Source of the DNA: Helicobacter sp. MIT 99-5507
Lineage (GTDB): Bacteria; Campylobacterota; Campylobacteria; Campylobacterales; Helicobacteraceae
DNA: 64,000 nt
Assembly: GCF_003364295.1 (NCBI RefSeq)
Contig: NZ_NXLO01000003.1
Span: 248,001 to 312,000 of the forward strand
Reading direction: 5' to 3'
This document shows, piece by piece, positions 1 to 64,000 of this stretch (its first letter is position 1; each line of letters starts with the position of its first letter). The position numbers were made by a program, and so were the translations under genes. The notes below the pieces were generated by a model. The model did not search any database. It had not been told where the DNA came from and saw only the letters and a program-made list of their open reading frames with translations.

Positions 1-438
1 AAGCGAAAGAGACAAAGCATCTTCTAATAATATATCAATACAAGCTATACATATCAATTTATTTTTATTGTCATATACAGGATAAGACGCAGTTACTACG
101 AGCTTTCCACCTATTTTTGAAGGATATGGATCTGTTATTACAATCCGTCTTTCTTTTATGCTTTCATAATAATATGATCTATTTGAAAAATCAGAATCTA
201 TAAACTCATCTGCTTGTTTTCTATCAAAGATTCCATTTACTAAGATTCCATTTTCATCAAGTATATAAAATGTATTAAAAATTTTTATTTCATTATGAAT
301 TCTAACCATTCTACTTTGGACTTGATTAATGCTTGTATTTGGCATATAGTTTTTTATATTTTGCTCAAAAATAAAACTCATATAAGCTCGTATTTCATAT
401 CTTAGTTTTGAATACATAGCAATATCTCTTGAAAGCAA
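1..438 (-). CDS. PDC/Cache sensor-domain protein, partial at left edge
   Basis: An open frame runs leftward off the window edge (146 codons visible), and its 3' end is not present. The start is taken as TTG at 438 because a strong AGGAGGA sits 5 nt upstream (444-450). An ATG eight codons in (417) has no comparable site. The visible part has the layout of a Cache/PDC extracellular sensor: a helical N-terminus, a strand with LDENGILVNG near residue 70, and the late motif ASYPVYDNKNKLICIACIDI near residues 120-139. Such domains bind small ligands at the outer face of chemoreceptors, kinases or cyclases. I see no membrane helix in the visible part, so the output domain is unknown. The SD overlaps the stop of the exonuclease gene, so the two are probably co-transcribed. 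Confidence 0.7.
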   Translation of the reverse strand, partial: MLSRDIAMYSKLRYEIRAYMSFIFEQNIKNYMPNTSINQVQSRMVRIHNEIKIFNTFYILDENGILVNGIFDRKQADEFIDSDFSNRSYYYESIKERRIVITDPYPSKIGGKLVVTASYPVYDNKNKLICIACIDILLEDALSLSL

Positions 439-448
439 AAAAATCCTC

Positions 449-1234
449 CTACAATCTATTTAATTCTTGTGTAATATAATCTTTAAATATATCTGTATAA
501 TTTTTATTTTGTGGAATCTTATCAAAAAAAACATTTAATAAATTTGCATAATCTTCTATATTTATTTTATCTTGCAATAATAAATATTTTAAAAATAGCC
601 AATAAGTATTCAATACATCACTTTGGCAATAATCATTTATTTGTTGAATCTTATTTTCATAATAAAGTCTAAATACATCATCACCGCTTGTATCAAATTT
701 GCCTGGAATATTTGCCATTTTACAAACTATATCAAGACGCATAGCCCTTACTGCACCAAAAGAACCAAGACAATCAAGCAAATCTATATGAAAATTCTCA
801 CTATAACGACTACGATAATTCTCCCATTTGCTTTTATTGTATTTTGGATTCTGGATTTCAAAATAAGCACTAGCATTAAGATTATATTTCATTGCTCTAA
901 GCATAATAAGAGGAATATCAAAATTTCTACCATTAAAACTTACTAATTTTGGATTGTGCTTATTAAAATAATGCAAAAAATCGCTTATTATTTCTTGCTC
1001 GCTTAATCCTTCTTTGTAATTAACAACTTTTATAAAATTACAATTCTCATCGCAAATCACAGCAGATAAAGATATTATTTTATGAAATGGGAGTGGCAAA
1101 AATGAGCTTCCATTAATACTTTCTTGTGTTTTAAATGCAATTTCACATACATCTATATCACTACCTTTATAATCATAAACCTCTCTTAGAAGCTCCACAT
1201 CTGGGATACTTTCACAATCAAAAACACAAATCAT
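449..1234 (-). CDS. PolB-like 3'-5' exonuclease (DEDDy type)
   Basis: A predicted 3'-5' exonuclease of the family resembling the proofreading domain of DNA polymerase B (about 261 aa). The acidic motifs are visible in order. Motif I is FDCESIPD near the N-terminus, motif II is SFNGRNFDIPLI near residue 100, and motif III is YCQSDVLNTYWL near residue 205, with the Tyr-x3-Asp typical of DEDDy nucleases. These residues coordinate two metal ions for removal of nucleotides from a 3' end. The start is placed at ATG 1234 because AAGAG lies 5 nt upstream. The in-frame GTG at 1240 overlaps that site. It is transcribed with the downstream sensor gene and divergently from the methyltransferase. A repair or proofreading role is inference. 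Confidence 0.85.
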   Translation of the reverse strand: MICVFDCESIPDVELLREVYDYKGSDIDVCEIAFKTQESINGSSFLPLPFHKIISLSAVICDENCNFIKVVNYKEGLSEQEIISDFLHYFNKHNPKLVSFNGRNFDIPLIMLRAMKYNLNASAYFEIQNPKYNKSKWENYRSRYSENFHIDLLDCLGSFGAVRAMRLDIVCKMANIPGKFDTSGDDVFRLYYENKIQQINDYCQSDVLNTYWLFLKYLLLQDKINIEDYANLLNVFFDKIPQNKNYTDIFKDYITQELNRL

Positions 1235-1280
1235 AATCACTCTTTTGTATCTAAAATAATTTAAAGATTCTAATCTAAAA

Positions 1281-1286
1281 TATAAT
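1281..1286 (+). promoter_or_regulatory. candidate -10 box of the glycan locus
   Basis: A perfect TATAAT lies in the 93-nt divergent gap between the exonuclease gene and the methyltransferase start at 1328. An SD-like AGGAG precedes that ATG. No clear -35 is seen, as is usual for sigma-80 promoters of Campylobacterota. Confidence 0.45.
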
Positions 1287-1327
1287 AGAATCCAACCTTA
1301 AATTTAAAATCGAAATTTAGGAGAAAT

Positions 1328-2060
1328 ATGAATTTTTTAAGAAAAATAAAACATATATTAATAAATATAAAAATTAATATATAGAAAAGTAAATCCGCCA
1401 CAATGGCATAATTTAAGACAGCTAGAGCCGGTTTCTAGAGTATTTGGATTTGATAGGGGAACTCCAATTGATAGAATCTATACAAATGATTTTTTGCAAA
1501 AAAATAAACATCACATCAAAGGCATTGTATGCGAAATAGCAGAATCTACATATACAAAACAATTTGGTAGCAATGTAGTAAAAAGTGAAATTTTGCATTA
1601 TACAAATGATAATCCAGCTGCGACAATCATTGGTGATTTGACAAAATACGAGAATCTTCCAAAAGATTATTTAGATTGTTTTATTTGCACTGTTACATTA
1701 AACTTCATACATGATTATAAAAAAGCAATACAAGGGATTCACTCCATGCTAAAACAAGGTGGAGTAGCTTTGGTAAGTGTTTGTGGTCTCATCCAGATAT
1801 CAAGATATAATTATGAGAGATGGGGAGATTATTATAGATTTAGTGATATGGGAATAAAAAAAGATTTTGAAGAAATATTTGGAGATGAAATAGAAGTTAG
1901 CACTTATGGCAATGTATTGGCTGCTGTAGCAGAATTGCATGGAATTGCAAGCGAAGAATTAAGCAAAGATGAAATTTTTTATAAAGACCCAGATTATCAA
2001 ATATTAATTACTATTGTTGCAAAAAAGTCAGATAAAAACTTAAACAAGGAAAAACTATGA
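1328..2060 (+). pseudogene. SAM-dependent methyltransferase, frameshifted near the N-terminus
   Basis: The natural start is probably ATG 1328, with AGGAG just upstream. It gives 18 codons and then TAG at 1382. One frame over, the reading continues as VNPPQWHNLRQLEPVSRVFG and runs intact to 2060. Losing one A from the A5 run at 1369-1373, or an equivalent change in the adjacent TA-rich stretch, would fuse the two. The joined protein resembles class I methyltransferases found in glycan clusters: FGFDRGTPIDR near the N-terminus, GIVCEIAESTYT as the SAM-binding motif, DYLDCFICTVTLNFIHD, and a GDYYRFSD segment. An internal TTG at 1494 could start a shorter product, but it would lack the conserved N-terminal part. 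The stop overlaps the next gene by ATGA. It is called broken here; phase variation at the A/TA run or a sequencing error are alternatives. Confidence 0.65.
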
Positions 2061-3010
2061 AACAAAAAATAAAAGCTGTTTTGAATAGTAGGGGGGGGGT
2101 AATAGGTAATTTAAGAAGAAAAATTTTTGAAGGCAAAGGTGTAATATTTATGCTACATCAAATAGCTCCAATAAATCCAAATAAACTTCCTGCAAATGAA
2201 AATATGAAAATTAGCCCAGATTTCTTAGAATCCTTTATCATAAATTTAAAAAATGATGGCTATAGCTTTATATCTATTGATGAATTGATAAATCATCTAA
2301 ACAACAACACCTTACAAAAGAAAAATATTTGTATCACAATTGATGATGGATATAAAGACAATCTTACATATGGATTTGATATTTTTAAAAAACATAAGAT
2401 TCCATTTTGTATTTATACTTGTGCTTCATTTTTAGAGAAAAAAGCAAATATGTGGTGGTTTGGGCTTGAAGATTATCTATTGCAACATTCAAGTATAATA
2501 TTTAATGATGAAAAAATAAAGCTAGATACAATAGAAGAGAAAAATATAACTTTTTTAAAAATTAGAGATTATCTTATATCAAAAATCAATGATTATGAAC
2601 ATGCAAAAAACACAATGCAAGAAATAGGCATAAACTATGATATGGATAAATATAATGATTTAGCACTAAATTATGATGATATAAATTTTATGTTAAATGA
2701 CAAAGACAATCTAATGACACTTGGACATCACACATATTCTCACCCAATCTTTAATAATATAAATGATGAAGAAATAAAACAAGATATATTAAAAGCAAAT
2801 AATGTTTTTAATAATCATTTTGGATTTATTCCAAAACATTTTGCATATCCATTTGGAGGCAGGATAGAAGTATCAAAGAAACATTTTGAATTAATAAAAA
2901 ATATAGGTTTTAAAAGTGCTACTACAACAAGGCATGGAAGTATATTTGATGAACATAAAACACATCTTTATTCCCTTCCTAGAATCTTTTTAAAAGACAT
3001 TTTGATATGA
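2057..3010 (+). CDS. polysaccharide deacetylase family protein, phase-variable, ON
   Basis: A NodB/CE4-type deacetylase (317 aa) expected to remove N-acetyl groups from a cell-surface sugar polymer. The catalytic Asp motif is ICITIDDGYKD (about residues 92-102), the zinc-binding HxxxH motif is GHHTYSHP (about residue 223), and the late motif is FAYPFGG. The start ATG overlaps the preceding stop by 4 nt, indicating translational coupling. A run of nine G's covers codons 12-14. With nine G's the frame is open, so the gene is ON in this sequence, and a gain or loss of one G would stop translation early. The C-terminus ends abruptly (KDILI), and a diverged second copy of this 3' end lies 186 nt downstream, so the tail may have been replaced. 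A role in lipooligosaccharide, capsule or flagellar glycan modification is inferred from the neighbours. Confidence 0.8.
   Translation: MKQKIKAVLNSRGGVIGNLRRKIFEGKGVIFMLHQIAPINPNKLPANENMKISPDFLESFIINLKNDGYSFISIDELINHLNNNTLQKKNICITIDDGYKDNLTYGFDIFKKHKIPFCIYTCASFLEKKANMWWFGLEDYLLQHSSIIFNDEKIKLDTIEEKNITFLKIRDYLISKINDYEHAKNTMQEIGINYDMDKYNDLALNYDDINFMLNDKDNLMTLGHHTYSHPIFNNINDEEIKQDILKANNVFNNHFGFIPKHFAYPFGGRIEVSKKHFELIKNIGFKSATTTRHGSIFDEHKTHLYSLPRIFLKDILI
2091..2099 (+). repeat. poly-G tract (G9), phase-variation switch of the deacetylase
   Basis: Nine consecutive G's inside the 5' coding part of the deacetylase in an otherwise G-poor region. Tracts of this length are the standard slipped-strand contingency switch in Helicobacter and Campylobacter. 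Here nine G's keep the frame open. Confidence 0.9.
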
Positions 3011-3025
3011 ATACAATATTTGATT
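2981..3025 (+). repeat. direct repeat copy A (3' end of the deacetylase gene)
   Basis: This 45-nt segment starts AGAATCTTTTTAAAAGA and ends ATATTTGATT. It recurs at 3167-3212 with about five differences and a 1-nt indel. Copy A covers the last codons and stop of the deacetylase. Confidence 0.8.
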
Positions 3026-3166
3026 TTAGAAAAAAGAGAGTGGTATTAGACTAATAAATCTATAAAAACAAAGGCTTTTGTGTATAAAAGCGGCTATCTT
3101 ATAGCAAGATTCTTATAAGGAATAATAAAATAAAATGCCTACATAGCAAATATCTTTTCTCTTCTA

Positions 3167-3212
3167 AGAATCTTTTTAAAAGATATTTTTTATATGAATA
3201 TGATATTTGATT
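3167..3212 (+). repeat. direct repeat copy B (relic of a deacetylase 3' end)
   Basis: The second copy of the repeat, in the 225-nt gap before the FkbM gene. In one frame it reads SLLRIFLKDIF and then a stop, close to the SLPRIFLKDIL end of the intact deacetylase. It is probably the remnant of a duplicated or recombined gene end. Apart from this relic and an SD-like AAAGGA, I see nothing in 3011-3235. Confidence 0.7.
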
Positions 3213-3235
3213 AACAAGTAGATTAAAGGAAAAAA

Positions 3236-4055
3236 ATGAAATATTTAATAAAAGACATACTAAGACCAATATATCACTATGCTACAAATAAATATTACGC
3301 AAGAGATGTTTATTCATTATTTGATAAGTTGGGGGGGGGCAGCAAGGTATAAAGAGAAGAAAAATATTAAATTTAGAGATTTGATATTTGATATTCCTGA
3401 TAGTTTAAGCTTCATCTATCAAATAAAAGAAATTTTTGGAGATGAGATATATAAATTTAAATCCAAAAATAAAGAGCCACTCATTATTGATTGTGGTGCA
3501 AATGTAGGTGTTAGCGTGCTTTATTTTAAAAAGCTATATGAAAATTGTAAAATTTATGCATTTGAAGCAGATAAAAAAATATTTCAATATTTAGAACAAA
3601 ATATAAAAAATAATAATGCAAATAATATAGAACTGCACAATAAAGCAATATGGATTGATGATAATGGAATCTACTTTGCTAGCGATGGTGCTGATGGTGG
3701 TCATATAGAGCTAGATTCTAAAAATACACAAAAAATAGATTCTGTTGCTTTAAAAAATATCCTCTTAAAACATAGCTATATTGATTTTTTAAAGATTGAT
3801 ATTGAAGGTGCTGAAAATGAAGTCCTGCTAGATTGTAAAGATTCCCTAAATAATATCCAAAATATATTTATTGAATATCATCAAAGACATGATAAACCAC
3901 AGAATCTAGGAGAAATAATCAATATCTTAGATAAAGCAAACTTTAGAATCTATTTAGAAAATATCACAAAATATAAATCACCATTCTTGATAGAATCTAA
4001 AACTTGTGAATTTGAATTGCAAATAAATATCTTTGGTAGAAAAATACCAAAATAA
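3236..4055 (+). CDS. FkbM-family methyltransferase, phase-variable, OFF
   Basis: ATG 3236, preceded by AAAGGA, opens a frame that passes through nine G's and stops four codons later at TAA. One base over, the frame continues intact to 4055. Deleting one G (G8) or adding two would give one protein of about 272 aa. The body is an FkbM-type SAM methyltransferase: LIIDCGANVGVSVLYF (SAM-binding), IYAFEADK, and DFLKIDIEGAENEVLLDCK. Members usually O-methylate sugars or glycolipids. The internal ATG at 3279 has no ribosome site and would give an odd N-terminus. As sequenced the gene is OFF. The 3' neighbour at 4068 is a restriction-system relic, so the glycan cassette ends here. Confidence 0.8.
3331..3339 (+). 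repeat. poly-G tract (G9), phase-variation switch of the FkbM gene
   Basis: Nine G's at about codons 33-35 of the FkbM reading frame. The in-frame solution needs eight (or eleven), so the present length puts translation out of frame, with a stop at GTA-TAA just downstream. Confidence 0.9.
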
Positions 4056-4067
4056 TAAGGAGTTTTT

Positions 4068-5094
4068 ATGCAAAAGCCACCTTTAAATCAAATTCTTTAT
4101 GGACCTCCGGGCACTGGGAAAACTTATGCGACTATTGGTAAAGCTTTTGAAATTTTAGGAGTTAATACAGAAAATTTAACACGCAAGGAGCAAAAACTTA
4201 AATTTGATGAGTTTAGAAAACTAGGACAAATTGAATTTATTACTTTTCATCAAAGTTATTCTTATGAGGAATTTGTGGAAGGTATTAAGCCAAATATTGA
4301 TGATCCTGAAAATATGATTTATAAAACAAAAGATGGTATTTTAAAAGAATTAAGTTTAATGGCTTACGAAAATTTCAAAGCATTCAAGGCAAGTAAAGAG
4401 GATTTCATGGCAATGCTGTGTATTATTTTATGTTTTATAAAAAGTTAAAAGAATTTAAAGATACAAAATTTAAAGCTCGAAATATCAATGTTAAAGAAAA
4501 GTTAAAACCTTACATCCTCATCATTGATGAGATTAATAGAGGTAATATCTCTAAAATTTTTTTGGGAGCTTATCACCTTGATAGAACCAAGTAAAAGACT
4601 TGGCGAAAAAGAATCTTTAAAAGTAAAACTTCCATATAGTTATAATATTGACAATATTGACAAAGAATTTGGAGTGCCAAATAATCTTTATATCATAGGC
4701 ACTATGAATACAGCAGATCGAAGTATTGCTTTGCTTGATACAGCTTTGCGTAGGAGGTTTGAATTTGTTGAGATGATGCCAAATGCTGAGGCTTTAAAAG
4801 AGATTTGGCTTGTTAAAAACGATGTAGATAGTATTAGCGAGAATAATTTTATTGATGAATATGGAGTTAAAGAAAGTAAAATTTTATTTGGTATCCTCTC
4901 TGCGATAAATAATCGTATAGAGTTTTTGCTTGATAGAGAACACGCAATCGGGCATTCTTTCTTTTTTGAAAAAGCCGAATCTTTTTGATAACAACTTTAA
5001 TGAGCTTGATAGTGAAAAGACGATATATAAAATCACTGATTCTAAGGAGCGGGATTTAAAGAAATTCCAAGATATAATAAATAAAAATAGCTAA
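4068..5094 (+). pseudogene. mcrB: McrB-like GTPase subunit of a type IV restriction system, multiply frameshifted
   Basis: An AAA+ ATPase of the McrB type that in working systems powers cleavage of modified DNA with McrC. The pieces in order are: Walker A GPPGTGKTYAT with FHQSYSYEEFVEGIKP (frame of 4068); then, after a shift near 4425, FYKKLKEFKDTKFKA and Walker [15 protein letters not shown]; then, after a second shift at the T7 run 4557-4563, [38 protein letters not shown] and [14 protein letters not shown]; then, after a third shift near 4981, a tail NNFNELDSEKTIY ending at TAA 5092. At least three frame changes make a functional product impossible. There is no N-terminal DNA-recognition domain, so either it was lost or this was a minimal McrB. 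Confidence 0.85.
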
Positions 5095-5097
5095 ACA

Positions 5098-6241
5098 ATG
5101 AAAACAAATAACACCCTAGTTTTATGGTTTAAACAAGCTTAAAGTAAGAAATTATGTGGGTTTAATCCAAACCCAAAGTGGTTTTTGTCTTGAAATTTTG
5201 CCTAAGATTTTTAGAGGCAAAAAGAAATTAGAGCAAGATTTATAAAATAAAGCTTCAAATTCACAAGCAAAAGAAAGCAAATTTTCAGCCAAAAAAGCTC
5301 AAGATTTGCTTCTTAATATGCTTAAAACCCTTAAAAAACCCTCCTTTTAAGCAAAGAAATATCGCAACTTTAAAAGCCAAAATCTTCCTTTGCTTGAAAT
5401 TTTGTGTCCTTGTTTTTAGATGAGCTTGAAAAGCTTGTCAAACAGGGTATAAAAAGTGATTATATAGATTATGAACAAACCGCACTTTTTTAAAAGGCAA
5501 ATTGCTTTTTAATCAAAATCTTAAGCACAATTTTGCCCACAAAGAACGCTTTTACACCCTTGCTGATGAGTATAGCCAAAACCTATCTCAAAACCGCCTT
5601 ATAGTTGCTTCACTTTTAAAGCTTCAAAAGCTTAAATTTAGCTCAAGCACAAGACTTTTGCAATTTCGCTTTATTTTTGATGATATAGCTCAAAGCACAA
5701 ATTATAAGGCTGATTTTGCAAAATGTGTAAATTCAAGGCATTTTAAGGCTTATGAGCAAATTTTACCTTGGTGCAAACTCTTTTTAGAAAAACTCACTCC
5801 AAGCCCATATAGTGGAAGCTCAAAGGCTAGTGCTTTGCTCTTTGATATGAATAAACTTTTTGAAAGCTTTGTAGCTTTTTATATAAAAAACGTAGTAAAA
5901 AATACATAGTAAAATCGCAAGAAAAATCCAAATATCTAGTAACACAAAATGAAAAAGACGGATTCTAGCTATGCCCTGATATAGTAATTTACAGAAAAGA
6001 TCAAGATAAAGAACCGCCACTTGCCATACTTGATACAAAATGGAAAATCATAGATTCTATTAATGCAATCTCACAAAGCGATTTATATCAGCTTTTTGCT
6101 TATCTTGAGAAATATAAGTGCAAAAATGGATATATAATTTATCCAAAAATTGGTGATATAAAAAGAAATAAATTTATATACAAAGCAGAATCTAGCACAA
6201 ATTTGCATATTAGATTTTTTGATATATACAAAAGCTCCTAG
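5098..6241 (+). pseudogene. mcrC: McrC-like nuclease subunit, multiply frameshifted
   Basis: It begins 3 nt after the McrB relic. The opening ATG frame stops after 14 codons. The other frames supply KLKVRNYVGLIQTQSGFCLE and ILPKIFRGKKKL (about 5137-5244), a long middle part around 5502-5909 (TRLLQFRFIFDDI, YEQILPWCKLFLEKL, FDMNKLFESFVAFYIK), and the nuclease core after another shift. That core reads PDIVIYRKDQDKEPPLA, then ILDTKWK, then SQSDLYQLFAYLEKYK. The PD...D-x-K arrangement is the expected PD-(D/E)xK catalytic signature of McrC, so the active site is still legible although the gene is dead. There are internal stops around 5140-5500 and 5909-5980. Confidence 0.85.
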
Positions 6242-6314
6242 AATTTTTATGCTCCTAAATCATCAAAACTTTGTCTTAGCAAAAGTAACAATTAAGCAAA
6301 ATACATAGCAAGGC

Positions 6315-6670
6315 TTAATTCTCTGCTTCATTTAATTCTCTATATACCTCACAAGATTCTTGATTTCCCAAATCGCAAGCCTTGCCAATAAATTCTTTTG
6401 CCTGTTTTAAATCTTGCTCAACACCTTGTCCTTTAGCATATATATAACCAACATGATAACAACCTACAGAATCTCCACCATCACAAGATTTTGTATATAA
6501 CTCTATTGCTTTTTTGTAATCTTGTTTAACACCTATTCCATCGTTGTATATTAAGCCAAGACTAAAACATGCTTCTACATCGCCATCATTGCATTCTTGT
6601 TGTAATTGCTCAGCTGGTATTTTTCCCCATGCTACTACAAAAAATACATATAAATATATATTTTTTTCAT
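6315..6670 (-). pseudogene. Sel1-repeat (Hcp-like) secreted protein, frameshifted in an A-run at the start
   Basis: ATG 6668-6670 has AAGGA upstream and is followed by A7 (T7 on the + strand, 6661-6667). The ATG frame stops after 11 codons. One extra A would give a signal peptide (MKKNIYLYVFFVVAW) and about 118 aa of Sel1-like repeats with regularly spaced cysteines: CNDGDVEACFSLGLIYNDG, then CDGGDSVGCYHVGYIYAKG, then CDLGNQESCEVY. This is the pattern of Helicobacter cysteine-rich proteins, in which each 36-residue repeat carries a disulfide-linked cysteine pair. The rest of the frame is intact. The single-base defect in a homopolymer could be a phase switch, recent inactivation or a sequencing error. 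It is transcribed leftward, behind the P460 gene whose stop it almost touches. Confidence 0.7.
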
Positions 6671-7155
6671 TTATTTCCTTAAATTGCGCATCGAATCTAG
6701 CGTAAATACAATATCTTCACCGCTAAGCGAGCTTGTATGGCAGCTTAAGCAGCGGTTGGTGTTTTCAGCGGTATTAAGTCTCTTATCCGCATTGAAAGCC
6801 TCAAAACGCCATTTTTTGTCGCGCTTTTGCATAATAATATAGCGATTAAGCTGCCCGCGCACTCCGCCATTGTTAGCATATTCTTCCATCGTGATAGTCG
6901 TTAATTCGGGCAGCTTGCCATCTGTTTGAAGCGCCTTTATGTCAGCCTTTTGGGCGCAAATATCCTCGATAACATTGCCCCGCTTGATACTTGCATACAT
7001 CACGCCGTTTTTGTAATCATGCGGGAAACTCAAATGCTCCATTGTGGAAGCTGAATCTAGTGTGGAATCTTGTGCTTGCAATGCACAGATTCCAAGCAAA
7101 CAAGCCGCAGATAGCGCACACAACGCTCCTTTTTGCTATATCGCAATAATTTCAT
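6671..7155 (-). pseudogene. cytochrome P460 family protein, frameshifted in the signal peptide
   Basis: A periplasmic mono-haem protein of the cytochrome P460 type. The mature part has DYKNGVMYASIKRGN, a middle RGQLNRYIIMQKRDKKWRFE, and a C-terminal haem site NRCLSCHTSS. ATG 7153-7155 has AAGGA upstream, but its frame is lost at the A5 run (T5 at 7130-7134). One extra A would join MKLLRYSKK to GALCALSAACLLGICALQA, a good signal peptide, giving about 161 aa. As sequenced only a TTG at 7123 could start the downstream frame, with an ill-spaced SD and half a signal peptide. G+C is visibly higher than in all surrounding genes, which suggests acquisition from a GC-richer relative. P460 proteins oxidise hydroxylamine or detoxify NO-type species; the substrate here is unknown. 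Confidence 0.7.
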
Positions 7156-7683
7156 ATTTATCCTTTTGCTTAGTATTTAGAATCTTGGCAGATTCTATGC
7201 ATAAATGCAATTATAAATTCTAACACTTAGTGTTTGTCAAGATGAATAACGATTGAGTTTATAAATTTTATGTAAAACATAGAAGCTGCTTAGCAAGATT
7301 GTCGCATCTATTGCGCCGAAAGTGTGAAGCGGATAAAGTTGCAGGCAGGGTGCAAAAAATCAACAATCCATTAATATGGCGTATAACCGCGGACAGAAGC
7401 TTATGTCTTGATTCTGCGCCTTGCTAAATACTTGAAGCACAACACGGGTGAAAACATTGCACAAACGCTTTGTAATTGTAAAGATTACTTGACAAATTCT
7501 TGAACATAAGGCAAAAAATAAAGATTACAATGCTAGTATGGCTTTTGGCTGGGTTCTTTGTTGGTTAGTGTTGTGGGTTGTGCAATATTTTAAGGTATTG
7601 TGAATAAATGTAGATTCTGCTATTTTTAGTTGTTTTGTTTTATGGCTGTGCGGTGTTTTGGATTGTTTTGTAATAAAAAATAT
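7156..7683 (-). other. 528-nt stretch without an intact gene, partly GC-richer
   Basis: No open frame with a start, ribosome site or recognisable product on either strand. About 7260-7500 is visibly richer in G+C than the core genes and has a minus-strand run of roughly 40 codons without a recognisable motif. It looks like decayed coding DNA belonging with the P460 islet. The right end (7560-7680) is simple T/G-rich sequence on the + strand. Confidence 0.5.
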
Positions 7684-8262
7684 TTAAATATTTCTTGCAT
7701 CACTTAATGTAAGAGCAAATAATACATTTACTCCATTTTTTTGCAAAACTTCCCTAGCCTCTTTTATGCTTAGCCCTGTTGTGATTATATCATCAAATAA
7801 AACTACATCAATATTTCTTTTACCTGTGTAGATAAAATCTTTTTTATTAGATTCTCTATATGCTAGAGTTTTTCCTGCATAGCAAATATCATTATTTGAA
7901 ACCAATACTCCAAACAATGGATAAAAAATACTATCAAATTCTTTTATAATCACACCGCAATGTGAATAATATTTTTTTACCCTATCATCAATCCCAATGC
8001 TAAAAATATTAAGAGAATCAAATGTGCTTCCAACTTCATCTATAAAATATAAAAATGCCTTTCTAGCTAGAATCTTATAGATTCTGCTACCTATCAAGCT
8101 ATATTTACTTCTTAATAAATATTCTATATCTTGATAATTAAAAAAACTATACACAACAAAATCATCAAAAGTTTTTCTTTTCTTTGGTGAGAGCGTTATT
8201 TTTTTATCACAAGATGGACAAATAAGTCTTATGCTTAAACTTTGACATAATATACACTTCAA
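7684..8262 (-). CDS. comF: ComF-family phosphoribosyltransferase-like protein
   Basis: 192 aa. An N-terminal zinc-ribbon (CILC near residue 3 and CPSC near 15) precedes a phosphoribosyltransferase fold with the PRPP-binding loop VVLFDDIITTGLSIKEA near residues 152-168. ComF proteins are needed for natural transformation in several bacteria and may act in single-strand DNA handling. The enzymatic reaction is not established. It is the last gene of the leftward serS operon, starting directly after the tmk stop. Its place next to tmk and coaD matches what I remember of H. pylori. Confidence 0.85.
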   Translation of the reverse strand: MKCILCQSLSIRLICPSCDKKITLSPKKRKTFDDFVVYSFFNYQDIEYLLRSKYSLIGSRIYKILARKAFLYFIDEVGSTFDSLNIFSIGIDDRVKKYYSHCGVIIKEFDSIFYPLFGVLVSNNDICYAGKTLAYRESNKKDFIYTGKRNIDVVLFDDIITTGLSIKEAREVLQKNGVNVLFALTLSDARNI

Positions 8263-8826
8263 TTAATTCAACTCTTTTATTTTTGAACAAATGATTTCAC
8301 AAATCTCATCTTTGTTTTTATCACAAGGTATAGCTATATAATCAATATTTAGAATCTCTACAATAGTAAATATCTTTTTTTGGATTTCTAAAAGATTCAT
8401 AACTCCAGTATTTTCTATATCATCTAGAATCTTGGAGCTAAGTCTATTTTGCAATATTTCCTTATTTGTTTCCAATATCACAACTAAATTTGGTTTTTTT
8501 GCAATTGCAAGATTTAGATTTAAAAGTAAATAAAAATCAAGAGAAGAACAATAAGCAACTCCGCTTATAAAACTTCTATCACTTATTATTAATTTATCTT
8601 TATTTGGTAGTATCAAATTTTTTGTATGATTTGCCCTATCGCTCATAAACAATAATGCTTGCGTGGTATTGTCTAAATTTCCATGCAATGCTAATTCTCT
8701 TATTTGCATACCAAAAGTGCTAGAACTTGGCTCTTTTGTAAAGATTGCATGTTTAAATTTTTTGCCCAAAAGCTCTATTTGTGTGCTTTTCCCGCTTGTA
8801 TCAACACCTTCTAAGACTATATACAT
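8263..8826 (-). CDS. tmk: thymidylate kinase
   Basis: Phosphorylates dTMP to dTDP in the cytoplasm for DNA synthesis. The P-loop is VLEGVDTSGKSTQIE at the very N-terminus, the Asp-Arg motif ISDRSFISGVAY lies near residue 85, and an EPSSSTFG segment corresponds to the Glu-Pro nucleotide region. It is about 187 aa, slightly shorter than the usual 200-210. The start is set at ATG 8826, with GGAG 7 nt upstream, rather than the in-frame TTG at 8832. The coaD stop lies in the same TGATAATG, so the genes are coupled. Confidence 0.95.
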   Translation of the reverse strand: MYIVLEGVDTSGKSTQIELLGKKFKHAIFTKEPSSSTFGMQIRELALHGNLDNTTQALLFMSDRANHTKNLILPNKDKLIISDRSFISGVAYCSSLDFYLLLNLNLAIAKKPNLVVILETNKEILQNRLSSKILDDIENTGVMNLLEIQKKIFTIVEILNIDYIAIPCDKNKDEICEIICSKIKELN

Positions 8827-8828
8827 TA

Positions 8829-9320
8829 TCAATCTCCATTGATACGAAAATTAGATTTGATATATGTATATACTTCTTTTGGCACCAAATGCTCTACATT
8901 GTAGCTATATACGAGTATAGATCTAACTATACTTGAGCTAATAAATATATTTTTTAATGTAGGCATAAAATACACAGTCCCTAAATCGCTATTTAGTGAA
9001 GAATTTGCATATCCTATCTGCAATTCATACTCAAAATCACCAACAGCCCTAAGCCCTCGCACTAAAATATTAGATTCTTTTTGTTTTGCAAAATCTGCTA
9101 AAAGGCAGGAAAACGGCTCTATTGTCACATTATCTATTTTTTTTGTTGCAAGTTTTAGCATCTCTACTCTACATTCAAGACTAAACATAGGATTTTTTGT
9201 GCTAGATTCTGCTACTGCAACTATCACTTTTTCAAAAATTTCACAACTTCGCCTAACAATATCTAAATGCCCATTTGTAACAGGATCAAAAGTCCCAGGA
9301 TATATAGCAATTTTACTCAA
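8829..9320 (-). CDS. coaD: phosphopantetheine adenylyltransferase
   Basis: The penultimate step of coenzyme A synthesis, transferring AMP to 4'-phosphopantetheine. The nucleotidyltransferase signature [15 protein letters not shown] is at the N-terminus, [14 protein letters not shown] in the middle, and ISSSIVRSI near residue 125 (usually ISSTFVR). It is 163 aa, normal for the family. It starts at TTG 9320, overlapping the ubiX stop by TTGA, with a GGGG stretch a few nt upstream. Confidence 0.95.
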
Positions 9321-9901
9321 GAATTACCCCATCTTTTATATATAGAATTTTTGATATTTAAAATATCAAGCCATTTTCCTATCAAAAAATCTTCCATAGA
9401 CTCTAAGCTAGAAATATTAGAATAATATCCAATTATAGGTGGTGCAATAACCACCCCTTCTTTTGATAAAATAAGCATATTATTTAATGATATAGAATCT
9501 AGTGGCATTTCTCTTGGTGCAAGAAGTAGTTTTTTTCGCTCTTTTAAACACACAAGAGCACTTCTAGTAATAAGACTATCACTAATCCCACAAGCAATCT
9601 TTGCTAATGTATTCATGCTACATGGAATAATAGCCATAGCATCAATTCCAAATGACCCAGATGATATACACTCACCTAGATTTAAATCATCTAGAATCTT
9701 GATTTTGCTTTTATGTAAATCTTGTAATAGTGGAGTGTTGAAATTATCAAAATCAATATTATGTTCAAAAAGCATTGTCTTTTTTGCGCCATTGCTAACT
9801 ACTAAAAATATCTCTAAATCATCCCTATCCCAAATCTTGGATAAAAATTTCAGTCCTAGCATTGCACCGCTTGCACCACAGATTCCAACTATTAGTTTCA
9901 T
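9317..9901 (-). CDS. ubiX: UbiX-type flavin prenyltransferase
   Basis: Makes the prenylated FMN cofactor for UbiD-type decarboxylases. The glycine-rich phosphate site [14 protein letters not shown] is at the N-terminus. [18 protein letters not shown] near residue 91 and [10 protein letters not shown] near residue 129 are the FMN and dimethylallyl-phosphate regions. It is 194 aa, normal. ATG 9901 overlaps the flgA stop by ATGA. The function is well supported by motifs, and the UbiD partner is outside the window. Confidence 0.92.
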
Positions 9902-10614
9902 TGCATTTCTGCCTTTTTGTCACCTAATATTTTTATATTTACTATTCTATCTCCTTGCAAACTTTTAGCTTTTATAATCTCTCCAATTGAAGCACTTTTT
10001 AATGCCTCTGCATTAAATATGATATTTATATTATCATCATTATAAAATACTTCTAGTATATCACCTTTTTGCACTATTATTTTTGGAGTGATTTTTGTAT
10101 TTGAAATTATTGCACCATTTGGAATAAAACTCTTTGCAGAATATTCATCAATGATATTTAATGATGCTGGAAGTTGCATATTTTTATCTATATAAATTTG
10201 CGTGATAGTGGAATTATTATTTGTGATAACTTCATTAGTTTTTATATCACTACTTGCAGATAATGCATCGATAGTTGCATTAATATTAAAGCTAAAAAAT
10301 ACCTTTTGATGTTTTTGATTGTGATATAAATGGACTTCAAAATTCCCACTATCTCGCCTTAATAATCTATCATCAAAAATAATCTTATCAATCTTTAATT
10401 GATTTAGATTTATTTGTATTGCAGGAGATACTTCTATATTATGAATGACAATATTATAAGGCTTGTATGTCGCTATAAATTTATCTTTTATAAAAGATTC
10501 TATTTGTGAAATTATTGCTTTATGATTTTGACTAATTGGAATTGTTGCATTATTATCCAAAATAGTTTCTGCATAAATAAAATTTAAGAATAATAAAAAA
10601 AATAAGATTCTCAA
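9898..10614 (-). CDS. flgA: flagellar P-ring assembly chaperone FlgA
   Basis: A periplasmic chaperone helping FlgI form the P-ring of the flagellar basal body. The signal peptide RILFFLLFLNFIYA is followed by an N-terminal region and the C-terminal SAF-like domain (INIIFNAEALKSASIGEIIK, GDRIVNIKILG). The start is set at TTG 10614, because TAAGGTG lies upstream and it begins the signal peptide exactly. The longer frame from 10635 would place seven residues before the signal and overlap uvrD. A flagellar gene inside a housekeeping operon is typical of this group. About 238 aa. Confidence 0.85.
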   Translation of the reverse strand: MRILFFLLFLNFIYAETILDNNATIPISQNHKAIISQIESFIKDKFIATYKPYNIVIHNIEVSPAIQINLNQLKIDKIIFDDRLLRRDSGNFEVHLYHNQKHQKVFFSFNINATIDALSASSDIKTNEVITNNNSTITQIYIDKNMQLPASLNIIDEYSAKSFIPNGAIISNTKITPKIIVQKGDILEVFYNDDNINIIFNAEALKSASIGEIIKAKSLQGDRIVNIKILGDKKAEMQ

Positions 10615-10618
10615 AACT

Positions 10619-12658
10619 TCACACCTTACTAACAAATGAAGATAAGATTTCTCTTGTTATTCCACCAAAATTTATCTTTAGCTTCATATCGCTTCCACTT
10701 TTATTTATATCTAAGATTCTACCAATTCCAAAAATCTTATGATTTACCAAATCATTGCGATTAAATGAATAATTATCTACTTTTGCAATATCATCTATCA
10801 GTCCTGCTTCAGCAAGGAATCTTGATTTTTGAAGTTCTGTCCTTTTGCCTTTGTAGAATCTAGATTTAGCAAATGAAACATAAAGCTCACTTTTTGCTCT
10901 TGTAAATGCGACATAGCCAAGCCTTCGCTCCTCTTGTATATCTGTCGTATCACCTATAAGCGGAAAAAATCCTTCTTCTAATCCTATTATAAATAAATAT
11001 TTAAATTCCAATCCTTTTGAAGAATGAACACTCATGCAGGAGATAGCATTTTCTATATTTTTATCATCATCGCTACTTAATGCAATATCATTTAAAAAAT
11101 CTTCTAGCGAGGCGGTTGGATTTTGCAAAATATAATCTCTAAAAAATCCATAAAATTCGTCTATATTTGCTTTTCTATCCACTTCATCTTCTGTGCTATT
11201 AAATGTATCTAAAATATTTATTTTTTCTTTAAATGCTTCTAAAAATCCCATAGTAGAATGCTCTAATATCTCTTTTAATTCATTTATAGTATCAAATATT
11301 CCCTCTATTGTATCTAAGTGTTTTTTATTGATTCCAATTTCATCTTTATATTTACTAATAGCTTTTAAAATAGATATTTGCTTTGCTTTTACAAAAGATT
11401 CTAATCTATCTTGCGTAACCTTCCCGATACCTCGTTTGGGGCGATTTATAATTCGCATAAATGAAAAATTATCTTCTATATTTATAATAAGCCTAAAATA
11501 ACTCAAAATATCTTTTATCTCTGCTCTTTCATAGAATCTAACAGCACCAATTAGCTTATATGGGATATTTTCTTTTCTTAATCCATCTTCCAAGGCTCTA
11601 CTTAAAGCATTTAATCGAAATAAAATTGCTATATCTTCTAGCTTTGCTCCATTTCTTAGGAGATTTTTAATTTTTCTTGCAATATTTAATGCTTCGATCC
11701 TTTCATCAATAGATTCTAGAATCTCTACATCTTTACCATTTCCAGTGACGCTTATTAGCTTTTTACCAAGTCGTTTTTCATTATTTTTAATAAGATTATT
11801 TGCTACTTCTAATATTTGTGTAGTTGAGCGATAATTTTGTTCTAGTTTAATGACTTTTGCATCGCTAAATTGTTTTGTAAAATCAAGAATATTATTGATA
11901 TTTGCCCCACGCCAGCTATATATACTTTGATCATCATCACCAACAACACAAATATTGCTATGCTCTTTACATAATTTTTGAAGCAATTTATATTGCAAAT
12001 CATTTGTATCTTGATATTCATCAACCATAATATATTTATATCTATCACTAATCTCGCTTGCAAGAGAGGGATTAGAATCCAATATCTCATAAGTAACAAG
12101 CAATAAATCATCAAAATCAAGCATATTATTGGCTAATAAATAAGCATTGTATTGCTCATAAATCTTTGCAATTTCCTTATGCATTGGATTTTTTGATATT
12201 TCTTTTATATCATTTGGCAATACAATATCATTTTTAAATCTAGAAATTTCAGCAGCTAGAAAACTTGTAGGTAGATTTGAATGCAGATTTTTTATAATTT
12301 TCTTTTTATCATCTGTGTCAATTAAAATAAAATTTGGCTCTCTATTGATTCTATTTATATGAAATTTTAAAAATAATAATCCAAATCTATGAAAAGTGCA
12401 AAGTAGTGGTGGCGCAGAATCTTTATTTCTAATTAGATTTAATGCTCTTTGCTTCATTTCACTAGCAGCTTTATTTGTAAAAGTCAAAGTAAGCGTTGAA
12501 GTCGGGCTTATTCCAACTTCATCAATTAGATAAGCAAGTCTTGTAGTTAGAGTTTTTGTTTTTCCACTTCCAGCGCCAGCAAGAATAAGCAAGGCACCAT
12601 CGATATGCTCTACAGCTCGTTTTTGCTCATCATTTAAACCATCAAAAATATTACTCAT
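10619..12658 (-). CDS. uvrD: UvrD/Rep-type DNA helicase
   Basis: A superfamily 1A 3'-5' helicase for mismatch and excision repair and for removing proteins from DNA. Walker A is ILAGAGSGKTKTLTTR (about residue 25), motif Ia LTFTNKAA, motif II IMVDEYQDTND, motif III GDDDQSIYSWRGA, motif IV LEQNYRS, motif V MSVHSSKGLEF and motif VI GYVAFTRAKSELYV. All are intact. It is 679 aa, within the usual 650-730. It lies between the TPR gene and flgA, with only 4 nt between its start and the TPR stop. Confidence 0.95.
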   Translation of the reverse strand: MSNIFDGLNDEQKRAVEHIDGALLILAGAGSGKTKTLTTRLAYLIDEVGISPTSTLTLTFTNKAASEMKQRALNLIRNKDSAPPLLCTFHRFGLLFLKFHINRINREPNFILIDTDDKKKIIKNLHSNLPTSFLAAEISRFKNDIVLPNDIKEISKNPMHKEIAKIYEQYNAYLLANNMLDFDDLLLVTYEILDSNPSLASEISDRYKYIMVDEYQDTNDLQYKLLQKLCKEHSNICVVGDDDQSIYSWRGANINNILDFTKQFSDAKVIKLEQNYRSTTQILEVANNLIKNNEKRLGKKLISVTGNGKDVEILESIDERIEALNIARKIKNLLRNGAKLEDIAILFRLNALSRALEDGLRKENIPYKLIGAVRFYERAEIKDILSYFRLIINIEDNFSFMRIINRPKRGIGKVTQDRLESFVKAKQISILKAISKYKDEIGINKKHLDTIEGIFDTINELKEILEHSTMGFLEAFKEKINILDTFNSTEDEVDRKANIDEFYGFFRDYILQNPTASLEDFLNDIALSSDDDKNIENAISCMSVHSSKGLEFKYLFIIGLEEGFFPLIGDTTDIQEERRLGYVAFTRAKSELYVSFAKSRFYKGKRTELQKSRFLAEAGLIDDIAKVDNYSFNRNDLVNHKIFGIGRILDINKSGSDMKLKINFGGITREILSSFVSKV

Positions 12659-12662
12659 TTAG

Positions 12663-15104
12663 TCACTCTTGTTTCAAAAGATTACTTGTATCAATCTCAA
12701 AATCAAAAAATCTTGATTGAAATCCTGTATCACCAATTTGTGCAAACTGCAAGCTTGCTAGTTTAAAATTACCCATTGCTTGATGAAGCAAGCCAAGTGC
12801 ATATCTACTCTCAAAATTTGAGCTAGATTCTAGTCTTGATAATTGTATCAAAGCAGCAGCATTATCATAATGCCCAGCTCCAATAGCTGCAACACCAGCT
12901 AAAAAATAATTCTCTGAAGTTGTTATTTTATAATCATCAATAAGGCTATTATAATATACAAATGATTTTTCAAAATCACCCAAATAAATAGAATTTAGCG
13001 CCAAAGCTTGCAAGATTCCGCTAATATCACCTTGTGTATTTAATAATTTATTTGTAAGCAATGTATCTACATAGCTATTTGCACCAACTAAAAATGCCAT
13101 AAAAGTATAAAGCTCTCTAGCAAGTGATGGACCAGTATAAACTAAATCAAGATTCTTTAAATCATTTTTAAAAAAGTTAAATAAATTTAGTGAAAATTCT
13201 TTTATATTTTGATTGTAATAATTTGATATATGATGAAGCATGACTGCCACCATATCGCTATTTGTAGCAACCTCTAAATCTTTAAATGAATTTGATATGA
13301 TTTCTCTATTTTGCGAACTAATAGAATAAAGAGCATTTAGGGCATACATCATTGGTGTTTTTTTTGCGTTATCAAACCAAGTCATATCATCTGATATATT
13401 TCCATTGACAAAACCAAATAATGATCTAAGGAACATCATTTTATCTACATCATCAAAATTTATATTATCAAAACTATAAGTAATATCATTAAAAATACGA
13501 TTTCCATCACTATAAGTTAGCTGATGGCACATAAGTGCAAAGATTCCAGATAAAACATCATTTTCATCTAAATGATAAGCTTTGATAAAATGTTTTTTTG
13601 CATTTTCAAAATCATTTAATTGTGCATATATAAGACCTAGATTATATTGCAAAACTTGATGATTTGGATACACCAAAGATGCTTGCTTCATTATCTCTAA
13701 GGCATTATTAATATTGTATTTTAGAATCTCTCTTATGCTTTGTGTTATATTTGTATTAATCCTAGATAACATCTCACCTCTAAGCAATGCAGAGCTTGCT
13801 TTTTCAATATTATCCATTCTTAATTCCAAGCCTCCCTCTCTTAGCAAAGATAAAGTATTCTCAACATCAAATACCCTAAATGGTGCAAAATAAAATAACA
13901 CTCTATAATTAACGAGTATATTTTGTCTTTGACTTAGATTCCAGAAGTTTTTTTGCACTAAATTAATATCAAATAAAGAATCTGCGAGTTTGACTTTTAT
14001 AGGATATATATTTTGCAAAGATTCTTGTGAATGAGACTTTAATAAATCTTCATAGATATTTGATACTTGAGCAAAGTTTGATCTTTTTATCTCAACCAAT
14101 CCTAAAGCTATTTTTTCTTTTGGATTGTTTATAGCATTATCTCTTATATAAGTATCAATTTGCTCAAATGCCAAATCATACTCTCCCATGCGTGCATAAA
14201 GCAATCCAGTACTAAAACGATAATCTCCACTTGATATATCTAATAAACTTTTTAAAGCATTATAATTATCATTAAAGCTAAGATAGATCTTTGAAGCAAG
14301 AATGGCATTTTCATCTTTATAAAAATTAGAGCTTGGATGTTTAAGTGATGAGAGCGCATTAAAATAATTTTGTGAATAAAAATTTATTAGCGAATAAAGA
14401 TATGAATAAAGCGGTTTATCATACCAATCACTTAGCTTTCCTCTAGCAAGACCAACAAAATAATCATAAGATTTCAAATCATTAATCATATATGAAGCTA
14501 GTGCAGCATTTATCGCTGCAGCAGCTACATTTTCACCAGAATTAATAGTATTTATAAATGCCTGTATAGAATCTTTATATTCACCTTCTTTTAGCTTTGC
14601 TACACCTAGATTAAAGCTTGAAAAACTTTGTGAAAATATCGCGATATTGCTGTATATATCAAGTGCTTCTGTGATTTGACCACTATTATAAAGTATAGAT
14701 GCCTTCTCTATCCAATTTTGCAATTCGCCACTACTAAATTGAAAATTAGTTCCATCATTTTTTATGATATTGTTTTTAGGTTTTAGGGTGTAAATCTCGC
14801 TTAATGGAGATTCTTTATTGAATGTTAAAACTGCAATAACAATTAAAACAATAATCCCTATAATAAAACCAAGAATCAAATAAAATAGCTTTTTATTACC
14901 TAATATTTTTTGCAAAATTGCATTATTTTTTATGATATTAATTAAATTTGTAACTTTTGTAATAAAACCACTAAATTTTTGCTTTTGTTTTGTAAAAAAT
15001 AATCTTGTTTTATCTTTTAGATTGGATAGCTTATTTGGATTATCATCATCAAGACGAATGATTGTTTTATCATCATTATTTGGATTTTGTGTGTTCTCTG
15101 CCAT
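12663..15104 (-). CDS. large membrane-anchored TPR protein
   Basis: 813 aa. A charged cytoplasmic N-terminus of about 70 residues is followed by one transmembrane helix (LFYLILGFIIGIIVLIVIAV, about 74-93), then a long helical region outside the membrane. TPR-like pairs are visible, for example FNLGVAKLKEGEYKDSIQAF (about 160), LQYNLGLIYAQLNDFENAKK (about 485) and the last helices around YALGLLHQAMGNFKLASLQF (about 780). The position between serS and uvrD matches a TPR protein of H. pylori known, to my memory, only as a conserved gene. TPR arrays act as scaffolds; no enzymatic motif is seen. It is separated from serS by 3 nt. Confidence 0.8.
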   Translation of the reverse strand: MAENTQNPNNDDKTIIRLDDDNPNKLSNLKDKTRLFFTKQKQKFSGFITKVTNLINIIKNNAILQKILGNKKLFYLILGFIIGIIVLIVIAVLTFNKESPLSEIYTLKPKNNIIKNDGTNFQFSSGELQNWIEKASILYNSGQITEALDIYSNIAIFSQSFSSFNLGVAKLKEGEYKDSIQAFINTINSGENVAAAAINAALASYMINDLKSYDYFVGLARGKLSDWYDKPLYSYLYSLINFYSQNYFNALSSLKHPSSNFYKDENAILASKIYLSFNDNYNALKSLLDISSGDYRFSTGLLYARMGEYDLAFEQIDTYIRDNAINNPKEKIALGLVEIKRSNFAQVSNIYEDLLKSHSQESLQNIYPIKVKLADSLFDINLVQKNFWNLSQRQNILVNYRVLFYFAPFRVFDVENTLSLLREGGLELRMDNIEKASSALLRGEMLSRINTNITQSIREILKYNINNALEIMKQASLVYPNHQVLQYNLGLIYAQLNDFENAKKHFIKAYHLDENDVLSGIFALMCHQLTYSDGNRIFNDITYSFDNINFDDVDKMMFLRSLFGFVNGNISDDMTWFDNAKKTPMMYALNALYSISSQNREIISNSFKDLEVATNSDMVAVMLHHISNYYNQNIKEFSLNLFNFFKNDLKNLDLVYTGPSLARELYTFMAFLVGANSYVDTLLTNKLLNTQGDISGILQALALNSIYLGDFEKSFVYYNSLIDDYKITTSENYFLAGVAAIGAGHYDNAAALIQLSRLESSSNFESRYALGLLHQAMGNFKLASLQFAQIGDTGFQSRFFDFEIDTSNLLKQE

Positions 15105-15107
15105 GTA

Positions 15108-16403
15108 TTAAGCCATGTATTTTTTAAGCGCATCTGGAATGCTTATAGTGCCATCACTATTTTGATAGTTTTCAACAATTGCCACTATTGTCCTACCAAC
15201 TGCAAGTGATGAGCCATTTAATGTATGGGCTAAAATATTTTTCTTACCATCTTTAAATCTGATTTTTCCTCTTCTACTTTGAAAGTCTCGCACATTTGAT
15301 ACAGAGCTAATCTCTCTATAGCAATTTTGCCCTGGAAGCCATACTTCAATATCTATCGTATTACTTGCACTAAATCCCAAATCTCCACCGCAAAGCTGTA
15401 TAAAGCGATGAGGTAAATCTAATGCTTTTAAGATTCCGCTTGCACTAAGAAGCATTTTTTCTTGCATTTCATCACTTTTATCTGGTGTAGTTATTGCAAC
15501 TAATTCCACCTTATCAAATTGATGTTGTCTTATAATACCTCTTGTATCTCGCCCAGCACTACCCGCCTCTTTTCTAAAACAAGGTGTATAAGCCTGAAGC
15601 ATGATAGGAAGAGATTCTATTGGAATGATGCTATCTCTATATAAATTTGTAAGGGTTATTTCTGCAGTAGAGATGAGATATAATTCATGCCCTTTTGGTT
15701 TTTGTCCTTTTTGTAATTCAATTTCTTCATCTACAAAACTATCGATTTTAAACATATCATTTTCAAATTTTGGCAATTGCCCTGTTGTAATAAGAGAATC
15801 TTTATTTACGATTACAGGCGTGCAAACCTCGCTAAAGCCATTTTTGGCATTAAAATCAAGCATAAAATTGATTAATGCTCTATTTAGTTTTGCTGCACCA
15901 CCACTTAGCACATTAAATCTACTTTTTGCAAGTTTTATACCAAGACTAAAATCTACCCATTTATTCACCTCAAGCAATTCATAATGCTCTTTTGGAACAA
16001 AATCAAATTTCTTTTTTTCTAAAATCGTCTCTAAAATAACATTATCATTTTCATCATCTCCTATTGGAGTTTTAGAATCTGGCAAATTTGGAATACCAAG
16101 TAAAACATCATTTAAGCTAGATTCTGCATTATTTACTTCATCTTGCAAAACTGCTATTTTTGATTTTAATGATGTAAGATTCTCTTGAAGTTCTTTTATA
16201 TCTTTATTTTGTTTTTTATATTCAAAAAATAACTTAGATTTTGCATTTTGTTCTGCTTTGTTAGATTCTAATTCTTTTAATTTTGACTTATATATATTTG
16301 CAATGTTAAAAACAATATCCAATGTCTCTTGTGGCACTTTTTTTATAGAAAGAGCATTTTTGATAAAATCAAAATCATTTAATAAAAGTTTTATATCTAT
16401 CAT
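15108..16403 (-). CDS. serS: seryl-tRNA synthetase
   Basis: Charges tRNA-Ser with serine. The N-terminal coiled-coil arm (about residues 30-100, rich in Lys/Glu/Leu) and the class II core are present: motif 2 with [21 protein letters not shown] (about 275) and motif 3 [17 protein letters not shown] (about 388-404). 431 aa, normal. It is the first gene of the leftward operon. The 125-nt gap to tatB holds divergent promoters. A tRNA-Ser gene lies 3.5 kb away. Confidence 0.96.
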
Positions 16404-16528
16404 TATTCAAAGCCTTAAATGTCTTTTAAAAATTATTAAAACACTAATTATAACAATCTAAAACCCAAAAAATAAACTTTTTGCGATACAATAACAAGCA
16501 TTATTTTTAAAAGTGATAAAAGGTTTTT

Positions 16529-16996
16529 ATGTTTGGATTTTCATTTGGTGAGATTCTAGTTATTGCAATTATTGCAGTTCTTTTTTTAGGACCAGACAAG
16601 CTTCCACAAACATTTATTGATATAGCAAGGTTTATAAAAGCACTCAAAAAAACAATAAATGATGCAAAAGATGCAATTGATAGAGAAGTCCATATAAGCG
16701 AGATCAAACAAGAAGCCCTAGAATATAAAAAGAAATTTGAACAAAGCACAAATGATATTACAAAAGATATAAGCAATAATAAAAGCTTAAATGAATTAAG
16801 CGATATCTTAAATTCATCGCTTGAGGTGCCATCTTATAATTCAACATCAAAAAATGATGCTAAAGATGAAGTAAAAATGCAAGATTTAGAATCTAAAGGA
16901 AAAGAAATTGCCTCAAAAGTAAATCTAAAGAAAAAAGAAGTGACAAATAAAGCAGATTCTACAAAACAAAGCGATGCGGAGCAAAATAATGTTTGA
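16529..16996 (+). CDS. tatB: Sec-independent translocase protein TatB
   Basis: Part of the twin-arginine translocase that exports folded proteins. One N-terminal transmembrane helix (GEILVIAIIAVLFLGPDKLP, about 7-26) has the Gly-Pro hinge, followed by an amphipathic helix (TFIDIARFIKALKKTIND) and a long charged tail, 155 aa in total. The order tatB-tatC and the length favour TatB over TatA. Its stop overlaps the tatC start. Tat export would serve cofactor-containing periplasmic enzymes, though none in this window shows a clear twin-arginine signal. Confidence 0.92.
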   Translation: MFGFSFGEILVIAIIAVLFLGPDKLPQTFIDIARFIKALKKTINDAKDAIDREVHISEIKQEALEYKKKFEQSTNDITKDISNNKSLNELSDILNSSLEVPSYNSTSKNDAKDEVKMQDLESKGKEIASKVNLKKKEVTNKADSTKQSDAEQNNV

Positions 16997-17732
16997 AGAT
17001 TTAAAACCGCATTTAATAGATTTAAGAAAAAGATTGACAATATCGATAATTACAATTATTGCGATGTTTTTTGTATGTTATGGATTCTGGGAGATGATAT
17101 TACAAATCATCTTAGCTCCACTAATTGATGTATTACCAAAAGACACAAAACCTGTGTTTATACAAGTTGGTGAAGGATTTTTGACAGCTGTAAAAGTTTC
17201 ATTTTTTTCTGCATTTATTGTCTCTTTGCCAATTATTTTTTGGCAATTATGGTTATTTGTGGCACCTGGATTGTATAGCAATGAAAAGAAAATGATCTTG
17301 CCATTTGTGTTTTTTGCAACAATTATGTTTCTAATTGGAGTTTTATTTGCATATTTTATTGTAATTCCTTATGGACTTGCTTTTCTTATAACTTTTGGAA
17401 ATGATAGTGGAATGTTTAATGCAATGCCTAGCATTGGATATTATGTAACTTTTTTTGCAAGATTTATGATTGGATTTGGTATTGCTTTTGAATTACCAGT
17501 AGTTTGCTATTTTCTAGCAAAAATTGGGCTTATTACAGACCAAACATTAATCAAATTTTTTAGAATTGCTGTAGTATTGATTTTTATTCTTGCAGCATTT
17601 TTAACACCACCTGAAGTAACAACACAGATTCTTATGGCAGTGCCTCTTGTCGTGCTTTATGGTGTATCAATCATTATTGTAAAATTTGTAAATCCAGAAA
17701 AACCAAGTGATTTAAATTCTGATGATGAATGA
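16989..17732 (+). CDS. tatC: Sec-independent translocase protein TatC
   Basis: The receptor for twin-arginine signal peptides, with six membrane helices. The conserved cytoplasmic N-terminus MFEDLKPHLIDLRKRL is followed by hydrophobic segments, SFFSAFIVSLPIIFWQLWLF, and the periplasmic-loop proline FELPVVCYFLAKIGLI. It is about 247 aa, normal. The start is set at ATG 16989 (8-nt overlap with tatB). The frame can be read five codons further upstream, but that adds residues before the conserved N-terminus. Confidence 0.95.
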   Translation: MFEDLKPHLIDLRKRLTISIITIIAMFFVCYGFWEMILQIILAPLIDVLPKDTKPVFIQVGEGFLTAVKVSFFSAFIVSLPIIFWQLWLFVAPGLYSNEKKMILPFVFFATIMFLIGVLFAYFIVIPYGLAFLITFGNDSGMFNAMPSIGYYVTFFARFMIGFGIAFELPVVCYFLAKIGLITDQTLIKFFRIAVVLIFILAAFLTPPEVTTQILMAVPLVVLYGVSIIIVKFVNPEKPSDLNSDDE

Positions 17733-18741
17733 TGAAGCACTAGAATCTTATAACTACCATCTTCCACAAGAATTAATATCACTAAATCCTGTATTTCCAA
17801 AAAATAATGCAAAGCTACTTGTATATAAAAGAGAGACAGATACAATCATACATAGCAATTTTGGTGAATTTTTCGATTTTATTCCAAAAGATTGCTTGAT
17901 AGTTTTAAATGACACAAAAGTCATAAAAGCTAGAATCTTTGGAAATAAAAAAAGTGGTGGTAAAATCGAGCTTTTATATCATAATGCGCTAGATTGCGAT
18001 ACTTTCAAAGTGCAAATTAAAGGAAAAGTAAAAAATGGTGATGAAATAATATTTTCAAATAATCTTAGAGCAATCATAAAAGAATGCCTGGATAATGGCA
18101 TTAGAATCATACAATTTTATAAAGATTCTAAGATATTAAATGAAAATCTTGTTTTAAAAATATTAGATGAGATTGGTTGCATGCCCTTGCCACCTTATAT
18201 AAAAAGAAAAAGCAATACAAATGATGAAAAAACATACCAAAGTGTCTTTGCTAAAAATCTAGGGGCGATCGCTGCGCCTACTGCTTCACTTCATTTTGAT
18301 GATAATGCATTTGCTAAAATAAAATCTCTAAATCATTGTTTTGTGACCTTGCATATTGGTGCTGGAACTTTTTTTGGAGTAGAATCTAGCAATATAAAAA
18401 ATCACAAAATGCATACAGAGACATTTTTTATAAATCAAGATTCTAAAGAAAAGATAGATAATAGCAATGAGATTCTATGTATCGGCACGACTGCTTGTAG
18501 ATGTGTAGAATACTACACGCGAAGTAAAAAATTAAGTGGGGATTGCGATATTTTTATAAATCCATTTAATAAACCCATAAAAACAAAATATCTACTTACC
18601 AATTTTCATTTGCCAAAATCATCACTGCTCATGCTTGTATCAGCATTTATTGGTAGAGAAAAAACTCTTGAGATTTATCAAAATGCTATAGATAATAAAT
18701 ACAAATTCTATTCTTATGGCGATGGAATGCTAATACTATGA
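17722..18741 (+). CDS. queA: S-adenosylmethionine:tRNA ribosyltransferase-isomerase
   Basis: Builds epoxyqueuosine in the wobble position of tRNAs, using SAM as ribosyl donor. It has YHLPQELISLNPVFP at the N-terminus, LIVLNDTKVIKARIFG, APTASLHFDD (about 190), LHIGAGTFFGVES, and LTNFHLPKSSLLMLVSAFIG near the end. 339 aa. The start lies inside tatC (ATG 17722 or 17725) and the gene overlaps rsmG by 4 nt, so tat-queA-rsmG is one operon. Confidence 0.96.
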   Translation: MMNDEALESYNYHLPQELISLNPVFPKNNAKLLVYKRETDTIIHSNFGEFFDFIPKDCLIVLNDTKVIKARIFGNKKSGGKIELLYHNALDCDTFKVQIKGKVKNGDEIIFSNNLRAIIKECLDNGIRIIQFYKDSKILNENLVLKILDEIGCMPLPPYIKRKSNTNDEKTYQSVFAKNLGAIAAPTASLHFDDNAFAKIKSLNHCFVTLHIGAGTFFGVESSNIKNHKMHTETFFINQDSKEKIDNSNEILCIGTTACRCVEYYTRSKKLSGDCDIFINPFNKPIKTKYLLTNFHLPKSSLLMLVSAFIGREKTLEIYQNAIDNKYKFYSYGDGMLIL

Positions 18742-19253
18742 ATAAAAAATTCAATATTTTTTGCGATGAATTACTAAAATGGAATAAGATTCATAATCTC
18801 ACAGGATATAAAAGCAGAGATTTAATATTTGAAAATATAGAAGATTCTATCTATCCACTTAGCTTTATAAATGATTTTAAAAGTGCTATTGATATTGGTA
18901 GTGGAAATGGATTTCCAGCAATTTTGCTTGCTATTTTAAAGCAAGATTGCAAATTCTATCTCACAGAACCAAACAATAAAAAATCTGCATTTTTAAATCA
19001 TATAGCAATAAAACTTGAGCTAGAAAATGTAGAAATCATAAAAAATAGATTTGAAGAATTGCCAAAATTTAAAGTAGATTTGATAACTTCAAGGGCATTG
19101 TTTAAAAGTGATAAATTGATAGACCTTAGCAAAGATTTTCTAAATAATAATGGATATTTTTTGTTTTATAAAGGAAGTGATGAAAAAAATGTATATAAAA
19201 AAGTAGGAAATAGAAGCTATGTGTATAAAAGCAAAGGTAATTTAAATGGGTAG
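18738..19253 (+). CDS. rsmG: 16S rRNA (guanine-527 N7) methyltransferase RsmG
   Basis: Methylates G527 of 16S rRNA. It has WNKIHNLTGYKSRDLIFENI near the N-terminus, SAM-binding AIDIGSGNGFPAILLAIL (about residues 51-68), and DLITSRALFKSDKL. At 171 aa it is shorter than the roughly 200 aa of enterobacterial forms but close to Helicobacter size. Its 3' end overlaps the next small gene by 8 nt. Confidence 0.92.
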   Translation: MNKKFNIFCDELLKWNKIHNLTGYKSRDLIFENIEDSIYPLSFINDFKSAIDIGSGNGFPAILLAILKQDCKFYLTEPNNKKSAFLNHIAIKLELENVEIIKNRFEELPKFKVDLITSRALFKSDKLIDLSKDFLNNNGYFLFYKGSDEKNVYKKVGNRSYVYKSKGNLNG

Positions 19254-19458
19254 ATTTATAATATTTGGATTAATTATTGTTGCAATTTGGTTTTTATTTT
19301 TTAGAAAGAAAAAAAATAAAGACAATAAAGATAATCATACAGAATCTTTTGATATGATTGAATGTGCTAGATGCAAAAGCTTTGTATCAAAAGATGATGC
19401 AATATTTGCAAATGGCAGGTGGTATTGTGGAAAAGAATGCTTGATAAATAAGGATTAG
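19246..19458 (+). CDS. small membrane-anchored zinc-ribbon-like protein (PP0621-like)
   Basis: 70 aa. An N-terminal membrane helix (FIIFGLIIVAIWFLFF) and a basic Lys/Asn linker are followed by a four-cysteine module: CARC (about 41-44) and a later CGKEC (about 61-65), with FVSKDDAIFANGRWYCG between. This resembles short conserved proteins annotated as PP0621 family. The function is unknown. It is translationally coupled to rsmG and followed after 2 nt by the next gene. Confidence 0.7.
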   Translation: MGRFIIFGLIIVAIWFLFFRKKKNKDNKDNHTESFDMIECARCKSFVSKDDAIFANGRWYCGKECLINKD

Positions 19459-19460
19459 CA

Positions 19461-19847
19461 ATGATTATTATAGGACATGAGGCAATTGAATCTATTGCAT
19501 TTAGAAAAATAGAGAGCATAGAAAATATAGCAAATTCAAATGCCAATGAAATAGTATGGTTTCAATCAAATATCAACAATACTTACAATATTGCAAAACA
19601 CTGCGTTGCAAACAATGTAGCTTATGGCATTGTTGTACATTCTTTAAATGAGGTTGTTATTTTTGCAAATTTGATGGCAAAATTTATCATCATAAAAGAA
19701 AAAAATCTAGTTGAAAATGCACAAAAAATAGCAAATGAATATTTCTTTGATAGCAAGATTCTGTATGTGATAAATGATGAAGGAAGCATTGAAAATATGG
19801 CTATGTTAGGAATTGATGGTGTAATTTTTAATGATATATTAAAATAG
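19461..19847 (+). CDS. conserved hypothetical protein
   Basis: 128 aa, no signal peptide, no membrane helix. Alternating beta/alpha pattern: IVWFQSNI, YGIVVHSLNEVVIFANLMAK, ILYVINDEGSIENMAMLGID and GVIFNDIL, which looks like part of a Rossmann- or TIM-type fold. I do not recognise a family with confidence. It ends the tatB operon, 22 nt before the tRNA-Ser gene. Confidence 0.6.
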   Translation: MIIIGHEAIESIAFRKIESIENIANSNANEIVWFQSNINNTYNIAKHCVANNVAYGIVVHSLNEVVIFANLMAKFIIIKEKNLVENAQKIANEYFFDSKILYVINDEGSIENMAMLGIDGVIFNDILK

Positions 19848-19869
19848 ATTTTGTAAGAATTAAAAATAT

Positions 19870-19957
19870 AGAAAGGTGTCCGAGTGGTTGAAGGAGCACG
19901 CCTGGAACGCGTGTAAGGTGAAAGCCTTCGAGGGTTCGAATCCCTTCCTTTCTGCCA
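19870..19957 (+). tRNA. tRNA-Ser (anticodon GGA)
   Basis: Full cloverleaf. Acceptor stem AGAAAGG pairs with CCTTTCT, the anticodon stem is CACGC/GCGTG with loop CTGGAAC (anticodon GGA), a long variable arm is typical of class II tRNAs, the T-loop is TTCGAAT with a GGG/CCC stem, and the 3' end is an encoded G-CCA. It reads UCC/UCU codons. No integration-site repeat is apparent at its 3' end. Confidence 0.97.
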
Positions 19958-20058
19958 GTGTAATACAAATCTTTAAAAATTTAAATCATAAAAAAGTTTT
20001 AAACTCTCTATTGCTAGCTGCTTTATTACATAAAAGAGAATCCAAAAAAGATTCTAAT

Positions 20059-21586
20059 CTATTGTAGAGATATACTTCTTATCCTAAATATAAATGCATA
20101 AGATTGATTTATATCATTTTTTGTATCTTGACTTAAATGCCACCATGAACTAAAACCTCTATATGTAAAGCTATATTGCTCTTTTGGCACAACTATATCT
20201 ATTCCATATCCCAAGTATTGCACATCATAAGTATTCATAATCTTTCTAGAGATCCATTCTTGCTCGCCTTTATAAGAATCCTTTGCATCATTTACTAGAT
20301 TTACTAAATTATTCCATTTTGAATTTAAATCATAATAGCAATAACAAACATAACAAAAATAAGATAGAGAAATAGAAATTATAAAATATGCAATCTTTTT
20401 ATTTTGCAAATATTGTTTATTTAAAATCACAATAATAGCAACCAAGAGTATCACACCAAGAGCGCGGGAGCGAAAAGGTAGATTTAAAAGCTGAAATGTG
20501 CTTAAAATACTCAAAAAATAAAAAAATAGCAAAATAGCACAAACTAAAAATCTAGAATCTTTACTTTTAATATGAATATAAATAAACATTCCAAAAATCA
20601 TTAAATACGCAAAAAGTGGAAATTCTATCAATATCAATAAAAATAATATTACAGATAGCACTAAAATTAAAAATCCAAAGATTCTATTTTTTATTTGATA
20701 CCAAAATGCATACACAAAAGCGACAATAAAAGAAACAATAGGAAAAAATATCGGATTTTGATTAAATGCATTTGTTAAAACAATATTTAGTCTAGAGATG
20801 ATTCCAAACAATCCAAGAGACAAAAAATCGCTAATACTTATATAATCATATTTCATAGATTCAGCAAGGATTCTTGCATTTTGTCCAGGTGAAAAAAATA
20901 AAATCCAAAATCCAATAAAAAGCCCAAAAATCCCTAGATAAAACCATAATGGAATAGTTTTTTTATATATCAATTTTAATGTAATTAGATATAAAATCAA
21001 CGCTACTAAAATCAAAGATGAAGTGCCTTCATGCCACATGCCAACAACAAATCCACATATAAACATAAAAATACAAAACCATAGATTTTTTATATTACTA
21101 TTTGTGCTACCCCCCCCCCATTTTTAAAATTTGCAAATTCTTTCTATATGGAATAAGAAATAATAAACTTAGGCTAAAACCCCACAAATAATTCAAACTT
21201 CCACTTCCCCATAAAAATACTTCTTCAAAACTAAGCAATAATAATAGCAATAGCAAAGTTAGCAAGATAGCGGCAAAATCGCATAAATTATTTGGGAATC
21301 TTAAAAATAAAATATAAAAAAATAAAAAGATAAAAACACAGGCTACAATCGCATTTAAAAAATCAAATAGATTCTGCGGAATCTGTGATAGATTTGATGA
21401 AAACAATAACTCACCAAGCCTTGAATTCCAATTTAAAAATACATCAATACTATTTTTTATAGAATCTCTATTGGATAAAATATAATTCCAATCATCACCT
21501 TGTGGTGGAGAGAATATATTTAATAATAAAAAGTATAAAAATACAAATAAAAAAAATATTATAGTTTTATAACTTGTTGCAAACAT
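20059..21586 (-). CDS. phase-variable multi-pass membrane protein (DUF6056/GT-C-like), OFF
   Basis: ATG 21584-21586 opens a 159-codon frame rich in membrane helices. It ends ILKM followed by a G10 tract and an immediate TAG (21107-21109). With nine or twelve G's the frame would continue as GGGSTNSNIKNLWFCIF into the downstream frame to 20059, giving one protein of about 508 aa with around ten helices. The motif set SPPQGDDWNYI, NWNSRLGELL, GSLNYLWGF and GMWHEGTS matches a family of integral membrane proteins (DUF6056-like) that resemble GT-C glycosyltransferases. A surface-glycan role is inferred. It is OFF as sequenced. It lies between tRNA-Ser and a metal/cofactor uptake operon, transcribed divergently from the latter. 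Confidence 0.75.
21110..21119 (-). repeat. poly-G tract (G10 on minus strand), phase-variation switch
   Basis: Ten C's on the + strand, so ten G's in the coding sense, inside the membrane-protein gene. Ten gives ATG-GGG-GGG-GGG-TAG, which is OFF. Nine or twelve would restore the frame. Confidence 0.92.
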
Positions 21587-21618
21587 TTCTACCCTTTTAT
21601 TTTGAAAGAATCACAAAC

Positions 21619-21632
21619 TATTATATATAATA
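21619..21632. promoter_or_regulatory. 14-bp perfect palindrome, metal-regulator-type operator candidate
   Basis: TATTATATATAATA is a perfect palindrome located 54 nt before the TonB-receptor start, in the 99-nt gap between two divergent genes. Fur and NikR sites of Helicobacter are AT-rich palindromes of TATTAT/AATAAT type. This resembles them, but the regulator cannot be named from sequence alone. Confidence 0.4.
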
Positions 21633-21657
21633 CTACCTTATTATGTAATACTACCTT
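21628..21657 (+). repeat. two direct copies of TAATACTACCTT, 18 bp apart
   Basis: Copies at 21628-21639 and 21646-21657, partly overlapping the palindrome and just before the SD (AAGGAAG) of the receptor gene. Spacing and position suggest a repeated regulator half-site or a small promoter duplication. Confidence 0.55.
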
Positions 21658-21685
21658 TTAGCAAATAAATAGACAAAGGAAGTTT

Positions 21686-23875
21686 TTGAAAAAAATTAGT
21701 ATATGTTTTGTATTGTTAATATTACAAGGCAATGAAATAAATGATATAAATATAGGAGAAGTTACAACAACTGCAAATAAAACATCAACACTTACTTCAG
21801 AATCTGCTGGAAATATAAGCATTGTAACAAAGCAAGATATAAATAAAACTCCAAATGCAAAATTTAGCGATACATTAAGAGGATTAGAGAGTATAAATAC
21901 ACCAAAAGGAAGAGGTTTAGAGACATTTGATAATGTAACTATAAGAGGGATTAGTGGTGGCACAAATATATTAATAGATGGAGTTAGCATAAATGATATG
22001 AATAATAATGCAAAAATGCTAACAAGCATGAATGCTCTTGACTTAGAAAGAGTTGAGGTTATTCGTGGTCCTTTTTCAAATATATATGGAAGTGGCGCAC
22101 TTGGTGGCGTGGTAAATTTCATAACACAAATGTATGATGAACTCACAATAAAGGCAAGCATTGGCTATGGGAATCCACTTCAAGATAAAAATGCACCACA
22201 AAATCTTTTACGCGGATTTGCAACTTTTGGGGATGCATATTTTAATAAAAAATTAAAAATCAAAGCTAGTTATGCTTTTAGCACATCAAAAGGATATGCA
22301 GCAGATGAAGCTTGGGTATCATCAACTCAACAAAATGTAAGTGGATACATACCAACAACATCAAGCACAGGAGAGATTAGATATATTGTTGGCGATATGG
22401 GAAGACAATCTTATAATACACATGATTTTAGGCTACAAAGCAAACTAGATATAGGCGATAATGGGGAGCTTAGTGCGAGTTTTAATTATTCAAATTACAA
22501 TTACAGACACATAGACCAACAAACATTTTTAAGCCAAAATGGTGAAAAATATTGGGGCAATAGCTCAAATATTCAAAACCCTCAAGGAACTATACCATAT
22601 GCTTTTGTAGGTGGAATGGGAAATGAATCTTATAATCAATTTATAGAAGCAATAAAATATAAACATTATTTTTCAAATTCAATATTAGAATTTAATATCT
22701 CTAGACTTGATGGATTTGATTATTGGAATGGACCAAACGCTGATGCAAGCCCGTTTGGTGGCAGTGGCAAGCAGGTTTATACAAGACATCAAAAAAATGC
22801 GCTAGATTTATTTTATTTTCTAGATTTAAATAAAAATTTTTCTTTATTATTTGGGCTAGATTATAAAATGTTATCAATGGATATAAATAATCATAATATT
22901 TTTGATTGGAGATATTTAGATTCTCCAAAGATGACATTTGAAGGGAAAAGTGGCGGAGATTCTCATTTTGTTGGTGCATTTGGTGATGTAAATATGAAAT
23001 TTCTAGATGATGAATTGATCGCCTCTATTGGTGGTAGAGTTGATTATTGGCTTGGAAATGATTATTATAATATTAATGCAAATGGGATAGGCTTGCCTAC
23101 AAGGGGAAACAAAAAGTTTGCATTTTCACCAAAACTATCAATTAATTATAATTTATCTAACATAATATTGCTAAAAACTTCTATTGGGCAAGCATTTAGA
23201 GTGCCTACACTAAATCAAATGTTTTCAGAATATACATACAATGATGGAACAAAAATACTTGGCAACCCAAATTTAAAGCCAGAAAATGCAACAAGCTTTG
23301 ATATAGGGATAGAGCAAAAAATCATTAATAATCCTATAAAAATATTTTATTTCTACACTCACTTAAGCAATGCAATTTATAGAGATAATGCAACAAGTAG
23401 CTACCAAAATGCAGGAAGTGCTAGATTACAAGGTATTGAAATCGCATATAAAGAAAATTTATTCTATGATTTTAGTTTTCATATCACATATACTTGGACT
23501 GATTCAAAAATGCTAAAAAATAGTGCAAATCCAAACAGCATAGGCAAAAAACTACCAGGGATTCCAGAGCATAAAGCATATATAAATTTATATTATGAAT
23601 ACAATCATCTATATTCACAAGATTCTAAGATTTATGCAAGCTTGGGATATGAATTTGCAAGCAAAGCATATAACAATGCTGATAATTTAGATACGATAAA
23701 AAATGTATATGGAGCAAAAGATTCTTATTCTTTATTTGATTTTAGAATTGGAATGAAATTTAATAAAGACTTTAGCGTCAATTTTGATATAACAAATCTA
23801 TTTAATCAAAAATATTATTCATATTATAAAGCAGCAGGCAGGGCTTTTTTTCTTAGCCTTAATTACAATATATAA
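21686..23875 (+). CDS. TonB-dependent outer-membrane receptor
   Basis: A gated outer-membrane channel for a metal chelate or cofactor. It starts at TTG 21686 with AAGGAAG upstream and gives a short signal peptide (KKISICFVLLILQG). The plug domain is clear: ISIVTKQDINKTPNAKFSDT, NVTIRGISGGTNILIDG, LERVEVIRGPFSNIYGSGAL and GGVVNFITQ. The barrel follows to the C-terminus, with FRVPTLNQMFSEY, NPNLKPENATSFDIG and LFNQKYYSYY. 729 aa, normal. It is the first gene of an operon with a binding protein, permease and ATPase. The ligand (iron-siderophore, haem, cobalamin or nickel) cannot be told from the sequence. TonB/ExbBD are not in the window. Confidence 0.9.
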   Translation: MKKISICFVLLILQGNEINDINIGEVTTTANKTSTLTSESAGNISIVTKQDINKTPNAKFSDTLRGLESINTPKGRGLETFDNVTIRGISGGTNILIDGVSINDMNNNAKMLTSMNALDLERVEVIRGPFSNIYGSGALGGVVNFITQMYDELTIKASIGYGNPLQDKNAPQNLLRGFATFGDAYFNKKLKIKASYAFSTSKGYAADEAWVSSTQQNVSGYIPTTSSTGEIRYIVGDMGRQSYNTHDFRLQSKLDIGDNGELSASFNYSNYNYRHIDQQTFLSQNGEKYWGNSSNIQNPQGTIPYAFVGGMGNESYNQFIEAIKYKHYFSNSILEFNISRLDGFDYWNGPNADASPFGGSGKQVYTRHQKNALDLFYFLDLNKNFSLLFGLDYKMLSMDINNHNIFDWRYLDSPKMTFEGKSGGDSHFVGAFGDVNMKFLDDELIASIGGRVDYWLGNDYYNINANGIGLPTRGNKKFAFSPKLSINYNLSNIILLKTSIGQAFRVPTLNQMFSEYTYNDGTKILGNPNLKPENATSFDIGIEQKIINNPIKIFYFYTHLSNAIYRDNATSSYQNAGSARLQGIEIAYKENLFYDFSFHITYTWTDSKMLKNSANPNSIGKKLPGIPEHKAYINLYYEYNHLYSQDSKIYASLGYEFASKAYNNADNLDTIKNVYGAKDSYSLFDFRIGMKFNKDFSVNFDITNLFNQKYYSYYKAAGRAFFLSLNYNI

Positions 23876-23884
23876 AGGAATAGA

Positions 23885-24823
23885 GTGAAAAAAATTTTAT
23901 TAATATTATTGCCATTGCTATTGCTTGGAGATTCTAAAATTGTAATACAAGATTTTTTAGACAATAAAACAACGCTAACAAAACCAGCAAAGACTCATAT
24001 ATTTCTTAGCTTTTGTGAAATGGTAGCAATGCTTGATATTTGGGATGATGCAGTTGGACTAAGCCAACATGTTTATAATACACCACTTTTAAGAATCTCT
24101 AATCCAAATATAGATTCTATACCAAAAGTAGGTGGCGGTAGCGGATCAAATCTAAATATAGAAGTCCTAAAAAAACTAAATCCCGATATAGTTGTAGTTT
24201 GGGCTGGAAAAAAAGAGCAAATTGATTTTGTAAGAAAAAAAGGGATAAATATCATTGCTTTTTATCCAAATAGTATAACTTCGCTAATTGCTGATATGCA
24301 AACTATTTCAAGAGCACTTGGAAAAGAAGAATTATTCAATAAAAAAATGCAAAAAGGTTATGAAATAATAAAACTAATAGAATCTAAAAAAGAAAAAATA
24401 GAATCTAAAAAAAGTGCGCTTTATCTATGGAGTAAGCCAAATGATATATCAGGCGGAGTTGGTATGGTAGCTAGCATGCTTGATTTAATAGGTGTGGAGA
24501 ATCTAGGAAAAGATATAAATACAGATTCTACTCAAGTTAGTATTGAATACATGATAAAACTAAATCCAGATATTATTTTTATATGGGGAGCTGCAAGATT
24601 TGATGTGCAAGATATTTTAGATAATAAAAAATTAAAAAATATAAAAGCTGTACAAAATAAAGCTGTATATAAAATGCCATTATGGGATAATTGGGGTCCT
24701 AGAATCTTAGAAACTTCACTATTTGCTGCAAAATTTGCATATCAAGATTTATATAGTGATATAGATATAGATAAAATCATTGGAGATTTTAATAAGGAAT
24801 TATTTGGTATTGATGCAAGATAG
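23885..24823 (+). CDS. periplasmic binding protein of a metal/cofactor ABC importer
   Basis: 312 aa, GTG start. The signal peptide KKILLILLPLLLLG has no lipobox cysteine, so the product is probably soluble. Two lobes of the class III (BtuF/FecB/CeuE) type are joined by a long helix: lobe 1 with LNPDIVVVWAGKKEQIDFV (about 98-116), helix with Lys/Glu-rich IESKKEKIESKK, and lobe 2 with LNPDIIFIWGAARFDVQ (about 224-240). It delivers ligand from the receptor to the permease. The permease start overlaps its last codons. Confidence 0.88.
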   Translation: MKKILLILLPLLLLGDSKIVIQDFLDNKTTLTKPAKTHIFLSFCEMVAMLDIWDDAVGLSQHVYNTPLLRISNPNIDSIPKVGGGSGSNLNIEVLKKLNPDIVVVWAGKKEQIDFVRKKGINIIAFYPNSITSLIADMQTISRALGKEELFNKKMQKGYEIIKLIESKKEKIESKKSALYLWSKPNDISGGVGMVASMLDLIGVENLGKDINTDSTQVSIEYMIKLNPDIIFIWGAARFDVQDILDNKKLKNIKAVQNKAVYKMPLWDNWGPRILETSLFAAKFAYQDLYSDIDIDKIIGDFNKELFGIDAR

Positions 24824-25805
24824 AATCCAAAAAATCAAAATTGCTATTATTTTTATTTCTCCACTAATTTGTGGCTTTTTTATGCTTAATGTTGGTGCGA
24901 TAAATATTAATTTTCAAAAAATACTAAGTGAATTTTATAGTTATATTTTTTATGGCACTGCTTTGAGTGCTGAAGGATCTATTCTGCTTGATACAAGACT
25001 TCCTAGAATCTTAGGTGCGATATTGATTGGTGCGTCATTAAGCGGCTGTGGTGCGATAATGCAAAATATATTCAAAAATCCCCTTATTGATCCATTTTTA
25101 CTTGGTATTTCAAGCGGGGCAGCACTTGGCTGTGCTATGGGAATTGGAATCTTTCCATCAATAAATCTATCTATACTTGCATTTTGTGGAGCGATTTTTA
25201 GTTCTATTTTGATACTTATTATTGGTAAAACTACAAACAATATATCGCTTATCTTAGCAGGTGTTGTTATTAGTGCATTTTTGAGTGCGATAACTAGCCT
25301 TATTCAATTTTTTGTCCCTGCTGAAAAATCTCAAAGTATCACAATATGGCTTTTTGGAAGTCTTGGATTGATTGAATATAGCGATGTAGTTTTACTTTTT
25401 GTTGGGTTTGTGTTTTCATTTAGTATATTATTTTTACTTCATTCAAAAATAAATATCTTAAGCCTTCAAGATAGTGAGGCAATATCACTTGGTGTTAATA
25501 TCTCATTAATAAAGACAATCTGCATGCTACTTATTAGCTTTATTTGTGCATTATGTGTAAGTATAAGTGGGACTATTGGCTGGATTGGACTTATTGTGCC
25601 ACATATTGCAAGATTTTTAGTTGGTAGCAATATGAAGATTTTACTTCCTTGTTCTCTTGCACTTGGAGCAAGTATGCTTTTATTTAGTGATGGGATTGCA
25701 AGAGGAGTAAGCACATTTGATCTGCCACTTGGGGCGATAAATGCGATTATATTTGCACCATTTTTTATCGTACTTCTTTTTAGGCATTTAAATGTTAGAT
25801 ATTAA
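24804..25805 (+). CDS. FecCD-family ABC permease
   Basis: The inner-membrane permease of a type II importer with about ten helices. It has DTRLPRILGAILIGASLSGC, NPLIDPFLLGISSGAALGC, ISGTIGWIGLIVPHIARFLVG and LPLGAINAIIFAPFFIVLL, all typical of FecCD. The start is taken as TTG 24804, with AAGGA 5 nt upstream. ATG 24813 is the alternative (SD 14 nt away). Both lie inside the binding-protein gene. A single permease gene implies a homodimer. Confidence 0.9.
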   Translation: MVLMQDRIQKIKIAIIFISPLICGFFMLNVGAININFQKILSEFYSYIFYGTALSAEGSILLDTRLPRILGAILIGASLSGCGAIMQNIFKNPLIDPFLLGISSGAALGCAMGIGIFPSINLSILAFCGAIFSSILILIIGKTTNNISLILAGVVISAFLSAITSLIQFFVPAEKSQSITIWLFGSLGLIEYSDVVLLFVGFVFSFSILFLLHSKINILSLQDSEAISLGVNISLIKTICMLLISFICALCVSISGTIGWIGLIVPHIARFLVGSNMKILLPCSLALGASMLLFSDGIARGVSTFDLPLGAINAIIFAPFFIVLLFRHLNVRY

Positions 25806-26532
25806 GAATATAAATATTTCATATGGCAAAAGAGAAATCCTAAATAATATAAATCTAACTTTTAGAGATTCTAGTTTTAATGCGATTTTAGGTGCAAATG
25901 GTGCTGGAAAAACCACACTTTTTAAATGTATATTAGGGCTAATAAAACCTTTTAGTGGCGAGATATTGATAGAAAATAAAAATATCAAGGATATAAAAAT
26001 CAAACAAAGAGCAAAACTAGTATCATATATGCCGCAGATTCTAGATGTGCCATTTGATTATAGTGTATTTGATATGGTGGCTTTTGGATTTGAAGCACAT
26101 ACTAGAATCTTTAGCAAAATAAATAAAAACAAGATTTTTAATATACTTGAAATGCTAAATATACAAGACTTAGCAAATAGAGGTGTGCAATCACTTAGTG
26201 GCGGACAGAAAGCATTGGTATTATTGGCTAGATGTATGTTGCAAGATAGTAAGATTCTGCTACTTGATGAACCGATAGCATATCTTGATATAAACAATCA
26301 AAAAAAATTGCTTGATATTATCTCTAAATTGAAAGAAAAAATAATTATTATAAATATTCATGACCCAAGCTTAGCGCTTGATTATGCTACAAATATCATC
26401 GCTATAAAAAATCAAAAAATATTATTTCAAAAAAATAAATTTGATGTAACAAAAGAGGATTTAGAAAAACTATATGAAATAGATTTAAATTATCACAAAT
26501 TAGAGAATCTGCACTTTATAAAAGCAATTTAG
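25792..26532 (+). CDS. ABC transporter ATP-binding protein (FecE type)
   Basis: Energises the uptake system. Walker A is ILGANGAGKTTLFKCILG (about 33-50), Q-loop YMPQ, signature LSGGQKALVLLARCM, Walker B KILLLDEPIAYLD, and switch His in INIHDPSLAL. 246 aa. It overlaps the permease by 14 nt. Its end converges with coaE, overlapping by 4 nt. Confidence 0.93.
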   Translation: MLDIKNINISYGKREILNNINLTFRDSSFNAILGANGAGKTTLFKCILGLIKPFSGEILIENKNIKDIKIKQRAKLVSYMPQILDVPFDYSVFDMVAFGFEAHTRIFSKINKNKIFNILEMLNIQDLANRGVQSLSGGQKALVLLARCMLQDSKILLLDEPIAYLDINNQKKLLDIISKLKEKIIIINIHDPSLALDYATNIIAIKNQKILFQKNKFDVTKEDLEKLYEIDLNYHKLENLHFIKAI

Positions 26533-27113
26533 AGTGTTTTTATAAAAGATTCTATTTGAGATTGTAAATGTGCTAAATCCTTGCTATTATCGATTATATA
26601 GGTAGAAAGGGCTTTTTTAGATTCTATATCTATTTGAGATTCTATCTTTTTTATGGCTAATTCTGCTTTTATATTATCTCTTTTTATAAGTCTATCTATT
26701 TGTATTTGTTTTGGTGTATAAATAAGCAAGATTCTATTTATTGGATATTTTTCTTTTGCTTCAAAAAAAAGTGGAATATCTACAAAATAGACTTTTTTAT
26801 ACTTTTCTAGCTCTTTTGCAATTTGTAAGATCTCATTTCTTATAAAAGGATGTAAAATATTTTCTAATATTTTTCTTTTTGTATCATCACAAAATACAAT
26901 AGCACCTAATTTTTTTCTATCTATATTATTGCTAGAATCCAAAATCTCGCTACCAAATTCTAAAACTACCTCATCTTTTAATATATTTAAAGCATTATGA
27001 GCTATTTTATCAGCATCAATGATGCTATATCCATATAGTTTTAGTAGATCACATACACTACTTTTACCACTTGCTATTCCACCAGTGATTGCTATTGCAT
27101 TTTCTAATTTCAT
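26529..27113 (-). CDS. coaE: dephospho-CoA kinase
   Basis: The last step of CoA synthesis. P-loop AITGGIASGKSSVCDLL is at the N-terminus, the following helix contains YSIIDADKIAHNAL, and VYFVDIPLFFE carries the Walker-B-like Asp. 194 aa. The start ATG is fused to the speE stop (1-nt overlap), so they form an operon. CoaD of the same pathway lies in the other operon at 8.8-9.3 kb. Confidence 0.94.
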   Translation of the reverse strand: MKLENAIAITGGIASGKSSVCDLLKLYGYSIIDADKIAHNALNILKDEVVLEFGSEILDSSNNIDRKKLGAIVFCDDTKRKILENILHPFIRNEILQIAKELEKYKKVYFVDIPLFFEAKEKYPINRILLIYTPKQIQIDRLIKRDNIKAELAIKKIESQIDIESKKALSTYIIDNSKDLAHLQSQIESFIKTL

Positions 27114-27628
27114 TAATTTTTTGCTACACCTTTTAAAATATCTTTTAGATAGTTTGGCATAGCAAATGCTGCTTCATGAATCTTTGCATTGTAATATTTT
27201 AGAGATTCTATCATGTCGATTTTTTGAAGACATATATCTGCAAGCGGGTGAAATTTATTTGATAAAAACAAATAATAATTTTGTGCAACTTTAAATGGCA
27301 TTTTGATACTAAAAGATGCATTTTTAATAGAATCCAGTGCATTTTCTTGGCTAGATTCTAAATTGGGCAAATTTATAATAACAATAGAATCTTTTGTTGT
27401 TATCCCTAAAAAGTCCTTGGTTGTATCATTTTTCATATCAATAATCAAATCAAATTTCTCTTTTTTGTCACTTGTATCATAAACATTACAATGCAATGTA
27501 TCAAGAAATTCTAAGAGCTTTTTATTTTCACAATGAAGAACTAAAACATCTTTTTTTTCATAATTAAAATCATTTATACACAAACCAACACAAGCCAAAA
27601 ACTCTGCTTCTATAATATCTTTATCCAT
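27113..27628 (-). CDS. speE: spermidine-synthase-like protein lacking the N-terminal domain
   Basis: 171 aa, while SpeE of H. pylori is about 262 aa. The present N-terminus (IIEAEFLACVGLCIND) lines up with the middle of that protein (the IESELLAHMGG region). The C-terminal end FHPLADICLQKIDMIESLKY, then AKIHEAAFAMPNYLKD, matches its last part well. The N-terminal beta domain is therefore missing, and only 40 nt separate the ATG from the upstream NDH gene, so it is not encoded here. The substrate site of spermidine synthases spans both parts, so activity is doubtful. No frameshift is seen, so it may be a conserved short form. Confidence 0.65.
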   Translation of the reverse strand: MDKDIIEAEFLACVGLCINDFNYEKKDVLVLHCENKKLLEFLDTLHCNVYDTSDKKEKFDLIIDMKNDTTKDFLGITTKDSIVIINLPNLESSQENALDSIKNASFSIKMPFKVAQNYYLFLSNKFHPLADICLQKIDMIESLKYYNAKIHEAAFAMPNYLKDILKGVAKN

Positions 27629-27668
27629 TTAATAGCCTTTATTAATATTGTTTTAGAAATTATAACAA

Positions 27669-28877
27669 TTAATTACTACTTCTAAATCTAAATTGACCTT
27701 TTTTAAGGACATTAGCAATCCCACCAATGCTAAATATCCATTTATTTTCTATAAAGTTTTTCAAAAATGCCGCTATTTCACCACTAATGCTTATATGAAA
27801 AACAACGCCAACTCCATCTGTATGACCAATCGAACATACAGTTCCTTTATGCTTAAATACAAATGGCTTACTAAGTGATTTGTCATTTAGTATATTTACC
27901 AAGTTTTTGCCAACATACTCACCCATTTGATTTGCAAGTTGTGCTGTTGGGGCATTTAATATATCTCGTTTCATACAAATTGCACTATCACCTACAACAA
28001 AAATATTAGGATATTTTGGCACTCTTAAAAATTCATCTACCAAAATCCTAGAATCTTTATGCTCAAAATAAGTAGAATTAGATATCACACCACTGCCTTT
28101 TACACCAGCACACCATATAATATTGTTTGCTTTTATATCCTCTAAAACACCTAATTTATTTTTAATAATAACTCCGTCACTTTTGCATTCAATAACATCA
28201 CCTTGAATAAATTCTATTCCTAGCTTTAACATCTTATGCTTTGCTAATTTAGAATCCCCTGCATTAAACATAGGCAAAATCTGCTCACCTCTACTTACAC
28301 AAATGATTTTAACCAAGCTTTTATCAATACCACAAATCTTACACAATTCATCAATTTGCGTTCCAAGTTCAGCTGCAAACTCAATACCTGTAAATCCACT
28401 ACCACATACCACAAATCGTAAATCAAGCGGTTCTGAATCAAAATCTTTAAACTTAGATTCTATATTATTTCTAAGGCGAATAGCAGAATTTAATGTTTCT
28501 AGCTTATAGCAAAACTCATCTACACCTTTGATACCAAATGTATTTGGAACAAAACCAAGTGCAATAACCAAATAATCATAGCTATAACAACCTCGCTCTC
28601 CAAATACTTGTTTGGATTCTGGATTAATTCTTAAAATAGTATCTTTTATGAAACTAACCTTATTAGAATCTAATATTTTTCTAAAAAAAATCCTAGCTTT
28701 CCTTGCGCTATAGGTTCCAACTGCAACCTTGTGAAGTAATGTCGTTTGATAATGATAGTCGTGCTTGCTGATTAATGTAACATTTGCTTTATCCACTTGC
28801 AGATATTTTTGTAAATAAGTAGCAATCTTAAATCCGCCATATCCACCACCAAGGATCAAAATATTTGGTCTTCCCAT
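27669..28877 (-). CDS. type II NADH dehydrogenase-like FAD oxidoreductase
   Basis: About 402 aa. N-terminal FAD site NILILGGGYGGFKIATYL, NAD site FVVCGSGFTGIEFAAELG (about 152-169), and late FAD site NIFVVGDSAIC, all in the order of single-subunit NDH-2 quinone reductases. The start is set at ATG 28877 (AAGAG 6 nt upstream), because the 23 extra codons upstream precede the conserved GxGxxG strand. No membrane helix; a C-terminal amphipathic segment could bind the membrane. It would pass electrons from NADH to menaquinone without pumping. Confidence 0.85.
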   Translation of the reverse strand: MGRPNILILGGGYGGFKIATYLQKYLQVDKANVTLISKHDYHYQTTLLHKVAVGTYSARKARIFFRKILDSNKVSFIKDTILRINPESKQVFGERGCYSYDYLVIALGFVPNTFGIKGVDEFCYKLETLNSAIRLRNNIESKFKDFDSEPLDLRFVVCGSGFTGIEFAAELGTQIDELCKICGIDKSLVKIICVSRGEQILPMFNAGDSKLAKHKMLKLGIEFIQGDVIECKSDGVIIKNKLGVLEDIKANNIIWCAGVKGSGVISNSTYFEHKDSRILVDEFLRVPKYPNIFVVGDSAICMKRDILNAPTAQLANQMGEYVGKNLVNILNDKSLSKPFVFKHKGTVCSIGHTDGVGVVFHISISGEIAAFLKNFIENKWIFSIGGIANVLKKGQFRFRSSN

Positions 28878-29011
28878 GTGAAGCTCTTTATAGTAAATGA
28901 AATATTTTTTTATGCCTAGATTATAATAAATTGTAATTGCATTCATTTATTAAATCAAATAAAGTTGTATGAGTATGATTAATTTTTGTAACAAGGATAT
29001 TTAAGAAGCGC

Positions 29012-29106
29012 CCTTTTTCAGATTACTATGGCACATAAATATTATAGGGGCTCTGCTGTGTTCCCACCCTGAAGCATTGCCTATAACACCCATTGCATAG
29101 GTCTAA
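29012..29106 (-). ncRNA. ffs: 4.5S/SRP RNA
   Basis: On the minus strand the sequence TTCAGG-GTG-GGAA-CAC-AGCAG forms the SRP helix 8 signature: an internal loop with CAGG opposite AGCAG, capped by a GGAA tetraloop. Outward pairing continues with GGC/GCC, TTATAGG/CCTATAA, CTATG/CATAG and AGA/TCT, giving one long rod of about 95 nt, the size of a minimal bacterial SRP RNA. A TATTCT box lies upstream at about 29120. The exact ends are estimated. It binds Ffh to target membrane proteins. Confidence 0.82.
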
Positions 29107-29178
29107 AAAAGAGCAAGTAGAATAATAATTAAATATTCCTTAAATCAAAATTTAAGAAATTAAAAATTAAATAATTTT

Positions 29179-29184
29179 TATAAT
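29179..29184 (+). promoter_or_regulatory. candidate -10 box of carB
   Basis: TATAAT lies 63 nt before the carB start, in the gap shared with the divergent SRP RNA gene. A second, weaker box (TATAGAAT, about 29206) is nearer the ATG. No attenuator-like structure was seen. Confidence 0.4.
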
Positions 29185-29247
29185 GAAATTTTTAAGTGCT
29201 TTTGTATAGAATGCAAAAAACTTTCTAGCACAATAAAGAGGGGTTTT

Positions 29248-32200
29248 ATGCCAAAACGAACAGATATACAAACAATTTTACTTATTGGTTCAGGACCAAT
29301 CATAATAGGACAGGCTTGTGAATTTGACTACTCTGGCACACAAGCAGCAAAAACTCTAAAAAAACTAGGATACAAAGTAATCCTTATTAATTCAAATCCA
29401 GCAACAATCATGACAGACCCAGATTTTGCGGATAGGACTTATATAGAGCCTATTACAGAAGAAATTATTGCAAATATAATAAAAGTAGAAAAAGTTGATG
29501 CTATTTTACCTACGATGGGCGGACAAACAGCGCTAAATGTAGCTATGCGAATGCAAGAAAAAGGAATGCTAGAGGGTATTAAATTTTTAGGAGCAAATCC
29601 AGAGGCAATCAAAAAAGGGGAAGATAGGCAGGCTTTCAAGGAAGCGATGATAAAAATTGGTATGGATTTACCAAAAAGTAGATATGCCTACACAATGAAA
29701 GAAGCTCTTGATGCAGCAAAAGAAATAGGATTCCCGCTTATTATTCGTGCAAGTTACACACTTGCAGGGGGTGGAAGCGGCGTAGCATATAATATTGATG
29801 AGTTTATGGCAATAGCTCAAAATGGGCTTGATGTAAGTCCAATAAGTGAGATTCTCATTGAAGAATCTTTGCTTGGTTGGAAAGAATATGAAATGGAAGT
29901 TATACGCGATAGATTTGATAATTGTATTATTGTTTGCAGTATTGAGAATCTCGATCCTATGGGTGTGCATACAGGGGATTCTATCACTATTGCCCCAGCA
30001 CTCACACTTACAGATAAAGAATATCAACGAATGCGTGATGCTAGCTTTAAAATCTTGCGTGAAATTGGCGTAGATACAGGTGGAAGCAATGTGCAGTTTG
30101 CAATAAATCCGCAAAATGGGCGAATGACGGTTATTGAGATGAATCCACGCGTTTCACGAAGTTCTGCGCTTGCAAGCAAGGCTACAGGATATCCAATCGC
30201 AAAAGTCGCTACAATGCTTGCTGTTGGATTCTCACTTGATGAGATAAAAAATGATATTACAGGCACACCAGCTAGCTTTGAACCTAGCATTGATTATATT
30301 GTTACAAAGATTCCACGATGGACATTTGAGAAATTTCCAAAAGCAGATTCTACACTTACGACTTCTATGAAAAGTATTGGTGAAGTTATGGCGATAGGTA
30401 GCACTTTTAGAGAATCTTTACAAAAAGCACTTTGTAGCTTAGAAAATGGATTGTGCGGATTAAATACAATATCAAATGATATAGAATTAATAAGCAAAGA
30501 AATAAGACGACCAAATGCAAATAGATTGCTATATATTGCTGATGGCTTTAGAATGGGGCTAAACATAGAAGAAGTGCATGAATTAAGCAAGATTGATAAA
30601 TGGTTTTTAAATAATATAAAATATTTAGTAGATAGAGAAAAAGAAATCACTTCCAATGTTTTAAATGACGAAAAACTTTTAAGGGAATTAAAAATCGATG
30701 GTTTTAGCGATGAAATGATTGCGCTTTTATTAAATAAAAATAATAATGGATTTAATCTAAATCAAAATGATATTTATCAAGCAAGAATGAAATTTGGTAT
30801 AAAACATGAATATAGCGAGGTAGATACTTGTGCAGGCGAATTTCCAAGTCTTACACCTTATTTATATTCAAGCATTTCATATAATCCACAAAATCAACAA
30901 ACTTATCAAAATACGCAAAATTGCATAGATGAAAAAAGTAAAAAAATCCTAATTATCGGTAGCGGTCCAAATAGAATTGGACAAGGTATTGAATTTGATT
31001 ATTGCTGTGTGCATGCAAGTTTTGCATTAAAAGATTTGGGATATAAAAGCATTATGTATAACTGCAATCCAGAGACGGTTAGCACGGATTATGATACAAG
31101 CAATATATTGTATTTTGAGCCTATTGATTTTGAGCATGTTCGCTCTGTAATTGAGAGAGAAAAACCAGATGGAATTATCGTGCATTTTGGGGGACAAACG
31201 CCTCTTAAACTTTCAAAAATGCTATCTTTGCTTGATGTTAATATCATAGGAAGCAGTGCAAAAGTAATAGATATTGCAGAAGATAGAGAAAAATTTGCAA
31301 AATTTATCGAAGAAAACAATCTATTACAACCACAAAATGGAATAGCTTTTAATAAAGAAGATGCATACAAGATTGCTTTTAATATTGGATTTCCTGTGCT
31401 TGTTCGCCCTTCTTATGTGCTTGGTGGAAGGGCTATGAAAATCGTATATAATGAAGATGAACTAAGAATCTACATGGAAGAAGCACTAAATATAAGCCAA
31501 AATAATCCAATTTTAATTGATAAATTTTTAGATGGTGCAATAGAGCTTGATGTTGATGCTCTAAGTGATGGCAAAGATGTATATATCGCAGGAATCATGC
31601 AACACATAGAAGAAGCTGGAATCCATAGCGGAGATTCTACTTGTGTGATACCAACAATTAATATAAGTGAAAAACATCTAAAAGAAATAGAGCAAATAAC
31701 ACAAATTGTCGCATTAAAACTTGGTGTTATAGGACTTATGAATATACAATATGCAATATACAATAACGCAATATATATTATTGAAGTTAATCCAAGAGCA
31801 TCAAGGACGACACCTTTTGTAAGTAAAGCCACAGGGATTCCACTTGCAAAAGTTGCTACACATATAATGTGTGGAAAAACACTTAAAAAAGCACTAAATT
31901 TTTATGATAAATACAATATAGTAATCAATGAAAATGGAATCTATAAACCAAAAATGCCAAAATATGTATCAGTAAAAGAATCTGTATTCCCATTTAATAA
32001 ACTTCCTGGAGCAGATGTATTGCTTGGTCCAGAAATGAAAAGCACGGGTGAAGTTATGGGGATTAGCTCTTCATTTGGCATTAGCTTTGCAAAAGGACAA
32101 ATTGCATGCAACAATGCACTTCCACTAAATGGAAATGTGCTGCTATCGTTTATGGATAATGATAAAAAATATCTTCCAAATATTGCAAAGAGTTTTATTG

Positions 32201-32526
32201 ATCTTGGGTTTAATGTATATGCAACAGCAGGGACATATACTAATCTAATAAATAATAATATAGAAGCTACAAAAGTATTAAAAATAAGCGAGGGGCGACC
32301 AAATATTCATGATTTATTATCAAATAAAGAGATTGATATAGTGATTAATACAAGTGATGATAAATCAAGCAAAGATGATGCAAAAAAGATAAGAGAGAAG
32401 GTTGTTAGACTTGCAATTCCATATTTTACAACCATATCTGGGACAAAAGGTGCGCTAAAAGCTATAAAAGAACTAAAAAAATCATCGCCTTATAAAGTGC
32501 AAGCTTTGCAAGATTATTTAAATTAA
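29248..32526 (+). CDS. carB: carbamoyl-phosphate synthase large subunit
   Basis: Makes carbamoyl phosphate for pyrimidines and arginine from glutamine-derived ammonia, bicarbonate and ATP, with CarA (not in the window). Two homologous halves are visible. Half 1 has [36 protein letters not shown], and the ATP-grasp core [11 protein letters not shown]. Half 2 has [35 protein letters not shown] and [11 protein letters not shown]. The C-terminal allosteric domain (about 950-1092) has [13 protein letters not shown]. 1092 aa, normal for Campylobacterota. It overlaps the next gene by 1 nt. Confidence 0.97.
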
Positions 32527-32957
32527 TGTATTTATTTTTAGCTCAAAGTGATACAACAGCTGGGTTTTTAAGCAAATCAAAAGATAGAATCTTGCTTGCA
32601 AAGCAAAATATGCAAAACAAACCCATATTAGTAGAATCTAACTCACTTTTTTTGATAAAAAAACACTCCAAGATTCCACAAAAAATAAATAAAGCAATAA
32701 GAAGAAGTAAAAAGACTACTTTTATATTCCAAAATAATAAATCATTTAGACTTGTGGATGATGGCTTACATTCGCAGTTTTTAGAGCATTTTGGGCTTCT
32801 TTATTCTTCATCTGCAAATTTACATAAACATAAATTTGATTTAAATTTTGCTATAAATAAAGCTGATGTTTTAATAATGGATAAAAGAGGAATCTTTGAA
32901 TCCTCTCCATCTAAAATTTTTAAAATAAAAAAAGATAAGATAAAAAAGATAAGATAA
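32526..32957 (+). CDS. short Sua5/YrdC-family protein
   Basis: 143 aa. It has the look of a minimal YrdC-like fold: FLAQSDTTAGFLSKSKDRIL at the N-terminus, a Lys/Arg-rich strand region (INKAIRRSKKTTFIF) and GLLYSSSANLHKHKFD, corresponding to the SAN motif of threonylcarbamoyl-AMP synthases. It is shorter than a full TsaC/YrdC (about 180-190 aa), so enzymatic activity for t6A synthesis is uncertain. A gene of this type follows carB in H. pylori as I recall it. Confidence 0.7.
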   Translation: MYLFLAQSDTTAGFLSKSKDRILLAKQNMQNKPILVESNSLFLIKKHSKIPQKINKAIRRSKKTTFIFQNNKSFRLVDDGLHSQFLEHFGLLYSSSANLHKHKFDLNFAINKADVLIMDKRGIFESSPSKIFKIKKDKIKKIR

Positions 32958-33379
32958 TGGATAAAATCATAGCTATAGTTTTTTTTGGTGCGATATTTGG
33001 GCTATTTCCAATAATTATATTTTATGGCGGAATCTTTATTCATTATTTTTCATATTATGAAATAAAAGAATATTTCAATAGCTTTTTTATGCAGAATCTA
33101 AATTTATATCTATATATTTTATTTGGATTATTTAGCGGAATTGCTTTTGTTGTAAATAAAAATTTTTTAAGATTTATATATCTAATTTGTGCTATTTTAT
33201 TTTGTCTTACACTAATTCCTAGTATAGGATTAAATGCTGGAGAAAAAATGTTTGCAAAAAATGCAAAAATAAATATAGATGGCAAAAATTATATTGCAAA
33301 ATTAATCTATAAAGACAATATGAAAATATATTATAAATTAAAAGATAACCCAAAAATACAAAGATTGGATGTAAGATAG
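32957..33379 (+). CDS. hypothetical membrane protein
   Basis: 140 aa with three likely membrane helices (IIAIVFFGAIFGLFPIIIFY, LYLYILFGLFSGIAFVV, FIYLICAILFCLTLIPSIG) and a C-terminal soluble tail (INIDGKNYIAKLIYKDNMKI). Not recognised. It starts at the last base of the preceding gene and is followed after 10 nt by the S4 gene, so it belongs to the carB operon. Confidence 0.6.
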   Translation: MDKIIAIVFFGAIFGLFPIIIFYGGIFIHYFSYYEIKEYFNSFFMQNLNLYLYILFGLFSGIAFVVNKNFLRFIYLICAILFCLTLIPSIGLNAGEKMFAKNAKINIDGKNYIAKLIYKDNMKIYYKLKDNPKIQRLDVR

Positions 33380-33389
33380 GAGGAAACTT

Positions 33390-33638
33390 TTGCGAATTGA
33401 TAAATTTTTAAATACTACAAATATTTTAAAACGAAGAAGCATGGCAAAAGATTTGCTAGAAAGTCACCTAGTAAGCATTAATGGTGGCATAACAAAAGCA
33501 AGTAGAAATGTAAAAGTTGGAGATATTATTGAAATAAAATTTTTAGAATATTCAAAAAAATACGAAGTATTAATGATACCTACAACAAAAACACTACCTA
33601 AAAATCAAAAACAAGAATATATAAAAGAGATAAGCTAA
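33390..33638 (+). CDS. S4-domain RNA-binding protein (HslR/RqcP-like)
   Basis: 82 aa, almost only an S4 domain: MRIDKFLNTTNILKRRSMAK, LLESHLVSINGGITKASRNV, KVGDIIEIKF. It starts at TTG 33390 after AGGA. Stand-alone S4 proteins of this size (Hsp15/RqcP) bind 50S subunits carrying stalled peptidyl-tRNA. That assignment is family inference; a tRNA/rRNA-binding role is likely. Confidence 0.8.
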   Translation: MRIDKFLNTTNILKRRSMAKDLLESHLVSINGGITKASRNVKVGDIIEIKFLEYSKKYEVLMIPTTKTLPKNQKQEYIKEIS

Positions 33639-33648
33639 GGATGATTAG

Positions 33649-34146
33649 ATGAAATTTTTATTTGGAAAAACATTTATAAATACAGCAGTGGCATTGTATA
33701 TTTGGATTCTAGGAATTACTATTGGAGCATTGCTTGCAAGTGGGGCTTTTGTCGCAAATGTGATATTTAATGCTAGTTTTTTTGGAGTTGAATTAAGCAA
33801 ATTTCAAAGCGGAATCTTAATGACTCAAATATTTCTAAAATTAAATATATTACTTATTGTAGTTGCTTTTATCATTGCGATATTTGAGACTTTTACCCTT
33901 CGTCTAGGAGACAATAAAAAAATAATTAAAATTATATTATTTATAAGTGGTGCAATTAGTGTGATTTGCATATTGTTATTTAGTCTTTATTACACTCCTT
34001 TTATTGTAGAACAACAGCAGCTAGGTCTAAATGCTACGCAATCAAGTGAGTTTATCTCTATGCATGCTCAAAGTGAATTTGTGGCAAATGTATTGTTTTT
34101 TTGTCTTAGTATAAATGTCTTATTTAGGCTAGTTTATAGGAAATAA
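33649..34146 (+). CDS. DUF4149-like membrane protein
   Basis: 165 aa with four membrane helices (VALYIWILGITIGALLASGA, LNILLIVVAFIIAIFETF, IIKIILFISGAISVICILLF, ANVLFFCLSINVLFRLVY) and a Gln-rich outer loop with the pattern EQQQLGLNATQSSEFISMH. Length, helix number and this loop fit DUF4149 proteins of unknown function. It lies between the S4 gene and dapF. Confidence 0.65.
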   Translation: MKFLFGKTFINTAVALYIWILGITIGALLASGAFVANVIFNASFFGVELSKFQSGILMTQIFLKLNILLIVVAFIIAIFETFTLRLGDNKKIIKIILFISGAISVICILLFSLYYTPFIVEQQQLGLNATQSSEFISMHAQSEFVANVLFFCLSINVLFRLVYRK

Positions 34147-34147
34147 A

Positions 34148-34918
34148 ATGTGGCTTACAAAATATAATGCAAGTGGTAATGATTTTTTAATCTTTTATAC
34201 ATTTAACAATATATTAGATTCTAAAAAAAGAGCAAATCTTGCAAAAAAAATATGTAATAGACATAGTGGAATTGGTGCTGATGGGCTTGTAATCATCATG
34301 CCACATAGTAAATATGCATATAAATGGGATTTTTATAATTCTGATGGAAGCAAAGCAGATATGTGTGGAAATGCAAGTAGATGTGTCGCGCACTATGCTT
34401 ACATAAACAATCTAGCGCCAAAAAAGCATTCATTTTTAAGTGGTGCTGGAGAAATTAAAGTAGAAATTGATGATAAAAATGATGATATAGTAGAAGTAAA
34501 TTTTGGAAAAGTAAAAATAAAAAAAGATTGCATTGATGAATATGAAATGCAATTTACACTGCTAGATTCTGGAATCCCACATTTAGTAAGCTTTATAGAT
34601 GGTAAATTACCAAAAAGTAAAAATAAGATGATGGAGAATCTAAGAAAAAAATACAATGCAAATGTAAATTTTGCAAAAATCATTAGTAAAGATATCATCC
34701 ATTTATCTACATATGAAAGAGGTGTAGAAGATATCACACTTGCATGCGGAACAGGCATGGCTGCCACATATTATCTAGCATTAATGCAAAATAAGATTCA
34801 TAAAATCGCCACATTAATACCACCAAGCAATGAACCTTTGTATTTTAAAATGCAAAATGACGAAGTGTATTATAAAGGTAAAGTAGAGCGAATCTGTGAT
34901 ATCAAGCTTTTTCTATAA
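34148..34918 (+). CDS. dapF: diaminopimelate epimerase
   Basis: Converts LL- to meso-diaminopimelate for lysine and peptidoglycan. Both catalytic cysteines are visible: DMCGNASRCVAHYAY (about 73-87) and TLACGTGMAATYYL (about 197-210). N-terminal YNASGNDFLIF and GIGADGLVII are conserved. 256 aa. It ends convergently with the next gene, overlapping by 17 nt. Confidence 0.95.
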   Translation: MWLTKYNASGNDFLIFYTFNNILDSKKRANLAKKICNRHSGIGADGLVIIMPHSKYAYKWDFYNSDGSKADMCGNASRCVAHYAYINNLAPKKHSFLSGAGEIKVEIDDKNDDIVEVNFGKVKIKKDCIDEYEMQFTLLDSGIPHLVSFIDGKLPKSKNKMMENLRKKYNANVNFAKIISKDIIHLSTYERGVEDITLACGTGMAATYYLALMQNKIHKIATLIPPSNEPLYFKMQNDEVYYKGKVERICDIKLFL

Positions 34919-35708
34919 GTATATTAAAAAACCAATACAATAACCCAATCGTATAAAAAAATAAATTTGCATAATACAAATAAAATTGCTCTAGCAAATG
35001 AGAACAAAGTATAAATAAAATAAAACCAAAAATAAGAATAAATAAATTTACGATATTATAAAAAGTAATAGAACTCTTAAGAGAAAAAATAATTCTTGCA
35101 AACAAAATAATACTAGCTAATGATAAAACAAAATCAATAGCAGATAAAAAATTATCAAAGTCATATACCCTTATGCAATAACCAAATAAAAATATAATAC
35201 TTACATTTAGTGATGGCATTATTTCTTTTATATATGTTTTATAAAAATAGTTATTAAATAGATTCTTTTTATAAAAAAAGATAAATAAAGGAATAGTTAT
35301 AAAATAAATAAATACAAAACTATCAATGATTAATTCTTCTATACTATTTATCACCAAATGATTATCATCTAAGTCATAAACATCCAAAAATCCATCTAAA
35401 TTATCCTGTGGCAATGCAAAGCTAATGATTAATAATGACAAAAAAATAAAGATTCCAAATAATGCCATATAAATATATTTCTTAGAATCTTTTCTTATAC
35501 TTGATTGGATAAGATAAATCAAAATACAAATTGCAATAAATAGCAAAATCCTTGAAAGTTGAACAAAAATATTATTTGGACGAAGAAAAATATCTAATAA
35601 ATCAACAAAATTATCAATAAATAGTGACGAGATAATAGACAAAAAGAAAAATGAAGAAAAGAAAAAAAATATAAGTGAGAAAATAAACTCATTTTTTTGC
35701 TTGGTCAT
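34902..35708 (-). CDS. hypothetical multi-pass membrane protein
   Basis: 268 aa with about seven predicted membrane helices (for example FIFSLIFFFFSSFFFLSIIS, FIYFITIPLFIFFYKK, FYNIVNLFILIFGFILFILC) and an acidic loop GFLDVYDLDDNHLVIN near residue 106. No enzymatic motif. Its start directly abuts the amiA stop (they share the base at 35708), so it is in the amidase operon. Function unknown. Confidence 0.6.
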   Translation of the reverse strand: MTKQKNEFIFSLIFFFFSSFFFLSIISSLFIDNFVDLLDIFLRPNNIFVQLSRILLFIAICILIYLIQSSIRKDSKKYIYMALFGIFIFLSLLIISFALPQDNLDGFLDVYDLDDNHLVINSIEELIIDSFVFIYFITIPLFIFFYKKNLFNNYFYKTYIKEIMPSLNVSIIFLFGYCIRVYDFDNFLSAIDFVLSLASIILFARIIFSLKSSITFYNIVNLFILIFGFILFILCSHLLEQFYLYYANLFFYTIGLLYWFFNILIEKA

Positions 35709-36880
35709 TAAAAATTCTTTAAAAAATAATTATCTATGCCATCAGCAATACCTATGGCTAATTTTTCTTTATAATTCATATTTTGTAATTTTTCTAAATC
35801 ACTTTTATGCGATATATAGCCAACTTCAACCAACACTGAAGGCATCAATGCACCAACCAAAACCCAAAAAGGACCTTCTCTTACTCCACCATCTATCGTT
35901 TTGGTATATAATTTTCTTGTATTTATAAGCATTCCATGTTGGATATCTATGGCAAGTTTGTTTGATGCTAAAAGTCGCTGCGAATTGATAGAATTTAAAA
36001 ATGATAATTTTGAGAAATAATTCATAACCTCAATATCATCTTTATTTTCTAATTCTGCGACTTTTCTAGCGCGTTCGCTTCTTGCGTTTGATAAGAAATA
36101 AGTCTCAATTCCACTTGTAGTATTATAATTTTTTGATGTTTTAGGAAGTGAGTTTGCATGAATTGAGACAAATATATCTGCTTCTTTATTATTAGCAAAC
36201 TTTGTCCTATCTGTAAGGCTTATATATTTATCACTATCTCTAGTCATATAAACTTTATAACCTCTAGATTCTAGTGTTTTTTTAACAAGTTTGCCTATAG
36301 CAAGAACAATAGTTTTTTCACAAATTTTATCTGCTTGCGCTCCACAATCTTTTCCACCATGCCCAGGGTCTAATACGATGATTTTATCTTTTCTTGCAAA
36401 TGGGATAGATTCTGCTTGTTCTTTTATTGGTGGAGTAGTATCTGTTGTCGGCGAAGTGGGCTTTTTATCATCTATTGAATTAAACAAATTGGATATAACA
36501 TTTTTGTCATTTTGTATTTGTGTATTTTGATTTGAATCTTTTTTTGTATCAAAACTAAGTAATAAAATATTTTTATTGATTTTGAAATTTAGAGTTTCTA
36601 TTTTTTTACTTTGTATCACAATCCTTGTAGTCTTTTTGTTGTTTTGTGCGATAGTGATAAAATTTTCATTTTTTAGTCTAAAAGTCTTTTTTTTAAGCAT
36701 ATATTCTGCTTTTATATCATAGTAGATTCCAGTGTTTATCTTGGATTTATTAAAATTTTCTAATTTGATGCTTTTATTAAAGATGATACTCACTACACCA
36801 TTGTTTTCTTTTAAATTAGTAATTTTTAATGGAGCACTAAATAACAAAAATGGAATTAAAAGAAAAATAAATCTTATCAA
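35708..36880 (-). CDS. amiA: N-acetylmuramoyl-L-alanine amidase
   Basis: A zinc-dependent peptidoglycan amidase (Amidase_3) that separates daughter cells by cutting stem peptides from glycan. The signal peptide IRFIFLLIPFLLFSAPLKI is followed by an N-terminal beta domain (AMIN-like), a Ser/Pro/Thr linker near 140-160, and the catalytic domain: KIIVLDPGHGGKDCGAQ (zinc His), KEADIFVSIHANSLPK (zinc His), SVLVEVGYISHKSD (catalytic Glu). 390 aa. In H. pylori this amidase is needed for cell separation and coccoid conversion. Confidence 0.92.
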   Translation of the reverse strand: MIRFIFLLIPFLLFSAPLKITNLKENNGVVSIIFNKSIKLENFNKSKINTGIYYDIKAEYMLKKKTFRLKNENFITIAQNNKKTTRIVIQSKKIETLNFKINKNILLLSFDTKKDSNQNTQIQNDKNVISNLFNSIDDKKPTSPTTDTTPPIKEQAESIPFARKDKIIVLDPGHGGKDCGAQADKICEKTIVLAIGKLVKKTLESRGYKVYMTRDSDKYISLTDRTKFANNKEADIFVSIHANSLPKTSKNYNTTSGIETYFLSNARSERARKVAELENKDDIEVMNYFSKLSFLNSINSQRLLASNKLAIDIQHGMLINTRKLYTKTIDGGVREGPFWVLVGALMPSVLVEVGYISHKSDLEKLQNMNYKEKLAIGIADGIDNYFLKNF

Positions 36881-36882
36881 TC

Positions 36883-37977
36883 TTATCTTCCACTCAATTC
36901 ATCTATAAGTTCTTTAACGCTAATGATTTTATCGATTCTATATCCATTTGCACCTGTAAAATACAATCCTGTATCAAGATTCCCATAGCTGGCATCGCCT
37001 AATCTATCAGCTATACAATATCCTACTTTTTTAGCCTCCATTCCTCGATGACATGGTTGAACACAATTACTAACGCATGCTATCTTTGGGGCAGTGCCTT
37101 CACTTATAGCCTTTAATACACCTATATTAATAGCCCTAGCTGGATAACCAACCGGTGATTTAATAAGCTTTATATCTTCTTTTGTTAATTTTGGCATAAT
37201 CTCTAAATACGCTTTAGCATCACATTCATAAGTGCCTAAAAATCTAGTAGCCATTTGCACGCCAAGAGCGCCTAATTCTAAAAAATTATCAATATCATTT
37301 CTATCCCAGATTCCACCTGCAGCAATTACAGGAATATTGCCCTGAATCTTAGCTTCTTTTACGACACTTGGCACGATATTTTCTAATTTAAATTCTTCTT
37401 TGAAACAATCTTCATATTTAAATCCTTGATGTCCGCCGCTAAGTGGTCCTTCAACAATCACAGCATCAGGGATTCTATTGTATCTTTCTTTCCATCTCTT
37501 GCAAATAATGCGTAAAGCTCTTGCAGATGAGACAATAGGAATAAGTGCTACATCTGGAAAATTCTTTGTAAATTCTGGCATATTGATAGGAAGTCCAGCA
37601 CCTGTAATAATAATATTTGCACCTGCTTCACAAGCATCTCTTACAACCCTGCCATACTCATTTATTGCATATAAAATATTTGCAGCAAGAGGTGCATTTC
37701 CACATATTTTTCTTGCATTTTTAAAAATTTCATTTAATGCATTTTTAGAATAAAAATTAATTGCTTCAAATGGCTTAGAGCGAACGATTTTTTCAGTAAA
37801 GTGCATTTTTTTATAATATCCTGTTCCAACGCAACTAATAGTCCCCAAAGCCCCTTGAAGTGAAACATTACCTGCTAGTTCATCCCAGCTTATTCCAACT
37901 CCCATACCACCTTGTATAATTGGATATTTAATAGTATGTTTGCCGATTTTTAATGATTTAAACAATACATTGTTCAT
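36883..37977 (-). CDS. nitronate monooxygenase / FMN-dependent 2-nitropropane dioxygenase family
   Basis: 364 aa TIM-barrel flavoprotein. It has YPIIQGGMGVGISWDELAG at the N-terminus, ITGAGLPINMPEF, VEGPLSGGHQGFKYED (FMN/catalytic His region), and VIAAGGIWDRNDIDNFLELG plus ALGVQMATRFLGT near residues 245-258. The family includes nitronate monooxygenases and FabK-like enoyl reductases. As FabI is present in this window, a nitronate/detoxification role is more likely, but the substrate is unproven. A cysteine cluster (CVSNCVQPCH, about residue 305) is a noticeable extra. It overlaps tyrS by 4 nt. Confidence 0.8.
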   Translation of the reverse strand: MNNVLFKSLKIGKHTIKYPIIQGGMGVGISWDELAGNVSLQGALGTISCVGTGYYKKMHFTEKIVRSKPFEAINFYSKNALNEIFKNARKICGNAPLAANILYAINEYGRVVRDACEAGANIIITGAGLPINMPEFTKNFPDVALIPIVSSARALRIICKRWKERYNRIPDAVIVEGPLSGGHQGFKYEDCFKEEFKLENIVPSVVKEAKIQGNIPVIAAGGIWDRNDIDNFLELGALGVQMATRFLGTYECDAKAYLEIMPKLTKEDIKLIKSPVGYPARAINIGVLKAISEGTAPKIACVSNCVQPCHRGMEAKKVGYCIADRLGDASYGNLDTGLYFTGANGYRIDKIISVKELIDELSGR

Positions 37978-39182
37978 TTTATAATAGCTCTCAAAAATTT
38001 TCTTTTACCAATTTGGATTACATATATACCTGATTTAAGCTTAAGATTCTCATCTAATATTTTAACACCATCAATTCTTAGCGCCCCTGCGTTAATATCT
38101 CGTCTTGCTTGTGAGCTAGAATCTGACATTTTACTATCAACTAATAATTTACAAATCCATATATTAGATTCTGCACTAAATTCATTCAAATCTTTAGGCA
38201 CGCAATCCTTGCTAAATACTAAGTCAAAATTCTCTTTTGCGCTCTTTGCACTCTCTTTTGAATGATATCTCTCTACAATTTCTAAAGCTAGATTCTCTTT
38301 TGCACTCTTTGGATGGACATTGTTATTTTCTACATCATGCTTTAATTTATCTAACTCATCAAGACTGATACTGCTAAGCAACTCATAATAACGCCACATC
38401 ATAGAATCTGAAATACTTAAAATTTTGGCATACATATCATTTGGATTATCTGTGATACCTATATAATTACCAAGACTTTTGCTCATTTTATTTACTCCAT
38501 CAAGACCTTCTAAAAGTGGCATCATAAGCACTGATTGCTCTTTATTTAGCCCATAAGCCCTTTGCATACTTCTACCAACAAGTAAATTAAACTTTTGATC
38601 ATTTCCCCCGCATTCTATATCGCAATTAAGTGATACGCTATCATATCCTTGCAATAATGGATACATAAACTCAACAATGCTAATTGGCTGATTTTCTTTA
38701 TATCTTTTTGAAAAATCATCCCTCTCAAGCATTCTTGCAACAGAAAACTTACCAGTAAGTTGCAACATTCCTTCGCTTCCTAATGCACTTAGCCATTTTG
38801 AATTAAAACAAACCTCTGTATGCTCTTTTGATAGAATCTTAAAAACTTGCTCTTCATAAGTCTTAGCATTTTTTAATACTTCTTCTCTGCTTAAAACTTT
38901 TCTAGTTTCACTTTTACCACTAGGATCACCAATGGTAGCTGTAAAATCACCAATTAGAAATTTAATATCTCCACCAAATTTTTGCAATGTAGCTAGTTTT
39001 TGCAAAAGCACACTATGTCCTAAATGTAAATCTGGAGCAGTTGGATCAAAACCAGCTTTTATAATAAAACGTTTTCCAAGTTTAAAGTAATTGCTAACTA
39101 AATCTTTAATATAGTCAATACCAATTATTTCACTTGTTCCTCTTTGTATTTCTCTTAAAGCATTATTTATTTTATCTTCCAT
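37974..39182 (-). CDS. tyrS: tyrosyl-tRNA synthetase
   Basis: A class I synthetase. HIGH-type motif FDPTAPDLHLGHSVLL (about 44-59), KMSKS motif GVNKMSKSLGN (about 228-238), and a C-terminal S4 RNA-binding domain (SSQARRDINAGALRIDGVKI). 402 aa, the size of the TyrZ-like bacterial form. It lies 8 nt downstream of the spoT stop in the leftward operon. Confidence 0.96.
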   Translation of the reverse strand: MEDKINNALREIQRGTSEIIGIDYIKDLVSNYFKLGKRFIIKAGFDPTAPDLHLGHSVLLQKLATLQKFGGDIKFLIGDFTATIGDPSGKSETRKVLSREEVLKNAKTYEEQVFKILSKEHTEVCFNSKWLSALGSEGMLQLTGKFSVARMLERDDFSKRYKENQPISIVEFMYPLLQGYDSVSLNCDIECGGNDQKFNLLVGRSMQRAYGLNKEQSVLMMPLLEGLDGVNKMSKSLGNYIGITDNPNDMYAKILSISDSMMWRYYELLSSISLDELDKLKHDVENNNVHPKSAKENLALEIVERYHSKESAKSAKENFDLVFSKDCVPKDLNEFSAESNIWICKLLVDSKMSDSSSQARRDINAGALRIDGVKILDENLKLKSGIYVIQIGKRKFLRAIIK

Positions 39183-39190
39183 TATTTTTC

Positions 39191-41338
39191 CTATGTATAT
39201 GCATCTTTTAAATTAAAAAAATCAATAATTTTATATTTTTTAAGAAGCATGTTTTTTAATATTTTTGTATCATGTATTGGTGTTTCAAACATAATCTCGC
39301 AATTAGTCATAAATTGATTTTTATATCCATTATACGAAACTCCAATCACATTGCAATCATACTTCATTAATGTCCCCAAAAACTCCGCTAAAGTCCCCTT
39401 TTTTCCCTCTAGTGCTACTATCACTTTATATGCTGTATTGACATCATCTTTCCAATGAACAAAAACCATTCTAGCACCATTTGATACTTCTAAAAATACT
39501 CTCTCGCATAATTTATGATGTATAAATACTTTAGAGCCATTTTTTATCGCCAAGACTTCATCATTATGCTTTGGACGACAACAATAATCAAATAATGTTT
39601 CTGAAATAGTATGATTTGAATAAACAATAAGATTCCCAAATTCTTGTTTTTTGATTTTCAATCTATCTAGCCTTATCTTGGATAAGAAATTAACATTATT
39701 TTTTAGTTGATTTTTTATTCTATTTTTTAAATCAATTAAAAAATCCAAATCTTTTGTAGCCTTTCCAATAGACTGGAGAAGATTATTTTCTTTTACAAAA
39801 TTTTCCACAATATTCATATTATGATCAAAAAATATCGTAGAGATGATGTTAATTGCACTTTTTTGCTCAATTTCTTTTATCTTGTGTGAGCACTGAATCT
39901 TTAAATCACTTTTTGCTTTTGAAGTCTTTACAGTATCAATCCAAGTGCATTTTGGTGCAGAAGACTCTCCTGTAATAATCCTTACTATATCACCACTTTT
40001 TAAGGTAGTAAGCAATGAAGCTTTTTGATGATTTATATATGCTTCTTTTGCGTGAGAACCAAGTTTTGTATGGACTGCATAAGCAAAATCAAGTGCCACA
40101 GCTCCAACAGGAAGCGTATATGTATCACCTGCTGGTGAGAATACAACAATATCTTCCCTATATAGATCATTTTTTGCTAATTCATAAAATTCTTCTATAT
40201 TATTATCTTGATATTGAAGATTTGATATCCAATCAGTTGATGGTGACATACCGATATTTTTATATTTCCAATGTGCGGCTACACCAAATTCTGCTGAATG
40301 GTGCATTTTAGTTGTTCTTATTTGAATCTCAAATATAGAAGATTCATCAAAAACTGTGGTATGTATCGTTTGATAGCCATTTTCTTTTGGTAATGCTATA
40401 TAATCTTTAAATCTTGATATAAGAGGTTTAAAATAAAGATGAACCAAACCCAATGCTTTATAGCAATCAATATCATCATTCACGATGATTCTAATAGCAA
40501 GCAAGTCTAATATTTCATCAATACTAACGCCTTTTTTTTGTATCTTTAAAAATATAGAATATGGTCTTTTAATCCGACTTTCTATTCTAAAATCAGAATC
40601 TAAAAATCCCCCCTGCATAAGTAATGAAGATATTTTTGTCGTAAAATTATTTAATTTTAAAATAAGATTCTGCCTATGTTCGTCTAAATATGCACCTATC
40701 TTATTGTATTCATCTCTAAAAATATAATAAAAACTTCTATCTTCTAATTCATTTTTAATCGATGATATACCAAGCCTATGTGCAATAGGTGCATATACTA
40801 CAAGAGTTTCTTCTGCTATTCTTCTTTGCTTGTGTTCAGGCAAGACATCAAGTGTAAGCATATTATGCAATCTATCGCTTATTTTTATCACCAATGCTCT
40901 CACATCTTTAATAGATGCCACTAACATTTTTCTAAATGACAAAGCAGAAGATGCTAGCTTTTCATTTGTATCAGATGGAAATTCTTCTTTCCTAATATCA
41001 ACTATTTTTGTAAGACTATCTACAAGAGAAGCTACATCATCGCCAAATTCATCTCTCACCCAATCAATATTATAATCAGTATCTTCTACGACATCATGCA
41101 ACAATGCTGCACATATCATGGATTCTTCACCACCATAGTATGCGACAATGCAAGAAACTAATATTGGATGTATTGCATATGGGATTCCACTTTTTCTAAC
41201 TTGTCCATTATGGGCGACTACACAAAAATTTAATGCACTTCTAATTTTTGGGGACATAGAATAAAATAAAATATTTTCTAATCTATCCGTAGCCTTTTCA
41301 ATAGTATCAATATCATAAAATGATGAAAATAGATTCAT
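39191..41338 (-). CDS. spoT: bifunctional (p)ppGpp synthetase/hydrolase (Rel/Spo)
   Basis: Controls the stringent response by making and degrading (p)ppGpp. HD hydrolase domain: RKSGIPYAIHPILVSCIVAY and ALLHDVVEDTDYN (about 50-95), plus ISDRLHNMLTLDVL. Synthetase domain: RIKRPYSIFLKIQKKG, LAIRIIVND and YQTIHTTVFDE. TGS domain: VVFSPAGDTYTLPVGAVALD. C-terminal ACT-like part: LEGKKGTLAEFLGTLMKYDC. 715 aa. It lies downstream of rpoZ, as in many bacteria. The only RSH gene seen here, so probably bifunctional. Confidence 0.94.
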   Translation of the reverse strand: MNLFSSFYDIDTIEKATDRLENILFYSMSPKIRSALNFCVVAHNGQVRKSGIPYAIHPILVSCIVAYYGGEESMICAALLHDVVEDTDYNIDWVRDEFGDDVASLVDSLTKIVDIRKEEFPSDTNEKLASSALSFRKMLVASIKDVRALVIKISDRLHNMLTLDVLPEHKQRRIAEETLVVYAPIAHRLGISSIKNELEDRSFYYIFRDEYNKIGAYLDEHRQNLILKLNNFTTKISSLLMQGGFLDSDFRIESRIKRPYSIFLKIQKKGVSIDEILDLLAIRIIVNDDIDCYKALGLVHLYFKPLISRFKDYIALPKENGYQTIHTTVFDESSIFEIQIRTTKMHHSAEFGVAAHWKYKNIGMSPSTDWISNLQYQDNNIEEFYELAKNDLYREDIVVFSPAGDTYTLPVGAVALDFAYAVHTKLGSHAKEAYINHQKASLLTTLKSGDIVRIITGESSAPKCTWIDTVKTSKAKSDLKIQCSHKIKEIEQKSAINIISTIFFDHNMNIVENFVKENNLLQSIGKATKDLDFLIDLKNRIKNQLKNNVNFLSKIRLDRLKIKKQEFGNLIVYSNHTISETLFDYCCRPKHNDEVLAIKNGSKVFIHHKLCERVFLEVSNGARMVFVHWKDDVNTAYKVIVALEGKKGTLAEFLGTLMKYDCNVIGVSYNGYKNQFMTNCEIMFETPIHDTKILKNMLLKKYKIIDFFNLKDAYT

Positions 41339-41355
41339 AACCTTAAAAACAACAT

Positions 41356-41574
41356 CTACTCTACATTATCTATTCTATCTAGAAAGATCTTACCTTCTGC
41401 AATCTCTTTTAATGCTATATCTGTTAATTTATATCTAGTTACATCCATATTAACAAGTGGAGTTGCACCATTGCCCAATTCCTTTACTCTGCTAAATACA
41501 AAGCAAGATAATTTATATCTATCATTATCAACTTTTTCTAATGCTTTTTCTAATACATCTTCGATTCTATCCAT
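41356..41574 (-). CDS. rpoZ: RNA polymerase omega subunit
   Basis: 72 aa. Conserved [20 protein letters not shown] and [20 protein letters not shown], followed by the basic/acidic C-terminus [14 protein letters not shown]. It assists assembly of beta' into RNA polymerase and, in other bacteria, forms a ppGpp site. It lies between pyrH and spoT in one leftward operon (14-nt and 17-nt gaps). Confidence 0.9.
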
Positions 41575-41588
41575 AATCCATGCTCCTT

Positions 41589-42329
<741 letters not shown>

Positions 42330-42394
42330 CTACCTTCAAAATCTCATAAATCACAAATTAAGTTATGTATGAAAGAATTTTTAGATTGTATAAA

Positions 42395-42424
42395 ATATTT
42401 TCTTAAAGTATTTTAAGAAAATAT
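42395..42424. repeat. perfect 13-bp inverted repeat in the pyrH/ppiD divergent gap
   Basis: ATATTTTCTTAAA (42395-42407) and its exact complement (42412-42424) with a 4-nt spacer. It lies about 70 nt upstream of pyrH and 200 nt upstream of the PpiD-like gene, so it is in a promoter region rather than behind a gene. Operator or cruciform-type element. The rest of 42327-42622 shows only AT-rich DNA and a -10-like TAGAAT near 42544. Confidence 0.5.
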
Positions 42425-42622
42425 CTAGTTATTATGTCCAAATCGAAATAAAAAATATACAGATTCTACTATGCAATGATTAAAATCTTTTGTATCTTTG
42501 CTTATATTTTGATAATAAATCTAGCAAATTAGACTCTTTTGTGCTAGAATGGCATATTTTTAATTATTGCAAAAGATTATGCTTTATAGTCAAATTTTAG
42601 TTTAGGAACTTAGGTAAAATTT

Positions 42623-44074
42623 ATGATTACTTGGATGCAAAAGCACAAAAAATACCTTATTGTAACCGTATGGATAAGCAGTATTGCATTCATCGCTGCT
42701 ACTATGGTTGGTTGGGGTGCTTATAATTTCTCTTCATCAGCCTCTAATGTAGCAAAGGTTGGAAATATAGATATCAGTATTAATGATTTTCAAAGACAAT
42801 ATCAAGATATATATAATAGATACAATGAACAATATCAAAAAGTCTTAAATCAAAATCTAGATGAAGAGCAAGCAAAAAAGATGGGGCTTGAAAATGAAGC
42901 ATTACAGATACTTATAGATAGGGCATTGTTAGAAAATTTTGCTATAGATTCTGGTATTAGAATAAGCAATGAAGACATAGCAATAGAATTGCAAAGCTTT
43001 GATATTTTTAAAGAAAATGGAAAATTCTCAAGAGAAAGATATGAAGAATTTTTACGCCAAAGCAGAATGAGGGCTGCGGACTTTGAGAATCTAATAAAAA
43101 AAGATTTATTTATAAAAAAAATAATCGATTCACTTCCTAGTATGCTAACTCCACTAGAACAAGAATTATTCACATTGCCAAATCGATTAGAAGATAGAAT
43201 CTCTATTGAAATCATTAATAATGTAAGATTAAATATTACAAATGATGATTTACAAAAATATTACAATGAAAATAAAGATAATTATAAAAAGGATAGAGAA
43301 TTTGAAGTAGAAATAATAGAAACTAAAATAGAAAATAAAGAAATAGTAGAAAGTGAGTTAGTTGCTTATTATGATGTAAATAAATCAAATTATACAAAAG
43401 ATGGTGAAATATTAGACTTTAATAATATTAAAGATGAGGTAAAAAAAGATTATCAAAAAAGGGAAGCACAAAAAGATGCTTTAAAAACATATAATGATTT
43501 TAAAGCAAATAAAATAAATGGCGATAAGATAACCATTAGCGAAGTAGATATAAATAATGAAATACTAAATGCATTAAATACTGCAAAAGAAGGTGATATT
43601 ATAAAACCTATGTTTAATGGTGATAAGTTTGTAACAATTAAGATTCTAAAAAAACTTCCACAGCAAACAAAAAGTTTTGATGAAGTAAAAAACATATTAA
43701 AATTAGATTATGAAAAAACAGCAAAACAAGATGCAATCAAAAAAGAAGCAGAATCTAAACTAAATGTATTTAAAGGTCAAGATATAGGTTTTATATCTAT
43801 CGACAAAACAAGACAAATAAAGAATCTAAATGAATTTGAAGTGCAACAATTATTAAATAAAATATTTACTTCAGATTCTAGAAATGGGTATTTATTATTA
43901 CCAAATAAAGCGATTTTATATAAGATTACAGAACAAAGAATTGTCAATAAAAAAATTGATAATAAGGAATTGGAAGTATTTAAAAATATTAAATACAATC
44001 TAATGGAACGCGCAATACTTGATTTTTTATCTAAAGAATATAAAATAATAAACAATCTTAAAAAGGATTCGTGA
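42623..44074 (+). CDS. PpiD/SurA-N-like periplasmic folding factor
   Basis: 483 aa. N-terminal membrane anchor (YLIVTVWISSIAFIAATMVG, about 10-29) and SurA-type N-terminal domain VAKVGNIDISINDFQRQYQD with IDRALLENFAIDSGIRISNE. A central parvulin-like region has lost clear catalytic motifs and is dominated by Lys/Asp/Asn repeats. It is likely a membrane-anchored chaperone for envelope proteins. Its stop overlaps the ftsA GTG, placing it in the division operon. Confidence 0.8.
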   Translation: MITWMQKHKKYLIVTVWISSIAFIAATMVGWGAYNFSSSASNVAKVGNIDISINDFQRQYQDIYNRYNEQYQKVLNQNLDEEQAKKMGLENEALQILIDRALLENFAIDSGIRISNEDIAIELQSFDIFKENGKFSRERYEEFLRQSRMRAADFENLIKKDLFIKKIIDSLPSMLTPLEQELFTLPNRLEDRISIEIINNVRLNITNDDLQKYYNENKDNYKKDREFEVEIIETKIENKEIVESELVAYYDVNKSNYTKDGEILDFNNIKDEVKKDYQKREAQKDALKTYNDFKANKINGDKITISEVDINNEILNALNTAKEGDIIKPMFNGDKFVTIKILKKLPQQTKSFDEVKNILKLDYEKTAKQDAIKKEAESKLNVFKGQDIGFISIDKTRQIKNLNEFEVQQLLNKIFTSDSRNGYLLLPNKAILYKITEQRIVNKKIDNKELEVFKNIKYNLMERAILDFLSKEYKIINNLKKDS

Positions 44075-45423
44075 TTTTGGAAAAAGTAATTCTTGGTATT
44101 GATATAGGATCTTCAAAAATATGCTCTCTTATTGCAGAGATAAAAGATGGAGTTCCACATATCATTGGAATGGGGATTCAACCAGCTCAAGGTATAAGAA
44201 AAGGCACAATAACAAATATAGAACAAGCAAGTAAGTCAATTAGAGAGTCTGTAAATGATGCAAAAAGGATTGCCGGAGTTAATATCTCACAAGCAATTAT
44301 CTCAATATCTGGTTCATATACAAAAAGTATAAATAGCAATGCAATAACAAATAATTCAAATAAAGAAATAGGAATTCAAGAAATAAATAGGGCAATGAAT
44401 ACAGCCTTATATAATGCAGATATACCAAATAATTATGAAATGTTGCATACACTTCCTTATTCATTTAAGGTTGATGGTGGCGAATATGTTGATAATCCAT
44501 TTGGCATGAATGGTGCTAGATTGGATGTATCTACACATATTATTGCCGCACAAAAAAATGGGCTTGAGAATCTAAAAAAAGCTGTAAGAAATGCTGGCAT
44601 AGAAGTAAGCGATGTCGTATTAAATGCTTATGCATCATCAATTGCAGTTTTAACAAATGAAGAAAAAGAATTAGGTGTAGCCTGTATTGATATGGGAGCA
44701 AGCAGTTGTGATATTATGATACATTATGGAAATGCTATGAGATATAATTATTCCTTAGGTGTTGGCTCAGCACATATTACAAAAGATATAGGAACAGTTC
44801 TAAATATCACACTAACAACAGCAGAAGAATTAAAAAGAAAACATATAACATTATATGATTTGACACCAGAAGATATTTATTCGGTATTGGAGATTCCATC
44901 AGAAAACAAAAGTATTCAATTAGAGACTTTGCATGGTGTTGTTACATCTCGTGTATCTGAAACATTAATGCTCATTGAAGAGATTATAGAACATAGTGGT
45001 CTAAGAAATAATCTTGGTGCTGGTATAGTTATCACTGGCGGAATGGCTAGCATGAAAGGTCTAGCAGAAATAGCTTTGAATATATTCAAAGGATTACCTG
45101 TTAGAATCGCAAGCCCTAAAGACATAAATGGCTCATTTGATATACTAGATCCATCATATTCAACCGCTATAGGATTGATATTATATGGTTCTGGTAAATA
45201 TACTAATTATGAACTAGATGCAAATAAAAAACTAAGATATAGCAATCAAAGTAAAACTACAGATAGTTCAAAATCATACGATCCAAAGGATAGTAATGAT
45301 TTAAGCGATTTAAAAATCATAAAAGATGAAGAAACTAAAGTAGAAAAAGAAAAAATTGATATAAAACTAAAGAAAAATACAGCTACAGAAAAAATTGTAG
45401 AATGGTTAAAAAATTTATTTTAA
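44071..45423 (+). CDS. ftsA: cell division protein FtsA
   Basis: An actin-like protein that tethers FtsZ to the membrane. Phosphate loop VILGIDIGSSKICSLIAEI at the N-terminus, 1C-type subdomain SQAIISISGSYTKSINSNA, LGVACIDMGASSCDIMIHYG (phosphate 2) and AGIVITGGMASMKGLAEIAL (adenosine). The C-terminal amphipathic membrane-targeting helix ATEKIVEWLKNLF is visible. 450 aa, GTG start overlapping the previous stop. Confidence 0.95.
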   Translation: MILEKVILGIDIGSSKICSLIAEIKDGVPHIIGMGIQPAQGIRKGTITNIEQASKSIRESVNDAKRIAGVNISQAIISISGSYTKSINSNAITNNSNKEIGIQEINRAMNTALYNADIPNNYEMLHTLPYSFKVDGGEYVDNPFGMNGARLDVSTHIIAAQKNGLENLKKAVRNAGIEVSDVVLNAYASSIAVLTNEEKELGVACIDMGASSCDIMIHYGNAMRYNYSLGVGSAHITKDIGTVLNITLTTAEELKRKHITLYDLTPEDIYSVLEIPSENKSIQLETLHGVVTSRVSETLMLIEEIIEHSGLRNNLGAGIVITGGMASMKGLAEIALNIFKGLPVRIASPKDINGSFDILDPSYSTAIGLILYGSGKYTNYELDANKKLRYSNQSKTTDSSKSYDPKDSNDLSDLKIIKDEETKVEKEKIDIKLKKNTATEKIVEWLKNLF

Positions 45424-45437
45424 AAGAGGGGTATTTG

Positions 45438-46568
45438 ATGGATATAAATATAGAAGAACTATCTCAACTAAATGAAGTAAAAATTACTGCTATTGGTGTA
45501 GGTGGCGGTGGAAGTAACGCGATAAATCACTTAAGTATCCATGGTGTTTATAATACTATAAACCTAGTAGCCATCAATACAGATAAACAGCATTTAGATA
45601 AAACAGAATCTCATGTAAAACTGCTTATTGGAGAAAAGATTACTAGAGGATTTGGTGCTGGAATGGATCCTTCAATTGGGCAAAAAAGTGCTGAAGAAAG
45701 CTATGAACAAATCAAAGATATAATCAAAGATTCAAATATTGTATTTATTGCTACAGGTCTTGGTGGCGGAACAGGAACTGGTGCATCACCCGTAGTAGCA
45801 AAAGCTGCGAAAGATATCGGGGCACTTACAATAGCAGTGGTTACAAAACCATTTAAGTTTGAGGGGGAAAGAAAAGAAGAGGTAGCAGAAAAAGGCATAA
45901 GAGAATTAAAAGAATTTGTAGATGCAATTATTGTAGTTCCAAATGAAAAGCTACTTGCTACAGTAGATAAAAAATTAGGAATGAGAGATGCATTCAAACT
46001 TGTTGATAATATACTAGCACAAGCATTAAATGGAGTATCATCGATTATTTTAAATAGTAGTGGTGGTGGTATAAATGCAGATTATGCTGACTTGGAAAGA
46101 GTTATGCAGCATAAAGGATTGGCATTAATTGGTGTAGGCAATAAGACAGGTGAAGATTCTGCAATAGAAGCGGTTAAAGAAGCTTTAGAATCTCCATTGC
46201 TAGATAATATCGATATAAAAGGCTGTAAAGGCGCTATTTTATATTATGAAATAAATGAAAATTATCCAATATATGCTATACCTAATGCAAATGAATTAAT
46301 ACAGCATAAGTTAGATCCAAATGGAATCTTTAAATTTGCTTACTCATTTAATAATGAAATACAAGATGACCAAATAAAAGCCACTCTAGTTGTAACAGGA
46401 TTTGAAAAAGAAGTAGTAGTAAAAGAACCAAATGAAAACAATAATTCTGTAAATATTAAAAATGCAACACCACAAAGTATTAGATTGCGAAGAGTAAGTG
46501 GATCAAATGAAAGTCTATTTGAAGGGGATTTAGAAACTCCTTCTTTTCTAAGAAATCAAAGAGATTAA
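45438..46568 (+). CDS. ftsZ: cell division protein FtsZ
   Basis: A tubulin-like GTPase forming the Z ring. Glycine-rich start ITAIGVGGGGSNAINHL, tubulin signature ATGLGGGTGTGASPVVAKA (about 107-125), T7 loop NGVSSIILNSSGGGINADYA, and a C-terminal conserved segment TPSFLRNQRD for binding FtsA. About 376 aa. The start is set at ATG 45438 after AGAGGGG. The upstream in-frame start at 45402 would lie inside ftsA. Confidence 0.97.
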   Translation: MDINIEELSQLNEVKITAIGVGGGGSNAINHLSIHGVYNTINLVAINTDKQHLDKTESHVKLLIGEKITRGFGAGMDPSIGQKSAEESYEQIKDIIKDSNIVFIATGLGGGTGTGASPVVAKAAKDIGALTIAVVTKPFKFEGERKEEVAEKGIRELKEFVDAIIVVPNEKLLATVDKKLGMRDAFKLVDNILAQALNGVSSIILNSSGGGINADYADLERVMQHKGLALIGVGNKTGEDSAIEAVKEALESPLLDNIDIKGCKGAILYYEINENYPIYAIPNANELIQHKLDPNGIFKFAYSFNNEIQDDQIKATLVVTGFEKEVVVKEPNENNNSVNIKNATPQSIRLRRVSGSNESLFEGDLETPSFLRNQRD

Positions 46569-46618
46569 TTGAATGCTAAATATTTTATTATAAAAGTTAT
46601 TTGCTAAAAGTAACATAG

Positions 46619-47233
46619 ATGAAATATTTAGTTATTTTTGCCATAATTATTATGGCTGTAATCTACATAAATAAAGGCAATACAAATAATCATATATGCC
46701 AATTAAAAGGTGAAAATATAATAACCATAGGTGATAGTATCGCAAATGGTTTTGGAGTAAATAGTAATGATAGTTTTGCTATAAAAAGTGCAAAGCTATT
46801 AAATAAAAATCCAATCAAAATGGGAATAAATGGCGAGACAAGTGCTGGATTATTAATGCGAATAGATAAAACACTAAGTAGCATAGATAATATTGCTGCA
46901 ATATTTATATCAATTGGTGGTAATGATTTTTTAAGAAATATAGATAGAAATATAACAGAATCTAATATTGATAAAATTGTAGAAAATTCAAAAAAATATA
47001 CAAATTGCATTGTATTACTTGGAATCCCAAGTAGTGTTAGTGGTAGCATACTAGGAAATGTATCACCAATATACAATAATATTTCAAAAAAATATAATAT
47101 ACTCGTAGAATCTAAAAGTATGGTAGAAATTTTAAAGGATCGCACTCTAAAAGTTGATCAAATACACCCAAATGAAGCTGGGCATAGTATGATTGCAACA
47201 AATATCGCAACATTGATAAAAAACAACAAATAA
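46619..47233 (+). CDS. SGNH/GDSL hydrolase (TesA/arylesterase-like)
   Basis: 204 aa. Signal/anchor YLVIFAIIIMAVIYI, block I ITIGDSIANGFGVN (nucleophile Ser), block II NGETSAG, block III ISIGGNDFLRNI, block V VDQIHPNEAGHSMIA (Asp and His). All four catalytic residues are present. A periplasmic lysophospholipase or thioesterase is likely. The physiological substrate is unknown. Confidence 0.85.
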   Translation: MKYLVIFAIIIMAVIYINKGNTNNHICQLKGENIITIGDSIANGFGVNSNDSFAIKSAKLLNKNPIKMGINGETSAGLLMRIDKTLSSIDNIAAIFISIGGNDFLRNIDRNITESNIDKIVENSKKYTNCIVLLGIPSSVSGSILGNVSPIYNNISKKYNILVESKSMVEILKDRTLKVDQIHPNEAGHSMIATNIATLIKNNK

Positions 47234-47285
47234 ACTTTCTTAACTCTATTTGAGTTTAAAAATTTACTTCAAAAAGGAAAATATA

Positions 47286-47714
47286 ATGAAACAAATTATA
47301 GGTTTAGGGCTTATAGCTCTTTTAACAAGTAGCATATTAGCTGAAGAATATCCAATGGAGTATTTTAGTATAGAAGATGCTATGCAAAGCGAGCTATTTA
47401 AGAAACTTGATCAAAATATAAGTTTTGAATTTAGCACAGATTCCGTATATGACAATGATATTATTGTCAAAGGAGCAAAAACCAAACAGGCAGCAAAAAT
47501 AGATAATAGGAGTAATCAAGAAGCATGCAATGAGGCATTATTTAAAGCATTGCTAAGATTTCAAAAAAGAGCATTAAAAGAAGGTGGCACAAAAGTAGTC
47601 AATCTCACAGGCTATGCCTATAAAGAAAATCACGATAACAAGAGCACTTTTCAATGTGTTATAGTCCCAAACAAAAAAAGTGTAGTCTATCTAAAAGGTG
47701 ACATTGCTAAATAA
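47286..47714 (+). CDS. small secreted protein of the 'excinuclease ATPase subunit'-named family
   Basis: About 142 aa. The start is set at ATG 47286 with AAGGA upstream, giving a clean signal peptide KQIIGLGLIALLTSSILA. The mature part has the family pattern seen in proteins often mislabelled as excinuclease subunits: QEACNEALFKALLRFQKRAL, then a VVNLTGYAYKENH strand and FQCVIVPN with a cysteine pair. There is no ATPase motif, so the name is misleading. A periplasmic role is inferred; function unknown. Confidence 0.6.
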   Translation: MKQIIGLGLIALLTSSILAEEYPMEYFSIEDAMQSELFKKLDQNISFEFSTDSVYDNDIIVKGAKTKQAAKIDNRSNQEACNEALFKALLRFQKRALKEGGTKVVNLTGYAYKENHDNKSTFQCVIVPNKKSVVYLKGDIAK

Positions 47715-47808
47715 AACTTAAGTTTAACTAGCACATTTAGCTTTTATAGGTGGTAAAAGATAGAATAATACCTACTACAGTTTCTAAACTTATTACTTAT
47801 AATGCTGG

Positions 47809-47979
47809 TTGAGACCCTTATTTAGCCCCATTAAATTAAATAGAATTATTGCACTTAATACAGCTGTAATCGATAAAATCCTAAAAAATATTTCAAAAAT
47901 AACCCATGATTCTAGCCAAACACTAGAATCTATATATAATACTATTTCAAATTATCAAAGGATAAGAGATGACAAATAG
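47809..47979 (+). CDS. small open frame overlapping the yihY start (uncertain)
   Basis: 57 codons from TTG 47809 to TAG 47977, overlapping the yihY ATG by 11 nt, with a helical, amphipathic composition (RIIALNTAVIDKILKNISKI, SQTLESIYNTISNYQRIRD). The frame is open well beyond chance for such AT-rich DNA. There is no good ribosome site. In the next frame just upstream, VVKDRIIPTTVSKLITYNAG runs into a TGA at the junction, so a one-base shift near 47808 could have split a gene of about 80 codons. Not recognised. Confidence 0.4.
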   Translation: MRPLFSPIKLNRIIALNTAVIDKILKNISKITHDSSQTLESIYNTISNYQRIRDDK

Positions 47980-48838
47980 CATTAAAAATGCATTAGGACG
48001 AATAAAACAAATATCTAAAACAATTAAAAAAGCTTATATAGGTATAAAAGAAAGAATAATTGAATTATTAAGCTTTTTTAATAATGTAGAAACTTATGCT
48101 GCTTCATTATCATTATACTCACTATCTGCTATAGTGCCTTTGATTATTATTATACTATCGATACTGCTTTCAATACCAAATTTTCAAAATGAAGTAAAAT
48201 ACATAAAAGATATGATTCTATCAAATATATCTCCAACAAATACAGATGTAATAGCATCACACCTAGATCAATTTATGGAAAACTCAAAAACACTTGGAAT
48301 GAGTGCTTTTGTATATGTATTTATCGCATCAATACTATTTTTTAGGAATCTAGAAAATATATCATCAAAATTATTTGAATCCAAAAAAAGGACTTTTTTT
48401 GATGCAATTATTGTATATTGGGCATTAATAACATTATTTCCACTTGGAATGGGATCTTCTCTTTATTTTAGTTTAGAAGTGCAGACATTAATAAAAGATA
48501 TGAATTTATTAAATCTATTTAATTTATTGCCATATATATCAATATGGGTAATATTTTTTATATTATTTAAGATTCTAGCAAATAAACCATTGCCACTTTT
48601 TTCACTAATGTTATCATCATTTATCACTATGGTTGTATGGAGTTTATTAAAATGGATATTTGTATATTATGTATTTTTTAATAAAGCCTACACAACGATA
48701 TATGGTTCTTTTTCTATATTGATGTTTTTTATACTTTGGATTTATTGTTCTTGGATTGTAATATTATATGGAATGAGATTAACTCAAGGATTGATTACAA
48801 ATTTTGGTGGTAAAAAAGATGACAGCATGATGATATAA
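47969..48838 (+). CDS. YihY/BrkB-family inner-membrane protein
   Basis: 289 aa with six helices. Conserved TYAASLSLYSLSAIVPLIII near residue 42, FLRNLENISSKLFE-like segment near 130, and GSFSILMFFILWIYCSWIVI (about 249-268) near the end. The family was once called ribonuclease BN, which is not supported for these proteins. A role in envelope transport is suspected only. Confidence 0.85.
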   Translation: MTNSIKNALGRIKQISKTIKKAYIGIKERIIELLSFFNNVETYAASLSLYSLSAIVPLIIIILSILLSIPNFQNEVKYIKDMILSNISPTNTDVIASHLDQFMENSKTLGMSAFVYVFIASILFFRNLENISSKLFESKKRTFFDAIIVYWALITLFPLGMGSSLYFSLEVQTLIKDMNLLNLFNLLPYISIWVIFFILFKILANKPLPLFSLMLSSFITMVVWSLLKWIFVYYVFFNKAYTTIYGSFSILMFFILWIYCSWIVILYGMRLTQGLITNFGGKKDDSMMI

Positions 48839-48904
48839 AAGAAATATCATCATTAATCAAATATAAACATTTTCTTGATAATTTCTACATTATTTTTCAC
48901 AAAT

Positions 48905-48918
48905 TTGATTATAGTCAA
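48905..48918 (+). promoter_or_regulatory. CRP/FNR-type binding site upstream of nrfHA
   Basis: TTGATTATAGTCAA matches the FNR/CRP-family consensus TTGAT-N4-ATCAA with one mismatch and perfect TTGA/TCAA arms. It is 59-72 nt before the nrfH ATG. A -10-like TATAAA at 48946-48951 would put the site near -41 to -46, the usual place for class II activation. Confidence 0.55.
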
Positions 48919-48976
48919 GAATCTAAATCATATTAAAAGTATCATTATAAAGTATTTTATTCTTATAATTTAATAC

Positions 48977-49480
48977 ATGGGGGAGATTTTGGAGAACAAT
49001 CAAAATAAAAAGAAATTTTCCATTATTACTATAGCGACTATAATAGCAGTTACTTTCGTTATCGTGATAGGGGCATATACATTTTATTATGCAGAAGGAT
49101 TCTCATACTTTAGTAACAAAAGTGAAGCATGTAATAATTGCCATGTTATGAATGAAGTATATGAAGATTGGAGAAATGGAAGCCATAGAGAACACGCTAC
49201 ATGCAATGATTGTCATATACCGAATGAATTCATATCAAAATGGATGACAAAAGCACAAAGTGGTATAGGTCATGCGTATGCATTTACATTCAAAGATTTA
49301 CCAACGGTGCTTAGTGCAACACAAAAAAGTAAAATTGATGTACAAAATAATTGCATTCGTTGTCATTCAGAGATAGCAAGCAATGTAGTGAATCCTACTA
49401 CAAAGAAAATTCATAATTATGATAATTCATTAAGTTGCGTATCGTGTCACAAAAATGTTGGACATCTAAGAAACTTTTAA
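48977..49480 (+). CDS. nrfH: cytochrome c nitrite reductase small subunit NrfH
   Basis: A membrane-anchored tetrahaem cytochrome that passes electrons from menaquinol to NrfA. One membrane helix (IITIATIIAVTFVIVIGAYT) is followed by four CxxCH sites near residues 52 (CNNCH), 76 (CNDCH), 126 (CIRCH) and 154 (CVSCH). ATG 48977 has no ribosome site before it. The in-frame TTG at 48989 follows GGGGGAG and could be the real start (163 aa). NrfA begins 29 nt downstream. Confidence 0.93.
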   Translation: MGEILENNQNKKKFSIITIATIIAVTFVIVIGAYTFYYAEGFSYFSNKSEACNNCHVMNEVYEDWRNGSHREHATCNDCHIPNEFISKWMTKAQSGIGHAYAFTFKDLPTVLSATQKSKIDVQNNCIRCHSEIASNVVNPTTKKIHNYDNSLSCVSCHKNVGHLRNF

Positions 49481-49508
49481 TCTTTTAACTTAATACGGGA
49501 GGAAAATT

Positions 49509-51335
49509 ATGTCTAAACAAAAATCATTAGTAATGCCAATAGTGCTTACAATAGCAATTATTATAGGTGTTGCGATTGTAGCATTACTAATAAATATTAG
49601 CACTAAGAAAAATGAAACAATGTCTCTTGCACCAAAAAGCTTTGTAGAGCTAAGTGACGACAATCCTACATTTGATTATTGGGGAAAAAACTATCCAGAA
49701 TATCTTGATATGTATTTAAAAGTTGAAAAAGAGCAGCCACATTCAACAAATTTTGGTGGGAATTTAGCATATAGTAAGCTGATTAGATATCCACAATTAA
49801 CAATTCTTTGGGCAGGATACCCTTTTAGTATAGATGCAAATGAAGAAAGAGGACACTTTTGGATTCAAGAAGACCAAATGAAAACAGCAAGAAACAATAA
49901 AGATTTCTTAAATGCTCATGGTTTCAAAGCGTTTGGAGGACAGCCTACTGCTTGTATGAACTGCCATAGTGGTTGGTCACCATGGCTTTACAAAAATGCT
50001 TCAAAAGGTGATAGTATGGAAGAGAAGTGGGTTTCATTCAACTCTACAAAATATTGGACTATGATTAAAAATGTCCCAGAAGTAGAAGGAGTAAAAGATC
50101 ATAGTGGTATTCATGGTGGAACTAGAATGGGCGTAACATGTGCTGATTGCCATAATCCACAAGATATGACTTTAAGAATCACAAGACAAGGATTGATAAA
50201 TTCTCTTGCAATGCGTGGGTATGAAAAAGATCCAGTGCAAGGAATAAAAGCTGATAGAAATGAAATGAGAACATTAGTTTGTGCTCAATGCCATGTTGAA
50301 TATTACTTCAAACCAACAGGAAATAAAGTAACTGTTATGGGAGAATCTATTGCAAGCGATTCAAGCAAAAAATGGTTTGATGGCACACAAAAAACTTATG
50401 ATGAATTTGATTCTTGGAGAGATGGAAACAAACCTACAGAAATACAAGTAGATGGAATAGAGCTTGTATTCCCTTGGAGTGCTTGGGAAAAAGGTAAACC
50501 ATTTAGAATAGAAATGTTTGATGAGCATTATGACAAAGTGAGGAACTTAGAAGGTGGTAAAGCATTTAAAGCTGATTGGACTCATAAAGATACAAAAGCT
50601 CCTATGATTAAGATTCAACACCCAGAAACAGAGCTTTATAGTGGTAGCGTTCATGCTGCTAATAATGTAAGCTGTGCAGATTGTCATATGCCTTATATCA
50701 GAAAAGGTGCTAAAAAGGTTACACAACACAATATTACTTCGCCTTTATTTGATATAAATAGTTCTTGTAAAACTTGCCATAATCAAAGTGAAGAATATTT
50801 AAAAAATCAAGTTGCAGATATTCAAAAATCTGTTGCATTTGACTTAAGAAGTGCAGAATATGCTACTGTTAGCTTGATTTGGGATATTAAGAAAATAAGA
50901 GATGAATTAGGCAAACAAGGCAAAAATGATGAAGAAATCAACAATATCCTAAAAGAACCATTAGAACTTCATAGAAAAGGACAAATGAGAGGTGATTTTG
51001 TTGGTGCTGAAAACTCTACAGGATTCCACAATCCAAGAGAAGCTAGTAGAATGCTATTACAAGCAGTTGAAATGGCAAGACAAGGTCAAAGTGCACTAGC
51101 TGTAATTGCTGGTAAATACAATATCGAATACAAACCAAGTAATGCAACTTTTGAAGATATTCAAAAATTTAATCCAGGAGAGATTAAATATAAAGTCGAT
51201 ATGAATGGTCATAAAGCAGGAGATAGATATTATGAACATCTAAATGTAAATGGTAATCCTCCAAAAGAGTTATTAGAGTTAGATAAAAATGTCAAACCTT
51301 ATGTGCATACAAAAATTGATAATCCTGTAAAATAA
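49509..51335 (+). CDS. nrfA: cytochrome c nitrite reductase NrfA
   Basis: A periplasmic pentahaem enzyme reducing nitrite to ammonium. N-terminal uncleaved signal/anchor (VMPIVLTIAIIIGVAIVALL). Five haem sites start near residues 149 (CMNCH), 211 (CADCH), 258 (CAQCH), 389 (CADCH) and 420 (CKTCH). The catalytic Arg is in GGTRMGVTCADC, the catalytic Tyr and Ca ligands in CAQCHVEYYF, and the catalytic His in MIKIQHPETELYSG. The active-site haem motif is CxxCH instead of the classic CxxCK, as I recall for Campylobacter jejuni NrfA. 608 aa; strong SD GGGAGG. Allows nitrite respiration or detoxification. Confidence 0.96.
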   Translation: MSKQKSLVMPIVLTIAIIIGVAIVALLINISTKKNETMSLAPKSFVELSDDNPTFDYWGKNYPEYLDMYLKVEKEQPHSTNFGGNLAYSKLIRYPQLTILWAGYPFSIDANEERGHFWIQEDQMKTARNNKDFLNAHGFKAFGGQPTACMNCHSGWSPWLYKNASKGDSMEEKWVSFNSTKYWTMIKNVPEVEGVKDHSGIHGGTRMGVTCADCHNPQDMTLRITRQGLINSLAMRGYEKDPVQGIKADRNEMRTLVCAQCHVEYYFKPTGNKVTVMGESIASDSSKKWFDGTQKTYDEFDSWRDGNKPTEIQVDGIELVFPWSAWEKGKPFRIEMFDEHYDKVRNLEGGKAFKADWTHKDTKAPMIKIQHPETELYSGSVHAANNVSCADCHMPYIRKGAKKVTQHNITSPLFDINSSCKTCHNQSEEYLKNQVADIQKSVAFDLRSAEYATVSLIWDIKKIRDELGKQGKNDEEINNILKEPLELHRKGQMRGDFVGAENSTGFHNPREASRMLLQAVEMARQGQSALAVIAGKYNIEYKPSNATFEDIQKFNPGEIKYKVDMNGHKAGDRYYEHLNVNGNPPKELLELDKNVKPYVHTKIDNPVK

Positions 51336-51337
51336 TT

Positions 51338-51363
51338 TTGATATGGGAATCTTCCCATATCAA
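51338..51363 (+). terminator. hairpin behind nrfA
   Basis: TTGATATGGGA pairs exactly with TCCCATATCAA around a 4-nt ATCT loop, 3 nt after the nrfA stop. There is no T-run behind it, so it is a weak terminator or an mRNA-stabilising structure. Confidence 0.55.
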
Positions 51364-51425
51364 CCCACTTTAAAAATAACTTCGTTATCATTACCTTATT
51401 TATTAAATCAACAATTTAGGCTCAG

Positions 51426-52337
51426 ATGAGAAAAAGACTTGTATTTATTATATTTTTTATTATCTCTGCTAGTGGGGTATTTGTATTTATTGCAAATGAA
51501 TATACAAAAAGGCTTGAAAAAAATGCAATAGAAGCATATATGCAATCCATACAAAATGAACTAAAAGAATATTCTCTTGATATGATAGCATCAGATGTTG
51601 AGTGTAGAGGCTTTATAAAACATACATGTAAAATAAATAATGCCAGAATCTATAATAATTTAGAAATAGATCTAACAGATATCACTCTCTCAATAAAAAA
51701 TATATCATATAACAATATTAGCGTATTAATTAATATAGGTAAAATAAGTCATAATAATTACAATCCTTTTTTGTCACTACTCCCTAATAAATTTCAATAC
51801 ACTCTAAATCTACACAAAGTAGATTCCAAACTTGGATTTGTAATGTTAAAACGATCTGTGTATTTCAATTTTGATAGTTTTGATATGAATGCAAATCTAG
51901 ATTTATTATTAAGAGAGAAAAAAAATAGTAATAAAAGCATCTTTTATATATTAAAAGAATGGTTTGATAACACAACTCCGAGCTTTTATGAATATAGTAT
52001 AGACAATCTAGCAATGCGACTAAATGCAAAAGATGGTAATTATAAAAATAATAAATTAATCATCAATATATTAAAAACACTAACCAATAAAATAGATAAA
52101 AAACAATTAAATAATAACAAGCTGGCGTTAAAATATTTAGATGAATTGATAAATAGTGCCGATAAAATAATAGATAAAAAAGCAAATGAAGTTACATTAA
52201 ATGTAAGAAGAAAGAATCCTGATATATCATTTTTTAATTTACTAAACAAAGAAGCAGCTACAAAGAAAAGTCTCGAAATTATAGAAATTATAAATTCCAT
52301 AAATGAGACTTATAATATAAATTTACAAACAAAATAG
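51426..52337 (+). CDS. hypothetical membrane-anchored protein
   Basis: 303 aa. N-terminal signal anchor VFIIFFIISASGVFVFIA, then a periplasmic beta/alpha region with one cysteine pair (ASDVECRGFIKHTCKINNAR, about 59-78) and a Lys/Asn-rich helical C-terminal half. Not recognised. It is 90 nt behind nrfA and ends directly beside the convergent pilin-like gene. The cysteine pair and anchor suggest an envelope protein; nothing links it to nitrite reduction besides position. Confidence 0.55.
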   Translation: MRKRLVFIIFFIISASGVFVFIANEYTKRLEKNAIEAYMQSIQNELKEYSLDMIASDVECRGFIKHTCKINNARIYNNLEIDLTDITLSIKNISYNNISVLINIGKISHNNYNPFLSLLPNKFQYTLNLHKVDSKLGFVMLKRSVYFNFDSFDMNANLDLLLREKKNSNKSIFYILKEWFDNTTPSFYEYSIDNLAMRLNAKDGNYKNNKLIINILKTLTNKIDKKQLNNNKLALKYLDELINSADKIIDKKANEVTLNVRRKNPDISFFNLLNKEAATKKSLEIIEIINSINETYNINLQTK

Positions 52338-52751
52338 TTATTTTGCTTTACCTGTTAATTTCCTACATGATTCATCATTCACATTACAAGTAAGGACTGG
52401 TGATTTTGTATTAGGATCAGTTGTAACAGTTAAAGCAACACTAACAGATCTAATATTAGCAGTCACGCTACTAGCACTATTTACTTTAAATGAGCAATTA
52501 TCACTATTATTGTTTTCTAAAGTTTTTAGATATGTTAGTGTATCAGCAGCATTTATTGTAGCTCCTTGTAAAAATTTTTTTGTGTATTCTCTTGATAAAA
52601 TTGTTTCAGTTTCAGATAGATTTGCTCTAAGTTTTGCAAAACACGCATCATCTCTACTAACTGAAAATCTAGGTAAAGCAATAGCAGTCAATACACCAAC
52701 TATAACAATAACAAACACAAGTTCTATCATACTAAAGCCAACTCTTTTCAT
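52338..52751 (-). CDS. type IV pilin-like / pseudopilin protein
   Basis: 137 aa. Prepilin leader KRVG with cleavage before Phe, then FSMIELVFVIVIVGVLTAIA with Glu at +5, the classic N-terminal helix of pilins and pseudopilins. The globular part carries four cysteines (DDACFAKL, DNCSFKVN, TCNVNDESC). It is divergent from the PilT gene, 150 nt apart, so they may be co-regulated. A major pilin cannot be told from a minor or competence pseudopilin here. Confidence 0.85.
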   Translation of the reverse strand: MKRVGFSMIELVFVIVIVGVLTAIALPRFSVSRDDACFAKLRANLSETETILSREYTKKFLQGATINAADTLTYLKTLENNNSDNCSFKVNSASSVTANIRSVSVALTVTTDPNTKSPVLTCNVNDESCRKLTGKAK

Positions 52752-52826
52752 AGCTAATCCTTAAAATTTTACTCATTTATTTAATATTTGTTTATATTGT
52801 AATTAAATATTCCTTAATATTATAAC

Positions 52827-52860
52827 CATTTTAATTAAATTTACATTTTAATTAAATTTT
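52827..52860 (+). repeat. tandem 17-bp repeat in the pilin/pilT promoter region
   Basis: CATTTTAATTAAATTTA (52827-52843) is followed at once by CATTTTAATTAAATTTT (52844-52860), 16 of 17 identical. Each contains the palindrome TTTAATTAAA. A third AATTAAAT is at 52801. It lies 42 nt before the pilT ATG. Regulator-site array or promoter duplication. Confidence 0.65.
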
Positions 52861-52901
52861 AATAAAATTTAACTAGCAACTTAAAATAAAAGAGGAATGG
52901 A

Positions 52902-54557
52902 ATGGAATCTAATATACGATTAAATAATCAAATAACTACATCAACACCAAAAATAAATACTATTGATGTATTAGCAAATGCAAAACCAATAAGACTAAAT
53001 AATACACCGCAAGAGCAAGAAAACATAGTAGATATAATAAAAAAAGAAGGACAAATCAAACAAACTCCGATACAAAATAACCAACCTCTACAAACCAACC
53101 AATCAATGCAAAATAGCCAAGCTAAACCAATAATCAAAAAAACAATACAAGAAAATACGATACCTAATCCAAGTCAAACAATAATAAAAAAAATAGATTC
53201 CATACAAATAGATAGTATAAGACAAAAAGCACCAAATCAAATTGAAGTGCCAATGACACCACAAATAAATAGCCAAATAAAACAAGAAATACAACAAAAC
53301 ACAATGCCATCTAGTAATCAAGTAGAATCTAAAAAACCAATTAACAATATACAAAATAAAGATAATTTAACAAGAACCCCATTACCAAGCAGTATGGCAG
53401 ATTATGATATATCTCAAATGACGGTTGATATTGATAAATTAGATTTTCATATGACAAAGCACATTAGAGGCTATCTAAAAAAACTAGTCAAAGTTGGTGG
53501 AAGCGATCTGCATATAAAAGCTGGTAGCCCTATTAGAGCGAGAATAAATGGTGATATTGTAATTTTTAGTGAAGAAATTATTAGCAAAAATGATGCACTA
53601 ACATTTGCAAAGGAATTAACAAGAGGAAGATTTGGTGAGCTAGTAGTCAATAAAGAAATTGATATGACATATATTTATGATCAAAATATAAGATTTAGGG
53701 TTAATATTTTCTTTCAAATGGAAGGTGTATCTTTTGCCTTTAGGACGATACCAACCACACATAAAACAACAGAAGAGCTAGGATTGCCTGATGCAATAAG
53801 AAAGATTGTAGACATGGAAAGAGGATTGGTGCTAGTTACAGGTATAACAGGCTCTGGTAAATCAACAACACTAGCAGCTATAATAAATGAAATCAATCAA
53901 AAAAAAGCAAAACACATAATAACAATAGAAGACCCGATAGAATTTGTCCATAAAGATATAAAAAGTATGTTAAATCAAAGAAGTGTTGGAATGGATACAA
54001 ATAGCTTTGCAAAAGCACTGAAAGCTGCTCTTCGTGAAGATCCAGATATTATTCTAGTTGGTGAGATGAGAGATATTGAGACAATAGAAATGGCGCTCCA
54101 TGCAGCAGAAACTGGACACTTGGTATTATCTACATTGCATACACTTGATGCAAAAGAAACAATAAATAGAATCATCTCTGTATTTCCAACTAGCGATCAA
54201 GCAAGGATTCGAGCTATGTTAGCAAGTGTTCTTGCTGCTATTGTATCACAAAGACTTCTAAAAGCAACAAGTGGAGGCAGGGTTGCGGCTGTTGAATTAT
54301 TATTTAAAACACCAAGGATAGAATTAATCATAAGTGAAGGAAGAGATGGCGAGATCTTAGAAGCTCTAGCTGAAGGAAAAGAAATATATCAAACTCAGAC
54401 TTTTGACCAACATTTATTTGACCTTGTAATAAATGGCATTGTAGATGAAGAGGTTGCTATGGAAAAAGCTACATCTCCATCAGATTTAAAACTTAGACTT
54501 CAAAATGTAAATTTTGCAGGACAAAGTAAAGATGATACAATCTCAATCAAACAATAA
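52902..54557 (+). CDS. pilT: PilT/PilU-family ATPase with long N-terminal extension
   Basis: A secretion-type hexameric ATPase that retracts type IV pili. Residues 1-170 are low-complexity and rich in Asn, Gln, Ile, Pro and Lys. The conserved part begins LKKLVKVGGSDLHIKAGSPI (about 191-210). Walker A VTGITGSGKSTTLAA (314 for the first Gly of the loop), Asp box IITIEDPIEFVHKDI, Walker B DPDIILVGEMRDIETIE, His box LVLSTLHTLDA. 551 aa; PilT is normally about 350, so about 180 residues are extra. SD GAGGA precedes the ATG. A terminator follows. Confidence 0.88.
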   Translation: MESNIRLNNQITTSTPKINTIDVLANAKPIRLNNTPQEQENIVDIIKKEGQIKQTPIQNNQPLQTNQSMQNSQAKPIIKKTIQENTIPNPSQTIIKKIDSIQIDSIRQKAPNQIEVPMTPQINSQIKQEIQQNTMPSSNQVESKKPINNIQNKDNLTRTPLPSSMADYDISQMTVDIDKLDFHMTKHIRGYLKKLVKVGGSDLHIKAGSPIRARINGDIVIFSEEIISKNDALTFAKELTRGRFGELVVNKEIDMTYIYDQNIRFRVNIFFQMEGVSFAFRTIPTTHKTTEELGLPDAIRKIVDMERGLVLVTGITGSGKSTTLAAIINEINQKKAKHIITIEDPIEFVHKDIKSMLNQRSVGMDTNSFAKALKAALREDPDIILVGEMRDIETIEMALHAAETGHLVLSTLHTLDAKETINRIISVFPTSDQARIRAMLASVLAAIVSQRLLKATSGGRVAAVELLFKTPRIELIISEGRDGEILEALAEGKEIYQTQTFDQHLFDLVINGIVDEEVAMEKATSPSDLKLRLQNVNFAGQSKDDTISIKQ

Positions 54558-54559
54558 AA

Positions 54560-54594
54560 CTAGAATCTAAATCTTTAAGATTCTAGAATTTTTA
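54560..54594 (+). terminator. rho-independent terminator of pilT built from AGAATCT/AGATTCT
   Basis: CTAGAATCT pairs with AGATTCTAG (54578-54586) around a 9-nt loop, followed by a T-rich stretch. The arms contain the abundant 7-mer of this genome in both orientations. Confidence 0.75.
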
Positions 54595-54640
54595 CTTCGT
54601 AGTTTATGATACCCATGCACTAAAAACAAAAGAAATACTT

Positions 54641-55969
54641 ATGACAAAAGATCTTATAAATACGCCTATTTTAAAATTATTTTTATCTTATTTTATGCCA
54701 TCATTTATAAGCATGTTTGTATTATCAACTTATGTAATTGTAGATGGAATCTTCGTTGGCAATGGTATTGGAGAAATAGGACTTGGAGCTATTGGGCTAG
54801 TAACGCCTATATTTTCATTATTTATTGGGATTGAGCTGTTATTTGGTATTGGTGGAGCAGCACTTGTTAGTATGTCGCTTGGTAAAAACAAACCTCACAA
54901 AGCAAGGATAATATTTAGTTCAATTATTTATTGTTTAGCTTTTCTTGGAATCTTATTGTCAATCATTATGTTTCTTTTTAGAAAAAAGCTAGCTTACGCA
55001 CTTGGAAGCAATGATGAACTTCTAGATTATGTTATGCCATATTTAAATGTAATTATCATAGGTAGCACAATAATACTACTACAATCCACATTATGCACAT
55101 TTGCAAGAAATGACAAAGCACCAAATTTAGCGATGATTTCATTTATATCTGGATCAATTATCAATATAATATTAAATTATATATTTATTTTTATTTTTAA
55201 ATGGGGTATGTTTGGAGCAGCATTTTCGACTATACTTGGGCATTTTTTTGGATTATTAATAATTTTATGGCACTTTATATATAAAAAAGGTGATTTATAT
55301 TTTATAAAAATATTTAGTTTTAGGGCATTAAATCTTGCGATAAAAAGTGGCATATCTCCATCTATGACAGAATTTGCTTTTGGATTTACAATCGTACTGA
55401 TGAATATATTTTTGATAAACTTAGAAGGAGAAAAAGGCGTAGCAATCCTTAGTATCATTATGTATATTGGTGCAGTTTGCTTTGGAAGTATATTGTCAAT
55501 CTCACATGGATTACAACCAATAGCAAGTTATAATTTTGGTGCAGGAAAAATAGATCGCACACTAAAAACACTAAAAATCGGTATGATATTTGCAATAATT
55601 ATGGGTGTAATGATATATATAATCTTATTTTTTGGGATTCCATATATTGCAAAAATCTTTCTAAAAAGTGATACAACAATACTAGATGATTTAATATTTG
55701 CTGTAAAAATATATTTTCTTGGATATTTATTTCTTGGCTCAAATGTAATAATCGCTGCATTCTTACAAGCAACAGGCAGGAATATAAGCTCTATGATTGT
55801 TTCAGCTGCACATAATTTAGTATTTATGATGATACTTTTGCCTATTTTTGCATATTTCTTTAGAGTAAATGGCATTTGGGCTAGCTATCCAGTATCGCTA
55901 TTTTGTGCTTTTATCATTGGAATCTATATTTTAAAAAAAGAACTAAAATACTTCAAATCTAGGGAATAA
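54641..55969 (+). CDS. MATE-family efflux transporter
   Basis: 442 aa with twelve helices in two related halves. FLSYFMPSFISMFVLSTYVI and VDGIFVGNGIGEIGLGAIGL at the start, IELLFGIGGAALVSMSLGK, then the second half from SGISPSMTEFAFGFTIVLMN. This is the layout of the multidrug and toxin extrusion (DinF/NorM) group, which exports drugs or metabolites using a Na+ or H+ gradient. Substrate unknown. The HAD gene starts 1 nt after its stop. Confidence 0.88.
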   Translation: MTKDLINTPILKLFLSYFMPSFISMFVLSTYVIVDGIFVGNGIGEIGLGAIGLVTPIFSLFIGIELLFGIGGAALVSMSLGKNKPHKARIIFSSIIYCLAFLGILLSIIMFLFRKKLAYALGSNDELLDYVMPYLNVIIIGSTIILLQSTLCTFARNDKAPNLAMISFISGSIINIILNYIFIFIFKWGMFGAAFSTILGHFFGLLIILWHFIYKKGDLYFIKIFSFRALNLAIKSGISPSMTEFAFGFTIVLMNIFLINLEGEKGVAILSIIMYIGAVCFGSILSISHGLQPIASYNFGAGKIDRTLKTLKIGMIFAIIMGVMIYIILFFGIPYIAKIFLKSDTTILDDLIFAVKIYFLGYLFLGSNVIIAAFLQATGRNISSMIVSAAHNLVFMMILLPIFAYFFRVNGIWASYPVSLFCAFIIGIYILKKELKYFKSRE

Positions 55970-55970
55970 A

Positions 55971-56615
55971 ATGCAAAAGATAATCTTATTTGATATGGAT
56001 GGAACACTAATAGATTCTACAAATGCTATCTATCAAAGCTTTTTACAGGTATTTAATGATAATAATATGCCATTATTGAAAAAAGATGAAGTAGCAAGAT
56101 TTATTGGATACACACTAAATGATATGTTTAGATTCTTTGGAGCAAAAGAAGAGAATATAGAAAAATATTGCCAAGAATACAAAAACCACTATATAAAAAT
56201 ATGCAACAAGCACACAAGCCTGCTACCTTCTGCGCTAGATTCTATAAAACTAGCAAGCACTTTTGCGATTTTGGGAATCGTTACGACAAAGTCAAGCAAA
56301 TCTAGCAGGGAATTACTAGCAAATTTTGGTATAGACAAATATTTTCAAACAATTATTGGCAGAGAAGATGTAAATCACACCAAACCGCATAAAGAGCCGA
56401 TACTAAAAGCTCTAGATTCTATAAATTTAAAAATTAGCAATGATAGAATCTATATGATTGGTGATACTATACTTGACTTAAATGCAGCAAAAAATGCAGG
56501 GGTTGTAGGCATAGGAACTTTAAGTGGATATGGAGAAAAACAAGAATTAGAAAAAATAAGCCCATATATATTTCAAAATACACTTGAGGCAGTAAAATTT
56601 GTGCAGAATCTATAA
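55971..56615 (+). CDS. HAD-family phosphatase (phosphoglycolate phosphatase-like)
   Basis: 214 aa. Motif I LFDMDGTLIDS (nucleophile and acid Asp), a helical cap (residues 15-85), motif II TTKSSKSSREL, and motif III/IV KPHKEPILKALD with IYMIGDTILDLNAAKNAG. Arrangement of Gph/PGMB type. Substrate not determinable. It is followed by 170 nt carrying the por promoter region. Confidence 0.88.
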   Translation: MQKIILFDMDGTLIDSTNAIYQSFLQVFNDNNMPLLKKDEVARFIGYTLNDMFRFFGAKEENIEKYCQEYKNHYIKICNKHTSLLPSALDSIKLASTFAILGIVTTKSSKSSRELLANFGIDKYFQTIIGREDVNHTKPHKEPILKALDSINLKISNDRIYMIGDTILDLNAAKNAGVVGIGTLSGYGEKQELEKISPYIFQNTLEAVKFVQNL

Positions 56616-56717
56616 AATAAATATATTTAATTCTTATTCTTCCAAAAATAAACATAATTTAAAATCTTTTGCAGACAAGCAACCAAAAACTATAGCTTAA
56701 TGTTATATAATTAACCA

Positions 56718-56751
56718 TTTAATAAAAAATCTAATTATATTTTTTATTAAA
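56718..56751. promoter_or_regulatory. 13-bp inverted repeat upstream of porCDAB
   Basis: TTTAATAAAAAAT (56718-56730) and its exact complement (56739-56751) with an 8-nt spacer, ending 34 nt before the porC ATG. The position overlaps the probable promoter, so this is an operator-like element rather than a terminator, which would also need a T-run. Regulator unknown. Confidence 0.5.
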
Positions 56752-56785
56752 ATAGTTTGATAACATTAATCTTTAGGAGTGGATT

Positions 56786-57346
56786 ATGCTGGAAATTAGA
56801 TGGCACAGCCGTGCAGGTCAAGGAGCAGTAACCGGAGCAAAAGGACTAGCTGATGTGGTATCTGGGACTGGAAAACAAGTCCAAGCATTTGCATTTTATG
56901 GTTCTGCAAAAAGAGGTGCGGCAATGACTGCATACAATAGAATTGATGATGAAGCAATAATAAATCATGAAAAATTTATGAGTCCAGATTATGTATTGGT
57001 TATTGATCCAGGGCTTACATTTATCACAGATATTTGTGAATTTGAAAAAAAAGATACAAAATATATCATAACAACACATTTAAGCAAAGAAGAATTGTTA
57101 GCAAAAAAACCAGAGCTGAAAGATAAACAAGTATTTATTGTTGATTGCATAAAGATATCACAAGAGGAGATAGGCAGTCCGATACCAAATGCGCCTATGC
57201 TTGGAGCTTTTATAAAAGTATCTGGATTGCTAGATTTAGATTTCTTTTTGCAATCTTTTAAAAAAGTTTTAGGTAAAAAGCTTCCTCAAGCAGTTATAGA
57301 TAAAAATATGGTAGCTATCACAAGAGCTTACAACGAAGTAAAATAA
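56786..57346 (+). CDS. porC: pyruvate:ferredoxin oxidoreductase gamma subunit
   Basis: 186 aa. N-terminal EIRWHSRAGQGAVTGAKGL and FAFYGSAKRGAAMTAYNRI, then VLVIDPGLTF, all typical of POR gamma domains that help bind CoA and bridge subunits. First gene of the four-subunit set; SD AGGAG. Pyruvate + CoA is converted to acetyl-CoA + CO2 with electrons to ferredoxin or flavodoxin. The naming porC for gamma follows H. pylori use. Confidence 0.94.
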   Translation: MLEIRWHSRAGQGAVTGAKGLADVVSGTGKQVQAFAFYGSAKRGAAMTAYNRIDDEAIINHEKFMSPDYVLVIDPGLTFITDICEFEKKDTKYIITTHLSKEELLAKKPELKDKQVFIVDCIKISQEEIGSPIPNAPMLGAFIKVSGLLDLDFFLQSFKKVLGKKLPQAVIDKNMVAITRAYNEVK

Positions 57347-57356
57347 GGAGATATTT

Positions 57357-57749
57357 ATGAAAAAAGGTTGGAATGAATTTGAAATAGGATCTGTATTATT
57401 TCCATTTGAAGATTCTGGAAGTGAAAATCTTTCTAAACAACAAGAATCTAGAAACTACACAGAAAATAACTCTTACAAGGCAAGTGTAGCACACTGGAGA
57501 GTAAGCAAACCTGTATTCAATAACGATCACTGCATAAATTGCTTTACTTGCTGGTTGTATTGCCCTGATAGTTCAATACTTGTTAGAAATGAAACAATGC
57601 AGGGTGTAGATTATATTCATTGTAAAGGTTGTGGAATTTGTTCAAGTGTATGTCCTACAAATCCTAAATCACTACTTATGTATAGCGATTATGAAGATAA
57701 TGATGAATTAATCAAACAATGGCCACAAAAAGAAGAAAAGAAAAAATAA
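57357..57749 (+). CDS. porD: pyruvate:ferredoxin oxidoreductase delta subunit (2[4Fe-4S])
   Basis: 130 aa ferredoxin-like subunit with two cluster motifs: CINCFTCWLYCPDSS (about 61-75) and CKGCGICSSVCPTNP (about 87-101). Both are complete. It shuttles electrons from the TPP radical in PorB outward. SD AAGGAG and 10-nt gap to porC; porA follows after 10 nt. Confidence 0.95.
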   Translation: MKKGWNEFEIGSVLFPFEDSGSENLSKQQESRNYTENNSYKASVAHWRVSKPVFNNDHCINCFTCWLYCPDSSILVRNETMQGVDYIHCKGCGICSSVCPTNPKSLLMYSDYEDNDELIKQWPQKEEKKK

Positions 57750-57759
57750 GGGGGAGAGA

Positions 57760-58983
57760 ATGGCTTTAAAAATGGAATTGCAAAAAACAGAAGTTTGGGA
57801 TGGAAATATGGCTGCTAGTCAAGCTTTGCGTCAAGCACAAGTAGATGTTGTAGCAGCATATCCTATTACACCATCTACTCCAATTGTTCAAAACTATGGA
57901 AGTTTTGTATCTAATGGGTATATAGATGGAGAATTTGTAATGGTAGAATCTGAGCATGCTGCTATGAGCGGCTGTGTAGGTGCTGCTGCTGCCGGAGGAA
58001 GAGTGGCTACTGCTACAAGTTCTCAAGGTTTTGCATTGATGATTGAAGTATTATATCAGGCATCTGGAATGAGACTTCCAATATTATTAAATCTAGTAAA
58101 TAGAGCTTTGGCTGCACCATTAAATGTAAATGGAGACCACTCTGATATGTATCTAAGTAGAGATACAGGATGGATAAATCTATGCACTTATAATCCTCAA
58201 GAAGCTTATGATTTTAATCTTATGGGCTTTAAAATTGCTGAAGATTTAAGAGTAAGAGTGCCTATTATAATAAATCAAGATGGTTTTATATGCTCACATA
58301 CTGCACAAAATGTAAATCCTTTGAGTGATGATGAAGCCTATAAATTCATAGGAGATTATAAAAAATATAATGCTATGCTTGATTTTGATAAACCTGTCAC
58401 TTATGGCTCACAAACAGAAGAAGATTGGCATTTTGAACATAAAGCACAATTACACAATGCTATTATGAATTCAAAAGTTGTTATTAAAGAAGTATTTGAT
58501 GAGTTTGCAAAACTAACTGGTAGAAAATATAATATTGTTGAAAAATATGATAGCGATGATGCAGATTTAATAATAGTAGCACTTGGAACATCAGTAGAAT
58601 CTGCAAAATTAGCAAGTAGAAAAATGAGAGAAAAGGGATTTAAAACTGGTGTCGTATCAATAAGAACATTGCGTCCATTTCCATATATTGAGCTTGGAGA
58701 TGCACTAAAAAATGCAAAAGCAATAGCAACCTTGGATAGAAGCCTTCCAGCTGGTGCTATGGGTATGCTATTTAATGAAGTAGCTGCAGCAATCTATCAA
58801 GCACAAGGAACTACACATCCTATCATCTCAAATTATATATATGGTTTAGGTGGAAGGGATTTAACCCAAAAACATTTAGAATATGTTTATATGCAATTAA
58901 ATGAAAATGCAAAAGCTAAAAAACTAACACACCCAACACAGCAATTTTTAGGAATTCGTGGAAAAAGTTTAGGATTTTTTTGA
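57760..58983 (+). CDS. porA: pyruvate:ferredoxin oxidoreductase alpha subunit
   Basis: 407 aa. It has WDGNMAASQALRQAQVDVVA and AAYPITPSTPIV at the N-terminus, VESEHAAMSGCVGAAAAGGR, then ATSSQGFALMIEVLYQASGM. The C-terminal half has VVALGTSVESAKLASRKMR and IRTLRPFPYIELGDALK, the transketolase C-like domain. Complete. Confidence 0.95.
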   Translation: MALKMELQKTEVWDGNMAASQALRQAQVDVVAAYPITPSTPIVQNYGSFVSNGYIDGEFVMVESEHAAMSGCVGAAAAGGRVATATSSQGFALMIEVLYQASGMRLPILLNLVNRALAAPLNVNGDHSDMYLSRDTGWINLCTYNPQEAYDFNLMGFKIAEDLRVRVPIIINQDGFICSHTAQNVNPLSDDEAYKFIGDYKKYNAMLDFDKPVTYGSQTEEDWHFEHKAQLHNAIMNSKVVIKEVFDEFAKLTGRKYNIVEKYDSDDADLIIVALGTSVESAKLASRKMREKGFKTGVVSIRTLRPFPYIELGDALKNAKAIATLDRSLPAGAMGMLFNEVAAAIYQAQGTTHPIISNYIYGLGGRDLTQKHLEYVYMQLNENAKAKKLTHPTQQFLGIRGKSLGFF

Positions 58984-58995
58984 TAGGAGATAGCA

Positions 58996-59940
58996 ATGAC
59001 AAGAGAAATTAAAAATTTAAAACAATTTTCAAATGTGGCAGAGAGATTTGAAGGTTCGCATTTATTATGTCCAGGTTGCGCACATGGTATGATTGTCCGT
59101 GAAGTGCTAAATGCGGTTGAGGGTCCTTTGCTTATTGGAACATCAACTGGTTGTCTTGAAGTATCAACTGCCGTATATCCATATACTTCTTGGAATGTGC
59201 CTTGGATTCATATTGGATTTGAAAATAGCTCTACTGCTATATCTGGTGCTGAAGCCATGTATAAAGCATTGGTAAAAAAAGGTAAATATAATGGAAAGAA
59301 ACCAAAATTTGTAGCATTTGGCGGTGATGGCTCTACTTATGATATAGGATTCCAATGGATTAGTGGATGCTTTGAGCGAGGACATGATATAACTTATATT
59401 TGCCTTGATAATGAAGTATATGCAAATACAGGCGGACAAAGAAGCGGTTCTACTCCGCTTGGTTCTTCAACTTCAACTTCACCTGCAGGAAGTGTAAGCT
59501 ATGGTAAAAAAGAAAAGAAAAAAGATATATTGCTTATTATGGCTGCACATGGAGCACCATATGTAGCTCAAGTGGCTCCAAATAAATGGAAAGATATGAA
59601 TAAAAAAATAAAAAGAGCACTTGATACAGAAGGACCAACTTTTATCAATGCAATGAGTGCCTGCACAACAGAATGGAGATTTAGCTCTAATAAAACGGTG
59701 GAAGTTAGTGATTTGGCTGTAGATTCTTTAGTATTTCCACTATTTGAAATTATTGATGGAAAAGAGTTAAATATCACATATAGACCAAAAAATATCATTC
59801 CTGTTAGAGATTATCTAGGTGCTCAAGCGAGATTTAAACACCTATTTAAACCAGAAAATGAACACATAATCGAGCAATTACAAAAAGATGTAAATAATAG
59901 ATGGGAATACCTCCAAAGAAGAGAGGAAGCAAAAGTATAA
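58996..59940 (+). CDS. porB: pyruvate:ferredoxin oxidoreductase beta subunit (TPP)
   Basis: 314 aa. It binds thiamine diphosphate: LCPGCAHGMIVREVLN at the N-terminus, GTSTGCLEVSTAVYPYTSW, and the TPP/Mg motif VAFGGDGSTYDIGFQWISG (about 101-119) with LDNEVYANTGGQRSGSTP. Cysteines in CPGCAHG and TGC, plus a later ACTTEW, are placed to bind the intrinsic cluster. Last gene of the operon; strong terminator behind. Confidence 0.95.
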   Translation: MTREIKNLKQFSNVAERFEGSHLLCPGCAHGMIVREVLNAVEGPLLIGTSTGCLEVSTAVYPYTSWNVPWIHIGFENSSTAISGAEAMYKALVKKGKYNGKKPKFVAFGGDGSTYDIGFQWISGCFERGHDITYICLDNEVYANTGGQRSGSTPLGSSTSTSPAGSVSYGKKEKKKDILLIMAAHGAPYVAQVAPNKWKDMNKKIKRALDTEGPTFINAMSACTTEWRFSSNKTVEVSDLAVDSLVFPLFEIIDGKELNITYRPKNIIPVRDYLGAQARFKHLFKPENEHIIEQLQKDVNNRWEYLQRREEAKV

Positions 59941-59942
59941 TT

Positions 59943-59976
59943 TTTATTAGAATCTAAAAAGATTCTAATAAAGTTT

Positions 59977-59978
<2 letters not shown>
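59943..59978 (+). terminator. rho-independent terminator of porCDAB built from AGAATCT/AGATTCT
   Basis: TTTATTAGAATCT (59943-59955) pairs exactly with AGATTCTAATAAA (59960-59972) around an AAAA loop, followed by GTTTTTAT. The 13-bp stem again contains the abundant 7-mer in both orientations. The T-run runs into the end of the convergent fabI. Confidence 0.85.
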
Positions 59979-61490
<1,512 letters not shown>

Positions 61491-61566
61491 TATCGACTAC
61501 CTTATGTAAAATTATTGTAGAATTTTATCTATTCTTAGCAAAGTTAAATATAAAAAAGGTTTTGCA

Positions 61567-62748
61567 ATGGAAGGTATATTAAAAGAAATAAACAACAAAG
61601 TAAAATTAAAATTAAGTATGTTATTAAACAATATTACGCCATCAAAAATACCAAAATTTGGAATACAAGATTCTAATAAAATTTTATTTTTTATCTACAT
61701 GCAAAACAACAAAATAGCACTTATTTCTCACAAAGATGATAAAAAAAGCGATGAAATCATAAAGGTTGGAATCCTAAATGATAAATTCACATTTTATCCA
61801 ATCAAACAAGATTCTATATATTTTGGAGAAAAGTTTGAATTGCAAACTTCTAGATTCTGTGAAAGCATTTTAAGTAATAAATTAAATATTATTACAAATA
61901 AAATATACAATGATATGGAGTTTTTCCTTGATAAAATCATAGAATATGAAAAAATATATGAAAATAAAATAGATAATATAAAAATAAAATTAGATTTGCT
62001 AGATAAAACAAATATCATTTCTGCAAATGATATATTATACAAAGAATATAGCAAGCAAATATTAGAAAAATTACATCAACTTGCAAAAACAAATATAAAA
62101 GATTCTTATCTAAATATATTTAGCATATTATATCCAGATGGAATATATAATATAGAGCATTTCATGCTACAAAAAACAGCTCTTAATGCAAATATGCTAA
62201 AAAATTACTACAACAAATCAAATCTAAGCAATCCAAATATAATAGAAAAAATAAATATAGAAATAAATAATCAAATATTAGAGATTAATTATCTAGTAAA
62301 AAATATGCATATTAAATGCTCTACAAATAGCCAGATTTATGCAGATTCTGAAGTAATAATAGATTCTATAAATGGTATCAATTTGCAACCAAATGAAATC
62401 TTGTATTCAAATAATGAAATAAAAGCAATCATAAATAAAGATAATCTTGTTATTAAGAATCTTACAAATAAAAATATCAATATAGATAATATAAAAAGCA
62501 TATTTTATATAGAGAATCCTATACAGCCATTTATTCAAACTATAAATTCAAATATAAAAATAAATGCAAATACGGAAATAAAAATAAATATCGATAAAAA
62601 AAATATAGTCATATCAAATCTAACAGATACTAATATTCAACAATATTTCATTATAAATAGCATCAAACTAGCTTATACAATAGATGATGAAATAAAAAAT
62701 TTAGTAGGCACAAGTAAGTATAAACTATATGATATTATTAATTTATAG
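61567..62748 (+). CDS. hypothetical protein, Asn/Ile/Lys-rich
   Basis: 393 aa, no signal peptide or membrane helix. The N-terminal third resembles a small alpha/beta domain (PKFGIQDSNKILFFIYMQNN). Residues 110-200 are helical and charged. The C-terminal half is beta-rich with repeated Asn-Ile-Lys strings (NKDNLVIKNLTNKNINIDNI; INIDKKNIVISNLTDTNI), which suggests a beta-solenoid or repeated small strands. I do not recognise it. It ends convergently with thrC, overlapping by 11 nt. A gene of unknown function beside thrC is also what I recall for H. pylori. Confidence 0.55.
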   Translation: MEGILKEINNKVKLKLSMLLNNITPSKIPKFGIQDSNKILFFIYMQNNKIALISHKDDKKSDEIIKVGILNDKFTFYPIKQDSIYFGEKFELQTSRFCESILSNKLNIITNKIYNDMEFFLDKIIEYEKIYENKIDNIKIKLDLLDKTNIISANDILYKEYSKQILEKLHQLAKTNIKDSYLNIFSILYPDGIYNIEHFMLQKTALNANMLKNYYNKSNLSNPNIIEKINIEINNQILEINYLVKNMHIKCSTNSQIYADSEVIIDSINGINLQPNEILYSNNEIKAIINKDNLVIKNLTNKNINIDNIKSIFYIENPIQPFIQTINSNIKINANTEIKINIDKKNIVISNLTDTNIQQYFIINSIKLAYTIDDEIKNLVGTSKYKLYDIINL

Positions 62749-64000
62749 ATTTTAGCCATTCTTTTATAATACTGCCTACATTACTACTATCTACTATTGT
62801 TTTATTGCACTCATCTTTATTGAATAAAGATTCTATATTTTTATGTATTGGTAAAGAAAATTTATTAGATATATAATCTAGAGCATCTTTATCACTACAA
62901 GCAGAATCTAAACCTAATGCTTTTGCTATAGTTGGTGCAAATTTGCTCCATTGTGCTGTTGATACAATAATAGTTTTTATTCCATCATTTTTATAAGCAT
63001 TTAGTGCAGTAGCAGTATGTGGATCTATGATAATATTTTTTTGTGCATATTCTTTTATGATGGCAAGAGTAGCATTGTCATCACTTTTATATGTATCAAA
63101 ATACAAATTAAGCTTTGCTAATTCATTATTGCTTATTTCATATGATTTATTTTTATCTAGATTCTCCATTAATTCTTTTGTTCTTTCATGACCATACAGA
63201 TGAAACAATACACGTTCCATATTTGAGCTTTTTAAAATATCCATAGCAGGAGAATTTGTCTTTAGTAATTTGCGATTTCTTATATCATATTTACCTGTTT
63301 TTATAAAATCAAAAAGGACAGAATTAGCATTTGTAGCAATGATAATTTTATTTATTTTTATACCCATTATTTTTGCATAAAATGCACCCAAAGCATTACC
63401 AAAATTTCCACTTGGAACGATGATATTAATAGATTCTGTATTGTTTATAATATGATTTTTTAAAAGATAAATATATGAATATATATGATAAATAATTTGG
63501 AATATGATTCTTCCAAAATTTATTGAATTTGTAGCAGAAATGCAAAAATTATTTTTATCCAAAAACTCTCTAAAACTCGTATCATTAAGTAGATTTTTTA
63601 ATATACTTTGTGCATCATCAAAATCACCATCTAGTGCTAATACTTTGATATTTTTTGCATCATTTGTAGTCATTTGCAATCTTTGGACATCGCTTGTGCC
63701 ATCTTTTGGATACATACAAATTGCATAAATATTTTGTGCATTTTTTACTGCCTCTAGTGTTGCAGGTCCTGTATCTCCGCTTGTAGCTGTAAGTATTAGA
63801 TATTTTTTATCTTCTTTTTTTACTAAATTACATAGCATTCTGCCAAATGGCTGCATTGCCATATCTTTAAATGCCCTTGTTGGACCGGTATATAATTTTT
63901 GAAGAAATAAATTATCATCTAGCTTAGCAAAATCTAGTGGAGTATGTGGATTATCAAATGTTTTATAAGAAAGAAGCGCATCATCAAGGAGACTAGAATC
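62738..64000 (-). CDS. thrC: threonine synthase, partial at right edge (N-terminus missing)
   Basis: Converts O-phosphohomoserine to threonine with PLP. The frame is open to the window edge. Visible from the right: LLDDALLSYKTFDNPHTPLD, the PLP lysine in YTGPTRAFKDMAMQPFGRM, ILTATSGDTGPATLEAV, IIVPSGNFGNALGAFYAKI and the C-terminal KTIIVSTAQWSKFAPTIAKA. 420 codons are visible, so roughly 60-70 residues of the usual 480-490 are missing. The first in-frame ATG (63862) lies after the PLP lysine and is not the true start. Confidence 0.95.
   Translation of the reverse strand, partial: DSSLLDDALLSYKTFDNPHTPLDFAKLDDNLFLQKLYTGPTRAFKDMAMQPFGRMLCNLVKKEDKKYLILTATSGDTGPATLEAVKNAQNIYAICMYPKDGTSDVQRLQMTTNDAKNIKVLALDGDFDDAQSILKNLLNDTSFREFLDKNNFCISATNSINFGRIIFQIIYHIYSYIYLLKNHIINNTESINIIVPSGNFGNALGAFYAKIMGIKINKIIIATNANSVLFDFIKTGKYDIRNRKLLKTNSPAMDILKSSNMERVLFHLYGHERTKELMENLDKNKSYEISNNELAKLNLYFDTYKSDDNATLAIIKEYAQKNIIIDPHTATALNAYKNDGIKTIIVSTAQWSKFAPTIAKALGLDSACSDKDALDYISNKFSLPIHKNIESLFNKDECNKTIVDSSNVGSIIKEWLKSIN

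Follow-up and report, generated by a model that had tools for sequence, protein, structure and literature searches.

To our knowledge, DNA uptake words are established only in the Neisseriaceae and the Pasteurellaceae. Known uptake words are 9–12 bp long, and the core of the word described here, AGAATCT (AGATTCT on the other strand), is shorter. According to the sections of PMC3630211 cited here, the DUS of the Neisseriaceae is present in about 1900 copies in N. meningitidis and in up to 3603 copies in K. denitrificans. The cited part of PMC5217627 gives about 1300 copies of the Pasteurellaceae USS in H. influenzae, with inverted pairs as terminator stems. This source also covers H. hepaticus, and its cited part reports only a Shine-Dalgarno pattern for that genome. 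In cyanobacteria, HIP1 shows extreme iteration over the whole genome (PMC4390886, in the part cited). In Campylobacter jejuni, the CtsM system discriminates self DNA by methylation through a type II secretion/pilus-like uptake machine; the cited part of PMC8468864 prints the motif as RATTY. A literature search, mostly without subscription journals, found no report of AGAATCT in Helicobacter.

Like the DUS, as described in the same sections of PMC3630211, the Helicobacteraceae word is found in genes and between them, forms inverted pairs near gene ends and is family-wide with differences between species. The two sequences are unrelated, and the Helicobacteraceae core has 7–8 bp with degenerate ends, whereas the DUS has 10–12 bp. 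The DUS of Neisseria is read by ComP; for the Helicobacteraceae word, a survey of PilT and pilin-motif genes found no reader. With the USS it shares its density and the inverted pairs in stems, but it is denser (4065 copies in the 1.53-Mb genome that holds the window, G000, and 16584 in the genome G046 of about 2.7 Mb), and its flanks show no clear extended tract, save T-rich upstream positions in G046. Unlike HIP1, which is perfectly palindromic and associated with orphan methyltransferases, the Helicobacteraceae word is of odd length and has asymmetric flanks, and the methyltransferase A1 does not track it. The C. jejuni system belongs to the same order and uses the kind of machine that is proposed for the Helicobacteraceae word, but discrimination there is by methylation of a common site. 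The CtsM motif is RAATTY. On sequence grounds, AGAATCT, in its fuller form T-RGAATC-Y, is probably a DNA-uptake-type self-recognition word that would be read by a pilus-like machine and would have been lost with the change of machine in genus g2, which we infer to be the gastric H. pylori group.

Abundance and distribution of the word

The window, the whole 64-kb stretch that we analysed, carries 177 copies of the word (85 AGAATCT and 92 AGATTCT), or about one per 360 bp. An order-2 Markov model predicts 21.0. The initial annotation had noted a strong over-representation, and the effect is larger than it said. In the whole genome, the 4065 copies (2028 forward and 2037 reverse) compare with 442 (230 + 212) for the control, which is the AGAATCT pattern read backwards. 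The 7-mer ranking proposed in the same annotation bears this out: AGAATCT has the best z among all 7-mers of the window and ranks first in a 552-kb sample. In seven word-rich samples it takes rank 1 or 2 of 7036–7845 strand-collapsed 7-mers, and in an eighth, G120, rank 15 of 8072, at 3.0x.

We surveyed 121 Helicobacteraceae genomes, 34 of genus g2 and 87 others. In 80 of the 87 non-g2 genomes the word count was 2x the control or higher, a level reached by 0 of the 34 g2 genomes. The non-g2 genomes under this level were G094, G095, G096, G108, G110, G111 and G113 (n = 7), and the remaining g11 genomes had just 2.0–3.0x the control. Among sampled genomes, G086, G096, G108 and G113 showed 0.8–1.1x of expectation, and G095 and G111 showed 1.6–1.8x; all of them are positive for the pilus/type II secretion platform gene T2SSF. 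Seven, and possibly up to eleven, machine-positive genomes have little or no word excess. No alternative dominant 7- or 8-mer was found in 20–60 kb samples of G086, G095, G096, G108, G111 and G113. Outside the Helicobacteraceae, none of the genomes examined carried AGAATCT at a density close to that seen in word-rich genomes.

Copies and hairpins in the window

The features of the window are collected in Table 1. The names porB-type, fabI-like and tpiA come from reading of the translations.

Table 1. Word copies, word hairpins and neighbouring genes in the window
Feature	Positions	Strand	Basis
Eight word copies	8001..10000	+ 8069, 8351, 8426, 9494, 9693; - 8079, 9072, 9204	exact matches
Inverted repeat of 8 bp, exact word at 47925, other arm TGATTCT (one mismatch)	47908..47930	+	fold; as RNA -8.6 kcal/mol, z -5.7
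Type IV pilin-like protein	52338..52751	-	N_methyl motif
PilT/PilU-family pilus ATPase	52902..54557	+	TIGR01420, 414 bits
Inverted word pair (54562 +, 54578 -), 9-bp stem then T-run, directly 3' of the pilT stop	54560..54586	+	fold; as RNA -9.6 kcal/mol, z -3.2
porB-type gene	58996..59940	+	translation
Inverted word pair (59949 +, 59960 -) in 14-bp stem, then T-run	59942..59973	+	fold; as RNA -13.0 kcal/mol, z -4.3
fabI-like gene	59977..60801	-	translation
Two abutting inverted copies (61394, 61401) forming a 14-bp palindrome inside tpiA	61394..61407		exact matches

A by-eye count of eight copies between 8001 and 10000 agreed with the exact count (5 + 3). The initial annotation had also described terminator-like hairpins of inverted pairs behind pilT and porB. 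Both pairs are exact and both fold, the second between the convergent porB-type and fabI-like genes. Their reading as terminators found no support in a consensus terminator scan, which needs a minimum of 3 G-C pairs with a loop length of 3–8 and listed none of the three word hairpins; the label is based on position and fold alone. The third pair, at 47908–47930, has its 8-bp stem, but only the right arm is an exact copy. The palindrome in tpiA is 14 bp long, as claimed, but its two copies abut and do not overlap.

Form of the word and DNA methyltransferases

The word is directional. Its flanks are asymmetric in g1, in g3 and in the pooled g4+g5+g7. Of 1479 copies, 899 have T at -1 and 620 have A at +1 (z 10.3); in G046 the counts are 399/438 and 258/438 (z 11.0). 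The asymmetry was not seen in pooled g6+g9+g10 (z -0.4) or in pooled g12+g13 (z 0.8). A link between the excess and a DNA methyltransferase recognising RGAWTCY, like that between HIP1 and its orphan enzymes, is conceivable, though unlikely. The degenerate R...Y ends resemble an enzyme site, and all four RGAATCY forms are enriched in G000 and several other genomes. Three g1 genomes share the small beta-class methyltransferase A1, which in G001 is encoded close to dprA. But such asymmetry ill suits a palindromic site, and the distribution of A1, a solitary PF01555 enzyme, does not follow the word over the 121 genomes: it is present in 46 of them (E <= 1e-20), including the word-poor G086, G094, G095 and G096, and absent from 28 genomes in which the word reaches 4x the control or more, among them G046, G004 and G090. 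A1 was therefore rejected as the enzyme of the word. The methyltransferase survey comprised PF01555 in five genomes of the genus and A1 in all 121.

The initial annotation had also raised a GANTC-type modification. This idea found no support and was rejected on the centre base, as a GANTC (CcrM/HinfI-type) site would allow any centre base, and AGAGTCT/AGACTCT are depleted to 0.32x of expectation.

Strand, pairing and conservation of the sites

Replication strands carry 842 and 789 copies, so that 51.6% lie on the G-rich strand (z 1.3), and genes carry 550 sense and 567 antisense copies. The strand symmetry anticipated for an uptake word is thus present. Outside genes, close pairs (starts 7–30 bp apart; seven word-rich samples) are mostly inverted, 75 against 16 direct; inside genes, 180 inverted and 99 direct pairs were counted, so direct pairs are not rare there. 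These data bear on a Chi-type recombination word read by AddAB/RecBCD, which seems quite unlikely to us. The word is short, directional and very frequent, and a recombination role would provide for the maintenance of sites. However, there is no leading-strand bias, on which ground a polar site of the Chi or KOPS type was rejected, although the strand bias of some Chi sites is weak. A surplus of inverted intergenic pairs is also unexpected for such a word. Against it stand, too, the g2 genomes, which lack the word excess. H. pylori has AddAB.

The sites are conserved between species: 71–75% of words are retained and 19–24% of control words. At amino-acid-conserved positions, the word was kept in 96 of 128 cases in three g5 pairs, where the four control words were kept in 7 of 29; in g1 the figures are 39 of 55 for the word and 7 of 36 for controls. 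The word is genome-wide, strand-symmetric and present in coding and non-coding DNA, and several one-base neighbours of AGAATCT are depleted. This would fit a neutral product of context-dependent mutation or of a VSP-repair-like bias. Nevertheless, equally capable non-word sites are the word in the other genome in only 6.7% of cases in g1 and 17–24% in g5. Low conversion of capable sites together with high retention of words looks like site-specific maintenance and not like production alone, which makes this explanation improbable.

That the word is bound by a nucleoid or chromosome-organising protein is more doubtful still. The word is dense and its spacing over the sampled chromosome is near random (mean gap 370 bp; median gap 237 bp, where 257 bp would be expected), but it shows no strand polarity, and the surplus of inverted hairpin pairs is unexpected for such a site. 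We know of no protein for the AGAATCT word.

Word copies in coding and non-coding DNA

The commonest frame of the word is GAA-TCT or GAT-TCT, yet an artefact of codon pairs (Glu-Ser, Asp-Ser, Arg-Ile) or composition is almost certainly not the cause, since synonymous shuffling leaves 217 +/- 12 of the 1119 coding copies of G000, the excess is 3.8–8.6x in all three reading frames for both AGAATCT and AGATTCT, and in G000 the word is denser in non-coding than in coding DNA (3.96 vs 2.60 per kb). Three g5 genomes gave 575, 288 and 467 coding copies against 131, 68 and 98 after shuffling. Convergent regions hold 7.1 words per kb in G000, but those of three g5 genomes hold only 2.1, 2.2 and 4.0. 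Enrichment between genes differs from genome to genome: G046 has 1.7x, G000 1.4x, G044, G059 and G090 about 1x, and G120 0.8x.

The pilus-like machine and the proposed function

The PilT/PilU-family ATPase of the window is part of a pilus-type apparatus; any tie between it and the word is hypothetical. G000 has 12 pilin-motif matches in total. T2SSF was found in 86 of the 87 non-g2 genomes and in 0 of the 34 g2 genomes, and the pilin motif (E <= 0.01) gave the same counts. A TrbI/VirB10 (VirB10/ComB10-type) gene is present in 34/34 g2 genomes and in 37/87 others. ComEC was found in 119 of the 121 genomes, and thus the inner-membrane DNA channel is conserved. H. pylori, of the same family and presumably belonging to g2, uses ComB, a machine of the T4SS type, and retains ComEC. 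Unlike their word-rich relatives, the g2 genomes have neither word excess nor pilin or platform matches. Machine and word are both absent in 34/34 g2 genomes, and this co-absence may reflect one evolutionary event.

The uptake-word reading, which the initial annotation had offered as a possibility, gains from the strand symmetry, the inverted intergenic pairs, the conservation of sites and the pilus-like machine. Class features of the DUS and USS are present: over-representation, strand symmetry, occurrence in coding and non-coding DNA, a non-palindromic form, inverted pairs and a pilus-type machine in the genome. At least seven machine-positive genomes show a small excess or none, and the function is something that we infer. 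In this model, word-bearing DNA would be preferred by a pilus-like apparatus of the type II secretion/competence kind, made up of a Cts-like secretin, an ATPase, a platform protein and pilins. Import and recombination would then favour fragments that contain the word over those that lack it. Copies would thereby spread and persist at fixed positions on either strand, inside genes as well as outside them, and inverted pairs could be reused as hairpins behind genes. The reader may be a pilin or another surface component, and g2 would have lost the word because of a switch to ComB-type uptake.

The chances seem to us evenly balanced that the non-gastric Helicobacteraceae (Campylobacterota), with T-RGAATC-Y, are a third independent uptake-word lineage, and that the H. 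pylori lineage lost both word and machine on taking ComB-type uptake, which would explain the promiscuity of H. pylori for DNA. If so, this would be a third case of uptake words, in another phylum. The 121 genomes of graded word density, with a genus that has neither word nor machine, would then be a natural experiment on the rise and decay of uptake words. The question of why H. pylori accepts any DNA, and its relatives perhaps do not, would also be opened to direct test.

From their distribution over the 121 genomes, neither PilT nor the pilin-motif genes emerged as a candidate reader. Among the matches listed (E <= 1e-80), PilT is above the family cut-off in 17 genomes, all of g1, g11, g12 and g13, and as it is not universal, it was rejected as a tracker of the word. 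The number of pilin-motif genes was rejected too, since word-poor genomes match word-rich ones in count. We also considered the uptake-gene cluster as a word desert, which is not a general feature: the clusters of nine genomes together hold 124 words where 147 would be expected (P 0.03), and the other six of the nine do not share the low number of words seen in G000, in G106 and, weakly, in G120.

Results

An order-2 Markov model predicts 21 copies of the word in the window, and we counted 177 (85 AGAATCT and 92 AGATTCT); the eight copies that the initial annotation gave for 8001-10000 were exact. The source genome, G000 (1,534,953 bases, 7 contigs), carries 2028 copies forward and 2037 in reverse; for the same pattern read backwards, our control, the counts are 230 and 212. 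Within 552 kb sampled from this genome, including the window, the word ranked first among 7845 strand-collapsed 7-mers (1480 copies versus 185.5 expected, 8.0-fold). One stretch of the window is poor in the word: from the copy at 48570 to that at 54562 it holds only four others (plus strand, 48918, 50342, 51645 and 53324), and it spans nrfH/nrfA-like genes (names read from translations), a pilin gene and pilT.

The initial annotation had named an excess explained fully by codon pairs and absent from non-coding DNA as grounds to refute an uptake-type word. ORFs were called mechanically in 464 kb of the source genome and synonymous codons were shuffled within each gene. The 1119 coding copies observed compare with 217 ± 12 after shuffling, and the word is denser outside ORFs (3.96 per kb) than within them (2.60 per kb), so codon pairs fail to account for it. 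Both words are enriched 3.8-8.6-fold in all three frames of this coding DNA, and three genomes of genus g5 gave 575 versus 131, 288 versus 68 and 467 versus 98 copies. Sense and antisense copies are equal in the source genome (550 and 567). In stretches of three genomes with GC skew beyond 0.05, the G-rich strand has 842 copies and the other strand 789 (z = 1.3).

In 464 kb of the source genome, one-base neighbours of the word do not exceed 1.2 times expectation except at the ends, where the first A to G is enriched 4.9-fold, the last T to C 2.6-fold and the last T to G weakly (1.6-fold). GGAATCC is 3.5-fold enriched in this genome, and all four RGAATCY forms reach 6.0-6.7-fold in 20 kb of G118. 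At its centre the word takes A or T; AGAGTCT and AGACTCT fall to 0.32 times expectation, so GANTC was rejected as the site. On the A-containing strand of the source genome, T precedes 899 of 1479 copies versus A following 620 of 1479 (z = 10.3); in G046 (genus g3), these numbers are 399 and 258 of 438, and a T-rich run lies farther upstream. The asymmetry is weaker elsewhere (z = 2.7 in other genomes of the source genus g1, 4.2 in other g3, 3.6 in pooled g4, g5 and g7), and none was seen in pooled g6, g9 and g10 (z = -0.4) or g12 and g13 (z = 0.8). Because of the end variants and the flank asymmetry, the unit is best written T-RGAATC-Y, with directionality in g1, in g3 and in the sample that pools g4, g5 and g7.

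We compared sites with conserved amino acids whose codons are able to spell the word. In g5, three genomes gave three pairs, which are therefore not independent; their orthologues average 75-79% identity. Here the word was kept in the second genome in 96 of 128 cases and four control 7-mers in 7 of 29. Between the source genome and its g1 relatives, it was kept in 39 of 55 cases and the controls in 7 of 36, with a site counted up to once for each relative. Where a site could spell the word but did not do so in one genome, it was a word in the other in 17-24% of cases in g5 and in 6.7% (2/30) in g1. Particular sites are thus maintained, beyond frequent creation alone.

Gaps between convergent genes of the source genome hold 7.1 copies per kb (39 copies in 5.5 kb); for such regions of the three g5 genomes, the densities are 2.1, 2.2 and 4.0. 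Intergenic enrichment is uneven: 1.7-fold in G046, 1.6-fold in G068, about 1-fold in G044, G059 and G090, and 0.8-fold in G120. In seven word-rich samples, adjacent intergenic copies starting 7-30 bp apart formed 75 inverted and 16 direct pairs; within genes, the numbers at this spacing were 180 and 99. The eighth word-positive sample, G120, had one direct intergenic pair and no inverted one. Terminator-like hairpins had been proposed behind pilT and porB in the window. Their folding holds up, being better than in all 200 shuffles, but neither appeared in the output of a consensus scan for terminators.

The survey of the family Helicobacteraceae covered 121 genomes. The 34 that belong to genus g2 all lie at 0.08-0.20 copies per kb (densities from rounded genome sizes) and at 0.2-1.4 times the control. 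Of the other 87, 80 reach at least twice and 64 at least four times the control, a ratio that misleads where the control word is itself rare. Seven fall below twofold (G094, G095, G096, G108, G110, G111, G113), and G086, G109, G112 and G114 lie at 2.0-3.0-fold. In stretches sampled from six of these eleven, G086, G096, G108 and G113 stand at 0.8-1.1-fold and G095 and G111 at 1.6-1.8-fold of Markov expectation. G046 is the densest family genome (16,584 copies, 6.1 per kb, genome size about 2.7 Mb), at roughly three times the median of g3. The family was assigned from the closest named relatives that a PilT comparison gave, Helicobacter sp. 16-1353 and Helicobacteraceae MAGs. Helicobacter sp. 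16-1353 has 43 copies in 21.6 kb (L006) versus 6.3 expected.

An order survey covered 398 genomes, 46 of the family and 352 others. G121, from a neighbouring family, is an outlier (1412 copies in 1.7 Mb; 2.9 times expectation in 40 kb). The other 351 have at most about 0.42 per kb, as read off the table. A few of these, including G157, G182 and G194 (family f23) and G172 (f6), may be mildly raised, judged by the ratio to control (2-5-fold).

The platform protein of type II secretion and type IV pili (PF00482) was found in 86 of the 87 non-g2 genomes, the exception being G047 (67% complete), and in none of the 34 of g2. The pilin motif PF07963 (E <= 0.01; over the curated cut-off in 72 genomes) is likewise present in 86 of 87, missing in G101, and in 0 of 34. 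The VirB10/ComB10-type protein PF03743 occurs in 34 of 34 g2 genomes and 37 of 87 others, and ComEC in 119 of 121, with misses in the incomplete G002 and G047. Eight g2 genomes have TrbI-domain ORFs of 1734-1851 aa, which we take to be the size of CagY, and on this ground we infer g2 to be the gastric H. pylori group.

Coordinates of machine, pilin and restriction features in the source genome (G000)
Feature	Location	Content
Machine cluster (L065)	C3, about 207-216 kb	Platform protein, GspE-like ATPase, secretin; neighbours mostly without informative Pfam match
Dispersed pilin gene family	L229-L235, L238, L239 (C1, C2, C4)	Fragment in L237
Second pilus locus	L038:14195-17225 (C4:54195-57225)	Three minor-pilin-like genes, second PilT
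Broken McrB/McrC-like restriction region (read from translations)	Window 4068-5909	AAA-type ORFs 4068-4448 and 4524-4988, then remnant 5502-5909

The gene order of the machine cluster resembles that of the cts genes of C. jejuni. Pilin-motif matches number 12 in G000, 16 in G001, 12 in G002 and G003 and 8 in G004; the remaining 116 family genomes have 0-5 each. In the source genome, nine pilin copies are full-length (175-183 aa) and have a common N-terminus of ~90 residues, a common C-terminus and a mosaic centre, and the first 265 nt of their genes are 83-98% identical. This dispersed family appears suited to generating pilin variants by recombination. The three minor pilins of the second locus have relatives in G120 (L105:942-2700).

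Discussion

On balance, these patterns argue for the word as an uptake-type self-recognition signal, because it is dense, symmetric, directional and kept at its sites, forms pairs close to the ends of genes, occurs in genomes that have a pilus-type machine for importing DNA, and is absent where this machine is absent. Such a machine would prefer word-bearing DNA and some component would read the word; the minor pilins of the second locus are possible candidates. In g2, the word would have been lost, with a change to ComB-type uptake as the proposed cause. This loss is likely a single event, which weakens the uptake reading, and machine-positive genomes with little or no word excess also count against it.

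The Neisseria DUS is described as about 1900 10-mers in N. meningitidis and up to 3603 in a relative (PMC3630211), and the H. influenzae USS as about 1300 copies (PMC5217627); the inverted-pair habit is common to both and to the Helicobacteraceae word. We did not find a report of AGAATCT in Helicobacter in the searchable literature.

Alternatively, the word may be tied to a DNA methyltransferase, as is the palindromic HIP1 (PMC4390886). In C. jejuni, methylated self DNA is recognised through a type II secretion/pilus-like machine (PMC8468864). The alternative was examined through one enzyme, a small solitary beta-class methyltransferase; its presence in 46 of the 121 genomes bears no relation to the word, and it was ruled out as the cognate enzyme. 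The gene of this methyltransferase adjoins dprA and a ruvX-like gene in G001 (L096:3426-5296), a HARE-HTH protein gene in G003 (L094) and a sir2-type gene in G000 (L095), the ruvX and sir2 names being read from translations. C/G homopolymer runs of up to 10, a feature of phase-variable genes in related genera, are strongly over-represented and scattered through the window.

Follow-up and report, generated by a model that had tools for sequence, protein, structure and literature searches.

Type IV pili are not usual in Helicobacter. Among the described systems, the MSHA pilus of Vibrio cholerae with its PilT/PilU ATPases (PMC7096442, PMC9815625, PMC6762196) is a close relative of the one predicted here. 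The two share an MshL-type secretin, an MshE-like ATPase with a c-di-GMP domain, an MshA-like pilin N-terminus, and two PilT-family ATPases. They differ in that the genes here are scattered over the chromosome, that many major-pilin genes are present here and one there, and that the PilT described here carries a 175-residue extension. The pilin antigenic variation of Neisseria pilE/pilS (e.g., PMC6796969, PMC3899283) is also close. Both cases involve a type IV major pilin with a conserved N-terminus and a variable remainder, and both show signs of recombination among copies, which in our case are indirect and come from comparison between species. In contrast to Neisseria, the copies here are complete, have their own promoters, and are singly dispersed; no partial silent cassettes, silent-only locus, or single expression locus was identified among them. 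In the same bacterial family, the H. pylori outer-membrane paralogs bab, hom, and alp undergo gene conversion (PMC4552749, PMC2795765, PMC5971833). They are likewise dispersed, full-length, recombining surface-protein paralogs, encoding outer-membrane proteins rather than a pilus subunit. Finally, a GspDEF/PilT/pilin set in H. mustelae was described as a fragmented or remnant system (PMC2846917). It resembles the present system in having a secretin, an ATPase, a PilC-like protein, a PilT, a prepilin peptidase, and a pilin (abundant and expressed in H. mustelae), and differs in that the machine here appears complete and the pilin is multicopy.

The window, i.e., the whole 64,000-nucleotide stretch of DNA analysed, corresponds to positions 248001-312000 of contig C3 in a 1.53-Mb genome of seven contigs (G000). 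An earlier note on this stretch had proposed a pilin-like gene divergent from a PilT ATPase, and both open reading frames were found as described, with the following features.

52338-52751, minus strand: small type IV pilin, 137 aa, with class III leader MKRVG/FSMIEL and cysteines at 37, 86, 122, and 129
52752-52901: 150-bp intergenic region between the divergent pilin and pilT genes, with AAGAGGA immediately 5' of the pilT ATG
52902-54557, plus strand: PilT/PilU-family type 4a pilus ATPase, 551 aa, with an extended N-terminus (profile and PDB matches)
52902-53000, plus strand: conserved N-terminal peptide of PilT, residues 1-33 (MESNIRLNNQITTSTPKINTIDVLANAKPIRLN), from the five-species comparison
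53001-53426, plus strand: low-complexity linker of PilT, residues 34-175, rich in Asn/Gln/Lys/Ser/Thr/Pro
53427-54554, plus strand: PilT core, residues 176-551, with Walker A GITGSGKST (314-322) and Glu/Asp and His boxes

Four other genus members retain both genes in the divergent arrangement, indicating that the pairing is not due to chance. In G010, which belongs to the same family but is more distant (2.1 Mb, one contig), the two orthologs are still adjacent and in the same orientation. Taken alone, the pair is predicted to provide a small pilin and a motor for retraction, with nothing out of the ordinary except the conserved extension of the motor. A 303-aa open reading frame with no family match (51426-52337) ends one base before the end of the pilin gene; it is retained next to the pilin in three of the relatives, G002, G003, and G004, and was not seen in G001.

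The N-terminus of the window pilin (MKRVGFSMIELVFVIVIVG) bears the prepilin leader with FSMIEL noted earlier; its score against Pfam N_methyl (21.2 bits) falls exactly at the cut-off and that against TIGR02532 exceeds it (18.6 vs 16.3). The four cysteines are conserved in the orthologs within the genus. The predicted structure comprises a long helix and a small sheet, as in pilins. A Foldseek search with this structure found nothing significant (best E 0.77), and sequence profiles matched pilins, among them Thermus PilA5, along most of the length. The protein falls outside the family of dispersed pilins described below, with which it has the leader in common and from which its body differs. 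Because this likeness is confined to the leader, and because the ortholog adjoins pilT even in G010, the simplest reading is that the window pilin is probably minor and goes together with pilT. The suggestion that it is the main pilin thus gives way, as the major pilin is more likely to be the dispersed MshA-like family.

The window PilT scored 414 bits against the PilT/PilU profile TIGR01420, passing the curated cut-off of 319. The match spans residues 189-528 and approximately the whole profile, and includes Walker A and the conserved ATPase boxes, in agreement with the complete PilT core proposed before. Matches to solved PilTs in the PDB begin at residue ~190 (E 1e-89). The extension was found in all five genus members compared. 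Mean pairwise identity in the five species is 68% for residues 1-33, 22% for the linker, which ranges from 117 to 167 residues across the genus, and 84% for the core. The 180-residue extension outside normal PilT is therefore real, conserved, and external to the core, although its length should be revised to ~175 residues, since within-genus conservation picks up again at residue ~176. Neither the G010 ortholog nor the second PilT (on contig C4) has the extension, and nothing resembling the motif in residues 1-33 turned up in the other proteins compared. A start codon farther downstream, around residue 170, is an unlikely alternative, given an open frame with the same first residues in five species.

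The extension may represent a short conserved peptide tethered by a long, flexible linker, and would dock the retraction motor to a putative partner particular to the genus; such a partner can be looked for. An AlphaFold2 model of full-length PilT from a five-row alignment had a mean pLDDT of 36.6, low even in the core, and is therefore mute on disorder and docking. The weak conservation of the linker and its Asn/Gln/Lys/Ile composition, which suits a 29% GC genome, are what one would see if the extension were functionless, either an unconstrained tail from AT-rich drift or untranslated. We nevertheless regard this as unlikely: five species retain the open frame and the 33-residue N-terminus with its 68% identity, and the chance that 175 random codons at this GC content would contain no stop is below 1e-6, as estimated from base composition.

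The genome search found further pilus genes outside the window.

C3:207305-208282: PilC platform protein (PF00482 match)
C3:208507-209649: extension ATPase, PilB-type
C3:211446-211964: secretin
C4:56185-57180: second PilT-family ATPase, behind three small genes, two of them with weak N_methyl matches
C4:95972: prepilin peptidase (PF01478 and PF06750)

The genes for PilC, the extension ATPase, and the secretin form a single cluster, which also holds a gene encoding 343 aa whose TPR-like match is weak. Upstream of the secretin lie three genes whose sizes and order suit PilM-N, PilO, and PilP; they have no Pfam or NCBIfam match and occur in the same order in G010. The secretin scored 261 bits against the MshL profile TIGR02519 (cut-off 250), and the extension ATPase matched both the MshEN domain (PF05157, 53 bits) and the c-di-GMP motif (NF053729, 48.9 vs 38). 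The corresponding pilus genes of G010 form one compact cluster, and in the genus they occur in three pieces, one of them inside the window. The concern raised in the earlier note, that the genome might hold no other pilus genes, does not apply given this full set. Its proposal of a retractile pilus or a pseudopilus stands in its first part, the type IV pilus gene set being complete; the pseudopilus is unsupported because the secretin and the extension ATPase are those of an MSHA-type T4aP. As judged from these genes, the genome is predicted to encode a complete MSHA-subtype type IVa pilus, so that the genus would possess a complete retractile pilus that is probably c-di-GMP-tuned. The MshE-like ATPase, probably responsive to c-di-GMP, would extend an MshA-like fibre through the MshL secretin, and the window PilT together with the second PilT-family ATPase would retract it. 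We infer that such a pilus may serve for adhesion, for twitching, or for taking up DNA.

In a comparison with 59 relatives, PilT orthologs with at least 55% identity to the window protein were common across the order; within the family they were confined to this genus and G010, as were those above 60%, in line with the earlier description of the genes as unusual equipment for Helicobacter. The closest named relatives found were Helicobacter sp. 16-1353 and uncultured Helicobacteraceae, one of them from sheep colon.

DNA uptake in H. pylori employs the Com (ComB) type IV secretion system. ComEC was present in all genomes tested. A search for TrbI/VirB10 (ComB10) found none in G000, G002, and G004, with the H. 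pylori-like G009, G021, and G031 as positive controls. Type IV pilus-driven DNA uptake is possible, and the genus allows a test of whether such a pilus takes the place of ComB. These two observations would also fit a pilus that serves mainly in DNA uptake as a replacement for ComB, with the pilin diversity incidental. This appears improbable to us, since attachment is the best-known role of the MSHA subtype and G001 carries a TrbI gene. The latter gene (TrbI/VirB10, G001:C1:173749-174300) was found in one genus member only and may belong to a conjugative element or to a Com system that has been retained.

The prepilin motif (N_methyl) was detected at 15 places in the source genome, 12 of them above the cut-off. 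In a comparison of 119 Helicobacteraceae, genomes of the genus had 6-12 such places and all others listed had 0-5. The dispersed pilins comprise nine near-identical full genes (175-183 aa), one diverged gene, and three fragments at contig ends.

C1:446729, 462852, 464879: near-identical pilin genes
C2:34656, 152454, 243178, 356176: near-identical pilin genes
C4:28710, 246663: near-identical pilin genes
About C3:341817-341820: diverged pilin
C2:2, C4:1, C4:261280: pilin fragments at contig ends

These pilins hardly differ over their first ~90 and last ~30 residues, with a hypervariable middle in between. Among solved structures, MshA was the best match to a dispersed copy. Upstream of each copy, the AT-rich sequence contains a common module of ~110 bp, beyond which the flanks are unrelated. 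The module of most copies includes an A9-A12 tract, which could tune or switch pilin expression; the 64-kb window has zero A/T runs of at least 9, vs 7.9 expected from mononucleotide shuffles. Such a large major-pilin family had no counterpart in the other Helicobacteraceae sampled, and a literature search of incomplete coverage returned no account of such a repertoire in the family. The dispersed major-pilin family, which probably recombines, is more interesting than the window pair. At window positions 47715-47968, between the ftsZ/tesA-side genes and a YihY-like gene, there is no pilin, and G003 has a pilin copy at this place. A possible decayed remnant at 47787-47884, upstream of the YihY-like gene, is in register with the G003 pilin; it is not claimed, because its coding part scored no better than other places in the whole-window scan.

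Several pilin positions are common to two to four species, indicating that these loci are old. The copies nevertheless group by genome, with 5 label changes vs 15.2 in shuffled data (0/200 shuffles). At two shared positions, every copy is nearer to a paralog within the same genome than to the copies that occupy the position elsewhere. The sequences show concerted evolution at several of the shared positions. In G000, an exact match of 272 bp joins two unlinked copies. A silent-site run test for conversion gave p = 0.0005 in G000, a weak signal in G002 (0.03), and no significance in G004 (0.30). The all-site Sawyer test was set aside, since rate variation along the pilin gene inflates its result. 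With one genome per species, all this evidence of recombination is a comparison between species. We consider it likely that the genus has a retractile MSHA-like pilus whose major subunit has been diversified by recombination among 10-13 dispersed copies and which the window PilT retracts. Recombination among the copies would homogenise their ends and move their middles between loci, so that the pilus surface could vary. We further infer that switching and pilin expression may take place during growth.

A static repertoire, in which many pilins are expressed together in a mixed fibre and within-genome likeness reflects recent duplication rather than ongoing conversion, seems rather doubtful. 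In its favour, every near-identical copy that is not truncated at a contig end has its full length and a promoter module, so that none is obviously silent, and two positions retain positional orthology, namely the pth/argC-side copy (G000 and G003) and the diverged copy on the recA side. Against it, such a repertoire does not readily explain why positions common to several species hold sequences that group by genome, nor the 272-bp match between unlinked copies.

Under the favoured reading of recombining copies, exchange would sometimes join different parts of the chromosome. Gene adjacency was broken at 5/20 pilin junctions vs 2/235 others, a count biased by covering only pilin-flanking loci (stretches around matches), which makes breaks at pilins easier to detect. 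In G000, one pilin lies between a rarA-like gene and bioB and one between mogA and a VDEFK-type gene; in G002 one lies between mogA and bioB, and in G004 one between an ftsZ-adjacent gene and the VDEFK-type gene. Repeats can mislead assemblers, which affects such counts of swapped flanks, and contigs often end inside pilin genes (4/8 ends in G004, 4/14 in G000). The swapped flanks might thus be misjoins across exact repeats of up to 272 bp in draft assemblies of chromosomes that are in reality collinear. This explanation appears unlikely to us: frequent breaks imply that the assemblers tended to stop rather than join, the longest exact repeat found in G002 is 79 bp and spannable by reads, and copy number and grouping by genome are independent of the joins.

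A broader version of the recombining-pilin reading is offered tentatively, as a possibility that falls short of our expectation. The genus may vary the coat of its type IV pilus through ~12 genes for full-length major pilins, many of them under A-tract promoters that possibly switch; these genes would recombine with one another and rearrange the chromosome, while the PilT with its tethered peptide controls retraction. The genus offers a second setting besides Neisseria for studying pilus variation, and for asking whether repeated surface genes cause the chromosome to rearrange.

The window also contains poly-G/C tracts 9-10 bases long, which are candidates for slipped-strand phase variation. 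They lie at 2091 inside a polysaccharide deacetylase-like open reading frame (2057-3010) and at 3331 inside an FkbM-type methyltransferase-like one (3279-4055), names assigned by reading the sequence only. A third tract, at 21110, lies at the 3' end of the open reading frame 21107-21586, immediately ahead of the frame 20059-21066, which possibly continues the former.
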